A DNA stretch of 64,000 nucleotides from Sinohyriopsis cumingii. Lineage: Eukaryota > Mollusca > Bivalvia > Unionida > Unionidae. The position numbers and the translations under genes are program-made. How positions within the stretch are numbered: the first letter of the stretch is position 1; each line of letters starts with the position of its first letter. The stretch covers positions 164,480,130 to 164,544,129 of the forward strand of contig CM068824.1 in NCBI GenBank assembly GCA_028554795.2, in the 5' to 3' direction. The notes beneath the pieces are model-generated. The model did no database searches and was not told the origin of the DNA. It was given only the letters and a program-made list of their open reading frames with translations. Positions 1 through 64,000 of the stretch are shown here, piece by piece.

Positions 1-758
1 CCTGATAATTGATCCTGAGGGAAGGAAAAAGAGCCTCATCCCCCCAAGCGTTTGTGTGTACAAGGTACACTGGTAATTATAGCCTTCAGCCGCGGGTCCT
101 TTTGGTTCCCATTGCGATCTGATTGGAGGGCTGTTTCATGAGTGGGAATGAACCCACGCACTCATGCTACTAAAATAAATTTTCTGTTTACCAATCACTG
201 TGGTGTCCACCAATGCAGTTGTAACGTCAGTCGCAATTGGTTGGTGACAATAACGTAACACTGGGACACCAATTTTAGGCGGGTGGAAATCGTTCCACAT
301 CTCCGCCCTTTGTACGAATGTCCGGGCGTGGTAAGTGGAGGGGATGTCCCGCATCAGACAACCCTCCCGTACTTAGCCAAATTATGTCCAGTTGTTTGTA
401 AATGGACCCTAACAACCAATATTGTGTGAGCCAACTGTGCAACTGAGTCAAATTAAAATGAGTCAGATAATTTTCGTAACTCCTAACAATTGAAATAGTA
501 CTAGTACATAGTGTACATAGTGAGATGCCCTAACAAGTTTGCTTTTCTAATTGTCTAAGCGACAAATAAAAGTTTAGTCACTGTTAGGTAATTGGGTTTA
601 AATTCTGATGCAGGCAACCGAAACGATCAAGTCAGTTTTGTGTGGTTCTATCGAATTGGAAAACCAAGCCAAATTGGTCCCCTTAGATAAATGGCAATTT
701 GTAGCCCTAAGAAGGGCTGTTATTTCTCCCCAGGCGGGAAGATACCTCTGCTAACTTC
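1..758. other. Anonymous DNA, no gene seen
   Basis: Short open frames exist on both strands, but none has a recognisable motif or coding-like composition. No inverted repeat or tandem array was found here. Confidence 0.5.
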
Positions 759-1435
759 TTATTCGCATATTGCTTCCGCTGTCCGTGTTTCCCTTCGCTT
801 TCTGGCTGGAAAACTTTCCAATCCACGGAACCCGCTTAAAACTTCGGCTGCTCCTGTTAGTGTATTCACGAGATGTTGAGTGTAGGCAACGTTGAACATT
901 TTCTTGAGGATGTGACGTCCTGTGTGCCACTGCTGGGACGTGGGTTTTCTGTCCTTAATTGACCTCCAGGCTATAAATATAGTTGCTTTCATAAAATCGT
1001 GCGCTAACCTGATGTCAGCTGGAGCCATTTGAAGTCCCAGTGCATTTAGTCGCTTTATGTTTGGGTCGCTTTCATCCTGTGTTGTTGCTATCTCTGCTTC
1101 CTGTACGGTGACTTTGAAGGTTTTGTCCGGTGGTGGGTCTAATGGGACCTGTAGTGATAGCAGGATTTCTTTGATATCAGCTAGAATTTGTTCTGGTTTC
1201 ACCTGTTGCATTCTAGAAACTGCAATTGGAGTGCTTGTTCTAGGAGTGGTCCTGGTCTTCGCTGGCGGAGGTGATTGTGGTGGTGGAGGTTTAGAGACAA
1301 TGTTGGCAAATGTCTCTTTTCATTTTATTTTATTTTTATTTATATTTTGCGGTGCTGCCCTTCTTCGCCTGGGCAGCCTTAGATTTAGTCCTAATTGGGT
1401 TCGTTATAAGATTACTGTTATTTTGCGCCATCGCG
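759..1435 (-). pseudogene. Unrecognised reading frame with proline-rich segment, possible retroelement ORF1
   Basis: On the minus strand a 150-codon frame (759-1211) continues upstream, without a stop, into a proline-rich stretch (PPPPQSPPPAKTRTTPRTS) near 1220-1300. Further upstream, in another frame, a short Lys/Gln-rich peptide starts with ATG near 1430. The order (short basic start, Pro-rich linker, mostly alpha-helical charged region) is like ORF1 of non-LTR retrotransposons, but I see no zinc knuckle or other diagnostic motif. The frame change between the first and second parts suggests decay. A minus-strand LINE lies at 3917-5355, but the two need not belong together. Function not assigned. 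Confidence 0.3.
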
Positions 1436-1766
1436 CTATACCGACCATGGGATGTTTCCTTGTTTTTGATTGGTGGGCAAGGTGTATATTCATATTGTTG
1501 GACAAAACATGTCCAGTGGCTTTGTTTGAAATTTTGAATTAAATATTGAATTTTGAATATTTATACTATGATGGTAGGTCCAAGACCAGAATCTTTAATA
1601 ATACTTTCTGCTTGAAATCTCCATCATATTTTTAATAGTTCTTATTTCTTGCCCTATGTTTCTTAATAGCCAAAGGTAAAAAATTTCCATATATTAAAAC
1701 TTTTCTATACTTTATCATTTTTGTTGTTTTGGATTTCATTGCCGAAAGTTTCCTGTGAAAGTGGGG

Positions 1767-1804
1767 GAGCCACACTCATGAACAAATGTTCACGGGTGTG
1801 GCTC
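1767..1804. repeat. Short imperfect hairpin
   Basis: GAGCCACAC at 1767-1775 pairs with GTGTGGCTC at 1796-1804. An inner GAAC/GTTC pair closes a small AAAT loop. It lies upstream of the hairpin repeat cluster at 1992-2563. Confidence 0.7.
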
Positions 1805-1991
1805 ACCTTTGCGTTATAAAAGGGATTGAAAAATGGAAAACATCCTTGATTTGGTGTTGATTTTAGTGTGTTATTATAACGGAGGGAAGGAATCCGGATC
1901 CTAGGAGTCATAATTGATCTTCCTTTTCCATCCCGCCGCTATTTTGAAATTGCTCTATTTAGCATTAATTGGGATTATAATATTTCTTTAT

Positions 1992-2563
1992 AATGGTCGA
2001 GAGGTTCATGCTAGGTTTCTTTTGAATGTCAGAGATGACCTTCTTATGCACTTAGTCTCTCCACCATATTGTTTGACCAGTGTGTCATTTATTTTAATGA
2101 AAATTTGAGGGAGGGTGAAATTTGTAGGAGGTGTTATAGATCATGTCAGAGTATATTAGAGTCCAGGTAATAGTGTAGAGATCTCATGCTGGGGTCCATT
2201 AGGAAGTCACAAGTTACCTCCCATGCACGATGCCTCTCCACCATTTAAAGTTTGTAATTTATCAAGGGAAGATTTGGTTTTTGAGTATATGAAATAGTGG
2301 AGAAATATCATGTTGGGGTCCATTCGGAAGTCACTAAGTGACCTTCCCTTCATGATACCCCTCCACCATTAATGTTTATAAATTATTACATGAAAATTTT
2401 GTTTTGGGATGAATCATTCCATGGTACAGTCACACAGGGACCATATATTACTTTAAGTTCATGACTATATCTTTTGAACTATGAAAACAGTGTAGAGATC
2501 GAACAAAGGGGGCCATTTGGAAGTCAATAAGTGACCTCCCCAGTTGTGACTTCTCTACACTAT
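1992..2563. repeat. Cluster of four related hairpin units
   Basis: Four imperfect palindromes of about 76-80 bp lie at 1992-2067, 2170-2246, 2294-2370 and 2488-2563. Each begins with a TGGTGGAGA-like or TAGTGTAGAGA-like arm and ends in its reverse complement (CTCTCCACCA or TCTCTACACTA). The last three share a loop core, roughly GGTCCATTNGGAAGTCAC followed by AAGTGACCTCC. The spacers between units are unrelated AT-rich DNA. This is either a dispersed foldback family or a locally amplified structured element; no coding potential was seen. Confidence 0.65.
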
Positions 2564-3105
2564 TGGTGTATAAGATCTTTATGGGTCAAATTTGTTTTGG
2601 TTATTGAGATTTCGATAGCTGTATGTATAAAACATACATATATAGACCATTGCAGCGGTGGATAATTCTATCCGCAGGTGCAGGCGTCTAATATGAGAAG
2701 AGATTAAGTTTATTTGTTATTGCATGTATTGCTTATTCAAGTGACCAGCTGGTCAATCAATCAATTAATTAAAGGCTTTAAGTCGCCTACGCAACTAGTG
2801 CTTTCGCGACTGGTTAAATCTCGAAGGTCGAGATTTTCAATTGATGGGACTGTAGGAATGGAGCCATTACAGCCCCGCTTTTATGTGCAAATGTCGCACT
2901 TTTTAATTCATGAACATGTCCGGCCGAGGAAAGGAGACAAGGGGCCCGCGGAACTCAAGTCCAGTTGTACTGGTGGACAGAAATTTATTCCAGTGATGTG
3001 TAAGTCACTCGTGTAATTTTCCTAATCCTTTGAGTTGTGTAATTTCATTACTATTTTTAATTAAAGCTGGAATTTGGTGTACATGGTGTACTTTTGATTT
3101 TCCGA

Positions 3106-3154
3106 AATGTTGACAATCAGCTGGGTGTCAGGCACCCAGCTGATTGTCAACATT
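3106..3154. repeat. Perfect 22-bp stem palindrome with 5-nt loop
   Basis: Bases 3106-3127 are the exact reverse complement of 3133-3154, with loop TCAGG at 3128-3132. The arm includes GACAATCAGCTGGGTG. A perfect stem this long in otherwise unremarkable DNA implies recent origin or selection. The right arm runs directly into the 54-bp direct repeat that starts at 3153. Confidence 0.9.
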
Positions 3155-3483
3155 GCTGTTTTGCTAGAGTTTGCTGTTCTGTTTCGACTCGATTTCCATT
3201 GCCTTACATGTTTGGGTCACGCTGTGTTTACTTTCGGTTTTCATTTTGCTGGTGGTATACAGTAGAGTTAGGGTTGTGGGTATAGAGCTTGTATCGAAAG
3301 AGGTCTTCAATAGCCGTAGGAAGAACCTCATATAAATTGGCAATTTGAAAGTCGATGTCCGTTTTCTTCTTTACTCCTTCTTCATTCTGTGATATCCTCT
3401 TTCTTTCTTCTTCGTGCTGTTGTAGTGTTTTGCTGTTTTGCTAGAGTTTGCTGTTCTGTTTCGACTCGATTTCCATTGCCTTA
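3153..3483 (+). repeat. Pair of identical 54-bp direct repeats
   Basis: Bases 3153-3206 and 3430-3483 are identical (both contain TGCTAGAGTTTGCTGTTCTG) and are separated by 223 bp of non-repeated sequence. Local duplication or an excision/gene-conversion scar are both possible. Confidence 0.85.
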
Positions 3484-3673
3484 GATCTTAATTTTGCGAC
3501 TGGTCTTTTATCGCCACGATTCTTTGTTTAATAGCTATATTAAATTTAGAAGGTATATTGTGCACCTTTTTGTTGTATAAATTAGTATGTTTGGTCTGAG
3601 TATAAGTGTTGGATTTACATGTCGTGTTAATAATTGTGGACTGTGTTGTTGTTGTTTATTTAGTTCCGCAGTG

Positions 3674-3675
<2 letters not shown>

Positions 3676-3707
<32 letters not shown>
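3676..3707. repeat. (GT)n microsatellite
   Basis: About 16 uninterrupted GT dinucleotides. Confidence 0.95.
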
Positions 3708-3709
<2 letters not shown>

Positions 3710-3916
3710 TCTTGACTTGGCTTAGGTCACCTTATAGTCATAAGATGGTTGGTGCCTAAGTATATTTTGTGTTTATTTGTATCTTACCACTCTTGTCGTG
3801 CGTATCTGGACCTGATGGCGGGGGTTTGCCACCTTTATAATATGTATACATAGCTATGAGAATATATGTGTTGTTTTTCTCAGACCATGATGGTTAGTAT
3901 TGTGTTAGCTGCATGC

Positions 3917-5355
3917 CTACATGAGGGGGAAAAAAATATAAAAAAAAAATTTATATAAAAAAACACAACAGTTGCCATGTTTGTTAATTTGTTTGAGATA
4001 CCTTATTATGTTCATGTATGTGGTATCGATGTTTTTGTTGCGTACCTTGTCCAAAAATTCAGGGTGTGTTGTAGGGGAATTCATTTTCTTTTGGTAATCT
4101 TGGAAACCGACTCGTTGATTATGGTATCTGGGACAGGTGTTGAATACGTGGTCCAGTGTTTCTGCAGCAGGGCAATGTAGACAGTTACTAGTTTGGTTCA
4201 ATTTCTTCCTCAGATGTTTCCCAAAGCTGTTTCGGAGTAAAGTTTTTCCTGTTTTGATCCTATTGATAATTCGGATGTCCACGATTTCCAGGATTTTAGG
4301 TGTCGTGATTACCCTTGTGGTCTCTTTTTGCAGTTGGTATAAATGTCTGCCCTTGTTGATGTTGTCCCAGAGCTGCTGCCATTTCTTGTTCATTTTGCTT
4401 CTTATCTGGCTATATATCTCGTACACACTGTAATTAAGTGCTTCTGTTACATTGTTCAGGAGATTGTGTTTCGCTCTTCGGTCAGCTTTATCGTTGCCAA
4501 TCAGATTGATGTGAGAAGGTACCCATAGGAATTCGATGGTTTGTTGTTTATCCTCGACCTCCCTGATGGATAACATAGTGTGTTCTAGCATATTTGCTCT
4601 ACTTTTTGATGTGCCAGTCTCTAAGGATTTGAGTACGCTTAGAGAGTCTGTTATAATGACGTACTGGCTGTGGTTTTGGGTCTTGAGCCATTTGAGGGCT
4701 TCATTTATTGCCCAGAATTCTGCTGTGTAAATGGAGCAGCCATCCGGGAGTCTTGCACCAAATTCAACTTGTTGTTGCGGCACCACTATTGCAGCAGCAG
4801 TTCTGTTTAGTTCTTTCGATTTAGATCCGTCTGTGTAGATTTTAAGAAATCCAGAGTAAGTTTCTTCGATGATTTTCTGGATTTCTGTTAGTATTTTTGG
4901 TGGGTTTTGTAGTTTGGATCCTAAGTTCTGGGCAGACAGGTTTATTTTGGGCGTGCAGTTTTTCCAAGGGGTAGGATCTTTGATTTTGTATTGTTCTGCT
5001 TGAATTCCGGATAGTTGAATTTCATCACAGAGTGTGTGTACTTTCTTACCTGCTGGGTGGTTTAGAGCTCGTTTTTGCCTGAACGGAATGTTGCACTTTT
5101 TAATCATCATTTTGGTTGGGCTGTTGTCTTGATGTATTGAGTTTCTGGTAGCATATCTCAATATGTGCTCTTCTCGTCAGAGGTGCCTCGATAGATCTCC
5201 CGTCAGTATTTGTAGCTCCTCGAGTGAGATGTTAGGTAGGGTCCCCGTACACAGTCTAAGTCCTTTATATTGTATGCTGTCCAGTTTCTTAAGCAGGTCC
5301 TTGTTTGCGTGACCAGCTGGTATTACAATAGGATTGAAATCTTCCATCAAGCGGA
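3917..5355 (-). pseudogene. LINE remnant: end of reverse transcriptase region, RNase H domain and zinc-binding tail
   Basis: The 414-codon minus-strand frame (5161-3917) carries an RNase HI domain. It has the first catalytic Asp in IYTDGSK, the Glu in YTAEFWAINEAL, the third Asp in IITDSLSVL, and the terminal HINLIGNDKADRRAK motif with HxxxxGNxxAD. A Cys/His tail follows (CLHCPAAETLDHVFNTCPRY). This order is typical of I/Jockey-group non-LTR retrotransposons. Upstream, at 5162-5355, the same frame continues the post-RT thumb region (KKLDSIQYKGLRLCTG) but is interrupted by an in-frame TGA just before the ORF start. The ORF has no ATG at its apparent start (TTG). No RT palm is present further upstream, so this is a 5'-truncated, inactive copy. 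The RNase H would normally help remove the RNA strand during target-primed reverse transcription. Confidence 0.85.
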
Positions 5356-5508
5356 CGTGATGGAAAACATCCTATTAGATAATGTTGTTAGTATAAATTG
5401 TAGTCTGTCTTTTTAAAGTAGCCATGCGGCTTTCAGATACAACCCTGGTGTTTTAGAAACTAGCCTTTGTAGGGCTCTCCAGGGTGATGGGGGTAATTAT
5501 TAGTAAAA

Positions 5509-8165
5509 CTAATTAATTGTATAGTTCTGAATCCCATTTTTTCTTCTCCTTTCTTCCATTATGTTGTAAATAAAGTTTATTACTTCTTTGTAGAGTTGCT
5601 TATCATTGATTCCGTTTGTAAACAATATATTGTTTACATTAAAGTTTCCATATTTCAAGTTGATTTTATCTACAATTTGTTGTCTTGAGTTATTAAGTTT
5701 ATTGCAATCTAGTATTAAATGGTTTTTGCTATCTATTGTTGTATTGCATAAGAGACATTTGGGTAAGTGATGTATTAGATTTCTTTGGTGGGCTACTTCC
5801 CCAGTCCACCAAGCATTGTGTAAGTATAAATAAAGGTTTGCTTTTTTATTGGGGTCTTTTATCTCCGTATAGTTTTTCCATATAGAGGTAAAATCGACTT
5901 CTGTTATTTTTGTTTCTATATTATTTGGTGTAAGAGTCGTGTTAAGTGTGATTTCTTTTTCAATGTATTTATTCGTTAGGTTCCATAGACTCGGTGTTGT
6001 TTTAAATTTCGTGTTAGTAAGTGATATTTTAAACACACATCTTGGAGTTCATTTCGAGATTTTAAGTTTATTAATATTTTGAGTTAGATCAGAGATGTGA
6101 TTTAGGTGTTTGCCGAACCAATATATATAAATTCCTTGCCAGAAATATGTAGGGGTTTGTGTAAGGCTATTAAGTCTTTTGAATATATTGGTGTATTGTT
6201 TTTGGGGTAAGTTGGGTAATCCCTCACCACCCACTTCCGGTTTTCTTTGTCGAGTATTTTTTGCGATTTTGTTTATTTTTTTTCCAAAGAAAATTCATAA
6301 TAATAGAGTCGATTTTATCAGTGTATATATATCAAAGTCTATAATATTGAATTCGTACCAGATAGAATTATGAAGGTACGTTTTAATTATTTGTATTTTA
6401 TTGGCAAAACTTATATTTCTATCTGTCCAAATCTTTATATGTTTCTCTAATTTCTCTTTTATTTGTAAAAAAGTCAGTATTTTATTATCTTTACCTAGGA
6501 TTATACCTGGGACTTTTACATGTTGTCTAATCTGTTGTATTGGGAGCCCAGCAGTGTTTTCTTTCCATTTCCCTACTGGGAGTATTTCTGTTTTAGCCTC
6601 ATTTATTTTCGACCCTGATGCTTTTCCAAAAAGGTTATATTGTTTTAGTAGATGAATATATGAAGATTTAGTTGTAATTATGTTAGAGCAATCGTCAGCA
6701 TGTTGAAAGCTCTTACATTCAGTATTCATATTAGGTAGTATTATTCCTTTTATATTAGTATCCTGTTGTATGGCATTTTGTTGGACTTCAATTCCAATTA
6801 CATACAGTAACATTGAAATAGGGCATCCTTGTCTAACAGATCTCGTAATTGGGAAGGATTTAGTATGTGCCCCGTTTTTCTGTACTTTAGACGATATATC
6901 AAAATATAGTGTTTTAATCCAGTTTATAAATGTTTGACCAACTCCAAATTTCTTTAATACATTTATTATATAATTTATTTCGATTCTATCGAATGCTTTT
7001 TCCTGATCAAACAGGATAAGTGCACCTTCCATTTTGTTTGTTTCCATATATTCTAAAATTGTTTTGGTAGAAAGGGTATTATTTTCAATGTTTCTATTTA
7101 TTTCTCCACACGTTTGGTGGGGATTAATATATTCTTCCATAGTTTCCGTAACTCTATTTGCAAGTATTTTACTAAGTATTTTGTAGTCGACATTCAATAA
7201 AGAAATTGGGCGCCAGTTTTTGTCTTCATGGGACCCTTTATTTTTGAAGATAAGTGTAATTATTCCTTCTTTCATAGTGTTAGTCATTTCCTTGCTTATA
7301 TGAGCCGTGTTGTAAACATTTTTTAAAAGTGGCATAATATATGGTTTGAATTTTTTGTAAAATTCGGCTGTGATTCCATCAGAGCCTGGTGATTTCTTGC
7401 ATGATAATTGCTCTATGGCTTCAGATATTTCAGAGTCTTGTATATCTTGTTCACAGTGTTCTTTAGAGTTATTTGAGATTTTAGGTAAATTAATGTTATT
7501 GAGGTAGTTTTGAATTTATCTTCACTTATATCTTGGGAGGTGTATAATTTTTTATAATAATCTCTTATGTATTCCAACATTTCATTTTTCCCTTCAAGGG
7601 TTTTATTATCATCTGTAATTTTTGTAATACTCCTTTCGGCTCATTTTCTGATTTCCTCTTTATTATAAATGTTTAATATAGGTTATCATACTTCCCAGCC
7701 CTTATTTTTGACCCTTGCGTTCTGTAGTTGTAAATTTGGGTTAGTGTTTTCTTAGCTATTTTTTTTTTTTTTTTTTGGTTTTCAGGTATATTCGGGTTCT
7801 CAATTATTTTCCTACATTCATTCTCTATTAATCTATTATTTTGTGCTATCATCTTAGAATACTTTTAGTTATGTTAGTTACTTCTGCTTTGATTTCATCC
7901 CAACAAAAGTATGCGAAATTGTGATCAATATTTTGTAGTAATTCGATAATCTCGTGTTGATATTTGGGTAGGTCTAAGATGGTATTGTTCATTTTCCATG
8001 AACCGTTGCCCCATTTATTGTTTTTTTTATCCTTTATAGTAATTGTAATGGGTTTGTAGTCTGATATTTGTTCGTTTATTATTCTACAGTCTATTAAGTT
8101 GTTTTGAATGATTTATTAACATATGCTTTATCAATTCGTGATTTTTCATTACCATAAGTATAAGT
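5509..8165 (-). mobile_element. Decayed Tx1/L1-like LINE (endonuclease end, RT, 3' ORF part)
   Basis: Read on the minus strand, the order is: the end of an APE-type endonuclease near 8165-8090 (a GNEKSRIDKAYV motif); a badly broken linker; the reverse transcriptase (about 7460-6295); a short GGEGLPNL segment (6234-6049) like the post-RT region of Tx1 elements; and a C-terminal zinc-binding region (6036-5509, with CLLCNTT and HLILDC). The arrangement and the NWRPISLLNVDYKILSKILA motif point to the L1/Tx1 side of non-LTR elements, distinct from the neighbouring RNase H-bearing LINE. Multiple frameshifts show it is dead. Confidence 0.8.
6295..7460 (-). pseudogene. LINE reverse transcriptase domain (Tx1/L1-like)
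   Basis: The 346-codon frame starts with ATG at 7335. The homologous region extends upstream, in frame, to about 7460 through a KSPGSDGITAEFYK block, so the ATG is internal. Visible motifs in order are WRPISLLNVDYKILSKILAN, ALILFDQEKAFDRI (first catalytic Asp), RQGCPISMLLYVIGIEV, and FQHADD in place of the usual YADD or FADD. The His before ADD is unusual. It would have copied the element RNA at the nicked target. Later frames (6234-6049 and 6036-5509) continue the same polypeptide after frameshifts. Confidence 0.85.
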
Positions 8166-8234
8166 GTATTCCTTTTTTGTAGGATAAAGTATCCTGTAGG
8201 ATGTTCGTGATGTTCGTGAGCCATACTCGCATGT

Positions 8235-9130
8235 AGGCTTGATCAGAAATCAAGTGAACTAACTACAATGATTACACCTTTCGGTCGTTACAGATGTGCT
8301 AGGTTGCCATTTGGACAAAAGGTCTCGAGCGAATTATTTGAAAGAAAACTCACCGAAGCACTTGGAGATCTGGATGGTGTTTTCACTATTGCAGATGATA
8401 TAATTGTTGCTGGACGTGGGAGCTCTGAACAAGAAGCGAAACTAGACAACGAGAGAAAATTGCAAAACTTGTACAAACGATGCATCGAACGGAATATCAT
8501 ATTAAATGATCACAGAAAGAAGTAGGATTGACTGAAATCATTTTTCATGGTTACAAAATAACTAGTGAAGAAGTCAAAGCAGACAATATAAAGGTCAAGG
8601 CCATACACGAAATGCCCACACCAACGGATATTTCTGACGTGAAGAGGCTATGTGACATGGTGCAGTACATGGCGAAATTTCTTCCAGACCTTGCAAATGA
8701 ACTGGAACCGATTCGTCAACTCATACGTAAAGATTCTGTCTGGAATTGGTCCGAAGAGTGTGAGGCTGCTTTCCAGAGAATTAAGAAAAGGCTGACTGAA
8801 GCACCAGTGCTGACCTATTTTGACTTAGACAAAGAAGTCGTACTAGAAATAGATAGTAGCAAGAATGAACTGGGTGCTGTCTTATTTCAGGATGGTAGAC
8901 CAGTTGAATCTGCGTCGAGAGCACTGAAACCGTCCGAAAGAAAGTGGGCGCAAATTGAAAAGGAAGTTTTTTCGATGCTTTATGGTTTAGAACGTTTTGA
9001 CCAATACACATATGGAAGAAAAGTCATAATACAAAATTATCACAAACCGTTAGCTGCAATACTAAAGAAGCCTTTGAGCAAGGCCCCAAAACGATTACAA
9101 TATATAATGATGAAACTGTTTTGATATGAC
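8235..9130 (+). pseudogene. Gypsy reverse transcriptase and RNase H remnant
   Basis: The frame from about 8235 to 8525 holds the RT palm: ITPFGRYRCARLPFG, then TIADDIIVAG (catalytic Asp pair; IADD rather than YVDD). A stop and frame change at 8523-8528 breaks it. The next frame (8528-9124) carries the RT thumb and RNase H (EAPVLTYFDLDKEVVLEIDS, then RKWAQIEKEVFSMLYGLERF). The usual last RNase H Asp in the DHKPL motif is replaced (NYHKPL), so this copy would be inactive even without the frame breaks. Neighbouring frames continue into the integrase at 9293. Confidence 0.9.
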
Positions 9131-9292
9131 ATCGAATTTAAATTTGTGAAACGAATAAATCTTGTTATCGCTGATGCCTTAAGCCGAGCTTATCTAGAAA
9201 CTCTCGACATAGAAACTGAACGACCAGGGATCCTGAAAATTATGTTCGACAACTTCCCAGATGCGAGACTGTAAGAAGTCAAGAAAACAACT

Positions 9293-10121
9293 TTGGAAGA
9301 CGCTGATATGCAGTTACTTATGGAACTCGTTACTGAAGGCTGTCCGGAATCTGGAGATAAAGTGCCATACCCAGCGTTACCATATTTTGATATGCGGGAT
9401 GTCTCTAGCGTTCAAGATGGAATAATTGTCAAAGGAGTGGCAATTGTAATTCCCAAATCATTGAGAAAGGATATGAAGAATCGTCTTCACGGTACTCATT
9501 TAGGCTACGATAGCATGATGAGGCGAACTGGAGGAAAGATATTTTGGCCTGGAATGGCTGGAGAAATTAAACAAATGGTTGAATCATGCTGACGCATTTG
9601 AGGAATGCAAACCTAGAAACCAAAGAGAGCCGCTTTTACAGCACAGTGATGGCGACAGACCTTGGAATAAGGTAGGCATGGATCTGTTTGAAATCAAGGG
9701 TAGACTTTATCTTGTTGTGATCGACTATTTTTCAAATTTCAGTGAAGTGGACTACTGAAGTATGGCACCTTGTAGTCAAGTTGTTACCGTACTGAAGAAA
9801 CAATTCTCAGGATTTAGAACTCCCACCACAATTATATCAGTTAATGGACCCCAGTTTACAGGAAAGGAGTTTACACAGTTCATTCGAAGATGGGGCATTA
9901 ACCACAGAACGTCAGCGCCAAATCATCAGCAAGCAAACGGAAAGGCTGAATCTGCTGTTAAAGTCATCAAGAACATGTTGAAGAAGACACTCATAGATAG
10001 TAGAGATCAATATGAAGCCTTGTTAGAACTTAGAAACGCACCGCGTCAGGATACTGGACTAAGTCCGACTCTAAATGTTTTTCGAAAGAAATACCTGATG
10101 AATGATCCCATTAACAAGTGA
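9293..10121 (+). pseudogene. Gypsy integrase remnant
   Basis: The first frame (9293-9592) ends in an H2C2-type zinc-binding segment (HGTHLGYDSMMRRTGG ... MVESC) cut by a stop before the second Cys. The core then restarts: VGMDLFE near 9675 holds the first catalytic Asp, and 9762-10121 holds TTIISVNGPQFTG, where the Asp normally in the SDNGPQF motif is Val. The Glu of NGKAESAVK is kept. Loss of the second acidic residue and several stops show an inactive integrase. After 10121 the pol end and spacer run to the LTR without a recognisable gene. Confidence 0.88.
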
Positions 10122-10790
10122 TTTGAACAAGGAACCGGGATTTAACTACCGATCAGCGCGAAAACGCTCGATAAAGAAGTTACCACCAATGAGTATCGGA
10201 GAGTCCGTATACTTTGAACATAAGGAAGGAAAAAATGGAAACTTGTTAAAATCAAGGAAAGACTGAGTGATCGCTCGTACATCGTGGAAAGTCAGGATGA
10301 AGGAACGTACAGACGGAATCGTGTGCACGTATGACTCAAAAGATAAAAGCATTCATCCGGGAGACTTCACCTTTACGTGAACCCAAGAACACTGATGTAC
10401 CGACGAATAGCTACAAAGATCAAACAACTGCAACACCAAGTGAATCAAATAGGTCCGGAATGTCACCTTCAGAGAATTTAAAGATGACGTATTGCCAAAT
10501 TCAAATATAACGACAACAATTGCACCAAGAGTCGGACCCAACAGGGAGTCTGCATATCTGAAATACTTTGTGTGCTGCAAGTGAATTATTAACTCTTAAC
10601 ATGTAGACCCTAGTCAGTTAATTTTATATTGTTTTGGTTAGTGAATATGAACTGATAATCTGATAATAGATTCAGACAGTGAAGATTTAAAGTTTAGTTT
10701 TCAATATACACTATATGTCAAGCATATGAAAAGTATTTGTATAAATAATTTAATAAAGTAGAGATAACTAGTTCTTTAAGCAAAAGGGGA

Positions 10791-11017
10791 TGTTGAATAA
10801 AATTAATGTAGCAAAATTTGAAACAGAGCATAGTAGATTCATTCAGTTTCTCAGTGTAGTCACATGATTGATGTATGTTACTAGCCTTTGATGGAATGTG
10901 TAGTATGTATACGATGACCTAATAAAAAGTTGTATTGCTCTGAGAACAACGTCTTGTTTCATCTGCCTGTTAAACATCTGACTGGTATGTCCCTTACTAG
11001 TGGACAATATATCAACA
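10791..11017 (+). repeat. 3' LTR of the gypsy remnant
   Basis: It starts TGTTGA directly after the polypurine tract and ends TCAACA, giving the short terminal inverted repeat expected of an LTR. An AATAAA-type polyadenylation signal (CCTAATAAAAAG) lies near 10918. There is no 5' partner in the window. Confidence 0.8.
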
Positions 11018-11290
11018 TGGTCTGCGTATTAATCGTGTTAGTCTATTCTTGATTGTTGAGAATGTTTTACTAGCAACATCACCAATAGTACCACTACCTT
11101 TATCACGAACAACGTCAATAGCTTTCATTCCCAGTTGCTTTGCAATTGGTATTACTTTTGGGGCTCTCCCTCTGAATAGAGCCCTGAATAACATCACCGA
11201 GTCCATCGCCGTAGGTCTCTTTATATGTTGGTAATCGCGAATTTATCACCCTGACCATTACAGGTCCACGTTGAGCATTTTCTATGATCA
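11018..11290 (-). pseudogene. Relic of the Polinton pVI-like protein
   Basis: From an ATG near 11290 the frame reads VRVINSRLPTYK and then YGDGLGDVI, aligning with VRIVNSRLPVYK and HGNGFGDII of the complete element. A frameshift near 11190 then leads into the 11206-11012 frame (PKVIPIAKQLGMKAI, matching the PVIKQFGLKAIGK region). The C-terminal half is missing at the LTR junction. It is useful as an outgroup: it has an ATG where the complete element has ATA. Confidence 0.75.
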
Positions 11291-11303
11291 TCTTATTTTG
11301 TTG

Positions 11304-11863
11304 TCACTGATCTAATTGCATACCCTCAATCAAATCAATGTCGTAATTATCAACGATTTCATCAATGAGGGACCGATAAACATTAATGTCCATGATACCG
11401 CCTGTAAATAATCTCTGACAAATAGCAGCTGTTTCATTAATGATTTCTGAGGAATTATTACCGGCTTGTTTTCCTCCAATGAGGATTGCTAGTCTGTCTA
11501 CATCTGCAAGGGCATTATCAGAACAGAGTTTGTCAATTCCACCATTGGACAAACCACTTCCAGTAGCCCCGGAGGAGACAGGATTTGCATTATACCATTC
11601 TTCTTCTTCCTTACTTGTTGTTTTACCTGCTTTTTTGAGTGATTGTTGTTTTTGTTGTTGTTGCAATACTGGCCGTGGTTGTTGTAATACTGGTTGTGAT
11701 TGTTGTTTTTGTTTTTGTGGTTGCTGTAATACTGGCTGTGGTTCTTGTAAATGTGCAAGATATTTATCTCTTCCATTAATAAATGTAATATATCTTGTAT
11801 CATTATTTCGGGCCTGATCAACTCCTTAGTATATGCGAAATATCCATTTATACTAGTTATCAC
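11304..11863 (-). pseudogene. Relic: conserved C-terminal domain of the large accessory protein
   Basis: The 11666-11304 frame contains LAILIGGKQAGNNSSEIINE and CQRLFTGGIMDINVYRSLIDE, closely matching the last ~55 residues of the 586-residue protein at 35804-37564 (EVLIGGKRAGNNSREVINE and CQRLFRGGIINSHIYKELVDE). Upstream lies a GSGLSNGG motif and a Gln/Asn-rich low-complexity region that has slipped between frames (11863-11498). The middle charged part of the protein is absent or unrecognisable. Confidence 0.8.
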
Positions 11864-12017
11864 GACTTACAGCATCATCAGCGTACTCGTTTTTCAGATT
11901 ATTTTTTTCCATCAAAACTATGCACGACAAACATAGGTAAGTCATCTCTGTCGATAATTTTTTTTATGCCGGCAATACTCACTTCGGTAAATATTTCACT
12001 CATTTAAGTTTTCTCTG

Positions 12018-12374
12018 TTACTTGTTCTGGTTCTGGTTCTTTATATCAGATACTTCAGAACGAAGCTGCTCAAGTATTTCTTCTGTTTGTGTTTGAGCTG
12101 CATATGTTTCACCTGTAAGATCTCTTAGAATCTTTTTTGTTTGTTTAGTTCTTTCTGCTATTTTTCCAGTTGCTTTAGCAGTTTGTTTCAACGTGGGATG
12201 AAGACCCACGGTAGCATTCGTAACCGGATTAAATAATTGTTCTGCACCTTCCGTAAATTCTACCTGAGACTCCTGACGCTCTTGTAGTTTTTGTTGGACA
12301 GAATCACGAAATGGAAGATATTTTTTAACTACCTCTAGTCGCCGTCGAGCTAGTTTAGTTGTGCGAGATTCCAT
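12018..12374 (-). pseudogene. Relic: N-terminal part of the large accessory protein
   Basis: This 118-codon frame starts with ATG at 12374 (MESRTTKLARRRLEVVKKYLPF) and contains EGAEQLFNPVTNATV. It parallels the start of the 586-residue protein (ARLAREQLAALKKLIPTK ... ASSKWLEPVTGTIEQ). It is followed by a predicted helical stretch rich in Gln, Lys and Thr. It lies about 300 bp inside the diverged terminal repeat, just as the intact gene does. Confidence 0.7.
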
Positions 12375-12380
12375 GTTTAG

Positions 12381-12680
12381 CGTTATTATTTGATATTATT
12401 AATTATTTAATTACGCCACCTTTTATTTACACCCTTGACTGTCAGGTCACACACACGATAACGACCCCGATAAATGTATTTGACACGCACAAAAATAACC
12501 CGATTAGAAGTCTCAGTGAAGCATGCATTTTTTCACCCGTCGTAGGAAGTTTTATTTTCGCAAATAAATTTGGTTTATTTACCCTCTCTACTTTAGCGAT
12601 ATTTACGCTTTATTTTTTTACCCTCCGTAGGAAGCTTTATTTCGGTCTGGAAGCCTGGTCTATTCATCCTTCCTGCTGCT
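12381..12680. repeat. Diverged right terminal inverted repeat region of the relic
   Basis: The last ~150 bp contain two CGTAGGAAG(C/T)TTTATTT blocks and end in CTTCCTGCTGCT. These resemble the GTAGGAGGCTTTATTTTGGCGG and CTTCCCTGCTGCT parts of the complete element's repeat. The outer flank after 12680 is AGTCATCC; no matching duplication can be tested because the left end is absent. Confidence 0.6.
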
Positions 12681-12740
12681 AGTCATCCCCAGCCCCGGGT
12701 TGCCGTGGATAAAATTGCATGTGTTTAAATAAATGGAACG

Positions 12741-12767
12741 GTGTGTGTGTGTGTGTGTGTGTGTGTG
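12741..12767. repeat. (GT)n microsatellite
   Basis: About 13 GT dinucleotides, 60 bp outside the relic Polinton end. Confidence 0.95.
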
Positions 12768-13782
12768 AACAAATTTTTCAATCATTTACAGAATAATACA
12801 TAAATGTGAAAAAGTGTCCATACCAGAGGTCAGACTTTTTGCTGAGAAAAGTTACAGTTTGTCGGTGAACATATATGCACCCAGGGAATTTCATTCGTTT
12901 TGATTTGTTAATAGAAAAGATCGTTCTCTTTTTGTACGAGTAAATATGCTTCTAAGTTCTTTTAAAACAGGTTCTTCATATGTCAAAAAAAAAATTGCTT
13001 CCCAAATTATGTTCTGTAAATTAGTACTGTACTACTATCTGGTAAAATTCTACAAATTCGCTGTTAAATCTCTGTTACAGAAGTGGTTTAAGATTTGTAA
13101 TAGTACATGATAGGCGCCAAGGTGCGACGGGAATGTTTGTGAATAACAATGTTAACAGCCTTCGTGTTTTGTTTTAGATGAGAGTGAATTTGTTCAGAAA
13201 ATAGCTAAACCAGATTCTTGAACGCAGTGTTTCACTTTGCATGCTGCCACAGTTCGTCAATCACTGATCGTTGGAGTCAACTGTGTATCAATATTTGTTT
13301 TGGTAACATCTTGCGTGAAACTGATTATTTTCGCCTGTGGACTTAAGTCTGAATTATTTTTATTATTATTATTATTATCATTATTAAAAGCGATTCATTG
13401 CCATCATACAAAGTCTCTTATACATATACAAACACAACAGCCATGCGGACACAAATAAAAAATAATTCATTAAAATGTTGTAATATATTACTACATATAA
13501 CTGGGGAAAAAATCCATGCGCGTGATTTCCTAAGGCAAAGGCTTACGCTAAGTCATTAGAGATATGATTTTAATCAGATTGGTTTTACTCAAATATTATT
13601 GTTTATAAATCCACAACTCTCTTGATATTTGCTCCAAGTTGTTGATTTTCTATTTCCGCCAAAACTCTCGAATTCAGTATCCTAGATAGCTACTGAATAT
13701 AGATACTGATTGTAACGTTGTCTCCTATGATATTTTAGCTAATATAGTAGGAGGATGTACAATCTGAAATTTTTAAATAGAT

Positions 13783-13784
<2 letters not shown>

Positions 13785-13821
<37 letters not shown>
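13785..13821. repeat. (AT)n microsatellite
   Basis: About 18 AT dinucleotides. A frame predicted across it encodes only Ile/Tyr repeats and is not a gene. Confidence 0.95.
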
Positions 13822-13822
<1 letters not shown>

Positions 13823-16384
13823 CTCCGTGCCCCCAGTCAGCAAGGCCGACGGTCTAGGTGGATAATATACAACAAAACAAAATGTGAGTAATAACAATTT
13901 AAGAACAGATCTGAATATTTCAACAACACAAAAAAATTTCCACAATTTCACTACTCGGTCGACCTATTTAATTTGCCATTTTCATCATCTGATGTGCAAC
14001 TTGAGAGTGTTTCCACCTGTCCCTGCTACTTTACTCCGTCCTTCCATAAAGTCCTTCACCCTTCCACTTCCTCCACTTACGTTCTCCGGTCTGCCTTCAA
14101 ACTTCTTCCTCCGTTATTCCATCCGGTCCTGTGACCTCTATAACCACATCTCCCTACTTCGTCACCTTTGGGTGGCACTCGGTCCAACCCGAACAACTCC
14201 AAACAGCAACAAAAGCTTCTCTGTAAATAATAAGGGACGTATAGTCTAGTCTCCCTTTCGGCCAAGACAATCTCACACCCTCACACAACCTTTCATCAGC
14301 ATCAAGGCGATTGAAATCATTAGGTCAAGCATACGCTCACATCGAAATATTCCATACACGCTTGTACGATAAAATTAGGGTAATAATACAACAACGGTCT
14401 CAACAACTCCTTATACATACATCAACAACTTCCGTGACTTGAGTACAAATTTTTAAACATCACACAATCATACGCATTCCTTACTTTGCAAATCATAAGA
14501 GGCTCACACAATGTTCAAATACAAATATGCAGATACTTCGCGATATGTTCACAACTATGTATTCAAATTCAAAATTAAAACAAATGTAAGTTCTAACATA
14601 ACTCATTAATAAATGCAATAATTCAATACGATGCACATAGTAGCAAATTGTACAATTAATTCCGATCACTGGCTAACAATCTACGTAATTCGATCTTGTA
14701 TACTACAAATTTCTTGACAGAACGTTACGATAGGTAAATAACTCAAATACGTAGGTGAGATTAACTCTAAGAAAGGTAACTTCTACATACCAACATAATT
14801 CTAGTAATCAATGTCTACATACTACATATAAAACTTACAACTCTCAGTAATGTTCAACAAATTAGAGTGAAGAATTCTTATCTTTAAGAAGCTTTTCAAG
14901 TCTGAATTCCCGCTCTACCTTTATGAATGCCGAGCATTCGGAGTACGCCTATTGGAATCCACTCCCAAACTTACTAGACCTCTGCATTGGTCAAAATCCT
15001 GGCAAGTACTGAAGTGATTGTAAAAATACCTATAGAATAGGGTCTGCTTTGGACAGTGCCCCGCACATATTTCCCTAGCTCAGCCCTGATTTGATACTGG
15101 GGTCTCTTTGAACTGTTGTCTGCCTAGTTTCTCACGTACATGTCAAATTTCTTTCTCCCGATGCTAGGACGAGGCTTGGGTGTTAATAAACAACCTCTTC
15201 CGATTTTAACAGTTACTTCGTCTCTTTGAAGATAGCCGCCACTTTGTTCACTCACTTGCCGATTCAAGCCGCAATCTTGTGCAACAAAGGTCAGACACCA
15301 AGATCGTGGCTACATTCTCTACCCCTGGTTGGTTGTATACATGAGGGCTGTCTTCACAACGTGATACTGATCGTGTTGAGACTACTTTGTCCCACAGCAA
15401 ACATTTCTGAATAAACACGTATTCGTAAATGCAATCGTATGGAAATTAATTTACTACCGCGATCATAGACACCGGTTGATATCGATATAGCTCGGACATT
15501 AATTCCGCACCTATAATAATTGTTGTGGTTGTGATTCCTGTCACACTAAGACCAACAGTTGTTACCGGAGCAAGAAGCAAGAACCAAATACCTGCGTTTG
15601 TATTTCACGAGTAGCGCGGCTCTCTTGGTGATATCATTTCGGAGCTGTTGCTACAGTTTCGATTATTTGTTTACATCGGTAACATTGAGGGTCCATCATA
15701 GTTCTTCTATCAATAATACAATCGAGTAATACAATTACACAACTGGCAGACTCTGTCTGAACTCATCACGCCCAGGTGTAATATGCACACGAACTTCTAA
15801 CGAATTGCCATTTTTTTACTGACACAACTGTCATACAGTTATAAAAAATCTTTGCCCGAAGAATATCTTATTTTTTTCATAATCTACGTTCTGAGGGTTT
15901 AACACCCTTTTCACAAAAAAAAAAAAATATATTGGTTACACCTGTACCTGGCATATTCAGTGATTGTCATCGTCGTATCCCAACAACTGTGACACAGACA
16001 AGTGCGTCCTTACCAAATAACAGTTGATATGTTCTTTGTCTCAGCTGAGCCAATGTTGGTTTTACATATTCGTTGGATAAGGTAACCAGGATGAGTTCAG
16101 CGATTAATTCCACTTTGTCGTTGAAGAAACAATCCAGCAGTATTTTTTCAACGACTGAGCATTGTTACGTGCTAATAGAATTACACCAAGCTGACCTTGA
16201 GTTGGTTGTGTTCCATAGAGGTGGTCCCAACTATCGGTTTCTTTTAGGCGCTTAACATCATTATATATGAGTGTAAACTAGAGTCTGGTAACACCAGTTT
16301 GACGCAGATAGTCGTCGTCATGTGGGAAAAATTATCAACAATATTAGCATCCGCTGACATTCGGTGTAACGCCCCGTCGATAAA

Positions 16385-16661
16385 TTCCTTATCCTATCAC
16401 CACGGTCAGAATCCATTACATATATAACAAATCTAATCCTAAACACAAACGCCTAAAACGGTTAAGTACCGGGCCGAATAGAGGTGAAATACTTGGAACT
16501 GAATTTCGTCTAGAGCTGCCAATGATATATGTTATATATGTGAAAGATTTTGTAAGACCAGTGTCAGTTTCGTTCCGTATTATTATTACTCGTGGAGCAG
16601 GCTTATTATTTATCAATGCTGTCGTCGGGCCGAGTAACGTCCGTAAATGTTAATAGACATT
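16385..16661 (+). other. Open frame without ATG, unrecognised
   Basis: About 91 sense codons between stops. It has plausible protein-like composition (STGPNRGEILGTEFRLELP, VKDFVRPVSVSFRIIITRG), ends TAA TAG, and has no ATG at its beginning. Alternating beta-like hydrophobics recall capsid folds, but that is only an impression. It could be a fragment of an old element. No function assigned. Confidence 0.2.
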
Positions 16662-16721
16662 CTGCACCATATTAAGCGTTCTTTAATGTAAAGTTAATAT
16701 GTTTGCAGAGTTGGTGAACGC

Positions 16722-16871
16722 TCAAGTGGATTCACCACCAACCACCTTTTTCAGCACCATCCTTCATGCATTTTCCACAGCCCCTAACTCCGCAGCTTTT
16801 GCAACCGCTGAAGTCACTGCTGTTAACAACGCTGGAATCTTGGCAAGGAATGGAAATATTCCACCGGTCAT
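16722..16871 (-). pseudogene. Small relic resembling the Polinton Gly-rich basic capsid protein
   Basis: From ATG at 16871 the minus strand reads TGGIFPFLAKIPALLTAV, then an Ala-rich stretch, a stop, then VLKKVVGGES. The complete element's 154-residue protein has TGGIFPAALLGLAKMALPA followed by a Gly/Ala-rich stretch and VMRKVTGG. The match is short but ordered. A ~25-bp tandem duplication (CCACCGGTCAT unit) overlaps the start. This is probably a remnant of yet another Polinton-type insertion. Confidence 0.4.
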
Positions 16872-17267
16872 AGAATGGAAATATTCCACCGGTCATTGCG
16901 ATTTCATCACCTCAGATTTAAATAATTGTAGCACCGCTTAAGTGTCGTTGTGTTGCCGTGTTAAGCTGAACATGTTGTGTTTGGGTCTACCGCACAGGAA
17001 CATTTCCGATCAATTTTTTTTTTGTCGAAAGTTTCAGTTTAACCGCACAATTGTTTCTTTTATTGCGTTTATTATTTCCCCAGCTGATATTCACTAAGGC
17101 CGAACTTCACTTCGTAATAGTACATTATTATTTATAAAAGCAGCAGGTTTAAGAGATATTATACAACTTTATTAAAAAAATCACTTACACTCATGTACTC
17201 ACAGATATAAAATAAATTAATATGTGTAACTAAAGTGATCAACATATACATAAATTAATAATATACT

Positions 17268-17544
17268 ATAGACAGGTATTCATATTTCTGTACGTCAGGA
17301 TTCATTTACACATAAATGGAATAAAACAATAACATATTACTTTAGACACAATGATGTTTTAAAGGAAGCAAGGGAGTTTGAATTAATTATTTTCAGAGGT
17401 AAGGAATCCCAAAAGGTAGGTGCCGATACAGTAAAAGAGCTTTTGAAAAGGTTGATTTCCCACCATGGAATCTTGATCGCTGTTGCCGATGATAGATTAC
17501 CCTTAGTATTTGATTATCGTATTTCAGTTAAGTTAAAAATATAA
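17268..17544 (+). other. Open frame without ATG, unrecognised
   Basis: 91 sense codons start right after an in-frame TAG and contain LKEAREFELIIFRGKESQKV and VKELLKRLISHHGILIAVAD. Composition and predicted helix-strand alternation look protein-like. There is no ATG and no motif I recognise, so it could be an exon, a decayed element or chance. Confidence 0.2.
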
Positions 17545-17973
17545 TTTGGCCATATATCGTTTAAAGACTCACATGAAATGATTCCTTTAAAATATAAGAT
17601 ACGTTTTTGTATAGTAGCCACTGAAGATGTAAAAACATAACATTCGAAGATATGACAATAGGAAATTTAAGAATTACTACAATGGCTCATTTCTTTGAGT
17701 ATGTCAATTCTGGATAGATTATAATTGGATGCTACGAATATTTTATTTTTATTTTAAACACTAGACACGTCTAATCTATTTTGAATTACATGTGTTACGA
17801 TATAATTTCTCGAGATTGTTAACATGCATTTTTTTTGGAGGAATTTTTAAACAGTGTAATGTTCGGAATTTTTGTATTATGGTATTCTAATAAAGAAAAT
17901 GAGTGTTAGAATTTTCGTATTTTGGGTATTTTACTATAGTGTCTTTAACAAAGTCTATCACTGTTACAGCTGG

Positions 17974-18502
17974 ATCCTGTAAAACGAATTTTCATTAGAG
18001 ACTATCATTCATTATATCTTGTAAAACAAATCTTCAGTAGAGACTATCATTCATTATAATCGTAAAACAAATTTTCAGCAGAGACCATCATTCGTTATAT
18101 ATTGTAAAACAATTCTTCAGTAGAGACTATCATTCATTATATCTTGTAAAACAAATTTTCAGTACAGACTGTCATTCATTATATCTTGTAAAACAAATTT
18201 TCAGTACAGACTGTCATTCATTATATCTTGTAAAACAATTCTTCAGTAGAATCTTTCATTCATTATATCTTGTAAAACAAATCTTCAGTAGAGACTATCA
18301 TTCATTATATTCGTAAAACAAATTTTCAGTAGAGACCGTCATTCATTATATATTGTAAAACAATTCTTCAGTAGTGACTATCGTTCATTATATCTTGTAA
18401 AACAAATATTCAGTAGAGACTATCATTCATTGTATTTGTAAAACAAATCTTCAGTAGAGGATATCATTCACTGTATCTTGTAAAACAAATCTTCAGGAGA
18501 GA
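17974..18502. repeat. 42-bp minisatellite, about 12-13 copies
   Basis: The unit is approximately TTGTAAAACAAATCTTCAGT followed by AGAGACTATCATTCATTATATC, with scattered substitutions and occasional one- or two-base length changes. No unique spacers are present, so it is not CRISPR-like. Confidence 0.95.
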
Positions 18503-18719
18503 ATTTCTCACGCCGTCAATTTTCCGACATCACTAAAACTAGATTGGAATATAAGTTGTGCGCTGAAGCAATTTTTGACGAAGCAAAGTATCGCAAAAGC
18601 AGAAAAAGGGCTTCGTGGTTCTTGAATCACGAGGGTGTGGGTGTTCATAAGATACAGAAGTGAGGCTGAGGGTTGTAAAAGTAATGTACTATTATGGCCA
18701 AGCTAACGTCTCCCAGAAT

Positions 18720-18784
<65 letters not shown>

Positions 18785-19860
18785 CGCTCTTACTGCTTGG
18801 TCAAGAATTGTGTGTCGCAGATTTAAATTTATAGTGCTAAATACAATTATTTCAGGTGCTATGGTATTTATATTAGTTTTAGAAGAAAGATACATTTGTA
18901 TATAAATTTTCTAAATTCTCTCCATAAATTGAATAATTGTATCTCTGTGATAGAGGAGTACATATTTATTTACTGTTAAGTTTAGGGGATGAGATTATAG
19001 GTAAACATGGTTTATCTGCAACATCACAACATTGGTGTCAAGTTACAGTATTAGCTGAGAAATTGAAACAAAAAAAGTCATTACAGGGATAGGAGGCATG
19101 TTTATAGATTTATTAAAAATCAATTATAACAAATTTCCCATAATGCTTAAACATTAAAATTAGTGACCAATTGTTGAGAAATTGGAATCTCGTTTAGCAG
19201 ATATACAGTAGAATTGAGTAGCTGCAGTTTAATTTTGAATTAATTAGCTCATAGGGATGAAGATAACAAAATATTGTCCAATCTAATATAATATTTTTGG
19301 AAATTCTAATGTACATCATCAGATGAAAATTAGTGTGTGGAGAACGAATATATGGCTTTATTTTGGATTATATAATTTAGATTTTGTGTATCTTTGTATG
19401 TATCCTCGAGTTAGATAAACGATCTGCAACTAACACACTCAAACCAAACGTTTAGTCCTAGAAATTTTCTTCAAGGAACGTTCTCTCTGAAGTCCACTAG
19501 GATTAAGTCACAGGGTCAACCATGGTACAAAATTCCGCGGAAAATAAAAATAAAATAACAGCGATAAATAAAGATGCAAACTACGATGAATGCAAAGGGA
19601 AATAACCCGTAAAAAGTACGCAAAACTTAAAACCTACACTAGGTACAAACACACAAATAGAACAGGCAAAAAACACAGAGATAAAAAAAAACAATGGAGC
19701 AGAAAGGAAATGGAAGAAGGAAAAGACGAAAAAAAGAACAAATGGCTATAAAGGCATAATACAACTAAATGCATCAGCGCAAAGATATGCGAAACAACGA
19801 AAGTGAGCTCACCTGTTTCGGAGCCAAGTATACGAGAGCCATAAGATAACAGAGCAGCCA
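18503..19860. other. Anonymous AT-rich DNA, no gene seen
   Basis: It contains the (AT)n run at 18724-18781 and otherwise only short open frames without motifs. Confidence 0.5.
18724..18781. repeat. (AT)n microsatellite
   Basis: About 29 AT dinucleotides; the frames across it are artefacts. Confidence 0.95.
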
Positions 19861-20190
19861 GGGACAGGAAATTCCACCGTCCTGGTAGAATTATCAGACC
19901 CTCCACCACTACTAGTTAGATCTGGACCATACGGAAAATACATTAAACTTGAGAAATATGTAAACAAAGCCAGGTTTTGTAGTAGGTGTAAACGATGGGG
20001 CCACTTCACCACGCGGTGTCGCTATCATGCAAGATGCAACAGACGCGGAGGGCAGCATGGAGGCAAGTGTAGATCGAATACACAAAAACTGTCGGAGAAA
20101 CCACGCCCCCAAATTACCGAAATGTCCCCATACCATCAGAGAATCAGAAATAATCCAAAACATGGAGGACAAACAGATCAAATATCACTA
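19861..20190 (+). pseudogene. Non-LTR retrotransposon ORF1 fragment with zinc knuckles, followed by poly(A)
   Basis: The plus-strand frame from 19861 reads through LVRSGPYGKYIKLEKYV and then a CCHC zinc knuckle (CSRCKRWGHFTTRC, spacing C-x2-C-x4-H-x4-C). A second, damaged knuckle follows (CNRRGGQHGGKC, with the second Cys replaced by Arg). This pattern is typical of the gag-like ORF1 nucleic-acid-binding protein of I/Jockey/R1-type LINEs. A 27-base A tract follows at 20194-20220, but more A-rich sequence continues beyond it, so I cannot say whether it is the true 3' end. RT is not visible nearby. Confidence 0.7.
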
Positions 20191-20193
20191 AGC

Positions 20194-20220
20194 AAAAAAA
20201 AAAAAAAAAAAAAAAAAAAA
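20194..20220 (+). repeat. Poly(A) tract
   Basis: 27 uninterrupted A residues downstream of the ORF1 fragment. Confidence 0.95.
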
Positions 20221-20426
20221 CCAACCGACCATTTACAACCAAAGGATGATTACAAGGAAGAAAACTCCCCCAAAGAACAGAAATAAATACAATAACCAAA
20301 GAACTGGTTAAGAACGGAAACCACAAAAATAAGAAACAGTCAAAGCAGCAAAATCGACAAACCAAAACCTACTCATGAATAAACGAAGAAGGAGGATGTC
20401 CCTCAAAGACCAAGTATAATAAACAA

Positions 20427-20850
20427 CTAGGAAACAATACTCAAACGAAAGGCGATTATGGAGCCTACCGAAATGCCAAGTGAGCATAACAAATTCCCAC
20501 AGTGTAGGTTTGTTTTGTGAAAGGCTTTGCCAAACAACGCATTGACTTTGGAAGCAATCCAGTCTACCAGATGTTGACCGCTAAAATAATAGTCTTCAGG
20601 AATTTTCATCAGATAGATGTACCTTGGAGTATCAGGTGACACTCTCCGTTTCATAGAGGGATCTACAGTTTTGTTTTCATTCAAGTATTGTTGCACTTGG
20701 TTGTTCAGAACTTCGACCCCAAAAGTGTTTTGATTTTCAGTGATGTTTTTGATTTGTGTAGGATGAATCATTTCGACCAAAGCCACTTTCCAATGGGCTT
20801 CGTGATCCAATTGGATAGCCTGAGGTAATTAGAACACATCCATGGAACTG
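20427..20850 (-). pseudogene. Relic of a Polinton-type minor structural protein N-terminal domain
   Basis: The minus-strand frame reads LPQAIQLDHEAHWKVALVEM and later YLMKIPEDYYFSGQHLVDWI. An in-frame stop lies just upstream (near 20835). The pattern is a beta strand, then WxVALxE, then Asn/Ile turns, then IPxxxYxSxxxLVxxI. It resembles the N-terminal arrangement of the 510-residue protein at 29623-31155 (EIALTQLRVYNSWPN ... IPTGSYEIDQLDKEF) and a widespread family of transposon-derived proteins in invertebrates. Sequence identity to the local copy is low, so it came from another lineage. Assignment to a structural gene is inferred. Confidence 0.45.
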
Positions 20851-21602
20851 TCACTGGGTAAAGTTAAGTAAAATTAATTATTCATATTTGCAGAGTTCTG
20901 CTGTCCGATTGGTCACTGGAGGTCAGGGAGTGTCTACAAGAGGGTTGTGTTTTTTTCGTGGTGACTGTTGGGAGGGTGACTAACGTTGGTCGCAAGATTT
21001 CTGCTGTTACCGTTAAAGTATATCAAGGAAGTGTTGAGGAGAAGGTAACAGATGAAACTGCTGAGCAAACTGGTTCACAATTGTTTGTCTTCTTGCTGAA
21101 AACTCAAATTGGCAAGTGCAAAACCGATGATACAACACACCACAAAGATTTGTCACAAAAAGACGATTTGCATTTTAGGCACACGTTCTCCACACCACAC
21201 CCAGAAGGGATGCTTTTATAGATCTTGCAGAGAAGAACTCGCACAAGGTGGAACTAAATAATACCAGAACACTAATACACCCCCAATAGAAACACATAGC
21301 ACGTAAATTCCCCTTGGCACACATCAGTAATACCCATGACCACGCAGACCAAACGCTTCCACCAGTAGAAAAGGGCACAGTCTTATAATAAAAATTACAA
21401 AGACGACGATACAGTGCTTGGACGATCAGGGCCGTACAGAGCGATCAAGGACCCTGGGGTAAGAAGCTCCGGGGATATATCCCTGGTTATCCCCCCCCCC
21501 CCGTAGGCCCTGTGGATGATCAGGATGCAAGTAAGCCCTTGTGCGTGGCTGGCGCTTCCGTCTCCGTCGTGACCTGCTTCTCGTCAAGGTACAAATGAGA
21601 AA

Positions 21603-21887
21603 GTGGAAGATTTAATTGCAAATATAGTTGCTAAGAGATCTGGCCTAGAATTAACACAGACACAAATTGAGTATATAGTCATTAATGAACTAAATATACA
21701 TATACGACAATTCGTATTACAAGAGAATCAAGAAATGGTGGATGATCTGCGTCAACGCGCGAGATATGCTGAAATCACTACGACAGACAGTACTAGAGAA
21801 CAACAAACACTTCTCAGTGCCAGTGTCATCAAAGCCAGAATTCAAGCATTCATCGAAAGAGATTGGACACTGGATAAATCGCACAAG
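21603..21887 (+). pseudogene. Gypsy gag remnant
   Basis: The frame starting at 21603 contains IVINELNIHIRQFVLQENQE and DDLRQRARYAEIT, the signature of the C-terminal part of a retrotransposon gag capsid domain (L-x2-xIRxxV, then LxxxARxAE). The SINE fragment beginning near 21888 replaces the end of the frame. The nucleocapsid zinc knuckle is not visible between here and the protease. Confidence 0.6.
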
Positions 21888-22052
21888 GATTCGGCCAGTG
21901 TGGGTATGTGAGAAAGCTTGCCAGTATCTTCTCGTGGGTAGGTGGTTCTTCCCGGGGTTTACTCGGGTTCTTCCTCTACCATTAATACTGGCTGCCATAC
22001 ATATTCTATCGTGTGCTGAAAAATGGCGTTACACCCTACAACAACATAAAAG
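21888..22052 (+). repeat. SINE fragment (same family as 38088-38349), head missing
   Basis: From ATTCGGC onward this segment follows the SINE at 38088-38349: TGTGAGAAAGCTTGCCAGTA, CCATTAATACTGGC, TATCGTGTGCTGAAAAATGG, and a short CAACAACA tail. The tRNA-like promoter half is missing. Confidence 0.85.
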
Positions 22053-22244
22053 CCGCACAAGGAAGTAACCCGAGGTTTGTGGATGGTGTGGACGATTTCC
22101 TGTATGTGTAAAACAGAGATTTCCAGCAAATGGCAAACAACGCCATAAATGGGAAACATTTAACCATTCTGCAGTTGTGTTCATATCAGCCCAACGTACA
22201 CAGTCGACAGCATGACTTAAGAAACTAAAATTCTATCACAGAAA

Positions 22245-22910
22245 ATGCCGCAATCAGATCTCAGTAGCATACAGGATACAATCACATCCGACATTAACAG
22301 AAATCACTCAACAATGATTATCAATAACACCCAAACAACAGCACTAATTGATACAGGAGGAGCTCTTTCATGTATTTCATGTAGACAACTACAGTGTTTG
22401 GACAATAATTTTGAATTTGAACTACCCAAAATTCCCTTCATCATTGGTGTTAATGGCGATCAACAAAGGTCTCTTGGATGTGTAGCTCTGGACTTATAAA
22501 TCAACCAACTTACAGTTAAACACAGTTTCCACCTTTTTAAATAAATACATTGTGACTTTTTATTCTAGGTATGGACTTCTTAGAAAGCAAGAAAGTTACA
22601 ATAGACTTGAACTCAAAAACAATATCCCTGTATAATGGATTAACAGTGTCTGCCTTAAAAGGTGAACTTAATCAGAAAATAAGTCTTGCTAGAACGCTTG
22701 CTAGGATTGCAGTGCCTGCACAATCTGAATGTGAGATTCCAGTGAAAATTAAGAACTGCTCAAGGAACAATATATTGTTACAACCTGTATCATCCTTACC
22801 CTCCACAACCCAATTACTTGGGGCAAGAGCAATAGATAAGATTCAAGGAGGCAGATGACAATTTCTTTTACTAAACCCCACACACAGAGATATAATCTTA
22901 AGGCCAGGTA
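22245..22910 (+). pseudogene. Gypsy aspartic protease region, frameshifted
   Basis: The first frame (22245-22499) contains TTALIDTGGALSCIS, with the catalytic D-T-G of a retropepsin (DTGG rather than the commoner DTGA). A stop at 22497-22499 and a frame change precede the second half, which starts before GMDFLESKKVTIDLN at 22571, the conserved flap-to-end segment. It continues through ARIAVPAQSECEIPV to a TGA at 22856, after which homology still runs (ILRPG) up to the Polinton junction at 22911. Stops and the shift show it was already inactive or has decayed since. Confidence 0.85.
22904..22910. other. Left target-site duplication of the Polinton
   Basis: CCAGGTA directly left of the inverted repeat, repeated at 37843-37849. 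Confidence 0.9.
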
Positions 22911-23118
22911 AGCAGCAGGGAAGTTCTACAGACCAGACGGTTCCGCCAAAATAAAGCCTCCTACGAGAACATTTCCCGTAGAAGCCTCAGATTTCAAAAA
23001 TAAGCCTTCCTACGAAAATTAATTTGCGTAAATTCACTCCCGACTGCAATTTTTTGTGTGCAAATTCAATGATTCTAGACAAGGAAAAAAAGGGGGGGGG
23101 GGAAATTTATTCTGGTGT
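22911..23118 (+). repeat. Left terminal inverted repeat
   Basis: It begins AGCAGCAGGGAAGTTCTACA and ends TTATTCTGGTGT. It is identical to the right copy except for an 11-G versus 10-G run and one A more (AAATTT versus AATTT). It contains two inverted CCTACG(A/G) blocks and a CACACAAAAAATTG motif. It is a likely substrate for the integrase and possibly the replication origin. Confidence 0.97.
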
Positions 23119-23147
23119 TTTTTTGCACAAAGGATTTGGCTGCAAAT

Positions 23148-23813
23148 TTATGAATAAATTTGATCAAGACCGATTCGATATCTACTACGTGGATCATGAA
23201 GATTAATCGTGATGAAACCGTGCGGTGTTGCCTGGGCGCGACTGAAGAAATTTTTAAATTTGTTTATGTCCATATCGCCGTTGCACCAAGTCTGATGAAT
23301 ATTTCTCAGCGTGTGAGTATCGACGCCATTGAAAACCGACAAAATGTTACAATTGTCCCTAATTACCTTTGGAATCTGCGTATATCGCTGCGTCACGTAA
23401 ATCACATCGGTGTTCTTATGTCGGCCACGCGAAAATATCCTAGCCGGATTAGTTTGCTTATCCAGCATAACATCATCGAATACGACAAGATTATTAACAT
23501 CGCCATCCAAATTTTCCACGGATGGGGTTTCATTGATGTCTGTGATGAATTCGATTGTGCCTTCGTCGGTATTGTCGCTAAATTCCTTTAGTACTTGATA
23601 GCAACGCTGATCATCAACGGACGGTGCAACCAAATACAACTTATCCCATTTTAGCCATCGCATTATCAAATTTAGCAACAACTGCGTCTTTCCAGAACCG
23701 GACGGGCCAATGATTATCATCCTTATCGAATTCGGTAACACCGCGTTGTGTTTCACCTGCTCGCGTCGCTTCGTGGCTGAAAAATCAATTACATTCATGT
23801 TACTAGAATACAT
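23148..23813 (-). CDS. Genome-packaging ATPase (FtsK/HerA, A32-like)
   Basis: A P-loop ATPase of about 221 residues that in related viruses and Polintons pumps the DNA genome into a preformed capsid. The Walker A motif GPSGSGKT lies at residues ~36-43 and Walker B NNLVVFDDV at ~107-115. The sensor region follows (VIYVTQRYTQIPKVIRDNC), matching the short A32-type layout, and the length is usual for the family. The track-style start at 23840 is GTG; I prefer ATG at 23813 or the next ATG at 23798, both followed by NVIDFSATKRREQ. It ends 30 bp inside the left inverted repeat and is transcribed towards it. Its start overlaps the divergent start of the zinc-ribbon gene. Confidence 0.93.
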   Translation of the reverse strand: MYSSNMNVIDFSATKRREQVKHNAVLPNSIRMIIIGPSGSGKTQLLLNLIMRWLKWDKLYLVAPSVDDQRCYQVLKEFSDNTDEGTIEFITDINETPSVENLDGDVNNLVVFDDVMLDKQTNPARIFSRGRHKNTDVIYVTQRYTQIPKVIRDNCNILSVFNGVDTHTLRNIHQTWCNGDMDINKFKNFFSRAQATPHGFITINLHDPRSRYRIGLDQIYS

Positions 23814-24081
23814 GGATCTATATTGTGTTAAGTGTCGCACTCACACAGCTACGATAAATCCAATCGAAATTGTCACACGCAATAACAGGAACGCAATTGC
23901 AGGAGAATGCGAAGTTTGTAAGACACGCAAGTTTAAATTTGTAAAAAAAAAAATAGAAGAACCGGAGGAGACATTGCCGCCTCCTTGTCAAATCTACCCG
24001 GAACTCCCTGGGCGAAATATCCCGGAGAAAAGCATCTGCCAGGATACAATTACTGCGGACCCGGCACAAGGCTCGATATAA
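23812..24081 (+). CDS. Zinc-ribbon N-terminal module of a PLA2 capsid-type protein
   Basis: From ATG at 23812 the frame reads MDLYCVKCRTHTATINPIEI and later GECEVCKTRKFKFV: two CxxC pairs about 31 residues apart, a likely zinc ribbon. After an 11-A run (23943-23953) the frame becomes proline-rich and ends at 24081 without further motifs. The phospholipase A2 domain starts in the neighbouring frame at this point. The best reading is one gene broken by a single-base length change in the A run, with the last ~40 residues of this frame being out-of-frame sequence. The ATG shares bases with the minus-strand ATG of the packaging ATPase. Confidence 0.8.
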   Translation: MDLYCVKCRTHTATINPIEIVTRNNRNAIAGECEVCKTRKFKFVKKKIEEPEETLPPPCQIYPELPGRNIPEKSICQDTITADPAQGSI

Positions 24082-24320
24082 GACTCAACGATAATAATCA
24101 ACCAAATCCCGGCGAAGATCCAGTAAACGCCATCGATAACGCGTGTTACTATCACGATCTTGCGTATCGTAGCGGGGATTTACAACAAAGACATCTCGCT
24201 GATATTAGGCTAATTCATGCAATAGACGCGATTCCTGACAAAAGTTTCAAAGAAAAATTGGCAACTTGGTTGATAAAAGGCGCAATGAAAGGTAAATTAG
24301 TACTCGGCGCTGGTAAATAA
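23985..24320 (+). CDS. Parvovirus-type phospholipase A2 domain
   Basis: The frame contains PWAKYPGEKHLPGYNYCGPG (calcium-binding loop with YxGPG form) and then NAIDNACYYHDLAY, carrying the catalytic His-Asp pair. This is the compact PLA2 found in the unique region of parvovirus VP1 and in some other invertebrate viral elements, where it helps breach the endosomal membrane. In this frame the first possible start is TTG at 23985; there is no ATG, which supports fusion with the zinc-ribbon frame upstream. The C-terminal third is basic (GAMKGKLVLGAGK). It stops 2 bp before the integrase ATG. The role in this element is inferred from the family; catalytic residues appear intact. Confidence 0.88.
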   Translation: MSNLPGTPWAKYPGEKHLPGYNYCGPGTRLDIRLNDNNQPNPGEDPVNAIDNACYYHDLAYRSGDLQQRHLADIRLIHAIDAIPDKSFKEKLATWLIKGAMKGKLVLGAGK

Positions 24321-24322
24321 TA

Positions 24323-25273
24323 ATGGAGCAAATATATTATTCTCCGCGAGGTTTTTGGCGAGGAAAATCAGCAATAGCCAAACTCGCCAAGGCCGCTAAA
24401 GCAAAACAATCCGTTGCTAAATCGTGGCTATCGAAACAGGCAGTCTGGCAAATATATCTTCCTCCGCCTAAGAAAATACCGTACGCGAGTTTCTCTGTCA
24501 GCGTCCCTAATGAAGTTCATCAGGCTGATTTAATGTTTCTTCCTCACGATACCGTCGAGGGAGTCACATACAAGTATGTGTTGACGGTTGTTGATATTGC
24601 TAGCAGATACAAGGAAGCGGAACCGTTATCGAATAAAACAGCAACAGAGATTGCTAAGGCGTTTAGCGAAATTTATTCACGATCTCCATTAACATGGCCG
24701 AAGCTTCTCCAGGTTGATCCAGGTCGAGAATTTCTCGGCGCGGTTACTTCATTGATGAAAAAGAATAATGTTAAAATCCGTCGCGGTATTGTAGGTGTTC
24801 ATCACAATCAGGCTATCGTCGAAAGATTCAATAAAACTCTTGCAGAACGATTATTCGGATATCAGTACGCGCGCGAATTTATTCAAGATAATCGATCTCA
24901 TGATTGGGTATCAAGATTGCCTCATGTGATTAACGCGCTAAATAACGAAGTAACACGAACAATAGCAATGAAACCCGCAATTGCGATTACAAAATCGAAA
25001 ATACCCCTAAAGCGAGATTCCACAATTTCGCCTGTGCTAGGTAGCGTCACGGTCCGGTATTTATATAAAGAAGGCGAGGCCGAGGGAGGCAGAAAAAGAG
25101 CAACCGATCCAAATTGGAGCGTAACAACACACAAAATATCAGCCGTAACAAGATCATCGGGAAGACCGGCAATTTATTTCCTAGATTCACTAGCGCCACA
25201 ACGCGGATTTACCAAGGAGGAATTACAAATAATACCGAAAGATACTCAACTACCGCCAGCGTCATTAATGTGA
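24323..25273 (+). CDS. Integrase (retroviral-type DDE, Polinton c-integrase)
   Basis: A 316-residue protein that would insert the linear element into host DNA. The rve core starts near residue 65: QADLM (Asp 69), a VDIASRYKEAEPLSNKTA strand-helix, LLQVDPGREF (Asp 132) and HHNQAIVERFNKTL (Glu 167), giving D-x62-D-x34-E. The C-terminal part (residues ~230-316) is basic with a possible chromo-like or SH3-like fold (VRYLYKEGEAEGG), but no clear chromodomain is visible. An N-terminal HHCC zinc finger is not obvious. ATG at 24323 follows the PLA2 stop by 2 bp. The last 28 bp overlap the end of the convergent helicase frame. The frame is intact. Confidence 0.93.
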   Translation: MEQIYYSPRGFWRGKSAIAKLAKAAKAKQSVAKSWLSKQAVWQIYLPPPKKIPYASFSVSVPNEVHQADLMFLPHDTVEGVTYKYVLTVVDIASRYKEAEPLSNKTATEIAKAFSEIYSRSPLTWPKLLQVDPGREFLGAVTSLMKKNNVKIRRGIVGVHHNQAIVERFNKTLAERLFGYQYAREFIQDNRSHDWVSRLPHVINALNNEVTRTIAMKPAIAITKSKIPLKRDSTISPVLGSVTVRYLYKEGEAEGGRKRATDPNWSVTTHKISAVTRSSGRPAIYFLDSLAPQRGFTKEELQIIPKDTQLPPASLM

Positions 25274-27051
25274 AACCGAATTCTACCTAACTGAGATAAT
25301 TTTCTTACTCTTGACACGGCTAAATAAACTAAATTTGACCAGGAAATTCTATCATCGACGATCCAAACTTGGCCATCCACGGTTAATCCCTGCGATGAAT
25401 GTATCGTTGTTGCGTAGCCTAGTTTCCATGGTGATCTTTCTGCGTTTATCGCGTCATTGACAAGATTAATATCAACGAGAATAATATCATTCAAGACTAA
25501 GATCTTTTCCTCTCCGCATGGTAAAGTAACACTGATATTTTGTTTCCTGGTATCAGCGGGCCTGTAACACAACGGCACCTGCAATGTTGGAAATTTCTCG
25601 CAATGAAGCTTGAATAATATATCCTGAATAACATCGCGAACAATTTTCCTACTAGCAACAATCAGATGATCGGGACGCCACAAATTTAGAAAAATATCCA
25701 TCGGAGTCTCGTCGATTATTCTTCTCATCACATCGCATTGAATTTTATTCGGTTGTAATCGAATTATTTTCTTAAATTCAGTCAGTAAAATATCATCGGA
25801 TCTATAATCGGCGTCGATTTCCTCATAATAATCAACGAAATTCCTAAGCCATTCGTGAGGAGATTCACCATCAATCGGATCAGGTTGGCCATGATCTCCG
25901 CACATTACCACGGCGGTATTTTTCCCATCCAACCAGGTCAGGAATGATTTTAATACAACTAAATTTACTGTGCAAATTTCATCAAATATTATAATTTTGT
26001 TGATATATTTGTTTCCCATACGAGCCGAATCCCATAATCCACCGCTGTATTTGAAATAACTATGATAAGTACAAGAATCAACGCCGCGTTGCCTTATTTC
26101 TCGCGCTAATCTGTGAGTTGGAGTCAACACGATCATATCAGATTTCGCAAATAAATTTATCGCTCGTGTTGTTTTACCACTACCACCAGGACCATTCATG
26201 TAAACGAATTTGTTACGTGAAATCGGGTCAAATGCGGATGCAGCCGTCGATATTTCCTCGCATTTATCTCGATGAAATTTATCGCAATCTTCGACATCGG
26301 CGTCCTCACAGTAATCTAGGATATCTTCGTTTTTTATCCTCCAAGTGCCCCAAGAACCATCGGCGATTAAATTTTCTAGCCTATACTGATATTTCTTATC
26401 GATATAAAACGAGTCCGTTGCGACCCTTACCGCGATATCAGAAAATTTATTTATCATCGACAGTAAATTTATACTAACATAAGCGAGCATCGATGATCTC
26501 AAATGCGTATACTGCGCTGATTCTCCATCGAGATAGCTAATTACGGTACCCAACTTTACTCCGTCAATGATAATATTCTCTCTGTTGCAGAATATTCCTC
26601 GCGATACCGTATCGGCTATAATAAAATCCATCTCGGCGTCGTTGATAAATAACCTAGCGTGTCGGTGTTTATGATCAACGGATCCTCCTTGAGTAAATTT
26701 GCCAATTATTTTTCTTCCGATATCCTTCGCGTTTTCACAATCCGTCGGCAACCACACTTCAGTTTGTTTTCTATACGATATAATCGCCTCGCTCACTGTC
26801 AACGATATTAACATTGACGAATCTAGCATATACCTCAACAACACTATAGGGACCCAACGACGCTGCGATAAATGCCGACCAAACCAAATATAACAAATTT
26901 TATGTAAATTTTCAGCAAGCTCGAATGAAGTAACATAAGCGAATCCTGTCATAACAAAATCAGGCAACGGTCCGTTAATTGCTACCCTTGTCATTTCGTT
27001 GGTGGGATGGCCAAATTTTAGCAAAATAATCCGCACAATCGCCATATCCAA
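25246..27051 (-). CDS. Polymerase C-terminal half fused to SF1 helicase (second part of a split gene)
   Basis: A 601-codon frame. Residues ~13-220 continue the divergent polymerase begun at 28207: FGHPTNEMTRVAINGPLP, KIIGKFTQGGSVD, then VATDSFYID, a likely motif C (TDS) of family-B polymerases. Residues ~285-600 are a superfamily 1 helicase of the RecD/Pif1 type: Walker A GPGGSGKT (287-294), IIIFDEI (Walker B), CGDHGQPDP (motif III), GYATTIHSSQGLT (motif V), LAVSRV (motif VI). Its apparent start (27051) is internal; the frame joins the upstream polymerase frame near 27016-27019. Together they make one ~980-residue replication protein: synthesis plus unwinding, probably protein-primed. Fusion of these two activities is unusual for classical Polintons. 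Confidence 0.88.
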   Translation of the reverse strand: MDMAIVRIILLKFGHPTNEMTRVAINGPLPDFVMTGFAYVTSFELAENLHKICYIWFGRHLSQRRWVPIVLLRYMLDSSMLISLTVSEAIISYRKQTEVWLPTDCENAKDIGRKIIGKFTQGGSVDHKHRHARLFINDAEMDFIIADTVSRGIFCNRENIIIDGVKLGTVISYLDGESAQYTHLRSSMLAYVSINLLSMINKFSDIAVRVATDSFYIDKKYQYRLENLIADGSWGTWRIKNEDILDYCEDADVEDCDKFHRDKCEEISTAASAFDPISRNKFVYMNGPGGSGKTTRAINLFAKSDMIVLTPTHRLAREIRQRGVDSCTYHSYFKYSGGLWDSARMGNKYINKIIIFDEICTVNLVVLKSFLTWLDGKNTAVVMCGDHGQPDPIDGESPHEWLRNFVDYYEEIDADYRSDDILLTEFKKIIRLQPNKIQCDVMRRIIDETPMDIFLNLWRPDHLIVASRKIVRDVIQDILFKLHCEKFPTLQVPLCYRPADTRKQNISVTLPCGEEKILVLNDIILVDINLVNDAINAERSPWKLGYATTIHSSQGLTVDGQVWIVDDRISWSNLVYLAVSRVRKLSQLGRIRFHINDAGGS

Positions 27052-28207
27052 GGAAACTTCCAGGATGGCACGCGCTCATATCAACGGATATCATTTCTTC
27101 GAAATAATACTTGGTATTCCACAATCCGCCATGGCCGTATTCGATACAACTAAGTTGAATATCAGTGAGAAATTCGTTCCTTGTAGGTTTCCACGAATTT
27201 CTTTCTCTGGCAGCGTGAGCAGCAACAGATGGAACCGTAAAGCAGTTCGTTAATAACTGATCAGGATTTGACGAATATTTCACCGCGATATTTTTCATAG
27301 ATTCATGTAATTTTTCATCACGGTAAATATCTCCGCGCGGCAATATAAATTGATCGTATCTTTCTTCGCTCGAGAATAACCAAACCGATATTGGATCAGA
27401 CGCGGCTAATATTTTGATATATCGGAACATGGCATCAGCGCCTTCCACGGGATAAAATTTAACAGCGCGATTTCGCGGAAATATCATTACCGATTGTGAC
27501 CACGCATGTGAATTATGATCAACAATTTCGATTGGTACTCCTCGAGATCTATACGGCGACGAATATAATATTTCTCCCGATAGTGTTTTCACCGTGATAG
27601 GAAATTTAAGTTTCTTACTCAACACAGCAACATCATCAATCGATGCGCCATCAACAACTGTCTTCGCCCACGCGTTAATTTTATCCAACCTCAACTGAGT
27701 CAATCCAGATCCACGACGAGCGTTTTTCATGTGCTCGATAACACGCTCAGCCACGCAGTTTATCATTGGAGATTCTTTCATCGCAGGTAGATTTTTCATG
27801 TCAGGATTATTATTTAGCCGATAAATTCCATAAACAACTGCACTAGATGGATATGCCCTAGCATAATAAGGACCGTCAATTCCCAATAATAATCCTGGCT
27901 TCGAATTTTTATCAAGAACAACATTTTTCTTACCGCCACGCACGGGATCTCGTTTATCGCGAATAATCCAAGTGTCGTCAGGCATTTGTGCAATAAATTT
28001 TATCCCAAAGATAAATCGCTCTTCCTTGTGTTCGAATTTTATATGCTCGATTATCTTCTTGGCCCGTTCCAGATTCATCGTAGCATCAACAGAGTTCGTT
28101 TTCCATGTCGACCAAGTGTGAATCGCTCCATCATCGAAAAATTCTTTTTTGGCACGATCAACCTCAGGTATAATATATTCTGCCTCATCAAGATCAAATG
28201 TATCCAT
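26975..28207 (-). CDS. Divergent family-B-like DNA polymerase, N-terminal half (first part of a split gene)
   Basis: 410 codons from ATG at 28207 (MDTFDLDEAEYIIPEVD). No classical exonuclease motifs were recognised with confidence. Near residues 374-391, SVDMSACHPGSF is a candidate polymerase motif A (Asp at 376, then xxxxxHPxSF in place of the usual SLYPS). The frame runs out shortly after (WPSHQRNDKGSN), while homologous sequence continues in the +1 frame. The break falls in a four-base run at 27016-27019 and looks like a one-base insertion. The gene starts 33 bp from the divergent Cys-rich gene, so the AT-rich gap probably holds both promoters. Assignment as polymerase rests on motifs A and C and on linkage to the helicase. 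Confidence 0.75.
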   Translation of the reverse strand: MDTFDLDEAEYIIPEVDRAKKEFFDDGAIHTWSTWKTNSVDATMNLERAKKIIEHIKFEHKEERFIFGIKFIAQMPDDTWIIRDKRDPVRGGKKNVVLDKNSKPGLLLGIDGPYYARAYPSSAVVYGIYRLNNNPDMKNLPAMKESPMINCVAERVIEHMKNARRGSGLTQLRLDKINAWAKTVVDGASIDDVAVLSKKLKFPITVKTLSGEILYSSPYRSRGVPIEIVDHNSHAWSQSVMIFPRNRAVKFYPVEGADAMFRYIKILAASDPISVWLFSSEERYDQFILPRGDIYRDEKLHESMKNIAVKYSSNPDQLLTNCFTVPSVAAHAARERNSWKPTRNEFLTDIQLSCIEYGHGGLWNTKYYFEEMISVDMSACHPGSFLGYGDCADYFAKIWPSHQRNDKGSN

Positions 28208-28240
28208 TATTATATTTTAGACAAATATTTAAATTATAAT
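28208..28240. promoter_or_regulatory. Short AT-rich divergent intergenic region
   Basis: Only 33 bp, almost all A/T (TATTATATTTTAGACAAATA), separate the start codons of the polymerase (minus) and the Cys-rich gene (plus). A shared bidirectional promoter is inferred; TATATTTTA is TATA-like. Confidence 0.4.
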
Positions 28241-28588
28241 ATGCAATGCAAATGGATACCAATCGGATCAACAAAATCATGCGACAAATCCTGCAGAGGT
28301 GATTATTGTGGTGCTCATATATATGCGATTCGACGAGGCAGTAAAGGACCACAGCGGTGCTTAGTTTGCCAAGTTGGCACTCGAGGAAAAACTCGATTGT
28401 GTCTGGCTTGTGGAGGGAAAAATTATCGGGAATTGCGGCGATATTATGAAAAAAGATCCTCGTCGATAATAACATGCGAAGAAGATTATATTAATCGATT
28501 CAAGGCAAATTACGATTTAAACAAACAGAATATTGTATATGGAACTGAAATCGACGATTCCTGCAATGAAAATCACACACGAGTTTAG
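28241..28588 (+). CDS. Small Cys/His-rich protein, probable zinc binder, function unknown
   Basis: 115 residues from ATG at 28241. Eight Cys lie in the first 65 residues: CKWIPIGSTKSCDKSCRGDY, CGAH, then RCLVC and RLCLACGG, giving at least one CxxC...CxxC site. The C-terminal half is charged and helical (YRELRRYYEKRSSS, INRFKANYDLNKQN). I recognise this pattern as recurring in invertebrate Polinton-type elements but know no function. It overlaps the HNH gene by 50 bp in another frame, which suggests tight packing or translational coupling. The strong zinc-binding signature favours nucleic-acid binding or transcription control (inference). The frame is intact. Confidence 0.75.
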   Translation: MQCKWIPIGSTKSCDKSCRGDYCGAHIYAIRRGSKGPQRCLVCQVGTRGKTRLCLACGGKNYRELRRYYEKRSSSIITCEEDYINRFKANYDLNKQNIVYGTEIDDSCNENHTRV

Positions 28589-29084
28589 ATCTCATCCTAC
28601 GATCAAGGGATACGAGTCATCATCAGATGGTATTGTCAGAAATATCAGAACGAAGAAAAATGCTGGTAAGGTTGGTAATTCGGGTTATCTCAGATTTACT
28701 GTCAGTGAGAATAAAAAAACGAATTATTTCTGTCACAGATTTGTGTTCGAATGTCACAAAGGACCTATCAGGGATGGTCTTGTTATCGACCACATTGACG
28801 GAAATAAACTTAACAACAAAATATCTAACCTTCGCGCAGTAACTCCAAGTGAAAATTGTAAATTTAATGGCGGATACAGAATACCAAAGGCAGTTAAATC
28901 AGTAAATAGAGAAACAAATGAAGAAATTATATTCACGTCGATGAGCGCCGCTGCAAAATATTATAATATTAATCCAGCATCGGTGCATCGTGCGGCAGAA
29001 AAAATAACTAGCGCAGCATTTTCCTACAAATTTGGCGAGTGGATCGAATTTTACTATATTCCAATAATATCCGAAGAAAATTAA
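28539..29084 (+). CDS. HNH endonuclease with NUMOD-type DNA-binding modules
   Basis: About 181 residues from ATG at 28539 (or the ATG at 28569). Residues ~11-36 look like NUMOD4 (EFRSHPTIKGYESSSDGIVR). The HNH core follows: CHRFVFECHKGPIRDGLVID and HIDGNKLNNKISNLR, with His of the first strand, Asp-His and the closing Asn. A NUMOD1-like helix-turn-helix module forms the C-terminus (TSMSAAAKYYNINPASVHRA). This layout is typical of homing endonucleases of phages and large DNA viruses, which cut a specific site and promote their own spread. In a Polinton it is most likely an acquired selfish gene, or one adopted for replication or resolution (inference). No intron or intein surrounds it. The frame is intact. 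Confidence 0.9.
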   Translation: MELKSTIPAMKITHEFRSHPTIKGYESSSDGIVRNIRTKKNAGKVGNSGYLRFTVSENKKTNYFCHRFVFECHKGPIRDGLVIDHIDGNKLNNKISNLRAVTPSENCKFNGGYRIPKAVKSVNRETNEEIIFTSMSAAAKYYNINPASVHRAAEKITSAAFSYKFGEWIEFYYIPIISEEN

Positions 29085-29109
29085 TTAAATATTACAAAAT
29101 TAATATAAC

Positions 29110-29490
29110 ATGAATGAACAAACCATAAATAACATCATCGAAGCCATCGATGACCTGAGAAAAAAAAATATAAATCTTCCATCGGAGTTGGACACGAATA
29201 AAATTCGATCCGAATTCGAGACGATTGTTCAAGGGAAACTTGAATACAAATACACGCTACCATCCGAATACAAATTAATAAAGAAAATCCAAATCGCGAT
29301 GTATCAGTCGCTAGCTACAGTCAGCGATGGTCAAATCGAATATTTTGTTAAATTATCGACGCTGGTGGAAAAAGCTAGGTTGATTTTATCAGACGCATAT
29401 GAATCAAGAAAAATTACAAGCTCACGCGTCAGACAACTGAAAAAACTTGTCGATGAGAGCAAGGCCAAGGAAATTCCTGAATCCTCCTGA
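29110..29490 (+). CDS. Small charged helical protein, unknown function
   Basis: 126 residues from ATG at 29110, 25 bp after the HNH stop and on the same strand. Almost entirely predicted alpha helix and highly charged: NNIIEAIDDLRKKNINLPSE, YKLIKKIQIAMYQSLATVSD, then ARLILSDAYESRKITSSRVR. No Cys, no signal peptide, no membrane segment. I do not recognise it. Its position at the end of the early-type plus-strand cluster suggests a replication or regulatory accessory, but nothing in the sequence proves that. Confidence 0.65.
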   Translation: MNEQTINNIIEAIDDLRKKNINLPSELDTNKIRSEFETIVQGKLEYKYTLPSEYKLIKKIQIAMYQSLATVSDGQIEYFVKLSTLVEKARLILSDAYESRKITSSRVRQLKKLVDESKAKEIPESS

Positions 29491-29622
29491 ATATTTCCGT
29501 GAACAAAAAAAAACAAAAATTAAAAATTTTTACTAATTTTGAAAATTTCCCCGGTTTTTATTTATTTTTTTGGCCCATTTTTCCCTGGTGGACAGATTTG
29601 AAAATTCAAGAGTCAGAGACTC
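29491..29622. terminator. Convergent intergenic region with polyadenylation signals
   Basis: 132 bp, very AT-rich, between the ends of converging genes. The minus strand carries AATAAATAAAAACC (near 29556-29569), a polyadenylation-type signal for the structural block. A-rich runs could serve the plus-strand genes. Confidence 0.4.
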
Positions 29623-31155
29623 TCACGATTTTACCAGCAGATTGATACTTATCGTTTCTCCGCGTATATCAAGCAAATTTCCTTTCTGATCCGTTAGTTT
29701 GAAATTTATCCTCGACAATAATCGATTATGACATCTTAGGTAAAACGGATTTACTGGTTCTTTTATTATCAAAAAACCCGGAGATGCGCTAGGTGAAAAC
29801 GAATACAAGATAAATCCCTGTTGCGCCTGATTTGACTCTGATGAATCAACATTGTAGCTGCCCTCGACAACATCCGCGTGAAGATAAATCGCGATAACTT
29901 CCGTTATATTGACGATACCTGGCGAAATATGCCGCCCGCCTTTGGTCGGATCATTATCGTGTCTGAGAAACAGCGCTAATTGTTTTTTCTCTGCCCATGC
30001 GGCGTGTAATTTCGGAAATAACTCATCGATGGTATCAGTGACGGATTTTCTCATTTTATCAACGTCGTAACCGGGGAATTTGAAATTTGGTAATGTCTCC
30101 GTGGTTAATTTATGTAATGTCACAAATTTTTTCTTATTACCTGAGTTTTTGATCAATGTGTGGCCGTAGAAATTAAACCCAGCTGATATATCGTCGATGA
30201 TAGCCCTAATGAACATACCGTGATAATATTCAAGATCGTTCGCGAGTCCATTTAAATATTTCACATATTTGGAAATTAATTCACATGAAATTGATTTATC
30301 TGAGATACATTCGTTGAATAATGTTCTCACGTGAGATAGATACATTTTATGTTCCGCGTTAAATTCGTCGATAGTTTTTTTTATATAATCGCCGTATATT
30401 ATGGTCGGGTGCTTATTTGCACCGATATAGACGATTTGTGTATCCGAGGGTGTGGAGGGGACGGACATAAATGTTATCGATTCCTCATCAACGGAAGTAA
30501 AGGCGATTATTATTTTGCCGGATTTATGTTGATTAATGAAATCAATAGCTGCACTGACTCGATCCAAGTGATATGAGAGAACTTCATACGATACCTCGTC
30601 CGTGGTAAAGTCGGATTTTTTTGGTTCGGGTTGCCTTGATGAATCCTTCGAGGTAAATCCTGGAGTTGTATCGGGGGATGTTTCCAGGAGTGGAATTTCA
30701 GGCCAACCTAATATGGTCCTAATCGATGATTGGTAAATATCTACCATATATGGTGATTTCACTTCTATCATCGATGATAGCGTTGGTTCGTGCGCAGATA
30801 TTTTTATTCCCGGAGTAGCATCGCCGGTTATATTTGATATTCTGGTAGTAAATTCCTTATCCAGCTGATCAATTTCGTAACTGCCTGTTGGTATACCAAC
30901 ATGTATCCAATCAGGTGTTCCATCGGATTTGTTTTTGTTGGCAAAAACAAGTGAATTGTTTGATAATAATCTGCCAGATGATTTTGATCTAACATTAGGC
31001 CAGCTATTGTAGACACGCAATTGCGTTAACGCAATTTCTTTGACGCTGATTGGTGTTGAAAAATTAATGCTAAATTCTGGATTGGTTGAGCTTAACGATA
31101 TTAGTGTTGTTGTCGGCGGTGTCGTGTTTGTCACGATCTGAGCTAGTTCGGACAT
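29623..31155 (-). CDS. Candidate minor capsid (penton-like) protein
   Basis: 510 residues from ATG at 31155. The N-terminal ~140 residues follow a recurring Polinton-type pattern: short beta strands (EFSINFSTPISVKEIALTQL), RVYNSWPNV, an aromatic/polar stretch, then IPTGSYEIDQLDKEF. The middle is mixed helical (LDRVSAAIDFINQHKSGKI), and the C-terminus contains LYSFSPSASPGFLIIKEP and NRLLSRINFKLTDQKGN, compatible with a beta-rich fold. There is no membrane segment. It sits last in the minus-strand structural block and overlaps the preceding membrane-protein gene by 86 bp. Structural role is inferred from position and pattern; a receptor-interacting or spike role is equally possible. The frame is intact. 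Confidence 0.55.
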   Translation of the reverse strand: MSELAQIVTNTTPPTTTLISLSSTNPEFSINFSTPISVKEIALTQLRVYNSWPNVRSKSSGRLLSNNSLVFANKNKSDGTPDWIHVGIPTGSYEIDQLDKEFTTRISNITGDATPGIKISAHEPTLSSMIEVKSPYMVDIYQSSIRTILGWPEIPLLETSPDTTPGFTSKDSSRQPEPKKSDFTTDEVSYEVLSYHLDRVSAAIDFINQHKSGKIIIAFTSVDEESITFMSVPSTPSDTQIVYIGANKHPTIIYGDYIKKTIDEFNAEHKMYLSHVRTLFNECISDKSISCELISKYVKYLNGLANDLEYYHGMFIRAIIDDISAGFNFYGHTLIKNSGNKKKFVTLHKLTTETLPNFKFPGYDVDKMRKSVTDTIDELFPKLHAAWAEKKQLALFLRHDNDPTKGGRHISPGIVNITEVIAIYLHADVVEGSYNVDSSESNQAQQGFILYSFSPSASPGFLIIKEPVNPFYLRCHNRLLSRINFKLTDQKGNLLDIRGETISINLLVKS

Positions 31156-31601
31156 TATTAATATTCATTTGTTCAATCTCCGAGTAAATACTGATCATTG
31201 CCGAAAATTCTGGATCGGAGATAACGCCATCATTGAGACTCTCCGAAAGCAGCGATGATAATCTCGAATACGCGCCGTTGACCTGGGATAATTTATTCTT
31301 GTATAATGATAACTTTTCACTCGTGCACGAGGAGATTTTTTTCGCTACGATATTGAGAACACCAGCGATTGTCGTTGTTGACGAGATTATTATCGTTGCA
31401 ACGATTGGCGCGATTGTTGTTACCGCGGATAAAATTATTCCAGCACCGGCGACTACCGCAGATACCGCGTACACAGCAACGTCAATGGTAACTAATCTAC
31501 GCTGGTATTTTTTTTATTTTTGTTTGATATTCGTCGAGGAGTTTTTTTAGCGAATCCTGCCATGATCGCGCCTGATTGTAACGGTAGTCAGATGCGGTCA
31601 T
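31070..31601 (-). pseudogene. Small membrane protein gene split by an A8-run frameshift, function unknown
   Basis: The gene seems to start at ATG 31601 and runs about 30 codons of charged helix (RYNQARSWQDSLKKLLDEY), after which that frame stops at 31497-31499. The coding sense continues in the neighbouring frame: a strongly hydrophobic segment (VSAVVAGAGIILSAVTTI then PIVATIIISSTTTIAGVL), a Ser/Lys-rich helix, and NDGVISDPEFSAMISIYSEI, which looks like a lone EF-hand-like loop. The shift lies in an 8-base run at 31508-31515. The second frame has no ATG (only GTG at 31474), which supports one broken gene. A one- or two-span membrane topology is likely. I do not recognise the family. Confidence 0.6.
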
Positions 31602-31631
31602 TTATTAGTATCTTACGATAACAATTACGGA

Positions 31632-32972
31632 TTATTGCGTATATTCGGATAAAAATTCGAAAAATATAACATAATACACTGGTCCCATGTTGGTTCTATC
31701 TGGTGGTTCTAGCACAAATGTGACCTTGTAACCTGCGGCCATAAAGTAATTAAAATTTTCGTCGAAAGTGTCATGTGGGACTTTTATTTTAAATTTTATC
31801 GGAGCTTGAAGAAATATTCGATATACTCCAGTAATTGGCGGGGTAAATTTAAATATGTTATTCTCGGGTGTCCATGCGCCCTCTTGTGTCTCTACCATAA
31901 ATGGAACACGGCATTGTATATTTTTTGCTTCTACTTCCGCTGGTATCGAAATACGCGATAATCTTCCAAGATTCAGTGGTGATATTTTTGTGTTAATATC
32001 GCTAATTTTTGTAGATGCGTCGAGAAGATCCTCGTTGATTTTTTTTATTTTCTCATCTGTCAATTCACGCATCGCGTTAAACCCCCTAGTAAATTCGGGA
32101 ACAACAACATCGCTGAGTTTATTAATTTCCTTGTTGATATCGTCGATTGTTGCTCTCTGACCTAACGAGATATTTATTTTGGTAATTTCCTCGTTAATGG
32201 ATTTTACTCTCTCGATGAGATCGCTGTGTGATGTTCTATCGGCTTTTTGAAATATTAATGCACGTGCCGATTCAATCTCTCTGTTGATTTGGGCGATATC
32301 TTCGTTTATTTTCTTTGTTTTCTCGGTAAGATCGTTATGTGATGTTCTATCGGCTTTTTGAAATATTAATGCACGTGCCGATTCAATCTCTCTGTTGATT
32401 TGGGCGATATCTTCGTTGATTTTCTTTGTTTTCTCGATGAGATCGCTGTGTGTAGTTGAGGAGGTTTCGATGAATTTTTTTATATCCTCGTCGAGTTTTT
32501 TATTGAGATTTTTTGATGTATCGTCTAGTTTTTTAAGATCGTTAGTTAGCTTGGTAAATCTTTTTATCATTCTGTCCTGAAGATCGTCGTGTAATGCTTT
32601 ATCGGCCTTTAGAAGCATCGCCGCTGATAGCTCTTTGTCGGATTTTTCTACATCCGCGATATTAGCCTTTAGTGGCAATACCGCTAATAGATCGGTAATA
32701 TCAGCTATAGATTTCAACACTAATTCCGATTGACGAGTAAACTGACTAATATGATCATTATATTCTTCTCGCTTGATTATATCAGTTATTTTCACGTTGC
32801 TGGTGTGTAATCGCCCTTCGGTATTTTGAAAAACAGCAACTTCGCCAGGGTCCACCTCTGACAGCGATAGAAGATTGTTAATATCGCTCTTGGTTGCGAA
32901 CTTTGATAGATCGACGTCAGTCACTTCTGCTTTTTCCTTCCTGTAGATAAATCTACCGTAAATATCAACCAT
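31632..32972 (-). CDS. Fibre-like protein: long coiled coil with C-terminal head
   Basis: 446 residues from ATG at 32972. The N-terminal ~90 residues (YGRFIYRKEKAEVTDVDLSK) could be a capsid-anchoring tail. Residues ~90-345 are heptad-type coiled coil with repeated blocks; two copies of a 37-residue unit (KTKKINEDIAQINREIESAR plus ALIFQKADRTSH) are nearly identical at DNA level (111-bp repeat around 32230-32452). The last ~100 residues are a compact beta-rich domain (FMVETQEGAWTPENNIFKFT and GVYRIFLQAPIKFKIKVPHD), reminiscent of trimeric C1q/TNF-type or adenovirus-type heads. The tail-shaft-head plan suggests host attachment. Its start overlaps the protease end by 8 bp. The frame is intact. 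Confidence 0.75.
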   Translation of the reverse strand: MVDIYGRFIYRKEKAEVTDVDLSKFATKSDINNLLSLSEVDPGEVAVFQNTEGRLHTSNVKITDIIKREEYNDHISQFTRQSELVLKSIADITDLLAVLPLKANIADVEKSDKELSAAMLLKADKALHDDLQDRMIKRFTKLTNDLKKLDDTSKNLNKKLDEDIKKFIETSSTTHSDLIEKTKKINEDIAQINREIESARALIFQKADRTSHNDLTEKTKKINEDIAQINREIESARALIFQKADRTSHSDLIERVKSINEEITKINISLGQRATIDDINKEINKLSDVVVPEFTRGFNAMRELTDEKIKKINEDLLDASTKISDINTKISPLNLGRLSRISIPAEVEAKNIQCRVPFMVETQEGAWTPENNIFKFTPPITGVYRIFLQAPIKFKIKVPHDTFDENFNYFMAAGYKVTFVLEPPDRTNMGPVYYVIFFEFLSEYTQ

Positions 32973-33303
32973 GATATTTATCTACGGCGTATTCAAATAC
33001 AATTTTGTGATAAGGACCGGATGATTTTGAAATTGCGTCAAGAACATTAATTGACTCCGGGCCGCATATCGGTGGATCAGCTAATGTTTGTGTTGGAAGA
33101 GTCGAATACCAAATCGGAAGATTTAGTTTTGACAAATAGCTGATAAATTCATTTGGCGGTGCTAATCCATAAGAGTCAAAATAAACGACTTCGCGAGGAT
33201 TAATCGCGTAGGCGACCCAGTGTGTGCCAGGACCGGTATTTTTATCGAGATTAATTATTCCTGTCTCGGTAGGGTTTGGTTTTTCTGGTAGTTGATCCCG
33301 CAT
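32965..33303 (-). CDS. Adenain-type cysteine protease
   Basis: 112 residues from ATG at 33303. The catalytic set of the adenovirus-protease/Ulp1 clan is visible in order: His 28 in GTHWVAYAI, Asp 43 in VYFDSYGLAPP, Gln 72 (oxyanion) and Cys 80 in PPICGPESINVLDAI. It would mature capsid precursors, and candidate sites occur in the pVI-like protein. It is short because N-terminal extensions are absent. The replacement of the usual CGxF by CGPES is noteworthy but keeps the nucleophile context. It lies between the fibre-like gene and the basic capsid protein. The frame is intact. Confidence 0.9.
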   Translation of the reverse strand: MRDQLPEKPNPTETGIINLDKNTGPGTHWVAYAINPREVVYFDSYGLAPPNEFISYLSKLNLPIWYSTLPTQTLADPPICGPESINVLDAISKSSGPYHKIVFEYAVDKYHG

Positions 33304-33356
33304 AAATACGCCTCTGAAAAATTTTATTTTTTTATTCTTTGCTTCGCTAAGTAAAT

Positions 33357-33821
33357 CTAAATTTGAATAGGCCGTGCTAATCTTAGGCCGGATCCGTACG
33401 GGGGTCGTCTTAGATAAAGGCCGTTCCCCTTTTTTTTACCGTATCTCCCTCCGGTAACTTTTCGCATTACTGTGGAGCCTAATTCAGAACCTAAACCTCC
33501 GAGCGCGCCTAATCCGAATGCCCTTCCAATCGCCGGAAGAGCCATTTTCGCTAGCCCCAATAGAGCAGCAGGGAAAATACCGCCTGTTTTGACCATATCT
33601 CTGATGGCGCCTATGGAAAGACTCACATGAACGCCGGAATTTAATGATTTGGCCTTGGTAAATCGTTCACGTTGACCTCTAGTTAGCGACAGTTTGTTAG
33701 GCCCACCGTGAATCTGATCGTTTTTCAGTGTTAATTTCATACCGCATCGCTTTGATATCGCTGTTTGGAGTTTTTTCATCTGACCTGGGGTCAGAGTTAC
33801 ACTGACGTGTTCGTATGGCAT
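33357..33821 (-). CDS. Small basic, Gly-rich minor capsid/core protein
   Basis: 154 residues from ATG at 33821. The N-terminal half is a repeated 'x-x-L-T-x-x-Q' pattern (VSVTLTPGQMKKLQTAISKR, KLSLTRGQRERFTKAKSL, then HVSLSIGAIRDMVKTGG). The middle is a hydrophobic Gly/Ala-rich amphipathic segment (FPAALLGLAKMALPAIGRAF), and the tail is basic (GGRYGKKKGNGLYLRRPPYG then SGLRLARP). It resembles adenovirus-like small core or membrane-active proteins. The three-fold Q-type repeat and GSGLR tail motif are shared with the pVI-like protein's tail. A decayed relative is at 16722-16871. The role is inferred from composition and position. Confidence 0.65.
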   Translation of the reverse strand: MPYEHVSVTLTPGQMKKLQTAISKRCGMKLTLKNDQIHGGPNKLSLTRGQRERFTKAKSLNSGVHVSLSIGAIRDMVKTGGIFPAALLGLAKMALPAIGRAFGLGALGGLGSELGSTVMRKVTGGRYGKKKGNGLYLRRPPYGSGLRLARPIQI

Positions 33822-33854
33822 ATTAATAACCGCTTAATCTAAATTTGGAATTTG

Positions 33855-35225
33855 TCACATGTTCTCGACTGGAGCATCGATGACTCTCATTCTGCCGCTG
33901 ATTCCTTCCAGTATCATTGTTCTATCGCTGAGGATTACCGCGATGGCTCTTGCAGGTCCGTTTGTGTTAATTCTGGCTTTGAAATGGATATCAACGACGG
34001 ATTGTTTTACCAAATCGAGATGCTCCAGGGAAAAGTAATAGATAGGATAGCGAGTATTAAAATCCAACTGTGATATTTGCAATCCGGTATCGATATTTTG
34101 ATCGCGGCCCATGAAACTTAGCAATCGATGATACGCGCGAGCAGTCGAAAAATTTTCAAAATCGATGGCTATTTCCTCCGATGGTTCTTGTTGCCCGTTT
34201 ATCCTTAGTGAAACGTTTGTTGCATCGAATTTATCGAATATCATGTGACTGCGATCTTGATTATATCTATCTGCAGATTGAAGGGCAACAAAGATGTGTC
34301 TAGGTGCCGAAACACCTTGTTGTGACGCAATTCGCCAAGTAAATATTCCGTTGATATTAACATCGCAGGAGTCGGTCATCGTTGTCAACCAGGACATGAC
34401 GGATTTTCCGCCTTGATTCATGAATGATAATAATTTTTCTTCCTCTAGCATCGATGTAACTATCGCTGGCATCCACAAGGTAAATTTAGTTAGGATTACC
34501 TTGCCTGCATCACCGGGATCTCGCCAGATGGCTTTGTTATTGCCAGCAGCGTCTCGAACGAAAGTTATCGTGTGTTTTGCTCCGTAAATAACTTTTCTGA
34601 AATGCCTGCAAAATCCAAAAATGTGAGATAGCGGAATTGCGCAGGAAAATCTTCGTTCATTTCCCCTTAACATAGCCCTTCTCGTGGCAAATCCAAGGTT
34701 ATAATTGTCCTTGATGCCGATCACCACTGAAAGAACATCGGCGGGGGCGGCGCCAGTGGCATCTCTCGGCCTACCGATATCATACGGTAAATGTTCAGGG
34801 GCATCGAAGTTATCTTTGGCGAACATCATACTAGGACCGGCTGACCTGGTAAAATCATCCGAGTATCTCGCTAGTCCTATTATCGTCGTTGCTATATCAA
34901 CGTTGTCCGTAATTGATTCGATCTCTCTTCCGTCGATCATGTAAGTGGCGCTCTTGAATAATGCCATGATGCCGTTGTTGACAAACCCAACAGCAAAATC
35001 TGCATCGTAGTTGGTATCATCGTTTTTTACCATTCTGCCAACAACCTCGATATATGCCTCAGATGGAAGAAAATACCTTGTTGTATCGTGGACTTGAATT
35101 TCCAAGCGACTATCAGTATTTGGCGTCACTGCGTCGTACGAGAAATACTGGAAATCTCGCACGGATGAGTCCCTGCCTACAGGCTCGTCCATGTCGAACA
35201 CTTCATTTGACACTTGTGCGAACAT
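33855..35225 (-). CDS. Candidate major capsid protein (double jelly-roll type)
   Basis: 456 residues from ATG at 35225. The whole length is a beta-strand-rich pattern without membrane or catalytic motifs: VRDFQYFSYDAVTPNTDSRL, FVNNGIMALFKSATYMIDGR, RFSCAIPLSHIFGFCRHFRK, HTITFVRDAAGNNKAIWRD, then PIYYFSLEHLDLVKQSVVDI and AIAVILSDRTMI at the end. I recognise these conserved blocks from a widespread family of invertebrate element-encoded capsid-like proteins. Size and central position in the structural block fit the major capsid protein that would form hexon-like trimers. A double jelly roll cannot be proven without structure prediction. It is spaced 15 bp from the pVI-like gene and 33 bp from the basic protein. 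The frame is intact. Confidence 0.75.
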   Translation of the reverse strand: MFAQVSNEVFDMDEPVGRDSSVRDFQYFSYDAVTPNTDSRLEIQVHDTTRYFLPSEAYIEVVGRMVKNDDTNYDADFAVGFVNNGIMALFKSATYMIDGREIESITDNVDIATTIIGLARYSDDFTRSAGPSMMFAKDNFDAPEHLPYDIGRPRDATGAAPADVLSVVIGIKDNYNLGFATRRAMLRGNERRFSCAIPLSHIFGFCRHFRKVIYGAKHTITFVRDAAGNNKAIWRDPGDAGKVILTKFTLWMPAIVTSMLEEEKLLSFMNQGGKSVMSWLTTMTDSCDVNINGIFTWRIASQQGVSAPRHIFVALQSADRYNQDRSHMIFDKFDATNVSLRINGQQEPSEEIAIDFENFSTARAYHRLLSFMGRDQNIDTGLQISQLDFNTRYPIYYFSLEHLDLVKQSVVDIHFKARINTNGPARAIAVILSDRTMILEGISGRMRVIDAPVENM

Positions 35226-35240
35226 TTATTATTAAGAATA

Positions 35241-35783
35241 TCATCTAAAACGAAGACCGCTGCCTGAAATGAAGCTTGTATTTGCTAGATTTGTCTTAGC
35301 AACTTTATTTGCTAGATTTGTCTTAGCAATTTCCTTTGCTAGATTTATGTTAGCAACTTCATTTGCAAGATTTGTATTTGCAATTTCCTGCGCTATATTT
35401 GTCTTAGCAACTTCCTGCGCTAGATCGTTTATTTTTTTATTTGCTGCGTCGTTTATGGCTTTACTGACTTCGGGTGGCATTTCTCTGGTGATGGGTAATT
35501 TGACGGGTTGTTTTTTGCGCACTAAATTTAATATTTTACTTTTGACAGCATTGAAACCCTTGCTGGCCAAATTACCGATACCAGAAATGGCAGTCTCGCC
35601 GATCTTTCCTATTGCTTTTAACCCGAACTGTTTGATCACGGGTCCGATTTTAGGTATTATTCGCGTAACGAGACTTCCAATGATATCACCGAATCCATTG
35701 CCGTGGATATATTTGTACACGGGCAATCTAGAGTTTACTATGCGGACCTGTTTGGGTCTGCGCTGATGTTTGTGAACAATTAT
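35241..35783 (-). pseudogene. pVI-like membrane-active minor capsid protein, start codon apparently lost
   Basis: The open frame extends upstream of the TTG at 35726 to an in-frame TGA; in between is conserved VRIVNSRLPVYK but no ATG. The relic at 11018-11290 has ATG exactly where this copy has ATA (35781-35783), so the start was probably lost by one substitution. Architecture: short N-terminus, a candidate adenain site IHGN/G, an amphipathic Gly/Ile-rich helix region (SLVTRIIPKIGPVIKQFGLK), a basic segment (KILNLVRKKQPVKL), then five 9-residue repeats (AKTNLANEV type), a second candidate site ISGS/G and the tail GLRFR. This parallels adenovirus pVI, cleaved at both ends. Function inferred. 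Confidence 0.65.
35270..35422. repeat. 27-bp tandem repeat inside the pVI-like gene
   Basis: About five and a half copies of a 27-bp unit (plus-strand GCTAGATTTGTCTTAGCAAC with TTCATTT or TTCCTT), encoding A-x-E-(V/I)-A-x-(T/I)-N-(L/I) repeats. The frame is preserved. Confidence 0.9.
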
Positions 35784-35803
35784 GTTATTTCAATTGTGTT
35801 GTT

Positions 35804-37564
35804 TTAATCGATGAGCTCATCGACAAGTTCCTTGTAAATGTGAGAATTAATGATGCCACCGCGGAATAACCGCTGACAAATATCTGAGGCTTCGTTGATT
35901 ACTTCGCGAGAGTTATTTCCTGCTCGTTTTCCTCCGATTAATACCTCGAGGCGAGACACGTCGTTGACAACACTGTCAGGGCAAATTGTATATCCGCTTC
36001 CTGTCTTTGGTTTTGGAAATTGCGATGGCGATAACGCTTCCTCGAATTTTTCTCCTGACGATGTCCCTGATGACGACGTTAGTGGCGAATATATTTCTGG
36101 TGAAGATGAAGGGGTACCCTTAAAAACCCAACCCTCTGCTGGATCAATACCCCATCTTATTTTGGGGGTAGGTAAGGGACCCTTCCAGTTTGTCAGTTCG
36201 GGGTCGAAAGGGGGTAATGGTTCGGGGGAGGGGATGTAGGGCCTGACTGATGTATAAACATCTCTAGTAGATGGTGGACTTTTTGTCGCTGTCGATATTT
36301 CTCTAGTAGATGGTGGACTTTTTGCCGCTGCCACTTTTGTTGATTTGTATTGATCAACCTTCAATAAAAATTTTGCAAAATTTTCATCATTGTAAACTAT
36401 CGGTTTTCCTAAACTACCAAAATAAATTATCGCCTGCCAATCAATTTCTCCGACTTTATCAGCAATATCTTTTCTCAAAATTAAATTTTTAATTTCCCGA
36501 GAATCATTCGCAGCAACTACTATTTTTTTAATATCGTCATCGATTAAATTCATATGTTCTTTGTTCAAATAATTATCTGCGGGTAATTTAGGATCAATTA
36601 TTAATGAGCCATTGTACACAGATGGTTTATATTCGCTTGGTTGAGTTACTGGTTCCTGATCACTCTGATCTTTTTTCTTTTTTGATTTTCTCTCTTTTTT
36701 CTGAGGTGTAATTTTTTCTTTTGGTCTAGCTCCTAATTCCTGTGGTTGAATATCTTCTTCCTGTAGTTGAATTATTGGTTCCTGTGGCATTACTTTTCCT
36801 TTTCGTGTTTTAGCTTTTTCTTCCTTCTCCTGTTGTTTTCTTTCCTTCGCGTGCTGTTTTATATCTTCCGCTAGTTGCTTATTATGATTATATCTATCGT
36901 CTGCTGCTTCTAAAAATCTTCTAAAAAATGGATCCCTTTCACTCGCCTGTGTTTTTTCCGCATAAACTTTATATAACATACCATACCAACTATTACGGGT
37001 TTTATATTTTCCCTTTCCTATTTCAGTCAAATATTCATTTCGAGCACTAAACATATCTTCCGCAAATTGACCAATTCGATCTATGGAATACAGTGTCGAG
37101 AGCGGTCGTGATATTATTTCCCATCCCTCATCGGTGAAATTTTCTCTTAAATTCTCGATATTAAACTTCCCTTTTTTTACTCCCGGTTTTCCTACTACGG
37201 TTTTTCCCTTACTACCTGTTTTATAAGCAATTGCAGGTTGTCGCCCTTGTGCTGCTGCTGCTATTGCTAATCGCTCGGGTAATGTTCGTGATTGTTCCTC
37301 AATACCTTTCAACATAGGAAAAATTCCCTTTTTCTTAGTATCCGGATCTTTTTCGTCACCAAATACAACTTGCTCGATTGTTCCGGTAACTGGCTCCAAC
37401 CATTTCGATGATGCCTCAGCAATTCCATGTTGTATATCTTCGTAACCACGAACATTTCTCTTGAATAATTGTTTTGTCGGAATAAGCTTCTTTAATGCCG
37501 CTAATTGCTCTCGCGCTAATCTGGCAGAATGAGGCTCTCCAACTCTACTAGCTTTTCGACTCAT
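35804..37564 (-). CDS. Large accessory/scaffold-type protein with conserved C-terminal domain
   Basis: 586 residues from ATG at 37564. The N-terminal ~120 residues are helical with ARLAREQLAALKKLIPTKQL and SSKWLEPVTGTIEQVVFGD. A middle Lys/Glu/Gln-rich region (QQEKEEKAKTRKGK, KKERKSKKKKDQSDQE) and Pro/Ser-rich spacer (two STREISTATKSPPSTRDV-type repeats) look disordered. The last ~55 residues (VSRLEVLIGGKRAGNNSREV and CQRLFRGGIINSHIYKELVD) form a compact conserved domain, also kept in the relic at 11304. A GSGY motif precedes it and might be a processing point. Length and disorder fit a scaffold or core protein packed with the genome (inference). It is first in the right-hand block. The frame is intact. 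Confidence 0.65.
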   Translation of the reverse strand: MSRKASRVGEPHSARLAREQLAALKKLIPTKQLFKRNVRGYEDIQHGIAEASSKWLEPVTGTIEQVVFGDEKDPDTKKKGIFPMLKGIEEQSRTLPERLAIAAAAQGRQPAIAYKTGSKGKTVVGKPGVKKGKFNIENLRENFTDEGWEIISRPLSTLYSIDRIGQFAEDMFSARNEYLTEIGKGKYKTRNSWYGMLYKVYAEKTQASERDPFFRRFLEAADDRYNHNKQLAEDIKQHAKERKQQEKEEKAKTRKGKVMPQEPIIQLQEEDIQPQELGARPKEKITPQKKERKSKKKKDQSDQEPVTQPSEYKPSVYNGSLIIDPKLPADNYLNKEHMNLIDDDIKKIVVAANDSREIKNLILRKDIADKVGEIDWQAIIYFGSLGKPIVYNDENFAKFLLKVDQYKSTKVAAAKSPPSTREISTATKSPPSTRDVYTSVRPYIPSPEPLPPFDPELTNWKGPLPTPKIRWGIDPAEGWVFKGTPSSSPEIYSPLTSSSGTSSGEKFEEALSPSQFPKPKTGSGYTICPDSVVNDVSRLEVLIGGKRAGNNSREVINEASDICQRLFRGGIINSHIYKELVDELID

Positions 37565-37636
37565 ATTATTTTCAACTATATTGTTTTAATGCGAGGTAAA
37601 ATTAGGATCAGCAGCCAAACTTTGCAAACTTCGTCG

Positions 37637-37842
37637 ACACCAGAATAAATTCCCCCCCCCCTTTTTTTCCTTGTCTAGAATCATTGAATTTGCACACAAA
37701 AAATTGCAGTCGGGAGTGAATTTACGCAAATTAATTTTCGTAGGAAGGCTTATTTTTGAAATCTGAGGCTTCTACGGGAAATGTTCTCGTAGGAGGCTTT
37801 ATTTTGGCGGAACCGTCTGGTCTGTAGAACTTCCCTGCTGCT
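37637..37842 (-). repeat. Right terminal inverted repeat
   Basis: Reverse complement of 22911-23118 with two one-base length differences in and beside the C/G run (37651-37662 region). It ends CTTCCCTGCTGCT at 37842. The 72 bp between it and the last gene's ATG probably contain that gene's promoter. Confidence 0.97.
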
Positions 37843-37849
37843 CCAGGTA
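37843..37849. other. Right target-site duplication of the Polinton
   Basis: CCAGGTA, identical to 22904-22910; the gypsy frame resumes through it (PGKTVATVEVIG). Confidence 0.9.
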
Positions 37850-38087
37850 AAACAGTAGCAACTGTGGAAGTTATTGGAACTGATGACATTACACAACCTG
37901 ATCAGGAACCTAGCATGATACAGCAAGAGCCTTGTATTGTAAATTGCGCACATACAGCTGACAGTTCTGAAAGGGATAAATTTGAAAATTGCACAAGACC
38001 ATAGATTGGATTTGCCGGACTATGATTTGACTTCCGACGAAAAATTGTATTTCCAAGAATTTATTGGGAGAAATAGAGATAAGTTGG
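37850..38087 (+). pseudogene. Gypsy polyprotein, linker between protease and RT
   Basis: It continues the protease frame after the Polinton: KTVATVEVIGTDDITQP, then Gln/Glu-rich residues, a frameshift around 37975-37990, then LDLPDYDLTSDEKLYFQEFI and GRNRDKL, the segment that precedes the RT in gypsy elements. It ends in the SINE target duplication. Confidence 0.75.
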
Positions 38088-38349
38088 GGCCTCGAGTGGC
38101 CGAGTGGTCTAAAACGCTTTCAGTTACGGATCAATGCCATGTCACCTCTGTCTGCGTGGGTTCGATTCTCAGATTCGGCTAATGTGGTTATGTGAGAAAG
38201 CTTGCCAGTAGCTTCTCGTGGGTCGGTGGTTCTTTCTGGGGTTTTCCCGGGTTCTTCCTCCACCATTAATACTGGCCTACTGTATAGCCTATCGTGTGCT
38301 GAAAAATGGCGTTAAACCATACAACAACAACAACAACAAGAACAACAAC
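38088..38349 (+). repeat. tRNA-derived SINE, full length, with target duplication
   Basis: The head contains a pol III A box (TGGCCGAGTGGTCTAAAACG) and B box (GGGTTCGATTCTC), like a Ser/Leu tRNA. The body includes AAAGCTTGCCAGTAGCTTCT and CCATTAATACTGGC. The tail is (CAA)n. It is flanked by AGAGATAAGTTG (38076-38087) and AGAGATATGTTA (38350-38361), imperfect 12-bp duplications. Relatives are at 21888-22052 and 53652-53875. Confidence 0.92.
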
Positions 38350-38500
38350 AGAGATATGTTAGCAGTGGACTCATCAGAATTAGGGTGTGCATATATATAT
38401 ACCAACATAAAATTGACAATGTCAATGAGAAACATGTTATGCAAAGATTCTCCAGAACCAACCCTATACAAAAAGCAGAAATTCACAGACAAGTTAGTTT
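38350..38500 (+). pseudogene. Gypsy polyprotein, segment just before the RT
   Basis: After the SINE the reading continues: AVDSSELGCA, then in another frame HKIDNVNEKHVMQRFSRTNP and IQKAEIHRQV. This is the usual 'H-x-I-x-T/N ... R-x-x-R-T/NP' motif that leads into gypsy reverse transcriptase. RT itself is not present downstream. Confidence 0.7.
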
Positions 38501-38520
38501 TTGGGGCTACCCATAACTCT

Positions 38521-40875
38521 AGAAAAGAGAGATACTAGTAATATATGCATACAATTTAGAGTTGCGTATACTTTTGTGCATATTTTGCATATGTTTTCAG
38601 AATATATTTGTTTATGTTTTGTGTATATCGATGATGTTGATAACTAAAACTAAAAAACCATTACTCCTCTTGAGGAAGCATGGGTGAGAAGGTTTAGTTG
38701 TGTGTATTTAAATACTTCATACCCTCTGTTTGATAATATGTTTGTATGTTTGTGTCTCATAATGCAAGTCTATGTTAATTTCCGTTGGACCCTATAGATG
38801 TTCATACAACTACTGTGGGGTTATAGTAGTGTGTCTATAAGCATGTTCATACAACTACTGTGGGGTTATAGTAGTGTCTATAAGCACTTCTCACCCTTGT
38901 ATGCAATAGTTCGTTTGCGAGCGTGTAAGTATATGTGTATAAATACTCCTACCCTTTTCAATGGATTGCAGAGGTGTGTGGTTCGATAGCAATCAAAAAG
39001 CAACTGATGAATTATCTGATTTGTGCTTGGATAGTAATCACAAGCCGGGTGCTGGACAGTGAATGCGGTGTGTTCGATTGGAAATAAAAAGCGGGTAATT
39101 TAATGTAGGATATGTTTGGATAGTAATGATGAAGTTGTTGTTTGATTATATATGAGGTGTTTTGGATTGTAGATACAAGTTGTAACATTACATTCACCCT
39201 TGTGCAATAAAGTGACCCGATAACCCTATAATTCTAGGGCTAAACGCACATATAAATCATATGCTAAATTTCCCGTATACCCCAGACTGCCTAGCCATAT
39301 GACATTTCCTTTATGCCTGAGTGGCCCATCCGACCCAAAATTGGTGGGACAGAATGTGACGTAAATAAATTATATGATAAATTCTCCTTATATCCCAGAG
39401 GGACCCATCAAAACCGTGGCTGCTGGATACTATTAGTTTATGTTTGGAAAGTAATCAAAAGGTCGTTGCTGGATAATCACATTACAGTTTCCCCTGTTCT
39501 TAGAAAAATTGTTGTCTCCATAAACACTCGTGTCCCTAAAGCACATTGGTCACATAATACCATTCCCATGTAAAACCTATGGACACTTTTTATATCGGTT
39601 TGCAGTTATGCCCCAAGTGCATCTCCGTGTTTAAAATACTGGATAATAGAAATGCCCCTTGCAACGGCGCCAAAAGTTTGTAAATGCTCTCGCATTTTGT
39701 TGTGGTCAACATGACACCTAACAATTAAGTTTGACGGATGCGCTAGGCCCGCAATAAATTGCCAGCTTAGATGGTTAACATTTCTTGTTTTGGGGTACGC
39801 TAGATTTTTAATTAGGACTCGCTAAGATAACAGTCAAACATAAATTTTAATTTGGGTTAAGTATAGGAAAGCGACAAAGTAGAGACAGACAATTTGTGGG
39901 TGTGTTTCGCAGACGAAATTCAATGTTTTAAGTTTTCTCTTTTGCGATATTAGTCATTCTGGCTTCGAGATCAGTAAAAAGCATTTTCTCTTTAAATTAT
40001 CTAATGGATGGGTGTCTGGAAAGTTAAAGACACGGAAAAGAGAGAGAGAGAGAAAGAGAGTTGGCTTCATACAAAAGGGACTTAGTCTATAAAAGCACAA
40101 GGTATGGTCTTTTTCACCTATAATATCTTGATTGGTATAAGTTTCTAGTTATTTGTTGAATTTATTAGTTTTCAATTCTCACATCAATTTCCATGAGTTC
40201 GGAAGTTAATGGTTTGCATCCATTTGTCTTGAATGTTATACGACTCATGTATTCTAAATAGATCATGCATTACTTCTGATACACTCTGTGTGAACATGGG
40301 AATTTATCTGTCGTATATGTTATGTATCATGTATACTAGAATTGCTTTTACTGTTTCTGAAAATATTATGTCAATGAATTGCTGGTTAGCAAGTAATGTA
40401 GTTAGGACAAGAAGTGAAGTTCATTAATTTAATTCATGTAAGTAAGTTCTGAATTCTTTTCCAGTGAAGAAATCTGCACATGGCTACCGAGATAGTCCAG
40501 TTAGTGATTTACAGCCCAGAGGGCGTTGTACTATTTACTGCGGATATGTCTAGTTATATCATGGTTCCATTTAGGAATGTCGCTATCTAGTAGGGAAGAG
40601 ATTAATTGCATGGTAATAAGATTGTGAAATCAGCGTCAGCCGGCAAACTGACACATATTAGTCTAAGTTGCCGAATTACGATAAGATGATATTTTAGCCA
40701 TAGTTCTGTTGAATTACGATAAGACGATATCTGACGTAACAAGAGTGGGATTATAGTTCGATCCCAAAAGTAAAACAACCTGACAAATTTTTAGGTTGCA
40801 TTTTATTTATTTGAAGAGACAAAAATAGCTTCATATCTGAACCAAGCAATGGAATTGGTGTGTGTGTGTGTGTGA
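38521..40875. other. Anonymous DNA with short tandem duplications, no gene seen
   Basis: A 45-bp unit (TTCATACAACTACTGTGGGG ...) is repeated twice at 38798-38886. Diverged repeats of TTTGGATAGTAATCA-type sequence occur between 38960 and 39480. A GA-rich run lies near 40040-40060. No coding signal was recognised. Confidence 0.5.
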
Positions 40876-41270
40876 TTTGGATTTTAACGTATCTTTTAAA
40901 AAAATCAGTCATATCGCTACGATGTCTGCAGTGTGGCAGTTTATAGTGATGTCTAGCAATGGGACGCCATTCCGCAGACATGTAGTATGATGACCCACCC
41001 AATCACATTATCCTGATACCAGGCCGACCAGTCCTGACTCTAACTTCTTAAAGCTGAGCGCCTAGGGAGGAAGTTATTATTACCATTTTTATAAGTCTTT
41101 GGTATGACTCGACCGGGTTTCAAACCCGCGACCACACGCATCCAAGCAGTGGAAAGGAGAACGGACGGTTGATGAACTGGAACAGTAGAGAGATAAAGAG
41201 GAAAAGGAGTATGGCGATTCTGACATGTCACCAACGTTGACTTTGAGATGACCGGAAGCTACCAGGTTAT
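40876..41270 (-). repeat. tRNA-derived SINE of a second family, reverse orientation, diverged head
   Basis: Read on the minus strand it contains a B-box-like GCGGGTTTGAAACCCGGTCG, then TCATACCAAAGACTTA, GGACTGGTCGGCCTGGT, CAGGATAATGTGA and AACTGCCACACTGCAGACAT, ending in GTTAAAATCCAAATC. All of these match the SINE at 62616-62945. The A-box end is poorly preserved and longer than in that copy. Confidence 0.85.
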
Positions 41271-42642
41271 GCATGCATGCTTAGCAAAATAAGTTCGTTC
41301 GGTCATTTGATTCTGTGATGGAAGTTTATTTATTGGTATAACAGAACGGCTAATTGCATTTCTTTTAAAATGTTGAAAATCTATTTCTAAGAAAAAATGT
41401 ATCCTTTAAATGTGATGTTAAAATTCAATTTGTTTATGTAATAGATTAAATTGTTACATCGCTCATACGGTGTATCTTGTTCTTTTCTATAGCCCTGCTC
41501 AGATCTATGTTATTCCATCTATTAAATTAATATTTTATATTATTAATAACATCTTGGTCGATCACCTCATAGATAACGATAACCAAACCAAAGGCACCAT
41601 AAGTTGGACGGCCCTAACGGCCCCTATTGTCCTCGAGTGACCCATATGGAATACGTGAACTAGTACTGCGCATGTATCTTTTGTGCCCTGGACTACACAT
41701 TTGGACGTAGGGCCAGTCCTAGGATGTGCGGGGCCTTAGAAAGCAAGCAATGAGTAGGGTCCCAAGCAAAAATGTTGCACTGCGAAGTAGATTTCCGTCA
41801 GCAGCGCGGGGCCCAAGGCGGTTGCCTCTTTCGCCTTGCCTAAGGGTCGAGCCTGCCAGGATTTTATTTTATTTGTGTATACATTAGCTTTTAATGCGTA
41901 TATTAAAGCTCCTGTATTGATAATCTGCATGATTTACATGAAATAATCTATTGTCACGCCTGTAAAACACAGGTGCTTCACGCAAGCATGATGTTGAGAG
42001 AAGAAAAGAAAACAAGAGTAATCTAAGGGAAAATAAACATCATACAGAGTGACAAAAATACCTTAGATTACCCCCATGACCCGTTCTGCCATAGGACCCA
42101 ATCTATCATAATATATAAGAGAGCACATGTGCTCTATAAAAATAAAAAATAAAAACATTTTTCCGTTACCTAGCATTAGAGACGCTCTTCTATAAAGGTT
42201 AATGCATAATGCGGAAAACGTCATCGAAGTATGCGTTGTACAACTTGTATATCACTTGTAGCATCTTACTTTAACAAAAAGTACTGTAAAATTACATTTT
42301 TTTGAGGGATCAGACACTGTGGGTATGTATGCTTTATTAGGAGTCTAATTTTATTAATTATCAGAGATAAGAAGACTGAATTAATATATTGAATATGGGA
42401 AATGCGGAAAAGCAACATATAAGAAAGTGTTGTGTTTTCGAGGCTACTTAGTGAATAGATAAAACCAGGAGTCCAGGACTCCTAATTTGGGGAAAGCAAG
42501 AGTCCCACCAGCAAATGTTGCAGTACCCTACCAGAAGCATATTGGGCATACCTGAAGTGGCTAGATTTCCAGATGAGTAGACCAGTGGTTGCCACTGAGT
42601 TTAATTTTCTAACTTTTTTTTCATTTTCCCATCACCCAGCAG
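41271..42642. other. Anonymous DNA, no gene seen
   Basis: Short open frames only, without motifs or arrays. Confidence 0.5.
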
Positions 42643-43378
42643 CTATAGTCTGACTCTACATCCCGGTTTGTTTGTACCCCACTACCGATGTCAAAAACGA
42701 GAACTTTTAATGTGATAAAAAGTGCACAGAACTAAGTCAATTGAATCATTGATTTATAATTTCTAACCTGACTATGACCAGAATGGCACTAATGCTGGCA
42801 TCCCTTGCACCATTTCATGTTTAACAGACTTTCCATACTAACACGGCGCCATATTGTGTACACTATAGGCTAGATTATTTCCATCAGACAACATAATGAT
42901 GTAGTTCATCCTGTTCGGCAACTGCTGAATAGTTGCGTAAATTACAGCACATTGAGAGTTTGGAATTATATCCCTCTGCATATATGAACATAGAAATTAA
43001 ACCTCTTGTTAAATCCACATGAAGAGCAAATTTGTGGTTGTCTTTATTTTCCTTTGCTTGATTCGACATTGTAAATATCGGAAGCAGACAACTTACGTAT
43101 GTACATCTGTAGTAGTGATGCACCCCTTTGCTGAAAATGGACTTGTCCAGAAACTGGAAATGGATCCGAGCATGTCTGTCTATTACACTGAAAACTTCCG
43201 TTAAGCATGAAATGTGCATAAGATGATGGTGTTAGGGCCACTCTACTCGGAGTCAGGTTAGAAACTATAAATCATTGATTTAATGGACTTAGTTCCTTGC
43301 ACTTTTTATCACATTAATGGTTTCCATTATTTAAATCGGTGGGGGGTACAAACAAGCGGATTTGTTATCAGACTATAG
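42643..43378. mobile_element. Foldback/MITE-like element with ~190-bp inverted repeats
   Basis: The left arm from CTATAGTCTGA (42643) and the reverse complement of the right end (43378) share TTTGTTTGTACCCC, TTAATGTGATAAAAAGTGCA, GGAACTAAGTC-type, ATTTCTAACCTGACT-type and CACATTTCATG-type blocks over roughly 190 bp with moderate divergence. The ~360-bp centre is unique and has no transposase. The ends are palindromic CTATAG, and a clear target duplication is not resolved. Probably a non-autonomous DNA transposon. Confidence 0.8.
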
Positions 43379-45652
43379 TCAAATGTCAAATCTTTGAACT
43401 TGCCGCCAAGCTATTCAGTCTTGTTCTTCTGATGTACCCTTACAATGACAACATGTATATCTAGGGGTCTTTCAGCCACTTAACTTTTTCATTGTAAATA
43501 TCAGCACAGCTAAAATGATAAATTAATTGATCAACACATTTTCCCACTTAGTAGGTGGTCGAAGCAGGACTGGCAAGCCCTTGAATTTTCATCCAGCAAT
43601 TGCATGCATACTGAGGACTCCTGCATAAGTAATTTTCTGCATACCAAATAAAAGATGTGCATCCAAATATGCATGACTAAGCATTTCTGAGACATCTGTA
43701 AACTGTATATCATTTTGAATATATTGATGAATCAATTTTAAAAATGCCTTCATTTTTATCTACTTTTATTTTGAAGGGGTAAAAGGTAATTGAAGTATCA
43801 AACCTTTATAAATTGTAATGATTTATTTGCCACCTAAGATCAGTCATACAGGTATGAATTCACGTGATTATATCTGTAAAAAGGTGGAACTCATGATAGC
43901 CCCCTCTTCTACTCACAGTTAAAAATCAGACCACTGGCTGACTATGCTAATTTTTTTTATACTATCAGCACATTTAGCTCTTATAACTTACACTGCCACA
44001 GAAAATACATTCCAATCTTTTCCCTATGCTTAATTTAAGTACCATACTGTTTGTTTTTGGTTTGTTTGTTTTTAAATGTTATCTTTTTCTTGAAATTCCC
44101 TTGCTGCTTCGTGTCTTCTAATTAAACACTTTTAACAGGACAACGCTTCTGTTATTATGACTTTTTGGTGTTAAACTAAGTAACAAAAAAAATGAAAACC
44201 AACAAGTTTTGTAAAATTCAACAAATAATTTATTTCTCTAGAATACAGAGTGAAAAATTAAAAACAAATTACAGAACTGCGAATAAATTCAAAATAGCCC
44301 TAAAAGTTATTTCACAAGTCCAAAAGTACAGAGTATTCCAGATGAGTTCTGAATGAAGTTATCTATTGTGCTGACATGCCAATAACCTCAAATAGTGTTG
44401 ATACATAACAATGTCTCCCAATGATATAATCCAAAATGTTTCTAAATGAATTCACAGTAATTCCAAAGTATTTACTTAGTCCTTAACCTTATGAGCACCA
44501 TGTAATTCCAATTAAAATTGGAAATAAATCATCACTAATTGTAACTGAATACAACTAAAGCTGATTCTACTAAGACTGATGTGTAAGATATGAATAATTG
44601 ATTCTTTTACTACCTTATATGAAAAACTAAGACATGATTTCAAAACCAGGATAAAGGTCTTAAGTTCATTTCCAAATCCTTCTAACTTGTCAATAAGGTT
44701 AGGTCCTTCAACAGACATCCAATCAGAAATCAGTTGACCTGGTTTTTCAAAGAACAAAACCAGTGATCTGAACTCAAGTCCCATCAAATTTGTCAATAAG
44801 ATCTTTAGGTCACATAAACATGTTTACCAAACAGACTACCTTATCTTAGAGGATAACCTGCAGTGGACCAATTTAGCTATTTAATGTTTTTTTACTAAAT
44901 GACCCTTATGATCTCTAATATAAATGAATATATGTAATAATGTCGACTTCAGACATTGAACTTGTCAGTGTATCCCCTAAGGGTGCAAGACTGAGAGGAA
45001 AAGGTCTCCTTGGTGTCAAAACTGGGGGTTAGACTGAGTAGAAAACAAACTTTGGTATCAAAACTGGGCACCAAATAGGAGTTGGAATAAGTTTCTTGAA
45101 TATAATGGAGAAATATATACTGTACTGATGTGACAAAAGTTATTAGATAGTTTTGTTTTGGTGAAGAAACTTATCCCTCTTTTAACTGACTTTGGCATTC
45201 CACAGCTGCCATCATATTTTAGCCTAATGAAATGTATGTCGATGAACATGAAACTGTGTCCACTTGTTTGTGTCAGAATTTAATTCTGTTAGGAAAAAGA
45301 TATCAAAGTAAGTATAGTCCAGCATAAAGCAATTAAACTTTAATCTGTGGAAAAGTGGCAATATGGGCTGTCAAGTGTGTGAGATGTTCCTGACAATTTG
45401 GCCTCTAATTTCTCTGTCAGTTGACCTGGGAGCATGCTACACAACAGTTTTTATATAGGAAGTAAGACAGCAATCCAAACAACATAAACATCTGGTGGAC
45501 ATCTTACATTATAGGACAAAACGCCATGGATGTTTAACACAAGAAACTAACAAAATTGATGAGGATACTGGAGAAAGATTCAGATATAAAGGATTTAGAT
45601 CCAAAACCTGCTGTGGAAAAAATTTGTTAATGATCAAATAAAACCCAGTCTG

Positions 45653-45655
<3 letters not shown>
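43379..45655. other. Anonymous DNA with one dispersed repeat copy, no gene seen
   Basis: Contains the repeat at 44197-44350 (listed). Remaining open frames are short and motif-free. Confidence 0.5.
44197..44350 (+). repeat. Dispersed repeat copy A
   Basis: ACAAGTTTTGTAAAATTCAA followed by CAAATAATTTATTTCTCTAGAA also occurs, diverged, at 50172-50260 and 63275-63420, always on the plus strand. The family and boundaries are not known to me. Confidence 0.55.

Positions 45656-45719
<64 letters not shown>
45656..45719. repeat. (AT)n microsatellite
   Basis: About 32 AT dinucleotides immediately before the CR1/L2-like LINE remnant. Confidence 0.95.
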
Positions 45720-45721
<2 letters not shown>

Positions 45722-45739
45722 GAATTCAAACAGTCTTTT

Positions 45740-47190
45740 TGGCAATGTACAATCAGCATATCACCCTTGCCACAGTACTGAAACTACTTATCTAAAAGTA
45801 GTTAATGACATTCTCTCTGCGTTGGATAGCGGAAAGATTACAGTCCTCACCCTCCATGATTTGTCTGCAGCATTTGACACAATAGACCATGATATATTAC
45901 TTCACCGTCTCCAGCATGTATTTGGGATTCATGATACAACCTTACTGTGGTTCAAGTCCTACTTGGTCAACAGGACACAAATTGTATCTGCCAATGGAAT
46001 ACACTCCAGCCCAGTTGATCTATGTTATGGTGTTCCACAGGGGTCTGTTCTTGGACCTGTTCTCTTCATTCTCTACACTCAGTCGCTCTCAGTTGTCATA
46101 GATCATCATCCAGTGTCTCACCAATTGTGCACTGATGACACCCAAATATACAAATCTAGCCACCCAACTGAAGTTGATGCTACCATCCAAGGTGTACAGA
46201 GGTGCATTTCTGATGTGAAATCATGGATGACATGTAACAAGCTGCAGATGAATGATGATAAAACTGAGGCCATTCTGATCACAACACAAAGACTGTCTCA
46301 TTCACATACTTTACCTCTAACAATAAATATCAGCAACACCAACATTAAATTCACACAATCAGTACGAAACATTGGTGTTACTCTGGACAGTACTTTCACA
46401 TTGCACCAACATGTCATGAACATATGCAAGGCTGCATATCTTGAGCTGAGACGCATCAGCTCCATTCGCAAATATCTTTCAGTTGATGCCACTAAAACAC
46501 TTGTGTCTTCATTAGTACTTTCAAGACTGGACTATTGTAACTCAATTCTGTCTGGTTCATCTCAATATCTGCTCCAGAAAAAAACTTCAAAAAGTTCAAA
46601 ACACAGCTGCTCAGATCATACTTAGAGTACCACGATCAGAGCACACCTCCCCACTGCTCAATACCCTACACTGGCTATCCATTCGATCCAGAATCAAATA
46701 CAAAATTTGTTCTCTGTGCTACGTTTCACTGTCAGACTCTAGTCCAACATACCTATCTGACCTCACCGATGTGTATACACCAGCAAGGTACTTATGCTCC
46801 TCTTCTGACAATCGTATACTCATTATTCCCATTATGAAAACAAAGTCATATTGACAGCGTTCTTTTGCATACCAGGGCCCAGCAACATGGAATGAATTGC
46901 CCACTGAACTTAGACACAAAGACACAGTGATCTCATTTAAGAGTGCTCTCAAAACTCTTATTTTGACTGCAAGAACAAACTTAAAGACCTAATAATGTTT
47001 CCTACCTTAAATATTCTCAGCATGTTTTTTTTAATGTTTTCCAATTTCATGGTGTTTGTTTTTGTAATCGTATCATTGTATGTTTTTTATCTCATAGGTG
47101 TTGTCTAATGTTGTAAAGCGCTTAGAGCTTCTTAAGATTAGACGCTATACAAAGTCCTCATTATTATTATAATTATATATATATAAATAT
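45740..47190 (+). mobile_element. 5'-truncated CR1/L2-like LINE
   Basis: The RT-bearing frame (45822-46625) is followed, after frameshifts, by the conserved post-RT region (LYLSDLTDVYTPARYLCSSS-like, then QRSFAYQGPATWNELPTELR near 46855-46915). The 3' end carries a short UTR ending in an ATTATTATTAT-type microsatellite (47160-47180), as is usual for CR1/L2 elements. 5' truncation is typical of target-primed insertion. Confidence 0.88.
45822..46625 (+). pseudogene. LINE reverse transcriptase (CR1/L2-like)
   Basis: A 267-codon frame with the RT motifs TLHDLSAAFDTIDHDILLHR (first Asp), YGVPQGSVLGPVLFILYTQS, LCTDDTQIYKS (catalytic Asp pair, with CTDD in place of YADD) and LQMNDDKTEAIL. The change of the Tyr-Ala before DD would probably impair catalysis. 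The frame is lost after QKKTSKSSKHS through a one-base shift, with homology continuing in another frame. The start at 45822 is GTG-like/ATG-internal; the true N-terminus and endonuclease are absent. Confidence 0.9.
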
Positions 47191-48475
47191 ATATATATCT
47201 TTGGCACAACAATATATTCATTATAGTCTAAATTATTGCAAGGGGGGCGGAGTATCATTATTAGGTAAGAATGTTCATTGCTGTGTATGCTGTGGTTTTT
47301 CAAAAAAGAAGTCCTGAACTGCAACTTTCAAAATCCTGTGGAGACTTTTACTTAAATGATCCTCAATAAAAAGGTCTGCCTGTAAGAGTTATTGCAGTGT
47401 AATATATGTTTTAAGTTCAAAATAAATTTTAACCATTTTACATGCACCAATTTTGTAAATATTTGTTATCTATAGGTATGTTTAAGAGTTAAATCTGATC
47501 TCTATATTGATATAATTATTCTTAATTGAAGAAAATGTTTATGTTTTAAAATCTTGAGAGGACTCATTCACTGTAAAGTCGGTGAAGTTGTGTGATAAAC
47601 CATAGCTGACCTTTTCTTTATCTCAAAATTCAGAGGTTCATTGCCTTTGTATCTCTAAATCATCTGAATTTGATAAATGATCAAAAACTGATGCTGCCTA
47701 CTTGAATATCGGAGTATATATCTGATTCTTTGTCATAATTCTAAACATCCAAACTAAAGAGTATACTATACAAAATCAGTGGCCTCCAGTTTGGAGAGTG
47801 GAGAATCCAACCACTTATTTTGCATTGCAGATTATGACTTTATCTTAAATAGCAACCTCGTGGTTTGGTGTTATGGTCATTTACTCCAATACCTGTGATT
47901 TGGAGCTTTTCACAGCAAGTGGTGTTGTAAAAACCTGCTCAAACTGGCAGATGTTTACTGTAGGCATCAAAGGATGCTTCTTTGCCAGTGATGCTCAGGC
48001 ATCCAAAAATGCTTGCGTGCAAATCCGATGGAGTCATATAGTAGTGCTTCCATGAGAATGCATTAGAGGTGTCCGAAAGGGCTTACATGAAGTAAAGGGT
48101 TAAAGAAAACTGTATTGTTTTAATTTGAGAAATTTGTTAATGTTTGCCAGATTTGTATACTAGAAGAGTTGAGTCAAGTAATATTATAACTACACACCTT
48201 TTGAAAATTTCCTTTAATTATGCAGATTGCATTCATAAATTTTACTACAAGTTCATTTCACATGGCTTCCATTAGCATGTCATTATACATCCAAAATCTT
48301 CTAGAATATTGAGAATTCTATTACTGGTGATTCAGACACTTCCCTTTTTGCAACCTCCATACCCAGACAATAAACCCTAGTTGTCCCAGTCATTTTGAAA
48401 TGAAGTTTATCTCTGCTATTAGAGCCACTTCACTGTCCTATTGTTTTACAGTACCCAAAGAAAACAATACTGATG
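47191..48475. other. Anonymous DNA, no gene seen
   Basis: No recognisable coding motif or array. Confidence 0.5.
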
Positions 48476-48751
48476 TTGGGTGTGTTTAGGCATATTGACA
48501 GGCTCAAGGGTGACCTTTTTGCCATTTGGGTGTATTTTGGCAAGTTGACAGGCTCAAGAGTGACTGTTTTGCCTTTTGGGTGTGTTTATGTATATTGACA
48601 GGCTCAGGGGTGACCATTTTGCCTTTTGGGTGTATTTAGGCAAATTGACAGGCTCAGGGGTGACCATTTTGCCTTTTGGGTGTATTTAGGCAAATTGACA
48701 GGCTCAGGGGTGACCGTTTTGCCTTTTGGGTGTGTTGAGGCATATTGACAG
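48476..48751. repeat. 50-bp minisatellite, left part
   Basis: About 5.5 copies of TGACAGGCTCAGGGGTGACC-ATTTTGCCTTTTGGGTGTAT-TTAGGCAAAT. The unit phase resumes at 50109 after an insertion. Confidence 0.95.
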
Positions 48752-50108
48752 TGTAACAAGATAACCGGGTGGGATATTTCGGATTAACAACAGAACACGT
48801 TTTGACGACACAGATATATGGTTTAATGTGGCGATTTATATGAGTAGTGGATGATGAAGATATGTGCGTATTTATAATCCAAATATTGGATCTATTTAAC
48901 AAAAAAAACGCACAGTTTCAAAGATGAAAAAAATGTACAAATAAATTTAGGTCAGTAACCCTAAAACACAGGATAAATGATTTCACAAATGATTCAATAA
49001 TGGAAAGATGAATATAGTTCACTCAAATAGTAAACAATGTAAGCGTTTACACATAGTAAAAAAAAATGTATTCGCTCAGGTAGCGAAATTATGTCACTAA
49101 ACAAGAACGGATATACAATCTATCCTTCCAGTCCTGAATAATACACTGGGTCTTACTAACCCAAAATTAGCATACAGCTAAAAATACATGTGTGGAGATG
49201 CACTCCGTCACCCGTACACCATATCCGCTCCACAGCTCCTCCGAATCAATTTCACAACCAATATAGACTCCGGACCCTCGGAATACTATGATCACTTGAA
49301 ACATTAGACCCTCCGGACACTTGAAATATTAGACCCTCCGGACCCCCTGGTCCTTTGACGGCTCTACAGCTGGGTCACCTTAGTCACTCTTGACATTCCG
49401 GACGCTAGACATTAGACGCTCCGGCACCTTAAACGCACCGGACACACGGACATTTCTACCCTCTGACAACACCGGACACCCCGGATATTCCTACCATCAA
49501 AACTCAGCTGAAAATATACCCGATACAGTGTACTAAACTTGGTACAGACATAACGTAAGGACGTTATACATGGTAAGTTAAAAAGATTATATTATAATGG
49601 CAATTACAAAACAGAGGTTCAATAGTAACCTAACCCTGCTTGATAAGACAATAGTAAACAATTCTTTTAAAAAATGTAGCTTTACATTACCAATATAAGT
49701 CCTGCACTACGTCGCAACAAGAATAAAAAATGCACGCATTATGGTATGTAAAGAAACTATAACAAACATGCAAAGGAAAATATGGTAATACACTAGTTAT
49801 CACTTAAAACCCAAAACATTACCTACCCCTACAGCTGGAGTTGTGCGAATCCTTTAAGCCGGCCGCTTGCTGACAAAACCATTAGTATTGTAAAGGTCCT
49901 TTACATGTAGTAACGTATTTATACCTTTAGAATTTTCGTTATTCTTTATCAAAGGCACCTTGCACGTGTGGCACAGGACAAATCGTACTCACGATTTCGA
50001 AATACATAGACCATATTATAATCACCCTCGGGTATCGTTGTACAGAGAAAAAGAAACGAAACCCGAGTACATGTATTTAATTAACAACATTTACACCATT
50101 CCGTGACA
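48752..50108. mobile_element. Solo-LTR-like insertion (1,357 bp) with 5-bp target duplication
   Basis: Begins TGTAACAAG and ends CCGTGACA (TG...CA). It is flanked by GACAG on both sides (48747-48751 and 50109-50113), and the surrounding 50-bp minisatellite is continuous if the insert plus one GACAG is removed. No internal coding region was seen. The best reading is a long solo LTR; a non-coding LTR-type derivative is also possible. A CCGGAC-rich segment (about 49280-49500) is locally repetitive. Confidence 0.82.
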
Positions 50109-50176
50109 GACAGGCTCAAGGGTGACCTTTTTGCCTTTTGGGTGTATTTAGGCAAATTGACAGGCTTACAGGTGAA
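50109..50176. repeat. 50-bp minisatellite, right part
   Basis: Just over one more copy of the unit of 48476-48751, then AGGCTTACAGGTGAAG marks the end. Confidence 0.9.
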
Positions 50177-50340
50177 GACAACAAGCTTTGTAAAATTTAG
50201 CAAATAATTTATATCTCTAGAAAAACAAGGTAAAAATGAGAAAAAGAACTTATGGTTATCAGAATCAAATCCTAAAAAATAATCCAAGAATAATCCAAGA
50301 ATTAAAAATTAGAAGTCCTGGTAATAAAATGTTCTAATGA
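50172..50340 (+). repeat. Dispersed repeat copy C
   Basis: ACAAGCTTTGTAAAATTTAG and CAAATAATTTATATCTCTAGAA match the repeats at 44197 and 63275; it abuts the minisatellite. Confidence 0.5.
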
Positions 50341-50389
50341 ATTTGAGTTTGAGTCCCAATGAAAATCCAAAATGGAAGGCGATGATGTA

Positions 50390-51616
50390 CAGTGGAGCCT
50401 CGTTAATCCGGACTCTTTTTATCGGAAACCTCGTAATCCGGACATAATCCAATGGGAATGTAATTCCTTAATGTTACTTTGCTCCATTAATCAAGAAATC
50501 TGTGTTCTGGATCCAGAAATCAAAATCGGGGACCAAAGTGTAAAATTACCTTAAAAGTTTTATCGATAATCTGGAAATAAGAAAATTCGAAAATTTGTAT
50601 GTGAAAATACAGTCAATTGAATAATACAGATTCACCTACACAAATTTGGAGGTGTGTCAATGTAACAATCTCTGATTGGTCAAATTCTAGTGGTATGTTC
50701 AAGTTATCAATTGATCACATGATCATGTGTGTGGAAAAACTAAGTAGTGTGACCATATTGTAACCAGTGACTGTATAAAATATGTCTGTTTTAGCTAATC
50801 ACCAACATGGGGGTGTTAATAATTAAATAAACACACTGGGATCAAACTGTCCACTATTTTTGACATAACATATGGTAAATAAATTAAGTGTGTCATTAAG
50901 CCTCTTTGTTGTTTACCAATTGTATGTAACAGTCACAATTTATTGGTGGCTGTACAAACACAGTTGATTGATTTAAGCTGTGGACAGTATATGGCTTCAT
51001 TTCCGGATAAAATGGGGACGTCAATTATCAGCTCATTAGCAGCCATAATAGCTGTAAAATGCAACTTATAAAAATGACTGCATTTTATTAGTTACCATAA
51101 TGCTTTTAACTTCGAGATATCAGTTTGTATTTGTTGTACTTTTGACATATAGCGACACCATCAAGCAAGCATAGAAGAGTAGAGATACCAGCCAGCATAA
51201 AAAAGAATTTCGTATTTGAGCAGATGTCAGCAATATTCACCAGTGATGACATAAAACACAATAGTGAAGCCCTTGAGAATCTATGGCCACTATCAATAAT
51301 CATTGCTGATAGATCTGCCAAAGAATCCAGGCAAACAAAGGTTACAGATTTGTTCAGGAAATTTACATAATACATACATGTACATGTACATAGTGTGATG
51401 TGTTCAATGTGAAATAAACACACATCAGTAGATGTGTTCATTTATTTCAACCATTACTGAATATACAGTACATTTACAGCTAGCATATACATGTACATGT
51501 ATACAGTATGATGAGATTGTAAAAGAAAAGTGTGCATGATTCAGTTATACAGAAAACTTGTTAATCCAGACATATTCACTGGGAACGAATGTGTCCGAAT
51601 TAACGAGGCTCCACTG
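50390..51616 (+). mobile_element. pogo/Tigger-like DNA transposon, internally deleted
   Basis: The left end CAGTGGAGCCTCGTTAATCC (preceded by TA) and right end GAATTAACGAGGCTCCACTG are inverted repeats of about 24 bp, the classic pogo/Tigger end. The TA on the right is altered (TGTA). Internal sub-repeats (AATCCGGAC) occur near both ends. At 1,227 bp it is about half the autonomous length, and only the C-terminus of a transposase is visible (51152-51370). Confidence 0.88.
51152..51370 (+). pseudogene. pogo/Tigger transposase C-terminal remnant with PIP-box-like motif
   Basis: A 72-codon plus-strand frame lies between an upstream TGA and the TAA at 51368. It contains SSKHRRVEIPASIKKNFVFE and ends SRQTKVTDLFRKFT. 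QTKVTDLF fits the PCNA-interacting motif (Q-x-x-hydrophobic-x-x-aromatic-type), which is known at the C-terminus of pogo transposase. The DDE domain is missing, so the element depends on others or is extinct. Confidence 0.6.
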
Positions 51617-52550
51617 TGTATTGTAGTTAGTATAGTAATGGAGTGTCAACAGTTCTTTCTTGAACCACAGAGGAAAAAAAATCCAGTTTTGAATTCTGAA
51701 TAAAATTTAATAAATTCTTTTTCCAAGAACCCTGTATGAGCACTTAAATATTCCCAGGGAAAAGAATAATTCCATAAAATAGAATTTCCACTCAAACTGG
51801 TTACAACAGAAACAACACCTTGATGTCTAAGTGTTTTAAAAGTCCAACTGAAATTATTTCTCAAAACTATTATTTTATTTGGCTACTGCGCAAATCCAGT
51901 AAAACCAGAATTTCAAAATAACAAAGAGGCTTTTTACATGTCTAAAGTCGTACTCCCAGTACAGCCTCGATTTCACTCTATAAATCCCACACTAACACTG
52001 AATAAAAAATTTGTTTTTAAAGTTGTTTACTTCCAATTATGAAATAAGGTCAGAACTAGGTCACCTTTTAGATACAAAGTTCTGATATTAGGATTTTGAA
52101 AAACGGAACTAAATTTTGGGAAAATATCAAATCCACCTAATAAAATTATATTACAGTAGCATGTAATGGAATTTAAAATTTTTTTTTTAAAAAACTAACA
52201 AACAAATCAAATATACATAACAGCCACAATTTTGTTTGTTTTATTTACGTATATTTTCATCATACAGTCATTTTGTTGTGATTTTGTTTGTAATATTTTT
52301 TGACTTTTTGTTTTGATGTCTATGTTGATTTAGATACATATTTTCTGATGACACTGTGAGCTTTATGTATAAGGACATTTTGCTACTGTTTCCTTTTTTC
52401 TTTCTCTTGTGAATCATAGTAGATCTGGGCAAGTCATTAATAGGTCAGAGCAGTTAGGTTATGTGAGAATGTGCCCAGCTGATTCAGTGATCTAAAACAT
52501 TAATGTCAGACACTAAGCTCAACTTAGCAGTGTGATTGATACTGACTGCT
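51617..52550. other. Anonymous DNA, no gene seen
   Basis: AT-rich with an A/T homopolymer region near 52170-52200; no coding motifs. Confidence 0.5.
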
Positions 52551-53328
52551 GGCAAGTAAAGATGTATATATCACGAGCGTACTGATCAAGTAAAGATGTG
52601 TAAATCATAAGCATACAGGGCAAGTTAAGATTTGTATATCACAAGCATACTGGGCAAGTAAAGATGTGTAAATCACAAGTGTACTGATCAAGTAAAGATG
52701 TGTAAATCTTAAGCATACTGGGCAAGTTAAGATTTGTATATCACAAGCATACTGGGCAAATAATCATAAGTGTACTGGGCAAGTAAAGCTGTGTATATCA
52801 TAAGTGTACAGGGCAGGTAAAGATGTGTATATCACAAGCGTACTGGGCAAGTAAAGATATGTATTTCACAAGTGTACTGGGCAAGTAAAGATATGTATAT
52901 CACAAGCATACTGATCAAGTAAAGATGTGTAAATCTTAAGCATACTGGGCAAGTTAAGATTTGTATATCACAAGCATACTGGGCAAATAAAGATATGTAA
53001 ATCATAAGTGTACTGGGCAAGTAAAGCTGTGTATATCATAAGTGTACAGGGCAAGTAAAGATATGTATATCACAAGTGTACTGGGCAAGTAAAGATGTAT
53101 ATATCACAAGAGTATTGGGCAAGTAAAGATATGTATATCACAAGTGTACTGGGCAAGTAAAGATGTATATGTCACAAGAGTACTGGGCAAGTAAAGATGT
53201 GTATATCATAAGTGTACTGGGCAAGTAAAGATGTGCATATCATAAGTGTACTGGGCAAGTAAAGCTGAGTATATCACAAGCATACTGGGCAAGTAAAGAT
53301 ATGTATATCACAAGTGTACTGGGCAAGA
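52551..53328. repeat. 34-bp minisatellite, about 23 copies
   Basis: The unit is approximately AAGTAAAGATGTGTATATCA-CAAGTGTACTGGGC, with variants (GCTGTG, AAATCATAAG, one shortened unit near 52757). Frames across it are artefacts. Confidence 0.95.
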
Positions 53329-53651
53329 TTTAACCTTAAAAGGTTAGTAACATTGAACTATACTTAGTCTGGCACTGCTGAACTTGGCCAAAGCCATACA
53401 TACCCTTGTAAGACTACATCAACTGTGCAAGGGTGTGTTGGTAATTAAGAGAACCTTACAAAGAATTTTGATTGATAGATTAACTAGACCATATAACATT
53501 GTTTTGAAAAGGACCATATCAATTAATGATGTAATTTATAGCAATATTGAATGCATGATTAAGAAGGAACTTTATTGTTGAATTGGCAGATTTATCTTTT
53601 ATAGAACTCTTTGAGTCATGAAAAAACAAAAACATTATCTCCATTTATATT

Positions 53652-53875
53652 GGAGCCCTGGGTGGTTGAGTGGTCTAAGGAGCTTGCTTTAACAGATCAA
53701 TCACACATTTCACCTCTCTGTGAGTTTGAGTCACAGCTAGGCCAATGTGGGTATTGAGAACCAGAAAGCTTGCCATTAGCTTCAGTGGGTCAGTAGGGCT
53801 TCCCAGGTTCTTCCTGGACCAAAATATACTGGCCTCCTTGTAAGGCCTGTCATTAACTCCCCAAAATGATAGCAA
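53652..53875 (+). repeat. tRNA-derived SINE, diverged copy of the 38088 family
   Basis: A-box-like GGTGGTTGAGTGGTCTAAGG, B-box-like GAGTTTGAGTCAC, then GAAAGCTTGCCATTAGCTTC, AGGTTCTTCCTGGACC and ATACTGGCC match the 38088 SINE at lower identity. The tail is not (CAA)n. Confidence 0.75.
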
Positions 53876-54193
53876 TCCATTTGTAATCAGTACATGTATA
53901 CATGTAAAGCATTATTTTAAATATACCTTAATCATAGGAAAAGGTCACAATTTTGTAAATGCTGTACCATAATATTTTGGGATTGATGTTATTAACAGAA
54001 CAGACTTTTAGTCAAAAGTTTTCAAAATATTAAACAAAAAAGGCAAAGTTAATATAATAGGTTATTTTTAAGATATTTGTGAATTTTGCATTCTTTGAAT
54101 TTATTATCTTTAATCACAAATGAAATCTGCATCACAGATGATTTTACATGTACTTAAATTATCAATAATTATATCTTTTTCATAATATTTCTG

Positions 54194-54231
54194 CACACAC
54201 ACACACACACACACATGCACACACACACACA
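54194..54231. repeat. (CA)n microsatellite
   Basis: About 18 CA dinucleotides with one interruption. Confidence 0.95.
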
Positions 54232-54659
54232 AATGTGTTGATGTAAACATGACCAAAATTTCCATAGATGTAAAGTTTTCAGGTAAGTGCAATGGTGCAC
54301 TTTCAGGTTAGAGTTATGGGGCTTCCAAATTTCCAACCTTGGACATCCAGGACTTCCAAAAAGGAAGAATAATGGAACCCCCATTTGAAGTGAAAGTATA
54401 TAATCTGAATATAATGATTCAACAATACATATAAATCTCACATAGAGTTAAAATTATTTGAAATAATTAACCACAAAGTAAGTGTTGTAAATGATGTCCA
54501 ACAAGAAAATATGGGCAAGGTTGAATTTTGAATAAACATAACAAGGACTAATCATTGCTTAAATATGTAAATCATTTTAGAAATTTTATTGATTGAGAAG
54601 AATTTGATTCTTATTTAAGGACGAAGTACAGGCTTTTAAAACTCATTTTCAGGTGTACC

Positions 54660-54852
54660 ATGGCACATTACAAGGGAGCTGCCTCAGAGGGAGGCCGTGC
54701 CATGAATCTGATGAAGAAGAGGCAGAAAGAGCAGGAGGAGATGGAGGTTAAGAAGAAAAAGATCGAGGAGGAATTGAAGATTGGGAGTATTCAGAATAAA
54801 TTTGCCACACACTATGATGCTATTGAACAACAACTCAAGTCAAATACCATTG
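54660..54852 (+). CDS. FAM50A: FAM50/XAP5-family gene, first coding exon
   Basis: From ATG at 54660 the exon encodes [20 protein letters not shown], then a charged helix ([19 protein letters not shown]), then [19 protein letters not shown], ending in the first base of a Gly codon at 54852, followed by donor GTATGT. These blocks identify the N-terminus of the FAM50A/B (XAP5) family, nuclear proteins associated with the spliceosome. The phase-1 junction joins exactly to the exon at 63040. An acceptor-like TTTTCAG at 54646-54652 lies 7 bp before the ATG, so a 5' UTR intron is possible. The symbol is a family-level call; the vertebrate A/B split does not apply. Confidence 0.92.
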
Positions 54853-54892
54853 GTATGTTGAGTGATAAATTTGAATCTGGAAAAATAAAATA

Positions 54893-55205
54893 TACAGTAG
54901 AGGTTTGATTGTCCAGTATAATATGCAGTAGAGATTTGATTATCTAGTATAATATTCAGTAGATATTTGATTATTCAGTATAATATGCAGTAAAGATTTG
55001 ATTATCCAATATAATACGAGGCAGAGATTTGATTATCCAATATAATATGCAGCAGAGATTTGATTATCCAGTATAATATGCAGTAGAGATTTGATTATCC
55101 AATATAATATGCAGTAGAGATTTGATTATCCAATTTAATATGCAGTGGAGATTTGATTATCCAATATAATATGCAGTAGAGATTTGATTATCCAATATAA
55201 TATGC
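54893..55205. repeat. 31-bp minisatellite, about 10 copies, in FAM50-like intron 1
   Basis: The unit is approximately AGTAGAGATTTGATTATCCA-ATATAATATGC. It begins about 40 bp after the splice donor. Confidence 0.95.
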
Positions 55206-55232
55206 AAATGATTATCAGTGATCTAGCTACAC

Positions 55233-55309
<77 letters not shown>
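55233..55309. repeat. Compound (GT)n(AT)n microsatellite
   Basis: About 10 GT then about 28 AT dinucleotides; open frames across it are artefacts. Confidence 0.95.
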
Positions 55310-55314
<5 letters not shown>

Positions 55315-56779
55315 TCTACCCTTTTACCCTCATTTTCCTCCGTCTGTCCTTTCATTGCAAAAAGCTGCCCCTTTGTTCCAAAAAGTGCCCCTTCAGTTGA
55401 TGTGCCCACATACGTCTACTGTGTAAGATATTCCTAGCTGGAACATGCAGCAAGTGTCTCAATAATGTTTCAGCTTGATCCTTTACTCCAACCTCATTAG
55501 GTTTGTACATGCTGGAGTTAATTTTGTTATAGTCCTGTCCATCCATCCATTAGCAAATTGATTTCTGCAGTAATATGAGTGTTTAAATATAGTCACCAAA
55601 ATTGGCATGTGGGTCGCTATGTAGGAGACAAAAACAATTTCGATTTATGGTGAAAATGTTGATAGTTAAGTTCATTGTGAGCCACCAACAAAAATTGATT
55701 TTCGTGAAATAATTGAAGTTATGTTTCAAGACCTTCATCACATTTTGTGGTTGGGTATCCCTATAGGAGACAAAGGATCATATTGATATAATGTTTTTTT
55801 AGGTCAGAGGTCAAGGTCATTGTGATCTACCAAAGGAAATAGGTTGTGTGCATTAATATGATTTCTGCTTCTTAGACCTTCATAAAATTTGCAGCCAATA
55901 GGCGTTTTGTCTGACTGTCAAAGTTACCAGAGTTGGCCTTAGCCCAATTGGACCACTGCGCTCACAGGAGCTCATCGCATTAGTAATTTAAAAAATATAT
56001 CTGTAGAGAAAAAGTAATTTAAAGCGATGGATGAGAATTTTAAGTTCATTATCATATAAAACTTGTTTAAAAGTTTATTCCAAATGCTGTGCTGAAAGGG
56101 TGACCTGTGTGTAAATCCAGGGGGCCCTGCCAAAATGATCCAAATCGGGCCCTGTGTTTGCTAGGGCTGGTGCTGAAAGTTACCATGGTCTGAGAAAGTA
56201 AAATGGTTTCATTATGGTAACTTTAGAGCTTCTAAAAAATAGTCACCAAAACTTACTGATATTTTGATAATACCAAGAATGTCAAGGTCATTGTGATCCA
56301 TAAAGGTAAATTAGTGTCTGCATCATATTAAACACTAAACTTGTCAGGTATATAGCCCTTGATGATAAAATGAAGCCCGATAATTTCATGCTCATGAGCT
56401 TTAATTAGATAGGTGGCTGGCTTATATCTATGTTAGTCTTATTTAAAAACAAGACACAAGTTGTTTTTGCTTTTAACCTTTTAGGTCTTTATGGATAAGT
56501 GCTAACTTGAAAGGTTAGTGCATACATGACACTGTGTTGCAACAAGATTTCATGGGCAGGGGACACTGTCCTTATGACCTGCAAATCTGGGTAAATATGA
56601 AATTTAAAAGAGGCAAATAAAACCACTAGAAAATATTCAAGGCACTAGTGGTGATATAAAATTGAAATAATTTGAATTTGTTTTGGTTGTTAAATCATCT
56701 TGACTTTGTCATTTGCACTGCACAGCCATCTTTTCTTTGGTTTTGTACATCATTGCAGTAAACGTTTCATTGAGCATTT
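55310..56779. other. FAM50-like intron 1, anonymous part
   Basis: No coding exon or named repeat recognised. TCAAGGTCATTGTGATC-type phrases recur near 55800 and 56285, suggesting an old low-copy repeat. Confidence 0.5.
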
Positions 56780-57028
56780 GGTTGACACATAGACACCTTG
56801 ACATATAGACACCTTGACACATAGACACCTTGACATATAGACACATTGACACATTGACATATAGACACATAGTCACATTGACATATAGACACATAGTCAC
56901 ATTGACATCTAGACACATAGACATATAGACAGAGACACATTGACATATAGACACATTGACATAGACATATAGACACATTGACATATAGACACATTGACAC
57001 ATAAACACATTGACACATAGACATATTT
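56780..57028. repeat. Short-period minisatellite (GACACATT/GACATATA)
   Basis: Irregular alternation of GACACATTGACA, GACATATAGACA and GACACATAGTCA, with ~10- and ~21-bp periodicities. The minus-strand Met/Cys/Tyr-rich frames across it are repeat artefacts. Confidence 0.9.
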
Positions 57029-60000
57029 GATTATCTTTAAATGAAAAAATATACACTATTTATATTCATGATCTTGATCTCATTTAATTTTATTGTGCAT
57101 CCATTGTGCACCAGTATTTTATGTAATACTTTATTGCTTCTCCATTGAGTACATTACCGGTCATATCAACATAAAGGATATAAGGCTGCCACCTCCCATA
57201 TCTAGCTCCACTAAAAAGACAAATTTTGTCTTCTCTGTCTATATGATATAAACAAAGGGCAATATGCCATGTCCATTACCTTTCCTTGCTGCCTCCAGGT
57301 ATCACTAGTTTTTACGCTTTGCTGTCATGCAGTCAACATTGTACAAAAAACCTTCAGTAAATCCATGCTAGTATCAATTGATTTGGAACCATCCATCCAG
57401 AAATTTGGATTTGTATTGTGTATTAATATGGATGCTGTTCATTGTTTTTGATTTTTTTAAATTTATTTAGAAAATTTTGTCTATTTAGATCACTTGATAC
57501 AACAGACTATCTTTGGTACATCTTGTGATTCATGTTTTAGCACTTGGTTCCTGTTGTTCACATACTTAATAATGGGTGTTATTCTAGCGACCCATTAATG
57601 CAATGCATTGTTAATTATGCATTTCTTGAGTTATTCAGCGATACACATTGACGTAAGTGCAAGAAGTGCGCGGCCAAGAATGACATGCTGTCTGCCATGT
57701 ACAAAATGTACTTTGTCCTTACTTTACAATGTATGCAATATGGTTTGAGGATGTAGAGGCTGCTGTCTTGCAGAATTTTGCTCATGTACAGGTGCCAGCA
57801 TGTATGATTGGGGATCCCATCTGTTACCACACTTCGATATAGTGAGCTTGTTATTTGGGAGATTTTTTATCTGCCTCTCAACATCAACCTTTTCAATTTC
57901 AACATGGTCATCATTGCCTTTTAGTTCTGGAAGGAGAGTCTTAATAGGAAAACAGTCCAGAATATGTCAGACAACTCTGTAGTGGTGACCTGCCTCTTGA
58001 AACTGGGGCACCAAGTCACTTGACCTGTGCATTCTGGTTTGTCAGTTTTTGGGTTGGTAGTACCAACCCCTTATCAATGTACAAATTAGGCACATTCCTA
58101 GAAAACTTAGTGTCCAGGCTTATCTTCTTTGCAGTCTTTTATCAGATTTATGCACTTTGGGGACTATTTGTGACAGGGTAACATAATAAGTTTCCCACCT
58201 TCATCTCTCCCATTCTGGACCCAGAAGTTTGGACTGTGGCCACACTATCAATCAGTTGGGAGGGGTTGTTGGTCTTTGCTTGCCCACCCATCGTCTTTGT
58301 AGAGAAAGTACGAGTAATACAGAAGTTGATGGATCAGACATGCAAGATGATTCAGTTAAGCACTCTCAGATAGGGCAAAGCCAGGGTCAGCGATCTATTT
58401 GATCTAGCAGTGGATCTTCCCAGGATGATTCCAACCAAGCTTAATCTTCTCAAACATCTGTGATCACAGATCTGCCACCCATGCCCGAACTGTCTTCTCC
58501 TTTGTGTCTGGCTTTTGTAAGGATGGTCTTGCAAATGAAAGAATTTAGACCTTCAATTGTGGAAAGAATCTCAACAGGTAGAAGGCCTTTCCCCATGAAG
58601 GCTTATTAGGGAAAGTGTCTGTGTCCATAAGGGTCTGGTGCCTAGTCAACAACATTGTCTTCTTGAGCTCCTCAATCCCACAGCTTTTTTCTCCTGCATA
58701 CAGTGGCAAGTTGTGATGAATGCAAACAACTCTTGGTGAAGGCTGGGTTGCAGGATATCACCTCAAGCCATATTTTCGTATTTGAAGTGGGTTATATGCT
58801 TGGCATTCTCTAACTTTCAGAAGATGAAAGTTGCCTCATACAGAATTCAGCTTATGAAATTAGAGTGATCTTTGCAATCCTTGCTTTCAGATGTGACACT
58901 TTGATCCAAGACATAGAAGCTGGTATGCAGGTATATCTTCTTGAGTTTTTGTTTTGGATATTTTGCTTTGCAGAGACAAACTCAAAATCTGGTGGATCCA
59001 GTGGCAGCAGCCCAGATGTCCACCTGACCCAGTTAAAACTAACACAATATCTTACCTTTGTCTGATACATTGAGAAGAGAAATTAATCATATTTTTAACT
59101 GGATATAGGGGTCATGTGACCTTATGCTGTGTAGCTTTCAAGTTGGGAGAGTGGGTTATTATTCACATAGAGAATCCAGCTATTTTATTCCCAAGAAGGA
59201 TACCCAAGGTATAGGTTGGATCTGGTGTCATCAAGGATGGGTAATGGGCAAGAGTTATTGTCCTTGTTTATATGATGTAGATAGAAAAGACGAAATTTCA
59301 TCATTTAGTAGGGTTGGATTCGGAACTTAGCAGGCATATATCCCTAACATTAATGTGAGTGGGTAGAAATTATTTGAGAATCAGTTTACTGGAAAAATTT
59401 ACTTCTTTGAATTGTTTTTCTTTTGAAACTAATAATTCTTTGATTTAATGCTATATTCTTACTTCAGAGTCTCTTGCATCATTAATTCAACCTAAAAAAT
59501 ACATTAAGCTGAAATTTGGCAGACAACACAGCAAACCTAGTGCCAGTGTAACTGTTGATGTTGATATCTTCAGGCTGTTAGTTATATATACAACAAATAT
59601 GCACCTAAGGCAGATTGGCAGATTTTAAAAAAAAAATGTTCCTAAAATGAAAGAATATGCAAAAGTATATCTAGGGACAGACAGCAAAGGTGTAAACCAT
59701 TCTGGATTTAGTTTTAGTGCATGTTCTGCATTCCAGTTATATTTCGAACATTCTAGAAAATCATAATTGGGATACTTTTTTGATCTGGACTTTTCAATAT
59801 GGATATGGGTAGGGATAAAAGTACATTGGTGCCAGTATGTTAGACTTGTTCATAGAAGATAGTTTCTAAGTGTGAAAACTTTCTCAGTGTGAAAAAGAGA
59901 CTGTATATAAGAAACCAATTTACTAAACTGTAAATAGGTTAAACAGAAGTATTGAGGTGAAGAGGAAAAGAAGGATGCAGATAATTTATGAGGAAAACTG

Positions 60001-61105
60001 ATGTTTATAGTTAACGTCCCATCTTAGCCAAAAATGTATAAGGAATTCATGATTCTGTAATTGGAGGAATGGATAGACAGTTTATTCTAATTAGACCTTA
60101 ATTTGTACCAGCTATGTACAGTTATGTGTAGGTTCATGGGAAGATGCTGTATAACTGTATAGAATTTTTTTATCCATTCTGGACAGGCTGTTTAGATTCT
60201 GAAACATTGATGCCATGATTCCTGATAAGCATGCTTGTGGCTTGGCTACTCAAACATGGGGCAAGATTGGCGGGGGGAGGGGAATAGGACAAATGTATTT
60301 AAAGTGTAACACTGCATGAATATAAAAAACTTCCTGTTAATGTAATAATGAACAAAATCAGTGAATTCATGTCAAAATACAGCAGAGTTCTTTGGCTCTA
60401 AAAAGCTTTTTTCAAACAAGAGCTGTTATAAATATGGGTATGATAATTGCTATTACAAGTGACATGTATGCAGACTCCATTGACTTAAATATTAATTAGG
60501 GAGATTTTAATTGAAAGAAAATTTATATAATGAATTAAAATCGTTTGAGAAACTTTGGCACATAGAAAGTTTACTTGAATTATGTAATGCAGATATTTAC
60601 TGGAATTGTGTAATGGAAACATTTACTGGTTATTTATGTTGTAAAAGCTGTGGATTAAAACACTCTCCTGATTTTACATTTGAAATTCAAAATTAAGGCC
60701 TCAACAAACACCTATTAGAGGGATATTCTTTAGGCAACAGTATTACAAATGGACTTTTAACAATTTGACTTTTATATTGTTAATGTTAGTTGTCAGAGAA
60801 TTCATGTGGTGTACATTCACATTCTTGAACTGATGTAAATATTTCTGCCCTGAATCTTTAATGAAGGACAGCTTTAAAATAGGAAGCCATGCATGTTTAG
60901 ATGAGAAAAGCAGCTCTCTATATTTTTTGTAGAAACTTTTGGTGCTGCTGCCTTGGTTGTATGCATGCCATTGCATTTGGAATTGTGTATGGTGCCATGA
61001 TTATATGGATGTTGTTCTCTTTAGACTTAATGTTGATGCCATGTTTGTTTGCATTACATTGCATTGTGCTCAATTTATGTATAATCTTCAGCAATGTGCA
61101 AACAG
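57029..61105. other. FAM50-like intron 1, anonymous part
   Basis: No exon with FAM50 similarity was found here. The 57.6-59.1 kb part has somewhat higher GC and protein-like short frames on the minus strand (for example DHVEIEKVDVERQIKNLPNN near 57850-57910). They are broken every few dozen codons and may be an old retroelement I could not identify. Confidence 0.4.
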
Positions 61106-62284
61106 CGTAGATCTCGAGGCATATTTCCTAGCTCATTTTGGGGCATAGATCTCTAGGCATATTTTAGAGCCTGTTTTGGGCATAGATCTCTAGACATATT
61201 TCCTAGCCTGTTTTGGGGCATATGTCTCAAGACATATTTCCTAGCCTGTTTTGGGGCATAGATCTCTATGCATATTTCCTAGCCTGTTTTTGGGCATAGA
61301 TATCAATTGTTATTTCCTAGCCTGTTTTGGGGCATAGATCTCTAGGCATATTTCCTAGCCTGTTTTGGGGCATAGATCTCAATGCATATTTCCTGTCCTG
61401 TTTTGGTGCATAGATCTCTAGACATACTTCCTAGCCTGTTTTGGGGCATAGATCTCAAGACATATTTCCTAGCCTGTTTTGGGGCATAGATCTCTAGGCA
61501 TATTTCCTAGCCAGTTTTGGGGTATAGATCTCAGTGCATATTTCCTAGCCTGTTTTGGGGCATAGATCTCTATGCATATTTCCTAGCCTGTTTTTTGGGC
61601 ATAGATCTCGATGCATATTTCCTAGCCTGTTTTGGGGCATAGATCTCTATGCATATTTCCTAGCTTGTTTTGGGGCATAGTTCTCAATGCATATTTCCTG
61701 TCCTGTTTTGGTGCATAGATCTCTAGACATATTTCCTAGCCTGTTTTGGTGCATAGATCTCAAGACATATTTCCTAGCCTGTTTTGGGGGCATAGATCTC
61801 TAGACATATTTTCTAGCCTGTTTTGGGGCATAGATCTCAAGACATATTTCCTAGCCTGTTTTGGGGCATAGATCTCAAGACATATTTCCTAGCCTGTTTT
61901 GGGGCATAGATCTCAATGCATATTTCCTATCCTGTTTTGGGGCATAGATCTCTAGGCATATTTCCTAGCTTGTTTTAGGGCATAGATCTCTGCATATTTC
62001 CTAGCCTATTTTGGGGCATAGATCTCAAGTCATATTTCCTAGCTTGTTTTGGGGCATAGATCTCTAAGGATATTTCTTAGCCTGTTTTGGTGCTTATATC
62101 TCAAGACATATTTCCTAGCCTGTTTTAGGGCATAGATCTCAATGCATATTTCCTGTCCTGTTTTGGTGCATAGATCTCTAGACATACTTCCTAGCCTGTT
62201 TTGGGGCATAGATCTCAAGACATATTTCCTAGCCTGTTTTGGGGCATAGATCTCTAGGCGTATTTCCCAGCCTGTTTATGGGGC
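61106..62284. repeat. 38-bp minisatellite, about 31 copies, in FAM50-like intron 1
   Basis: The unit is approximately CATAGATCTCTAGGCATATT-TCCTAGCCTGTTTTGGGG. Most copies carry AGATCT. Higher-order similarity between blocks near 61380-61470 and 62130-62220 indicates segmental duplication of several units. Confidence 0.95.
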
Positions 62285-62615
62285 AGAAGTTCAGCCTGAT
62301 TACCAGTACCATCAATGGTCCACTTTTAGCAATTTGTATCTAAAACTTTCCCAGTCATTACTTTTCAGAAAGTCATTTTCTGACATTTGGCAAGAAATGG
62401 TCATAATGAGTGTTTCCCGGGGTCAGAGCTGTCAAAGTTAGCATGTTGAATTATGTAACTGTTAAAAGAATCTTTTAGTTGTAAATACTGTGATTTCCAA
62501 ATTTCACAGTTTGACATTTTTAAACTTAAATTTCCCATATCTAATTAACCCCAGGCCCCATTTCAAACATAAAAAACATCCCTGAAACATATTTACCATT
62601 GCATAATGCACTGGA

Positions 62616-62945
62616 CCGCTCCGGTGGCCTAATGGTTAGAGTTTCCGCCTTGGATACAGGAGGTCGTGGGTTCGATCCCAGGTCGAGTCATACCAAAGAC
62701 TTACAAAAATGGTACTAACAGCTGCCTCTCTTGGTGGTCATCATTAAGAGTTTAGTGTTAGGACTGGTCGGCCTGGTGTCAGGATAATGTGACTGGGTGG
62801 GACATCATGCTACATTACTGTGACATGATGTCCCAGTGCTAGACATCACTATAAACTGCCACACTGCAGACATCATAGCGATATGACTGAAAAATTGTTA
62901 AAGCTACGTTAAAAAATCCAAATCGCATCGCTCGCATAATGCATT
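62616..62945 (+). repeat. tRNA-derived SINE, second family
   Basis: The head CCGGTGGCCTAATGGTTAGA (A box) and GTGGGTTCGATCCCAGG (B box) lacks a pairing acceptor stem, so it is not a tRNA gene. The body GGACTGGTCGGCCTGGTGTC, AACTGCCACACTGCAGACAT and end TTAAAAAATCCAAATC match the reverse copy at 40876-41270. Confidence 0.9.
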
Positions 62946-63039
62946 GATATGTCAGTATTTGTGCCAATGATTTCAGACTTCAGTAGTAGAATCATTATTG
63001 TAAATTTCGTGTCGTATTATTTTTGCCATTCACTTCTAG

Positions 63040-63179
63040 GTTTGGTGACTCTTAATGAAATGAAAGCCAAGCAAGAGGATGTTATAAAAGCAAGAGAGAA
63101 ACAGTTGGCAAAGAAGGAAACAGAAGCAAGACTCATTGAAAAACAGAAGGAAGACAAGAAGCAGAGTGATAGAATGAAG
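63040..63179 (+). CDS. FAM50A: FAM50/XAP5-family gene, second coding exon
   Basis: Acceptor CACTTCTAG ends at 63039. The exon completes the Gly codon and reads LVTLNEMKAKQEDVIKAREK, QLAKKETEARLIEKQKEDKK, QSDRMK, the conserved coiled-coil region that follows exon 1 in FAM50 proteins. The donor AAG/GTTCCA at 63180 is a weak match but is required because the frame meets TGA 9 bp later. The exon ends in phase 0. Remaining exons, including the C-terminal XAP5 domain, lie beyond the window. Confidence 0.9.
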
Positions 63180-64000
63180 GTTCCATATTGATAATTGTGG
63201 TGATTCACATAAACCTACTTTTGTTTCATATGTTATGTTATGGTTCTGATCTAAATAACAGAATAGAGCAAAAACTACAAGTTTTGTAAAATTCAACAAA
63301 TAAATTAGTTTCATTAAATATAAAGTCAGAATTTAAAAATAAACTTACAATATTTTTTATTAAATTGCAGATAGTCCTTAAAGTTCCATCACAAGTTCCA
63401 ATATGGAATGTGTTGATGTGCCAGTGGCCTGGATTGTGGTGATGTGCTAAGAGTCTTTTGATATGTCCAAGAATATTATTTTTGAGCATTTAGTATTTCC
63501 AATGAATAATAATGAAAAACTGAACAAATCAATAAGACTGATTCTGCTTCAAGATGTTAAGTAAACAACATTATGAAAAAAGCTGACACAGTAAATGAGC
63601 CAGGATGTAGGTGAGCCTTCTCTGTAAAACATTCAAAGTTGTCAACCAGTTTATTAATTTCCAAGTGGAAATCTGATGTCCTAGACCCATACCCAAATAA
63701 ACGTTTTCTTCATTGGTAATGATCTGAATACTGAACCCAGATTCGTAGATAACTATTAGCTATGTATTCTGTTGTTTACAAAATAAATATCCTGTTCAGG
63801 TACACAGTGAACTTGATTTTCAACAAGGTTGGGTACAAAATACAAATGCATGGAACATATAATCATTAAGAAAAGCCAGCAAATAATACAAATTAAATAA
63901 ACATTACACATGTTGTCTAAATTGTTTAATTATGAACTGTACTGTCAACCATAAAATTGTAATGAACCTGAATTTGTTACTGAATGCTCCTGTGGCCTAG
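63180..64000. other. FAM50-like intron 2 (partial)
   Basis: Contains dispersed repeat copy B (about 63262-63420: ACAAGTTTTGTAAAATTCAA) and, at the very edge (63984-64000), GCTCCTGTGGCCTAG, which looks like the start of another SINE head. No exon was recognised. Confidence 0.5.

What the first reader, a model, noticed from the sequence alone, without database searches (positions are those of the whole stretch)
22911..37842. Nearly complete Polinton/adintovirus-like element with an extended gene set
Seen: near-identical 207-bp inverted repeats, 7-bp duplication, and around 15 genes packed with gaps of 2-130 bp, including packaging ATPase, DDE integrase, adenain-type protease and a candidate major capsid protein. 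Known: these genes define Polintons/adintoviruses. Inference: the polymerase-helicase type, the PLA2 gene, the HNH gene, the fibre-like protein and the structural proteins' sequences place it in a lineage different from classical Polintons, and possibly undescribed in this host.
Basis: partly seen in the sequence, partly recalled or inferred. Interest (0 to 1): 0.92.

Follow-up and report, generated by a model that had tools for sequence, protein, structure and literature searches.

The report
Capsid-coding mobile DNA virus in mussel
A 15,000-base stretch of what is probably a freshwater-mussel genome is one of many recently inserted copies of a DNA virus-like element that carries its own capsid, packaging, integration and replication genes, with a replication enzyme of a type described mainly from viruses and mobile elements of single-celled organisms.

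Summary
Window 22911-37842 is an integrated element: inverted ends (191 bp identical, then a poly-G length difference), a perfect 7-bp target duplication, 94% coding. Pfam confirms packaging ATPase, retroviral-type integrase, parvovirus-type PLA2, HNH, DUF5679 and a double-jelly-roll capsid protein; the protease rests on motifs and a solved homologue. The replicase is not an ordinary Polinton polymerase. Its motifs match the published pPolB-S1H ("Tlr1-like") plan: vOTU-type Cys/His, a palm whose motif C lacks the first Asp (23 Ala, 1 Val of 24 rows), then an SF1 helicase. It is split into two frames here; 9 of 11 other copies examined have it in one open frame. Copies in the same 2.9-Gb genome show mostly 7-bp duplications (8 of 12 others), near-identical ends, purifying selection (dN/dS 0.07 replicase, 0.19 capsid), and capsid and replicase distances that do not correlate (r = -0.12). 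Best reading: a recently mobile, capsid-dependent Polinton-like virus family whose lineages exchange capsid genes. The nearest named relatives are freshwater mussels. "Adintovirus" does not fit the replicase. New variant of a known kind. Structure prediction was off, so the penton call and the capsid fold were not modelled.

The parts
22904..22910 (.). target-site duplication CCAGGTA, left copy
22911..23118 (+). left terminal inverted repeat, begins AGCAGCAGGG
   Evidence: 40 scored matches in the genome
23148..23813 (-). A32-type packaging ATPase (ORF open from 23840)
   Evidence: PF04665 3.2e-12
23710..24081 (+). DUF5679 zinc-ribbon protein
   Evidence: PF18930 3.7e-14
23937..24320 (+). phospholipase A2 frame (PLA2 with YCGPGT and HD motifs; no early ATG)
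   Evidence: PF08398 1.5e-13; sequence
24323..25273 (+). retroviral-type (RVE) integrase, D-x34-E
   Evidence: PF00665 4.9e-8; spacing; weak match to retroviral integrase structures
25246..27075 (-). replicase, C-terminal piece: palm motif C (ATDS) and SF1 helicase
   Evidence: PF13245 3.8e-9 and PF13604 8.2e-9; 64% to P0136 from residue 443 on
26975..28207 (-). replicase, N-terminal piece: vOTU-type Cys/His motifs and palm motif A; separate frame in this copy
   Evidence: 52% to P0136 residues 40-443; motif tally
28539..29084 (+). free-standing HNH endonuclease, phage-type
   Evidence: HNH_3 2.3e-16; phrog_59 1.7e-29
29110..29490 (+). 126-aa protein, unknown
   Evidence: no convincing Pfam hit
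29623..31155 (-). 510-aa penton candidate
   Evidence: 11 homologues incl. Potamilus and Sinanodonta; fold untested; name rests on position and recall
31070..31513 (-). 147-aa frame with hydrophobic stretch, no early ATG
31632..32972 (-). 446-aa fibre-like protein with tandem 111-bp repeats
   Evidence: no convincing family
32965..33435 (-). adenain-type cysteine protease (no ATG before its conserved N-terminus)
   Evidence: PF00770 only 0.022/0.034; ASFV S273R 1.4e-4
33357..33821 (-). 154-aa basic protein with GG motifs, probable core protein
   Evidence: sequence; no family; role inferred
33855..35225 (-). major capsid protein, double jelly roll, 456 aa
   Evidence: PF21738 8.7e-21; 119 homologues
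35241..35789 (-). 182-aa frame with 27-bp tandem repeats, no early ATG
35804..37564 (-). 586-aa protein, unknown (structural guess)
   Evidence: no convincing family
37636..37842 (-). right terminal inverted repeat
37843..37849 (.). target-site duplication CCAGGTA, right copy

Best explanation
An integrated Polinton-like DNA virus of a mollusc (probably a freshwater mussel) that uses the Tlr1 kind of replicase instead of a classical Polinton polymerase. Shown: gene set, ends, target duplication, a family of copies, purifying selection on capsid and replicase, and disagreement between their histories. Inferred: a fused vOTU-palm-SF1-helicase protein copies a linear genome from its inverted ends by protein priming; the ATPase packages it into a double-jelly-roll capsid matured by the adenain-type protease; PLA2 opens membranes at entry; the integrase inserts the genome and makes a 7-bp duplication. 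Copies spread by way of particles, within or between hosts, because capsid genes stay under purifying selection between insertions and have been exchanged between lineages. This copy inserted recently, but its replicase frame is broken.
For: Ends, duplication and packed genes; family hits; replicase motifs: Cys 13 of 13 and His 16 of 16 rows with letters, motif A Asp 20 of 20, motif C Ala 23 and Val 1 of 24, as published for pPolB-S1H (PMC11071308, passages). 13 facing end pairs in the genome; 7-bp duplication in 8 of the 12 others, 6 in 2, 8 in 1, none in 1. Ends of one copy differ at 0-5 of 185 sites, median 1; left ends of different copies at 1-10, median 4. In 11 of the 12 other pairs: capsid open in 11 of 11, replicase one frame of 989-998 aa in 9 of 11. 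dN/dS median 0.07 replicase (36 pairs, 9 copies) and 0.19 capsid (66 pairs, 12 copies). Capsid and replicase dS do not correlate; nearest neighbours differ for 8 of 9 copies.
Against: No particle, free genome or transcript was seen. No relative in IMG/VR viral contigs in six scans. The replicase of this copy is in two frames. No Pfam polymerase or OTU family among the 22 families listed for 20 replicase rows, so palm and vOTU rest on motifs and one paper. Penton fold untested. Copies were chosen by ends close to the window's, which favours young, complete ones. In 5 of 36 pairs capsid dS is below replicase dS. Gene conversion could also keep ends alike and mix genes.
Confidence: 0.72

Rival explanations
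1. A self-synthesising transposon that moves only inside the cell; capsid genes are leftovers or make intracellular particles only.
For: Many copies with inverted ends and target duplications in one genome; no free virus found in six viral-contig scans.
Against: The capsid is open in 11 of 11 other copies with dN/dS 0.15-0.33, so leftovers are unlikely. Intracellular particles needed for transposition are not excluded by anything here.
Confidence: 0.18
2. A true adintovirus or classical Polinton with an unusual polymerase annotation.
For: Integrase, ATPase, double-jelly-roll capsid and protease are shared with those groups; insect Mavericks also carry a PLA2 protein (PMC5803895, passages).
Against: The replicase is one palm plus SF1-helicase protein in relatives and in 9 of 11 other copies; motif C lacks its first Asp in 24 of 24 rows; no integrase chromodomain hit. 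No named adintovirus hexon was available to compare.
Confidence: 0.07
3. A contaminant or a fungal, protist or symbiont sequence rather than an animal element.
For: Related replicases occur in glomeromycotan fungi and in bins labelled Thiodiazotropha and Diapherotrites.
Against: It lies on a contig at least 175 Mb long with copies on many contigs, flanked by retrotransposon genes, and groups with Sinanodonta in both trees, apart from the fungal clade in the replicase tree.
Confidence: 0.03

Closest known systems
Tlr1 element of Tetrahymena and other pPolB-S1H Polinton-like viruses
   Same: RVE integrase, capsid protein, packaging ATPase and a polymerase-palm/SF1-helicase protein without the first motif C Asp (PMC11071308, passages; PMC4028283, passages).
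   Different: Here in an animal genome; adenain-type protease present (reported absent in Tlr); HNH free-standing instead of a GIY-YIG fused to the helicase; PLA2 and DUF5679 present; mostly 7-bp duplications.
Classical Polintons/Mavericks and adintoviruses of animals
   Same: Gene set for integration, packaging and capsid; PLA2 also reported in insect Mavericks (PMC5803895, passages).
   Different: Replicase type; no integrase chromodomain hit; duplication typically 6 bp for RVE integrases (PMC12220804, passage) against mostly 7 here.
OmPLV of the dinoflagellate Oxyrrhis marina
   Same: Polymerase and SF1 helicase in one protein, capsid, A32 ATPase (PMC12721341, abstract and passages).
   Different: There the helicase is N-terminal, the exonuclease is kept, a tyrosine recombinase replaces the RVE integrase, and protease and minor capsid gene were not recognised.

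Membership tests
Polintoviruses in the broad sense | terminal inverted repeats and target duplication | tested here: met
Polintoviruses in the broad sense | RVE integrase and A32-type ATPase | tested here: met
[quoted passage not shown]
   PF21738 8.7e-21; by sequence, no model
Polintoviruses in the broad sense | single-jelly-roll penton | tested here: inconclusive
   candidate with 11 homologues; no solved relative; no model
Polintoviruses in the broad sense | adenain-type protease | tested here: inconclusive
   below Pfam cut-off; ASFV S273R 1.4e-4; motifs
Classical Polintons | pPolB with exonuclease and no helicase | tested here: not met
   SF1 helicase fused; about 140 residues between the vOTU-type His and motif A, too few for the exonuclease by recall
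Tlr1-type (pPolB-S1H) Polinton-like viruses | vOTU, palm without first motif C Asp, SF1 helicase in one protein | tested here: met
   by motifs and Pfam helicase; the window copy itself is in two frames; palm and vOTU folds not modelled
Tlr1-type (pPolB-S1H) Polinton-like viruses | groups with named Tlr1 or PLV replicases in a tree | not tested
   no named reference was available
Adintoviruses | OTU-bearing PolB of adintovirus type | tested here: not met
   polymerase-helicase fusion; definition from PMC11071296
Adintoviruses | integrase with C-terminal chromodomain | tested here: not met
   only rve listed at E up to 1
Adintoviruses | hexon recognisable by BLASTp to adintovirus hexons | not testable with these tools
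   no named adintovirus reference available

The most novel reading that the evidence does not exclude
A distinct lineage of animal viruses, Tlr1-type polintoviruses of molluscs, that is still or was very recently infectious, inserts with a 7-bp stagger, and swaps capsid genes between lineages, so that one host genome holds a library of diverged, selected capsids on a nearly uniform replicase.
Probability: 0.45. Interest if true: 0.82.

Novelty: new variant of a known kind. Interest (0 to 1): 0.66.

Why it matters
In the passages read here, the polymerase-helicase replicase is described from protists, metagenomes and transpovirons, so a multi-copy animal element with it widens where that branch of double-jelly-roll viruses lives. 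Young insertions and selected capsids make a long-standing question, whether Polintons are infectious viruses, directly testable in an animal that can be sampled. The mismatch between capsid and replicase histories gives a measurable record of recombination between integrated viruses.

Tried and rejected
Tried without result. IMG/VR scans with capsid, replicase, integrase and ATPase (112) gave no relative; the single-protein ones reach close relatives only. The GTDB contig scan with the capsid gave none; with the replicase it gave one degraded locus in a MAG labelled archaeal. Phage records held no match for the left end, the replicase C-terminal piece or the capsid. Profiles of capsid and penton found no solved relative below E 0.08; PLA2 none. 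Rfam at gathering cut-offs and the tRNA scan were empty.

Considered and rejected. (1) Programmed frameshift in the replicase: relatives and 9 of 11 other copies have one frame, and in the other 2 both parts lie in the same frame, so the split was seen in this copy only: a lesion or an assembly error. (2) Protease start lost by mutation in this copy: the core was found in 11 of 11 other copies, but only 2 of 11 have a Met in the 30 residues tested at its N-terminus, so the missing ATG looks like a family trait (splicing, frameshift from the overlapping 154-aa frame, or non-AUG start). The residue window is rough, and in 3 of 11 copies the stretch upstream matches in another frame. The same test for the 182-aa frame was inconclusive (core found in 3 copies only). 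(3) An old fossil: the ends say young, unless gene conversion keeps them alike.

Novelty statements rest on ten paper searches of open-licence PMC papers; the 2016 paper on the helicase fusion (PMC5499653) and the adintovirus paper (PMC8502044) are not held, so I cannot exclude that they mention animal copies. Papers were seen as search listings or passages, plus single sections of PMC11071296 and the abstract of PMC12721341.
Full report
What is there. The window lies in a 2.9-Gb genome of 1138 contigs, on contig 1. At 22911-37842 sits an element with inverted ends identical over 191 bp and similar over about 207 bp, broken by a poly-G length difference, and flanked by CCAGGTA on both sides. 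ORFs cover 14,015 of 14,932 bases; ORFs of 150 aa or more number 15 against a mean of 0.3 in 50 shuffles.

Genes. Pfam gives the packaging ATPase, integrase, SF1 helicase and HNH, the double-jelly-roll capsid protein, and PLA2 and DUF5679. The protease is weak in Pfam but matches the solved African swine fever virus protease at 1.4e-4 and carries His, Asp and Cys motifs that I recognise by recall. The integrase has a D-x34-E spacing. The penton candidate has 11 homologues, of which the named ones are the freshwater mussels Potamilus and Sinanodonta; its fold is untested. The fibre-like, 586-aa and small proteins have no convincing family hit.

Replicase. Two overlapping frames, 26975-28207 and 25246-27075, align in order to one continuous 1058-aa protein at 52% and 64% identity. 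Over a chosen set of rows (20 and 24, out of the window pieces plus 109 hits), the N-terminal part keeps N-C and H-N-x-H motifs like those of a viral OTU protease (Cys in 13 of 13, His in 16 of 16 rows with letters), palm motif A Asp is in 20 of 20, and motif C reads (A/V)TDS: Ala in 23, Val in 1, Asp in none. That is the plan published for Tlr1-like pPolB-S1H proteins of Polinton-like viruses and transpovirons: vOTU, palm with TPR subdomains and no exonuclease, SF1 helicase, motif C without its first Asp, sometimes an HNH or GIY-YIG tail (PMC11071308, passages). No polymerase or OTU family is among the 22 Pfam families listed for the 20 rows, so the palm and vOTU assignments rest on motifs and that paper.

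Relatives and host. Capsid homologues: 119 proteins; the twelve best are unnamed at 53-67% identity, the best named is Sinanodonta woodiana (53% over 62% of the query), then Hydra vulgaris (27-30%). Replicase homologues: 109 (only 7999 candidates were scored), with Sinanodonta, the sea slug Elysia, glomeromycotan fungi and Thiodiazotropha bins (that these symbiont bins hold host DNA is an inference). Quick trees put the window with Sinanodonta in a 7-row replicase clade (SH-aLRT 100; 37 rows of 110) and a 12-row capsid clade (SH-aLRT 100; 56 rows of 120, short ones and, after the first 26, two in three left out); the capsid tree flags long branches.

Copies. The left end finds 40 scored matches out of 1540 first-look candidates, 93-100% identical, forming 13 facing pairs 14.0-15.5 kb apart, the window's included; 14 matches stayed unpaired in that capped list. 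In the 12 other pairs all 24 ends begin AGCAGCAGGG. Duplications: 7 bp in 8, 6 bp in 2, 8 bp in 1, none in 1. The one without (contig 4) has flanks that are reverse complements of each other. With the window, 9 of 13 are exactly 7 bp. For RVE integrases 6 bp is called typical (PMC12220804, passage), and 5-7 bp was seen in some Polinton-like elements (PMC7805220, passage). The two ends of a copy differ at 0, 0, 0, 0, 0, 0, 1, 1, 1, 1, 3, 4, 5 of 185 sites in the 13 pairs (contig 4 included); left ends of different copies differ at a median of 4. The insertions are therefore young, barring gene conversion.

Gene state and selection. I read two separate pieces from each of 11 of the 12 other pairs (contig 4 left out). 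The capsid is open in 11 of 11. The replicase is one frame of 989-998 aa in 9; in the other 2 both parts still lie in one frame but the longest open stretch is 810 or 900 aa. So the frame change was seen in the window copy only. Pairwise dN/dS: replicase median 0.07 (0.04-0.09; 9 copies, 36 pairs, the window left out), capsid median 0.19 (0.15-0.33; 12 copies, 66 pairs, the window included); median dS 0.24 and 0.64. Capsid variation sits mainly in two stretches, alignment columns about 121-180 and 221-260. Over 9 copies with both genes, synonymous distances of capsid and replicase do not correlate (Mantel r -0.12; 1532 of 2000 permutations reach it); 23 of 36 pairs have capsid dS more than twice replicase dS, 5 of 36 have it lower, and nearest neighbours differ for 8 of 9 copies. 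The plain reading is that diverged lineages under selection inserted repeatedly and exchanged capsid genes. Limits: a simple counting method, few copies, chosen by ends close to the window's.

How it works. Shown: target duplications of mostly 7 bp, selection on capsid and replicase, recent insertion. Inferred from family knowledge: protein-primed copying of a linear genome, self-cleavage by the OTU-like part, packaging, protease maturation, and PLA2-assisted entry (a PLA2 protein is reported in insect Mavericks, PMC5803895, passages). The protease, PLA2 and two small frames lack an early ATG in the window. For the protease 9 of 11 other copies also lack a Met in the stretch tested, so splicing or another unusual start is likely.

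What it is called. It meets most of the broad polintovirus tests and, by motif, the Tlr1-type replicase test; it fails the classical-Polinton and adintovirus replicase tests and shows no integrase chromodomain hit. A paper on cryptophyte elements mentions published exchange of Polinton polymerases among oomycetes, molluscs and nematodes (PMC12220804, passage), and a transposon survey lists Mavericks in all mollusc genomes it analysed (PMC10294476, passages), so Polintons in molluscs are known. A Tlr1-type element in an animal was not mentioned in what I read, but two key papers are not held.

Noticed in passing
host genome, contig 4, 47930218-47944190: A facing pair of element ends 14 kb apart without target duplication whose flanks are reverse complements of each other: an inverted duplication or an assembly palindrome.
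   Followed up: partly
capsid alignment of 12 copies, columns about 121-180 and 221-260: Two hypervariable stretches in an otherwise conserved capsid protein, possibly exposed loops.
   Followed up: partly
window 32965-33435: The protease frame has no ATG before its conserved N-terminus, nor have most other copies in the stretch tested; it overlaps the 154-aa frame.
   Followed up: partly
L001 (contig JAADDH010000070.1, 3152 bases): A degraded copy of the same replicase type in a MAG labelled Candidatus Diapherotrites; probably a mis-binned eukaryotic or viral contig.
   Followed up: partly
protein hits P0153, P0154, P0156, P0171, P0174, P0181: Glomeromycotan fungi carry a well-separated clade of the same replicase; whether capsid genes go with it was not tested.
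   Followed up: no
window 21888-22046 and 38172-38329: A 159-bp direct repeat, 87% identical, on both sides of the element in host DNA.
   Followed up: no
window 22245-22499: A sub-threshold retroviral aspartyl-protease match just upstream of the insertion; the element may sit in or by an old retrotransposon.
   Followed up: partly
window 3917-7515 (minus) and 45657-46625 (plus): Reverse transcriptase and RNase H genes of retrotransposons in the flanks.
   Followed up: no
window 61108-62285, 52551-53327, 17974-18502, 54884-55206: Long minisatellite arrays with units of 38, 34, 42 and 31 bp.
   Followed up: no
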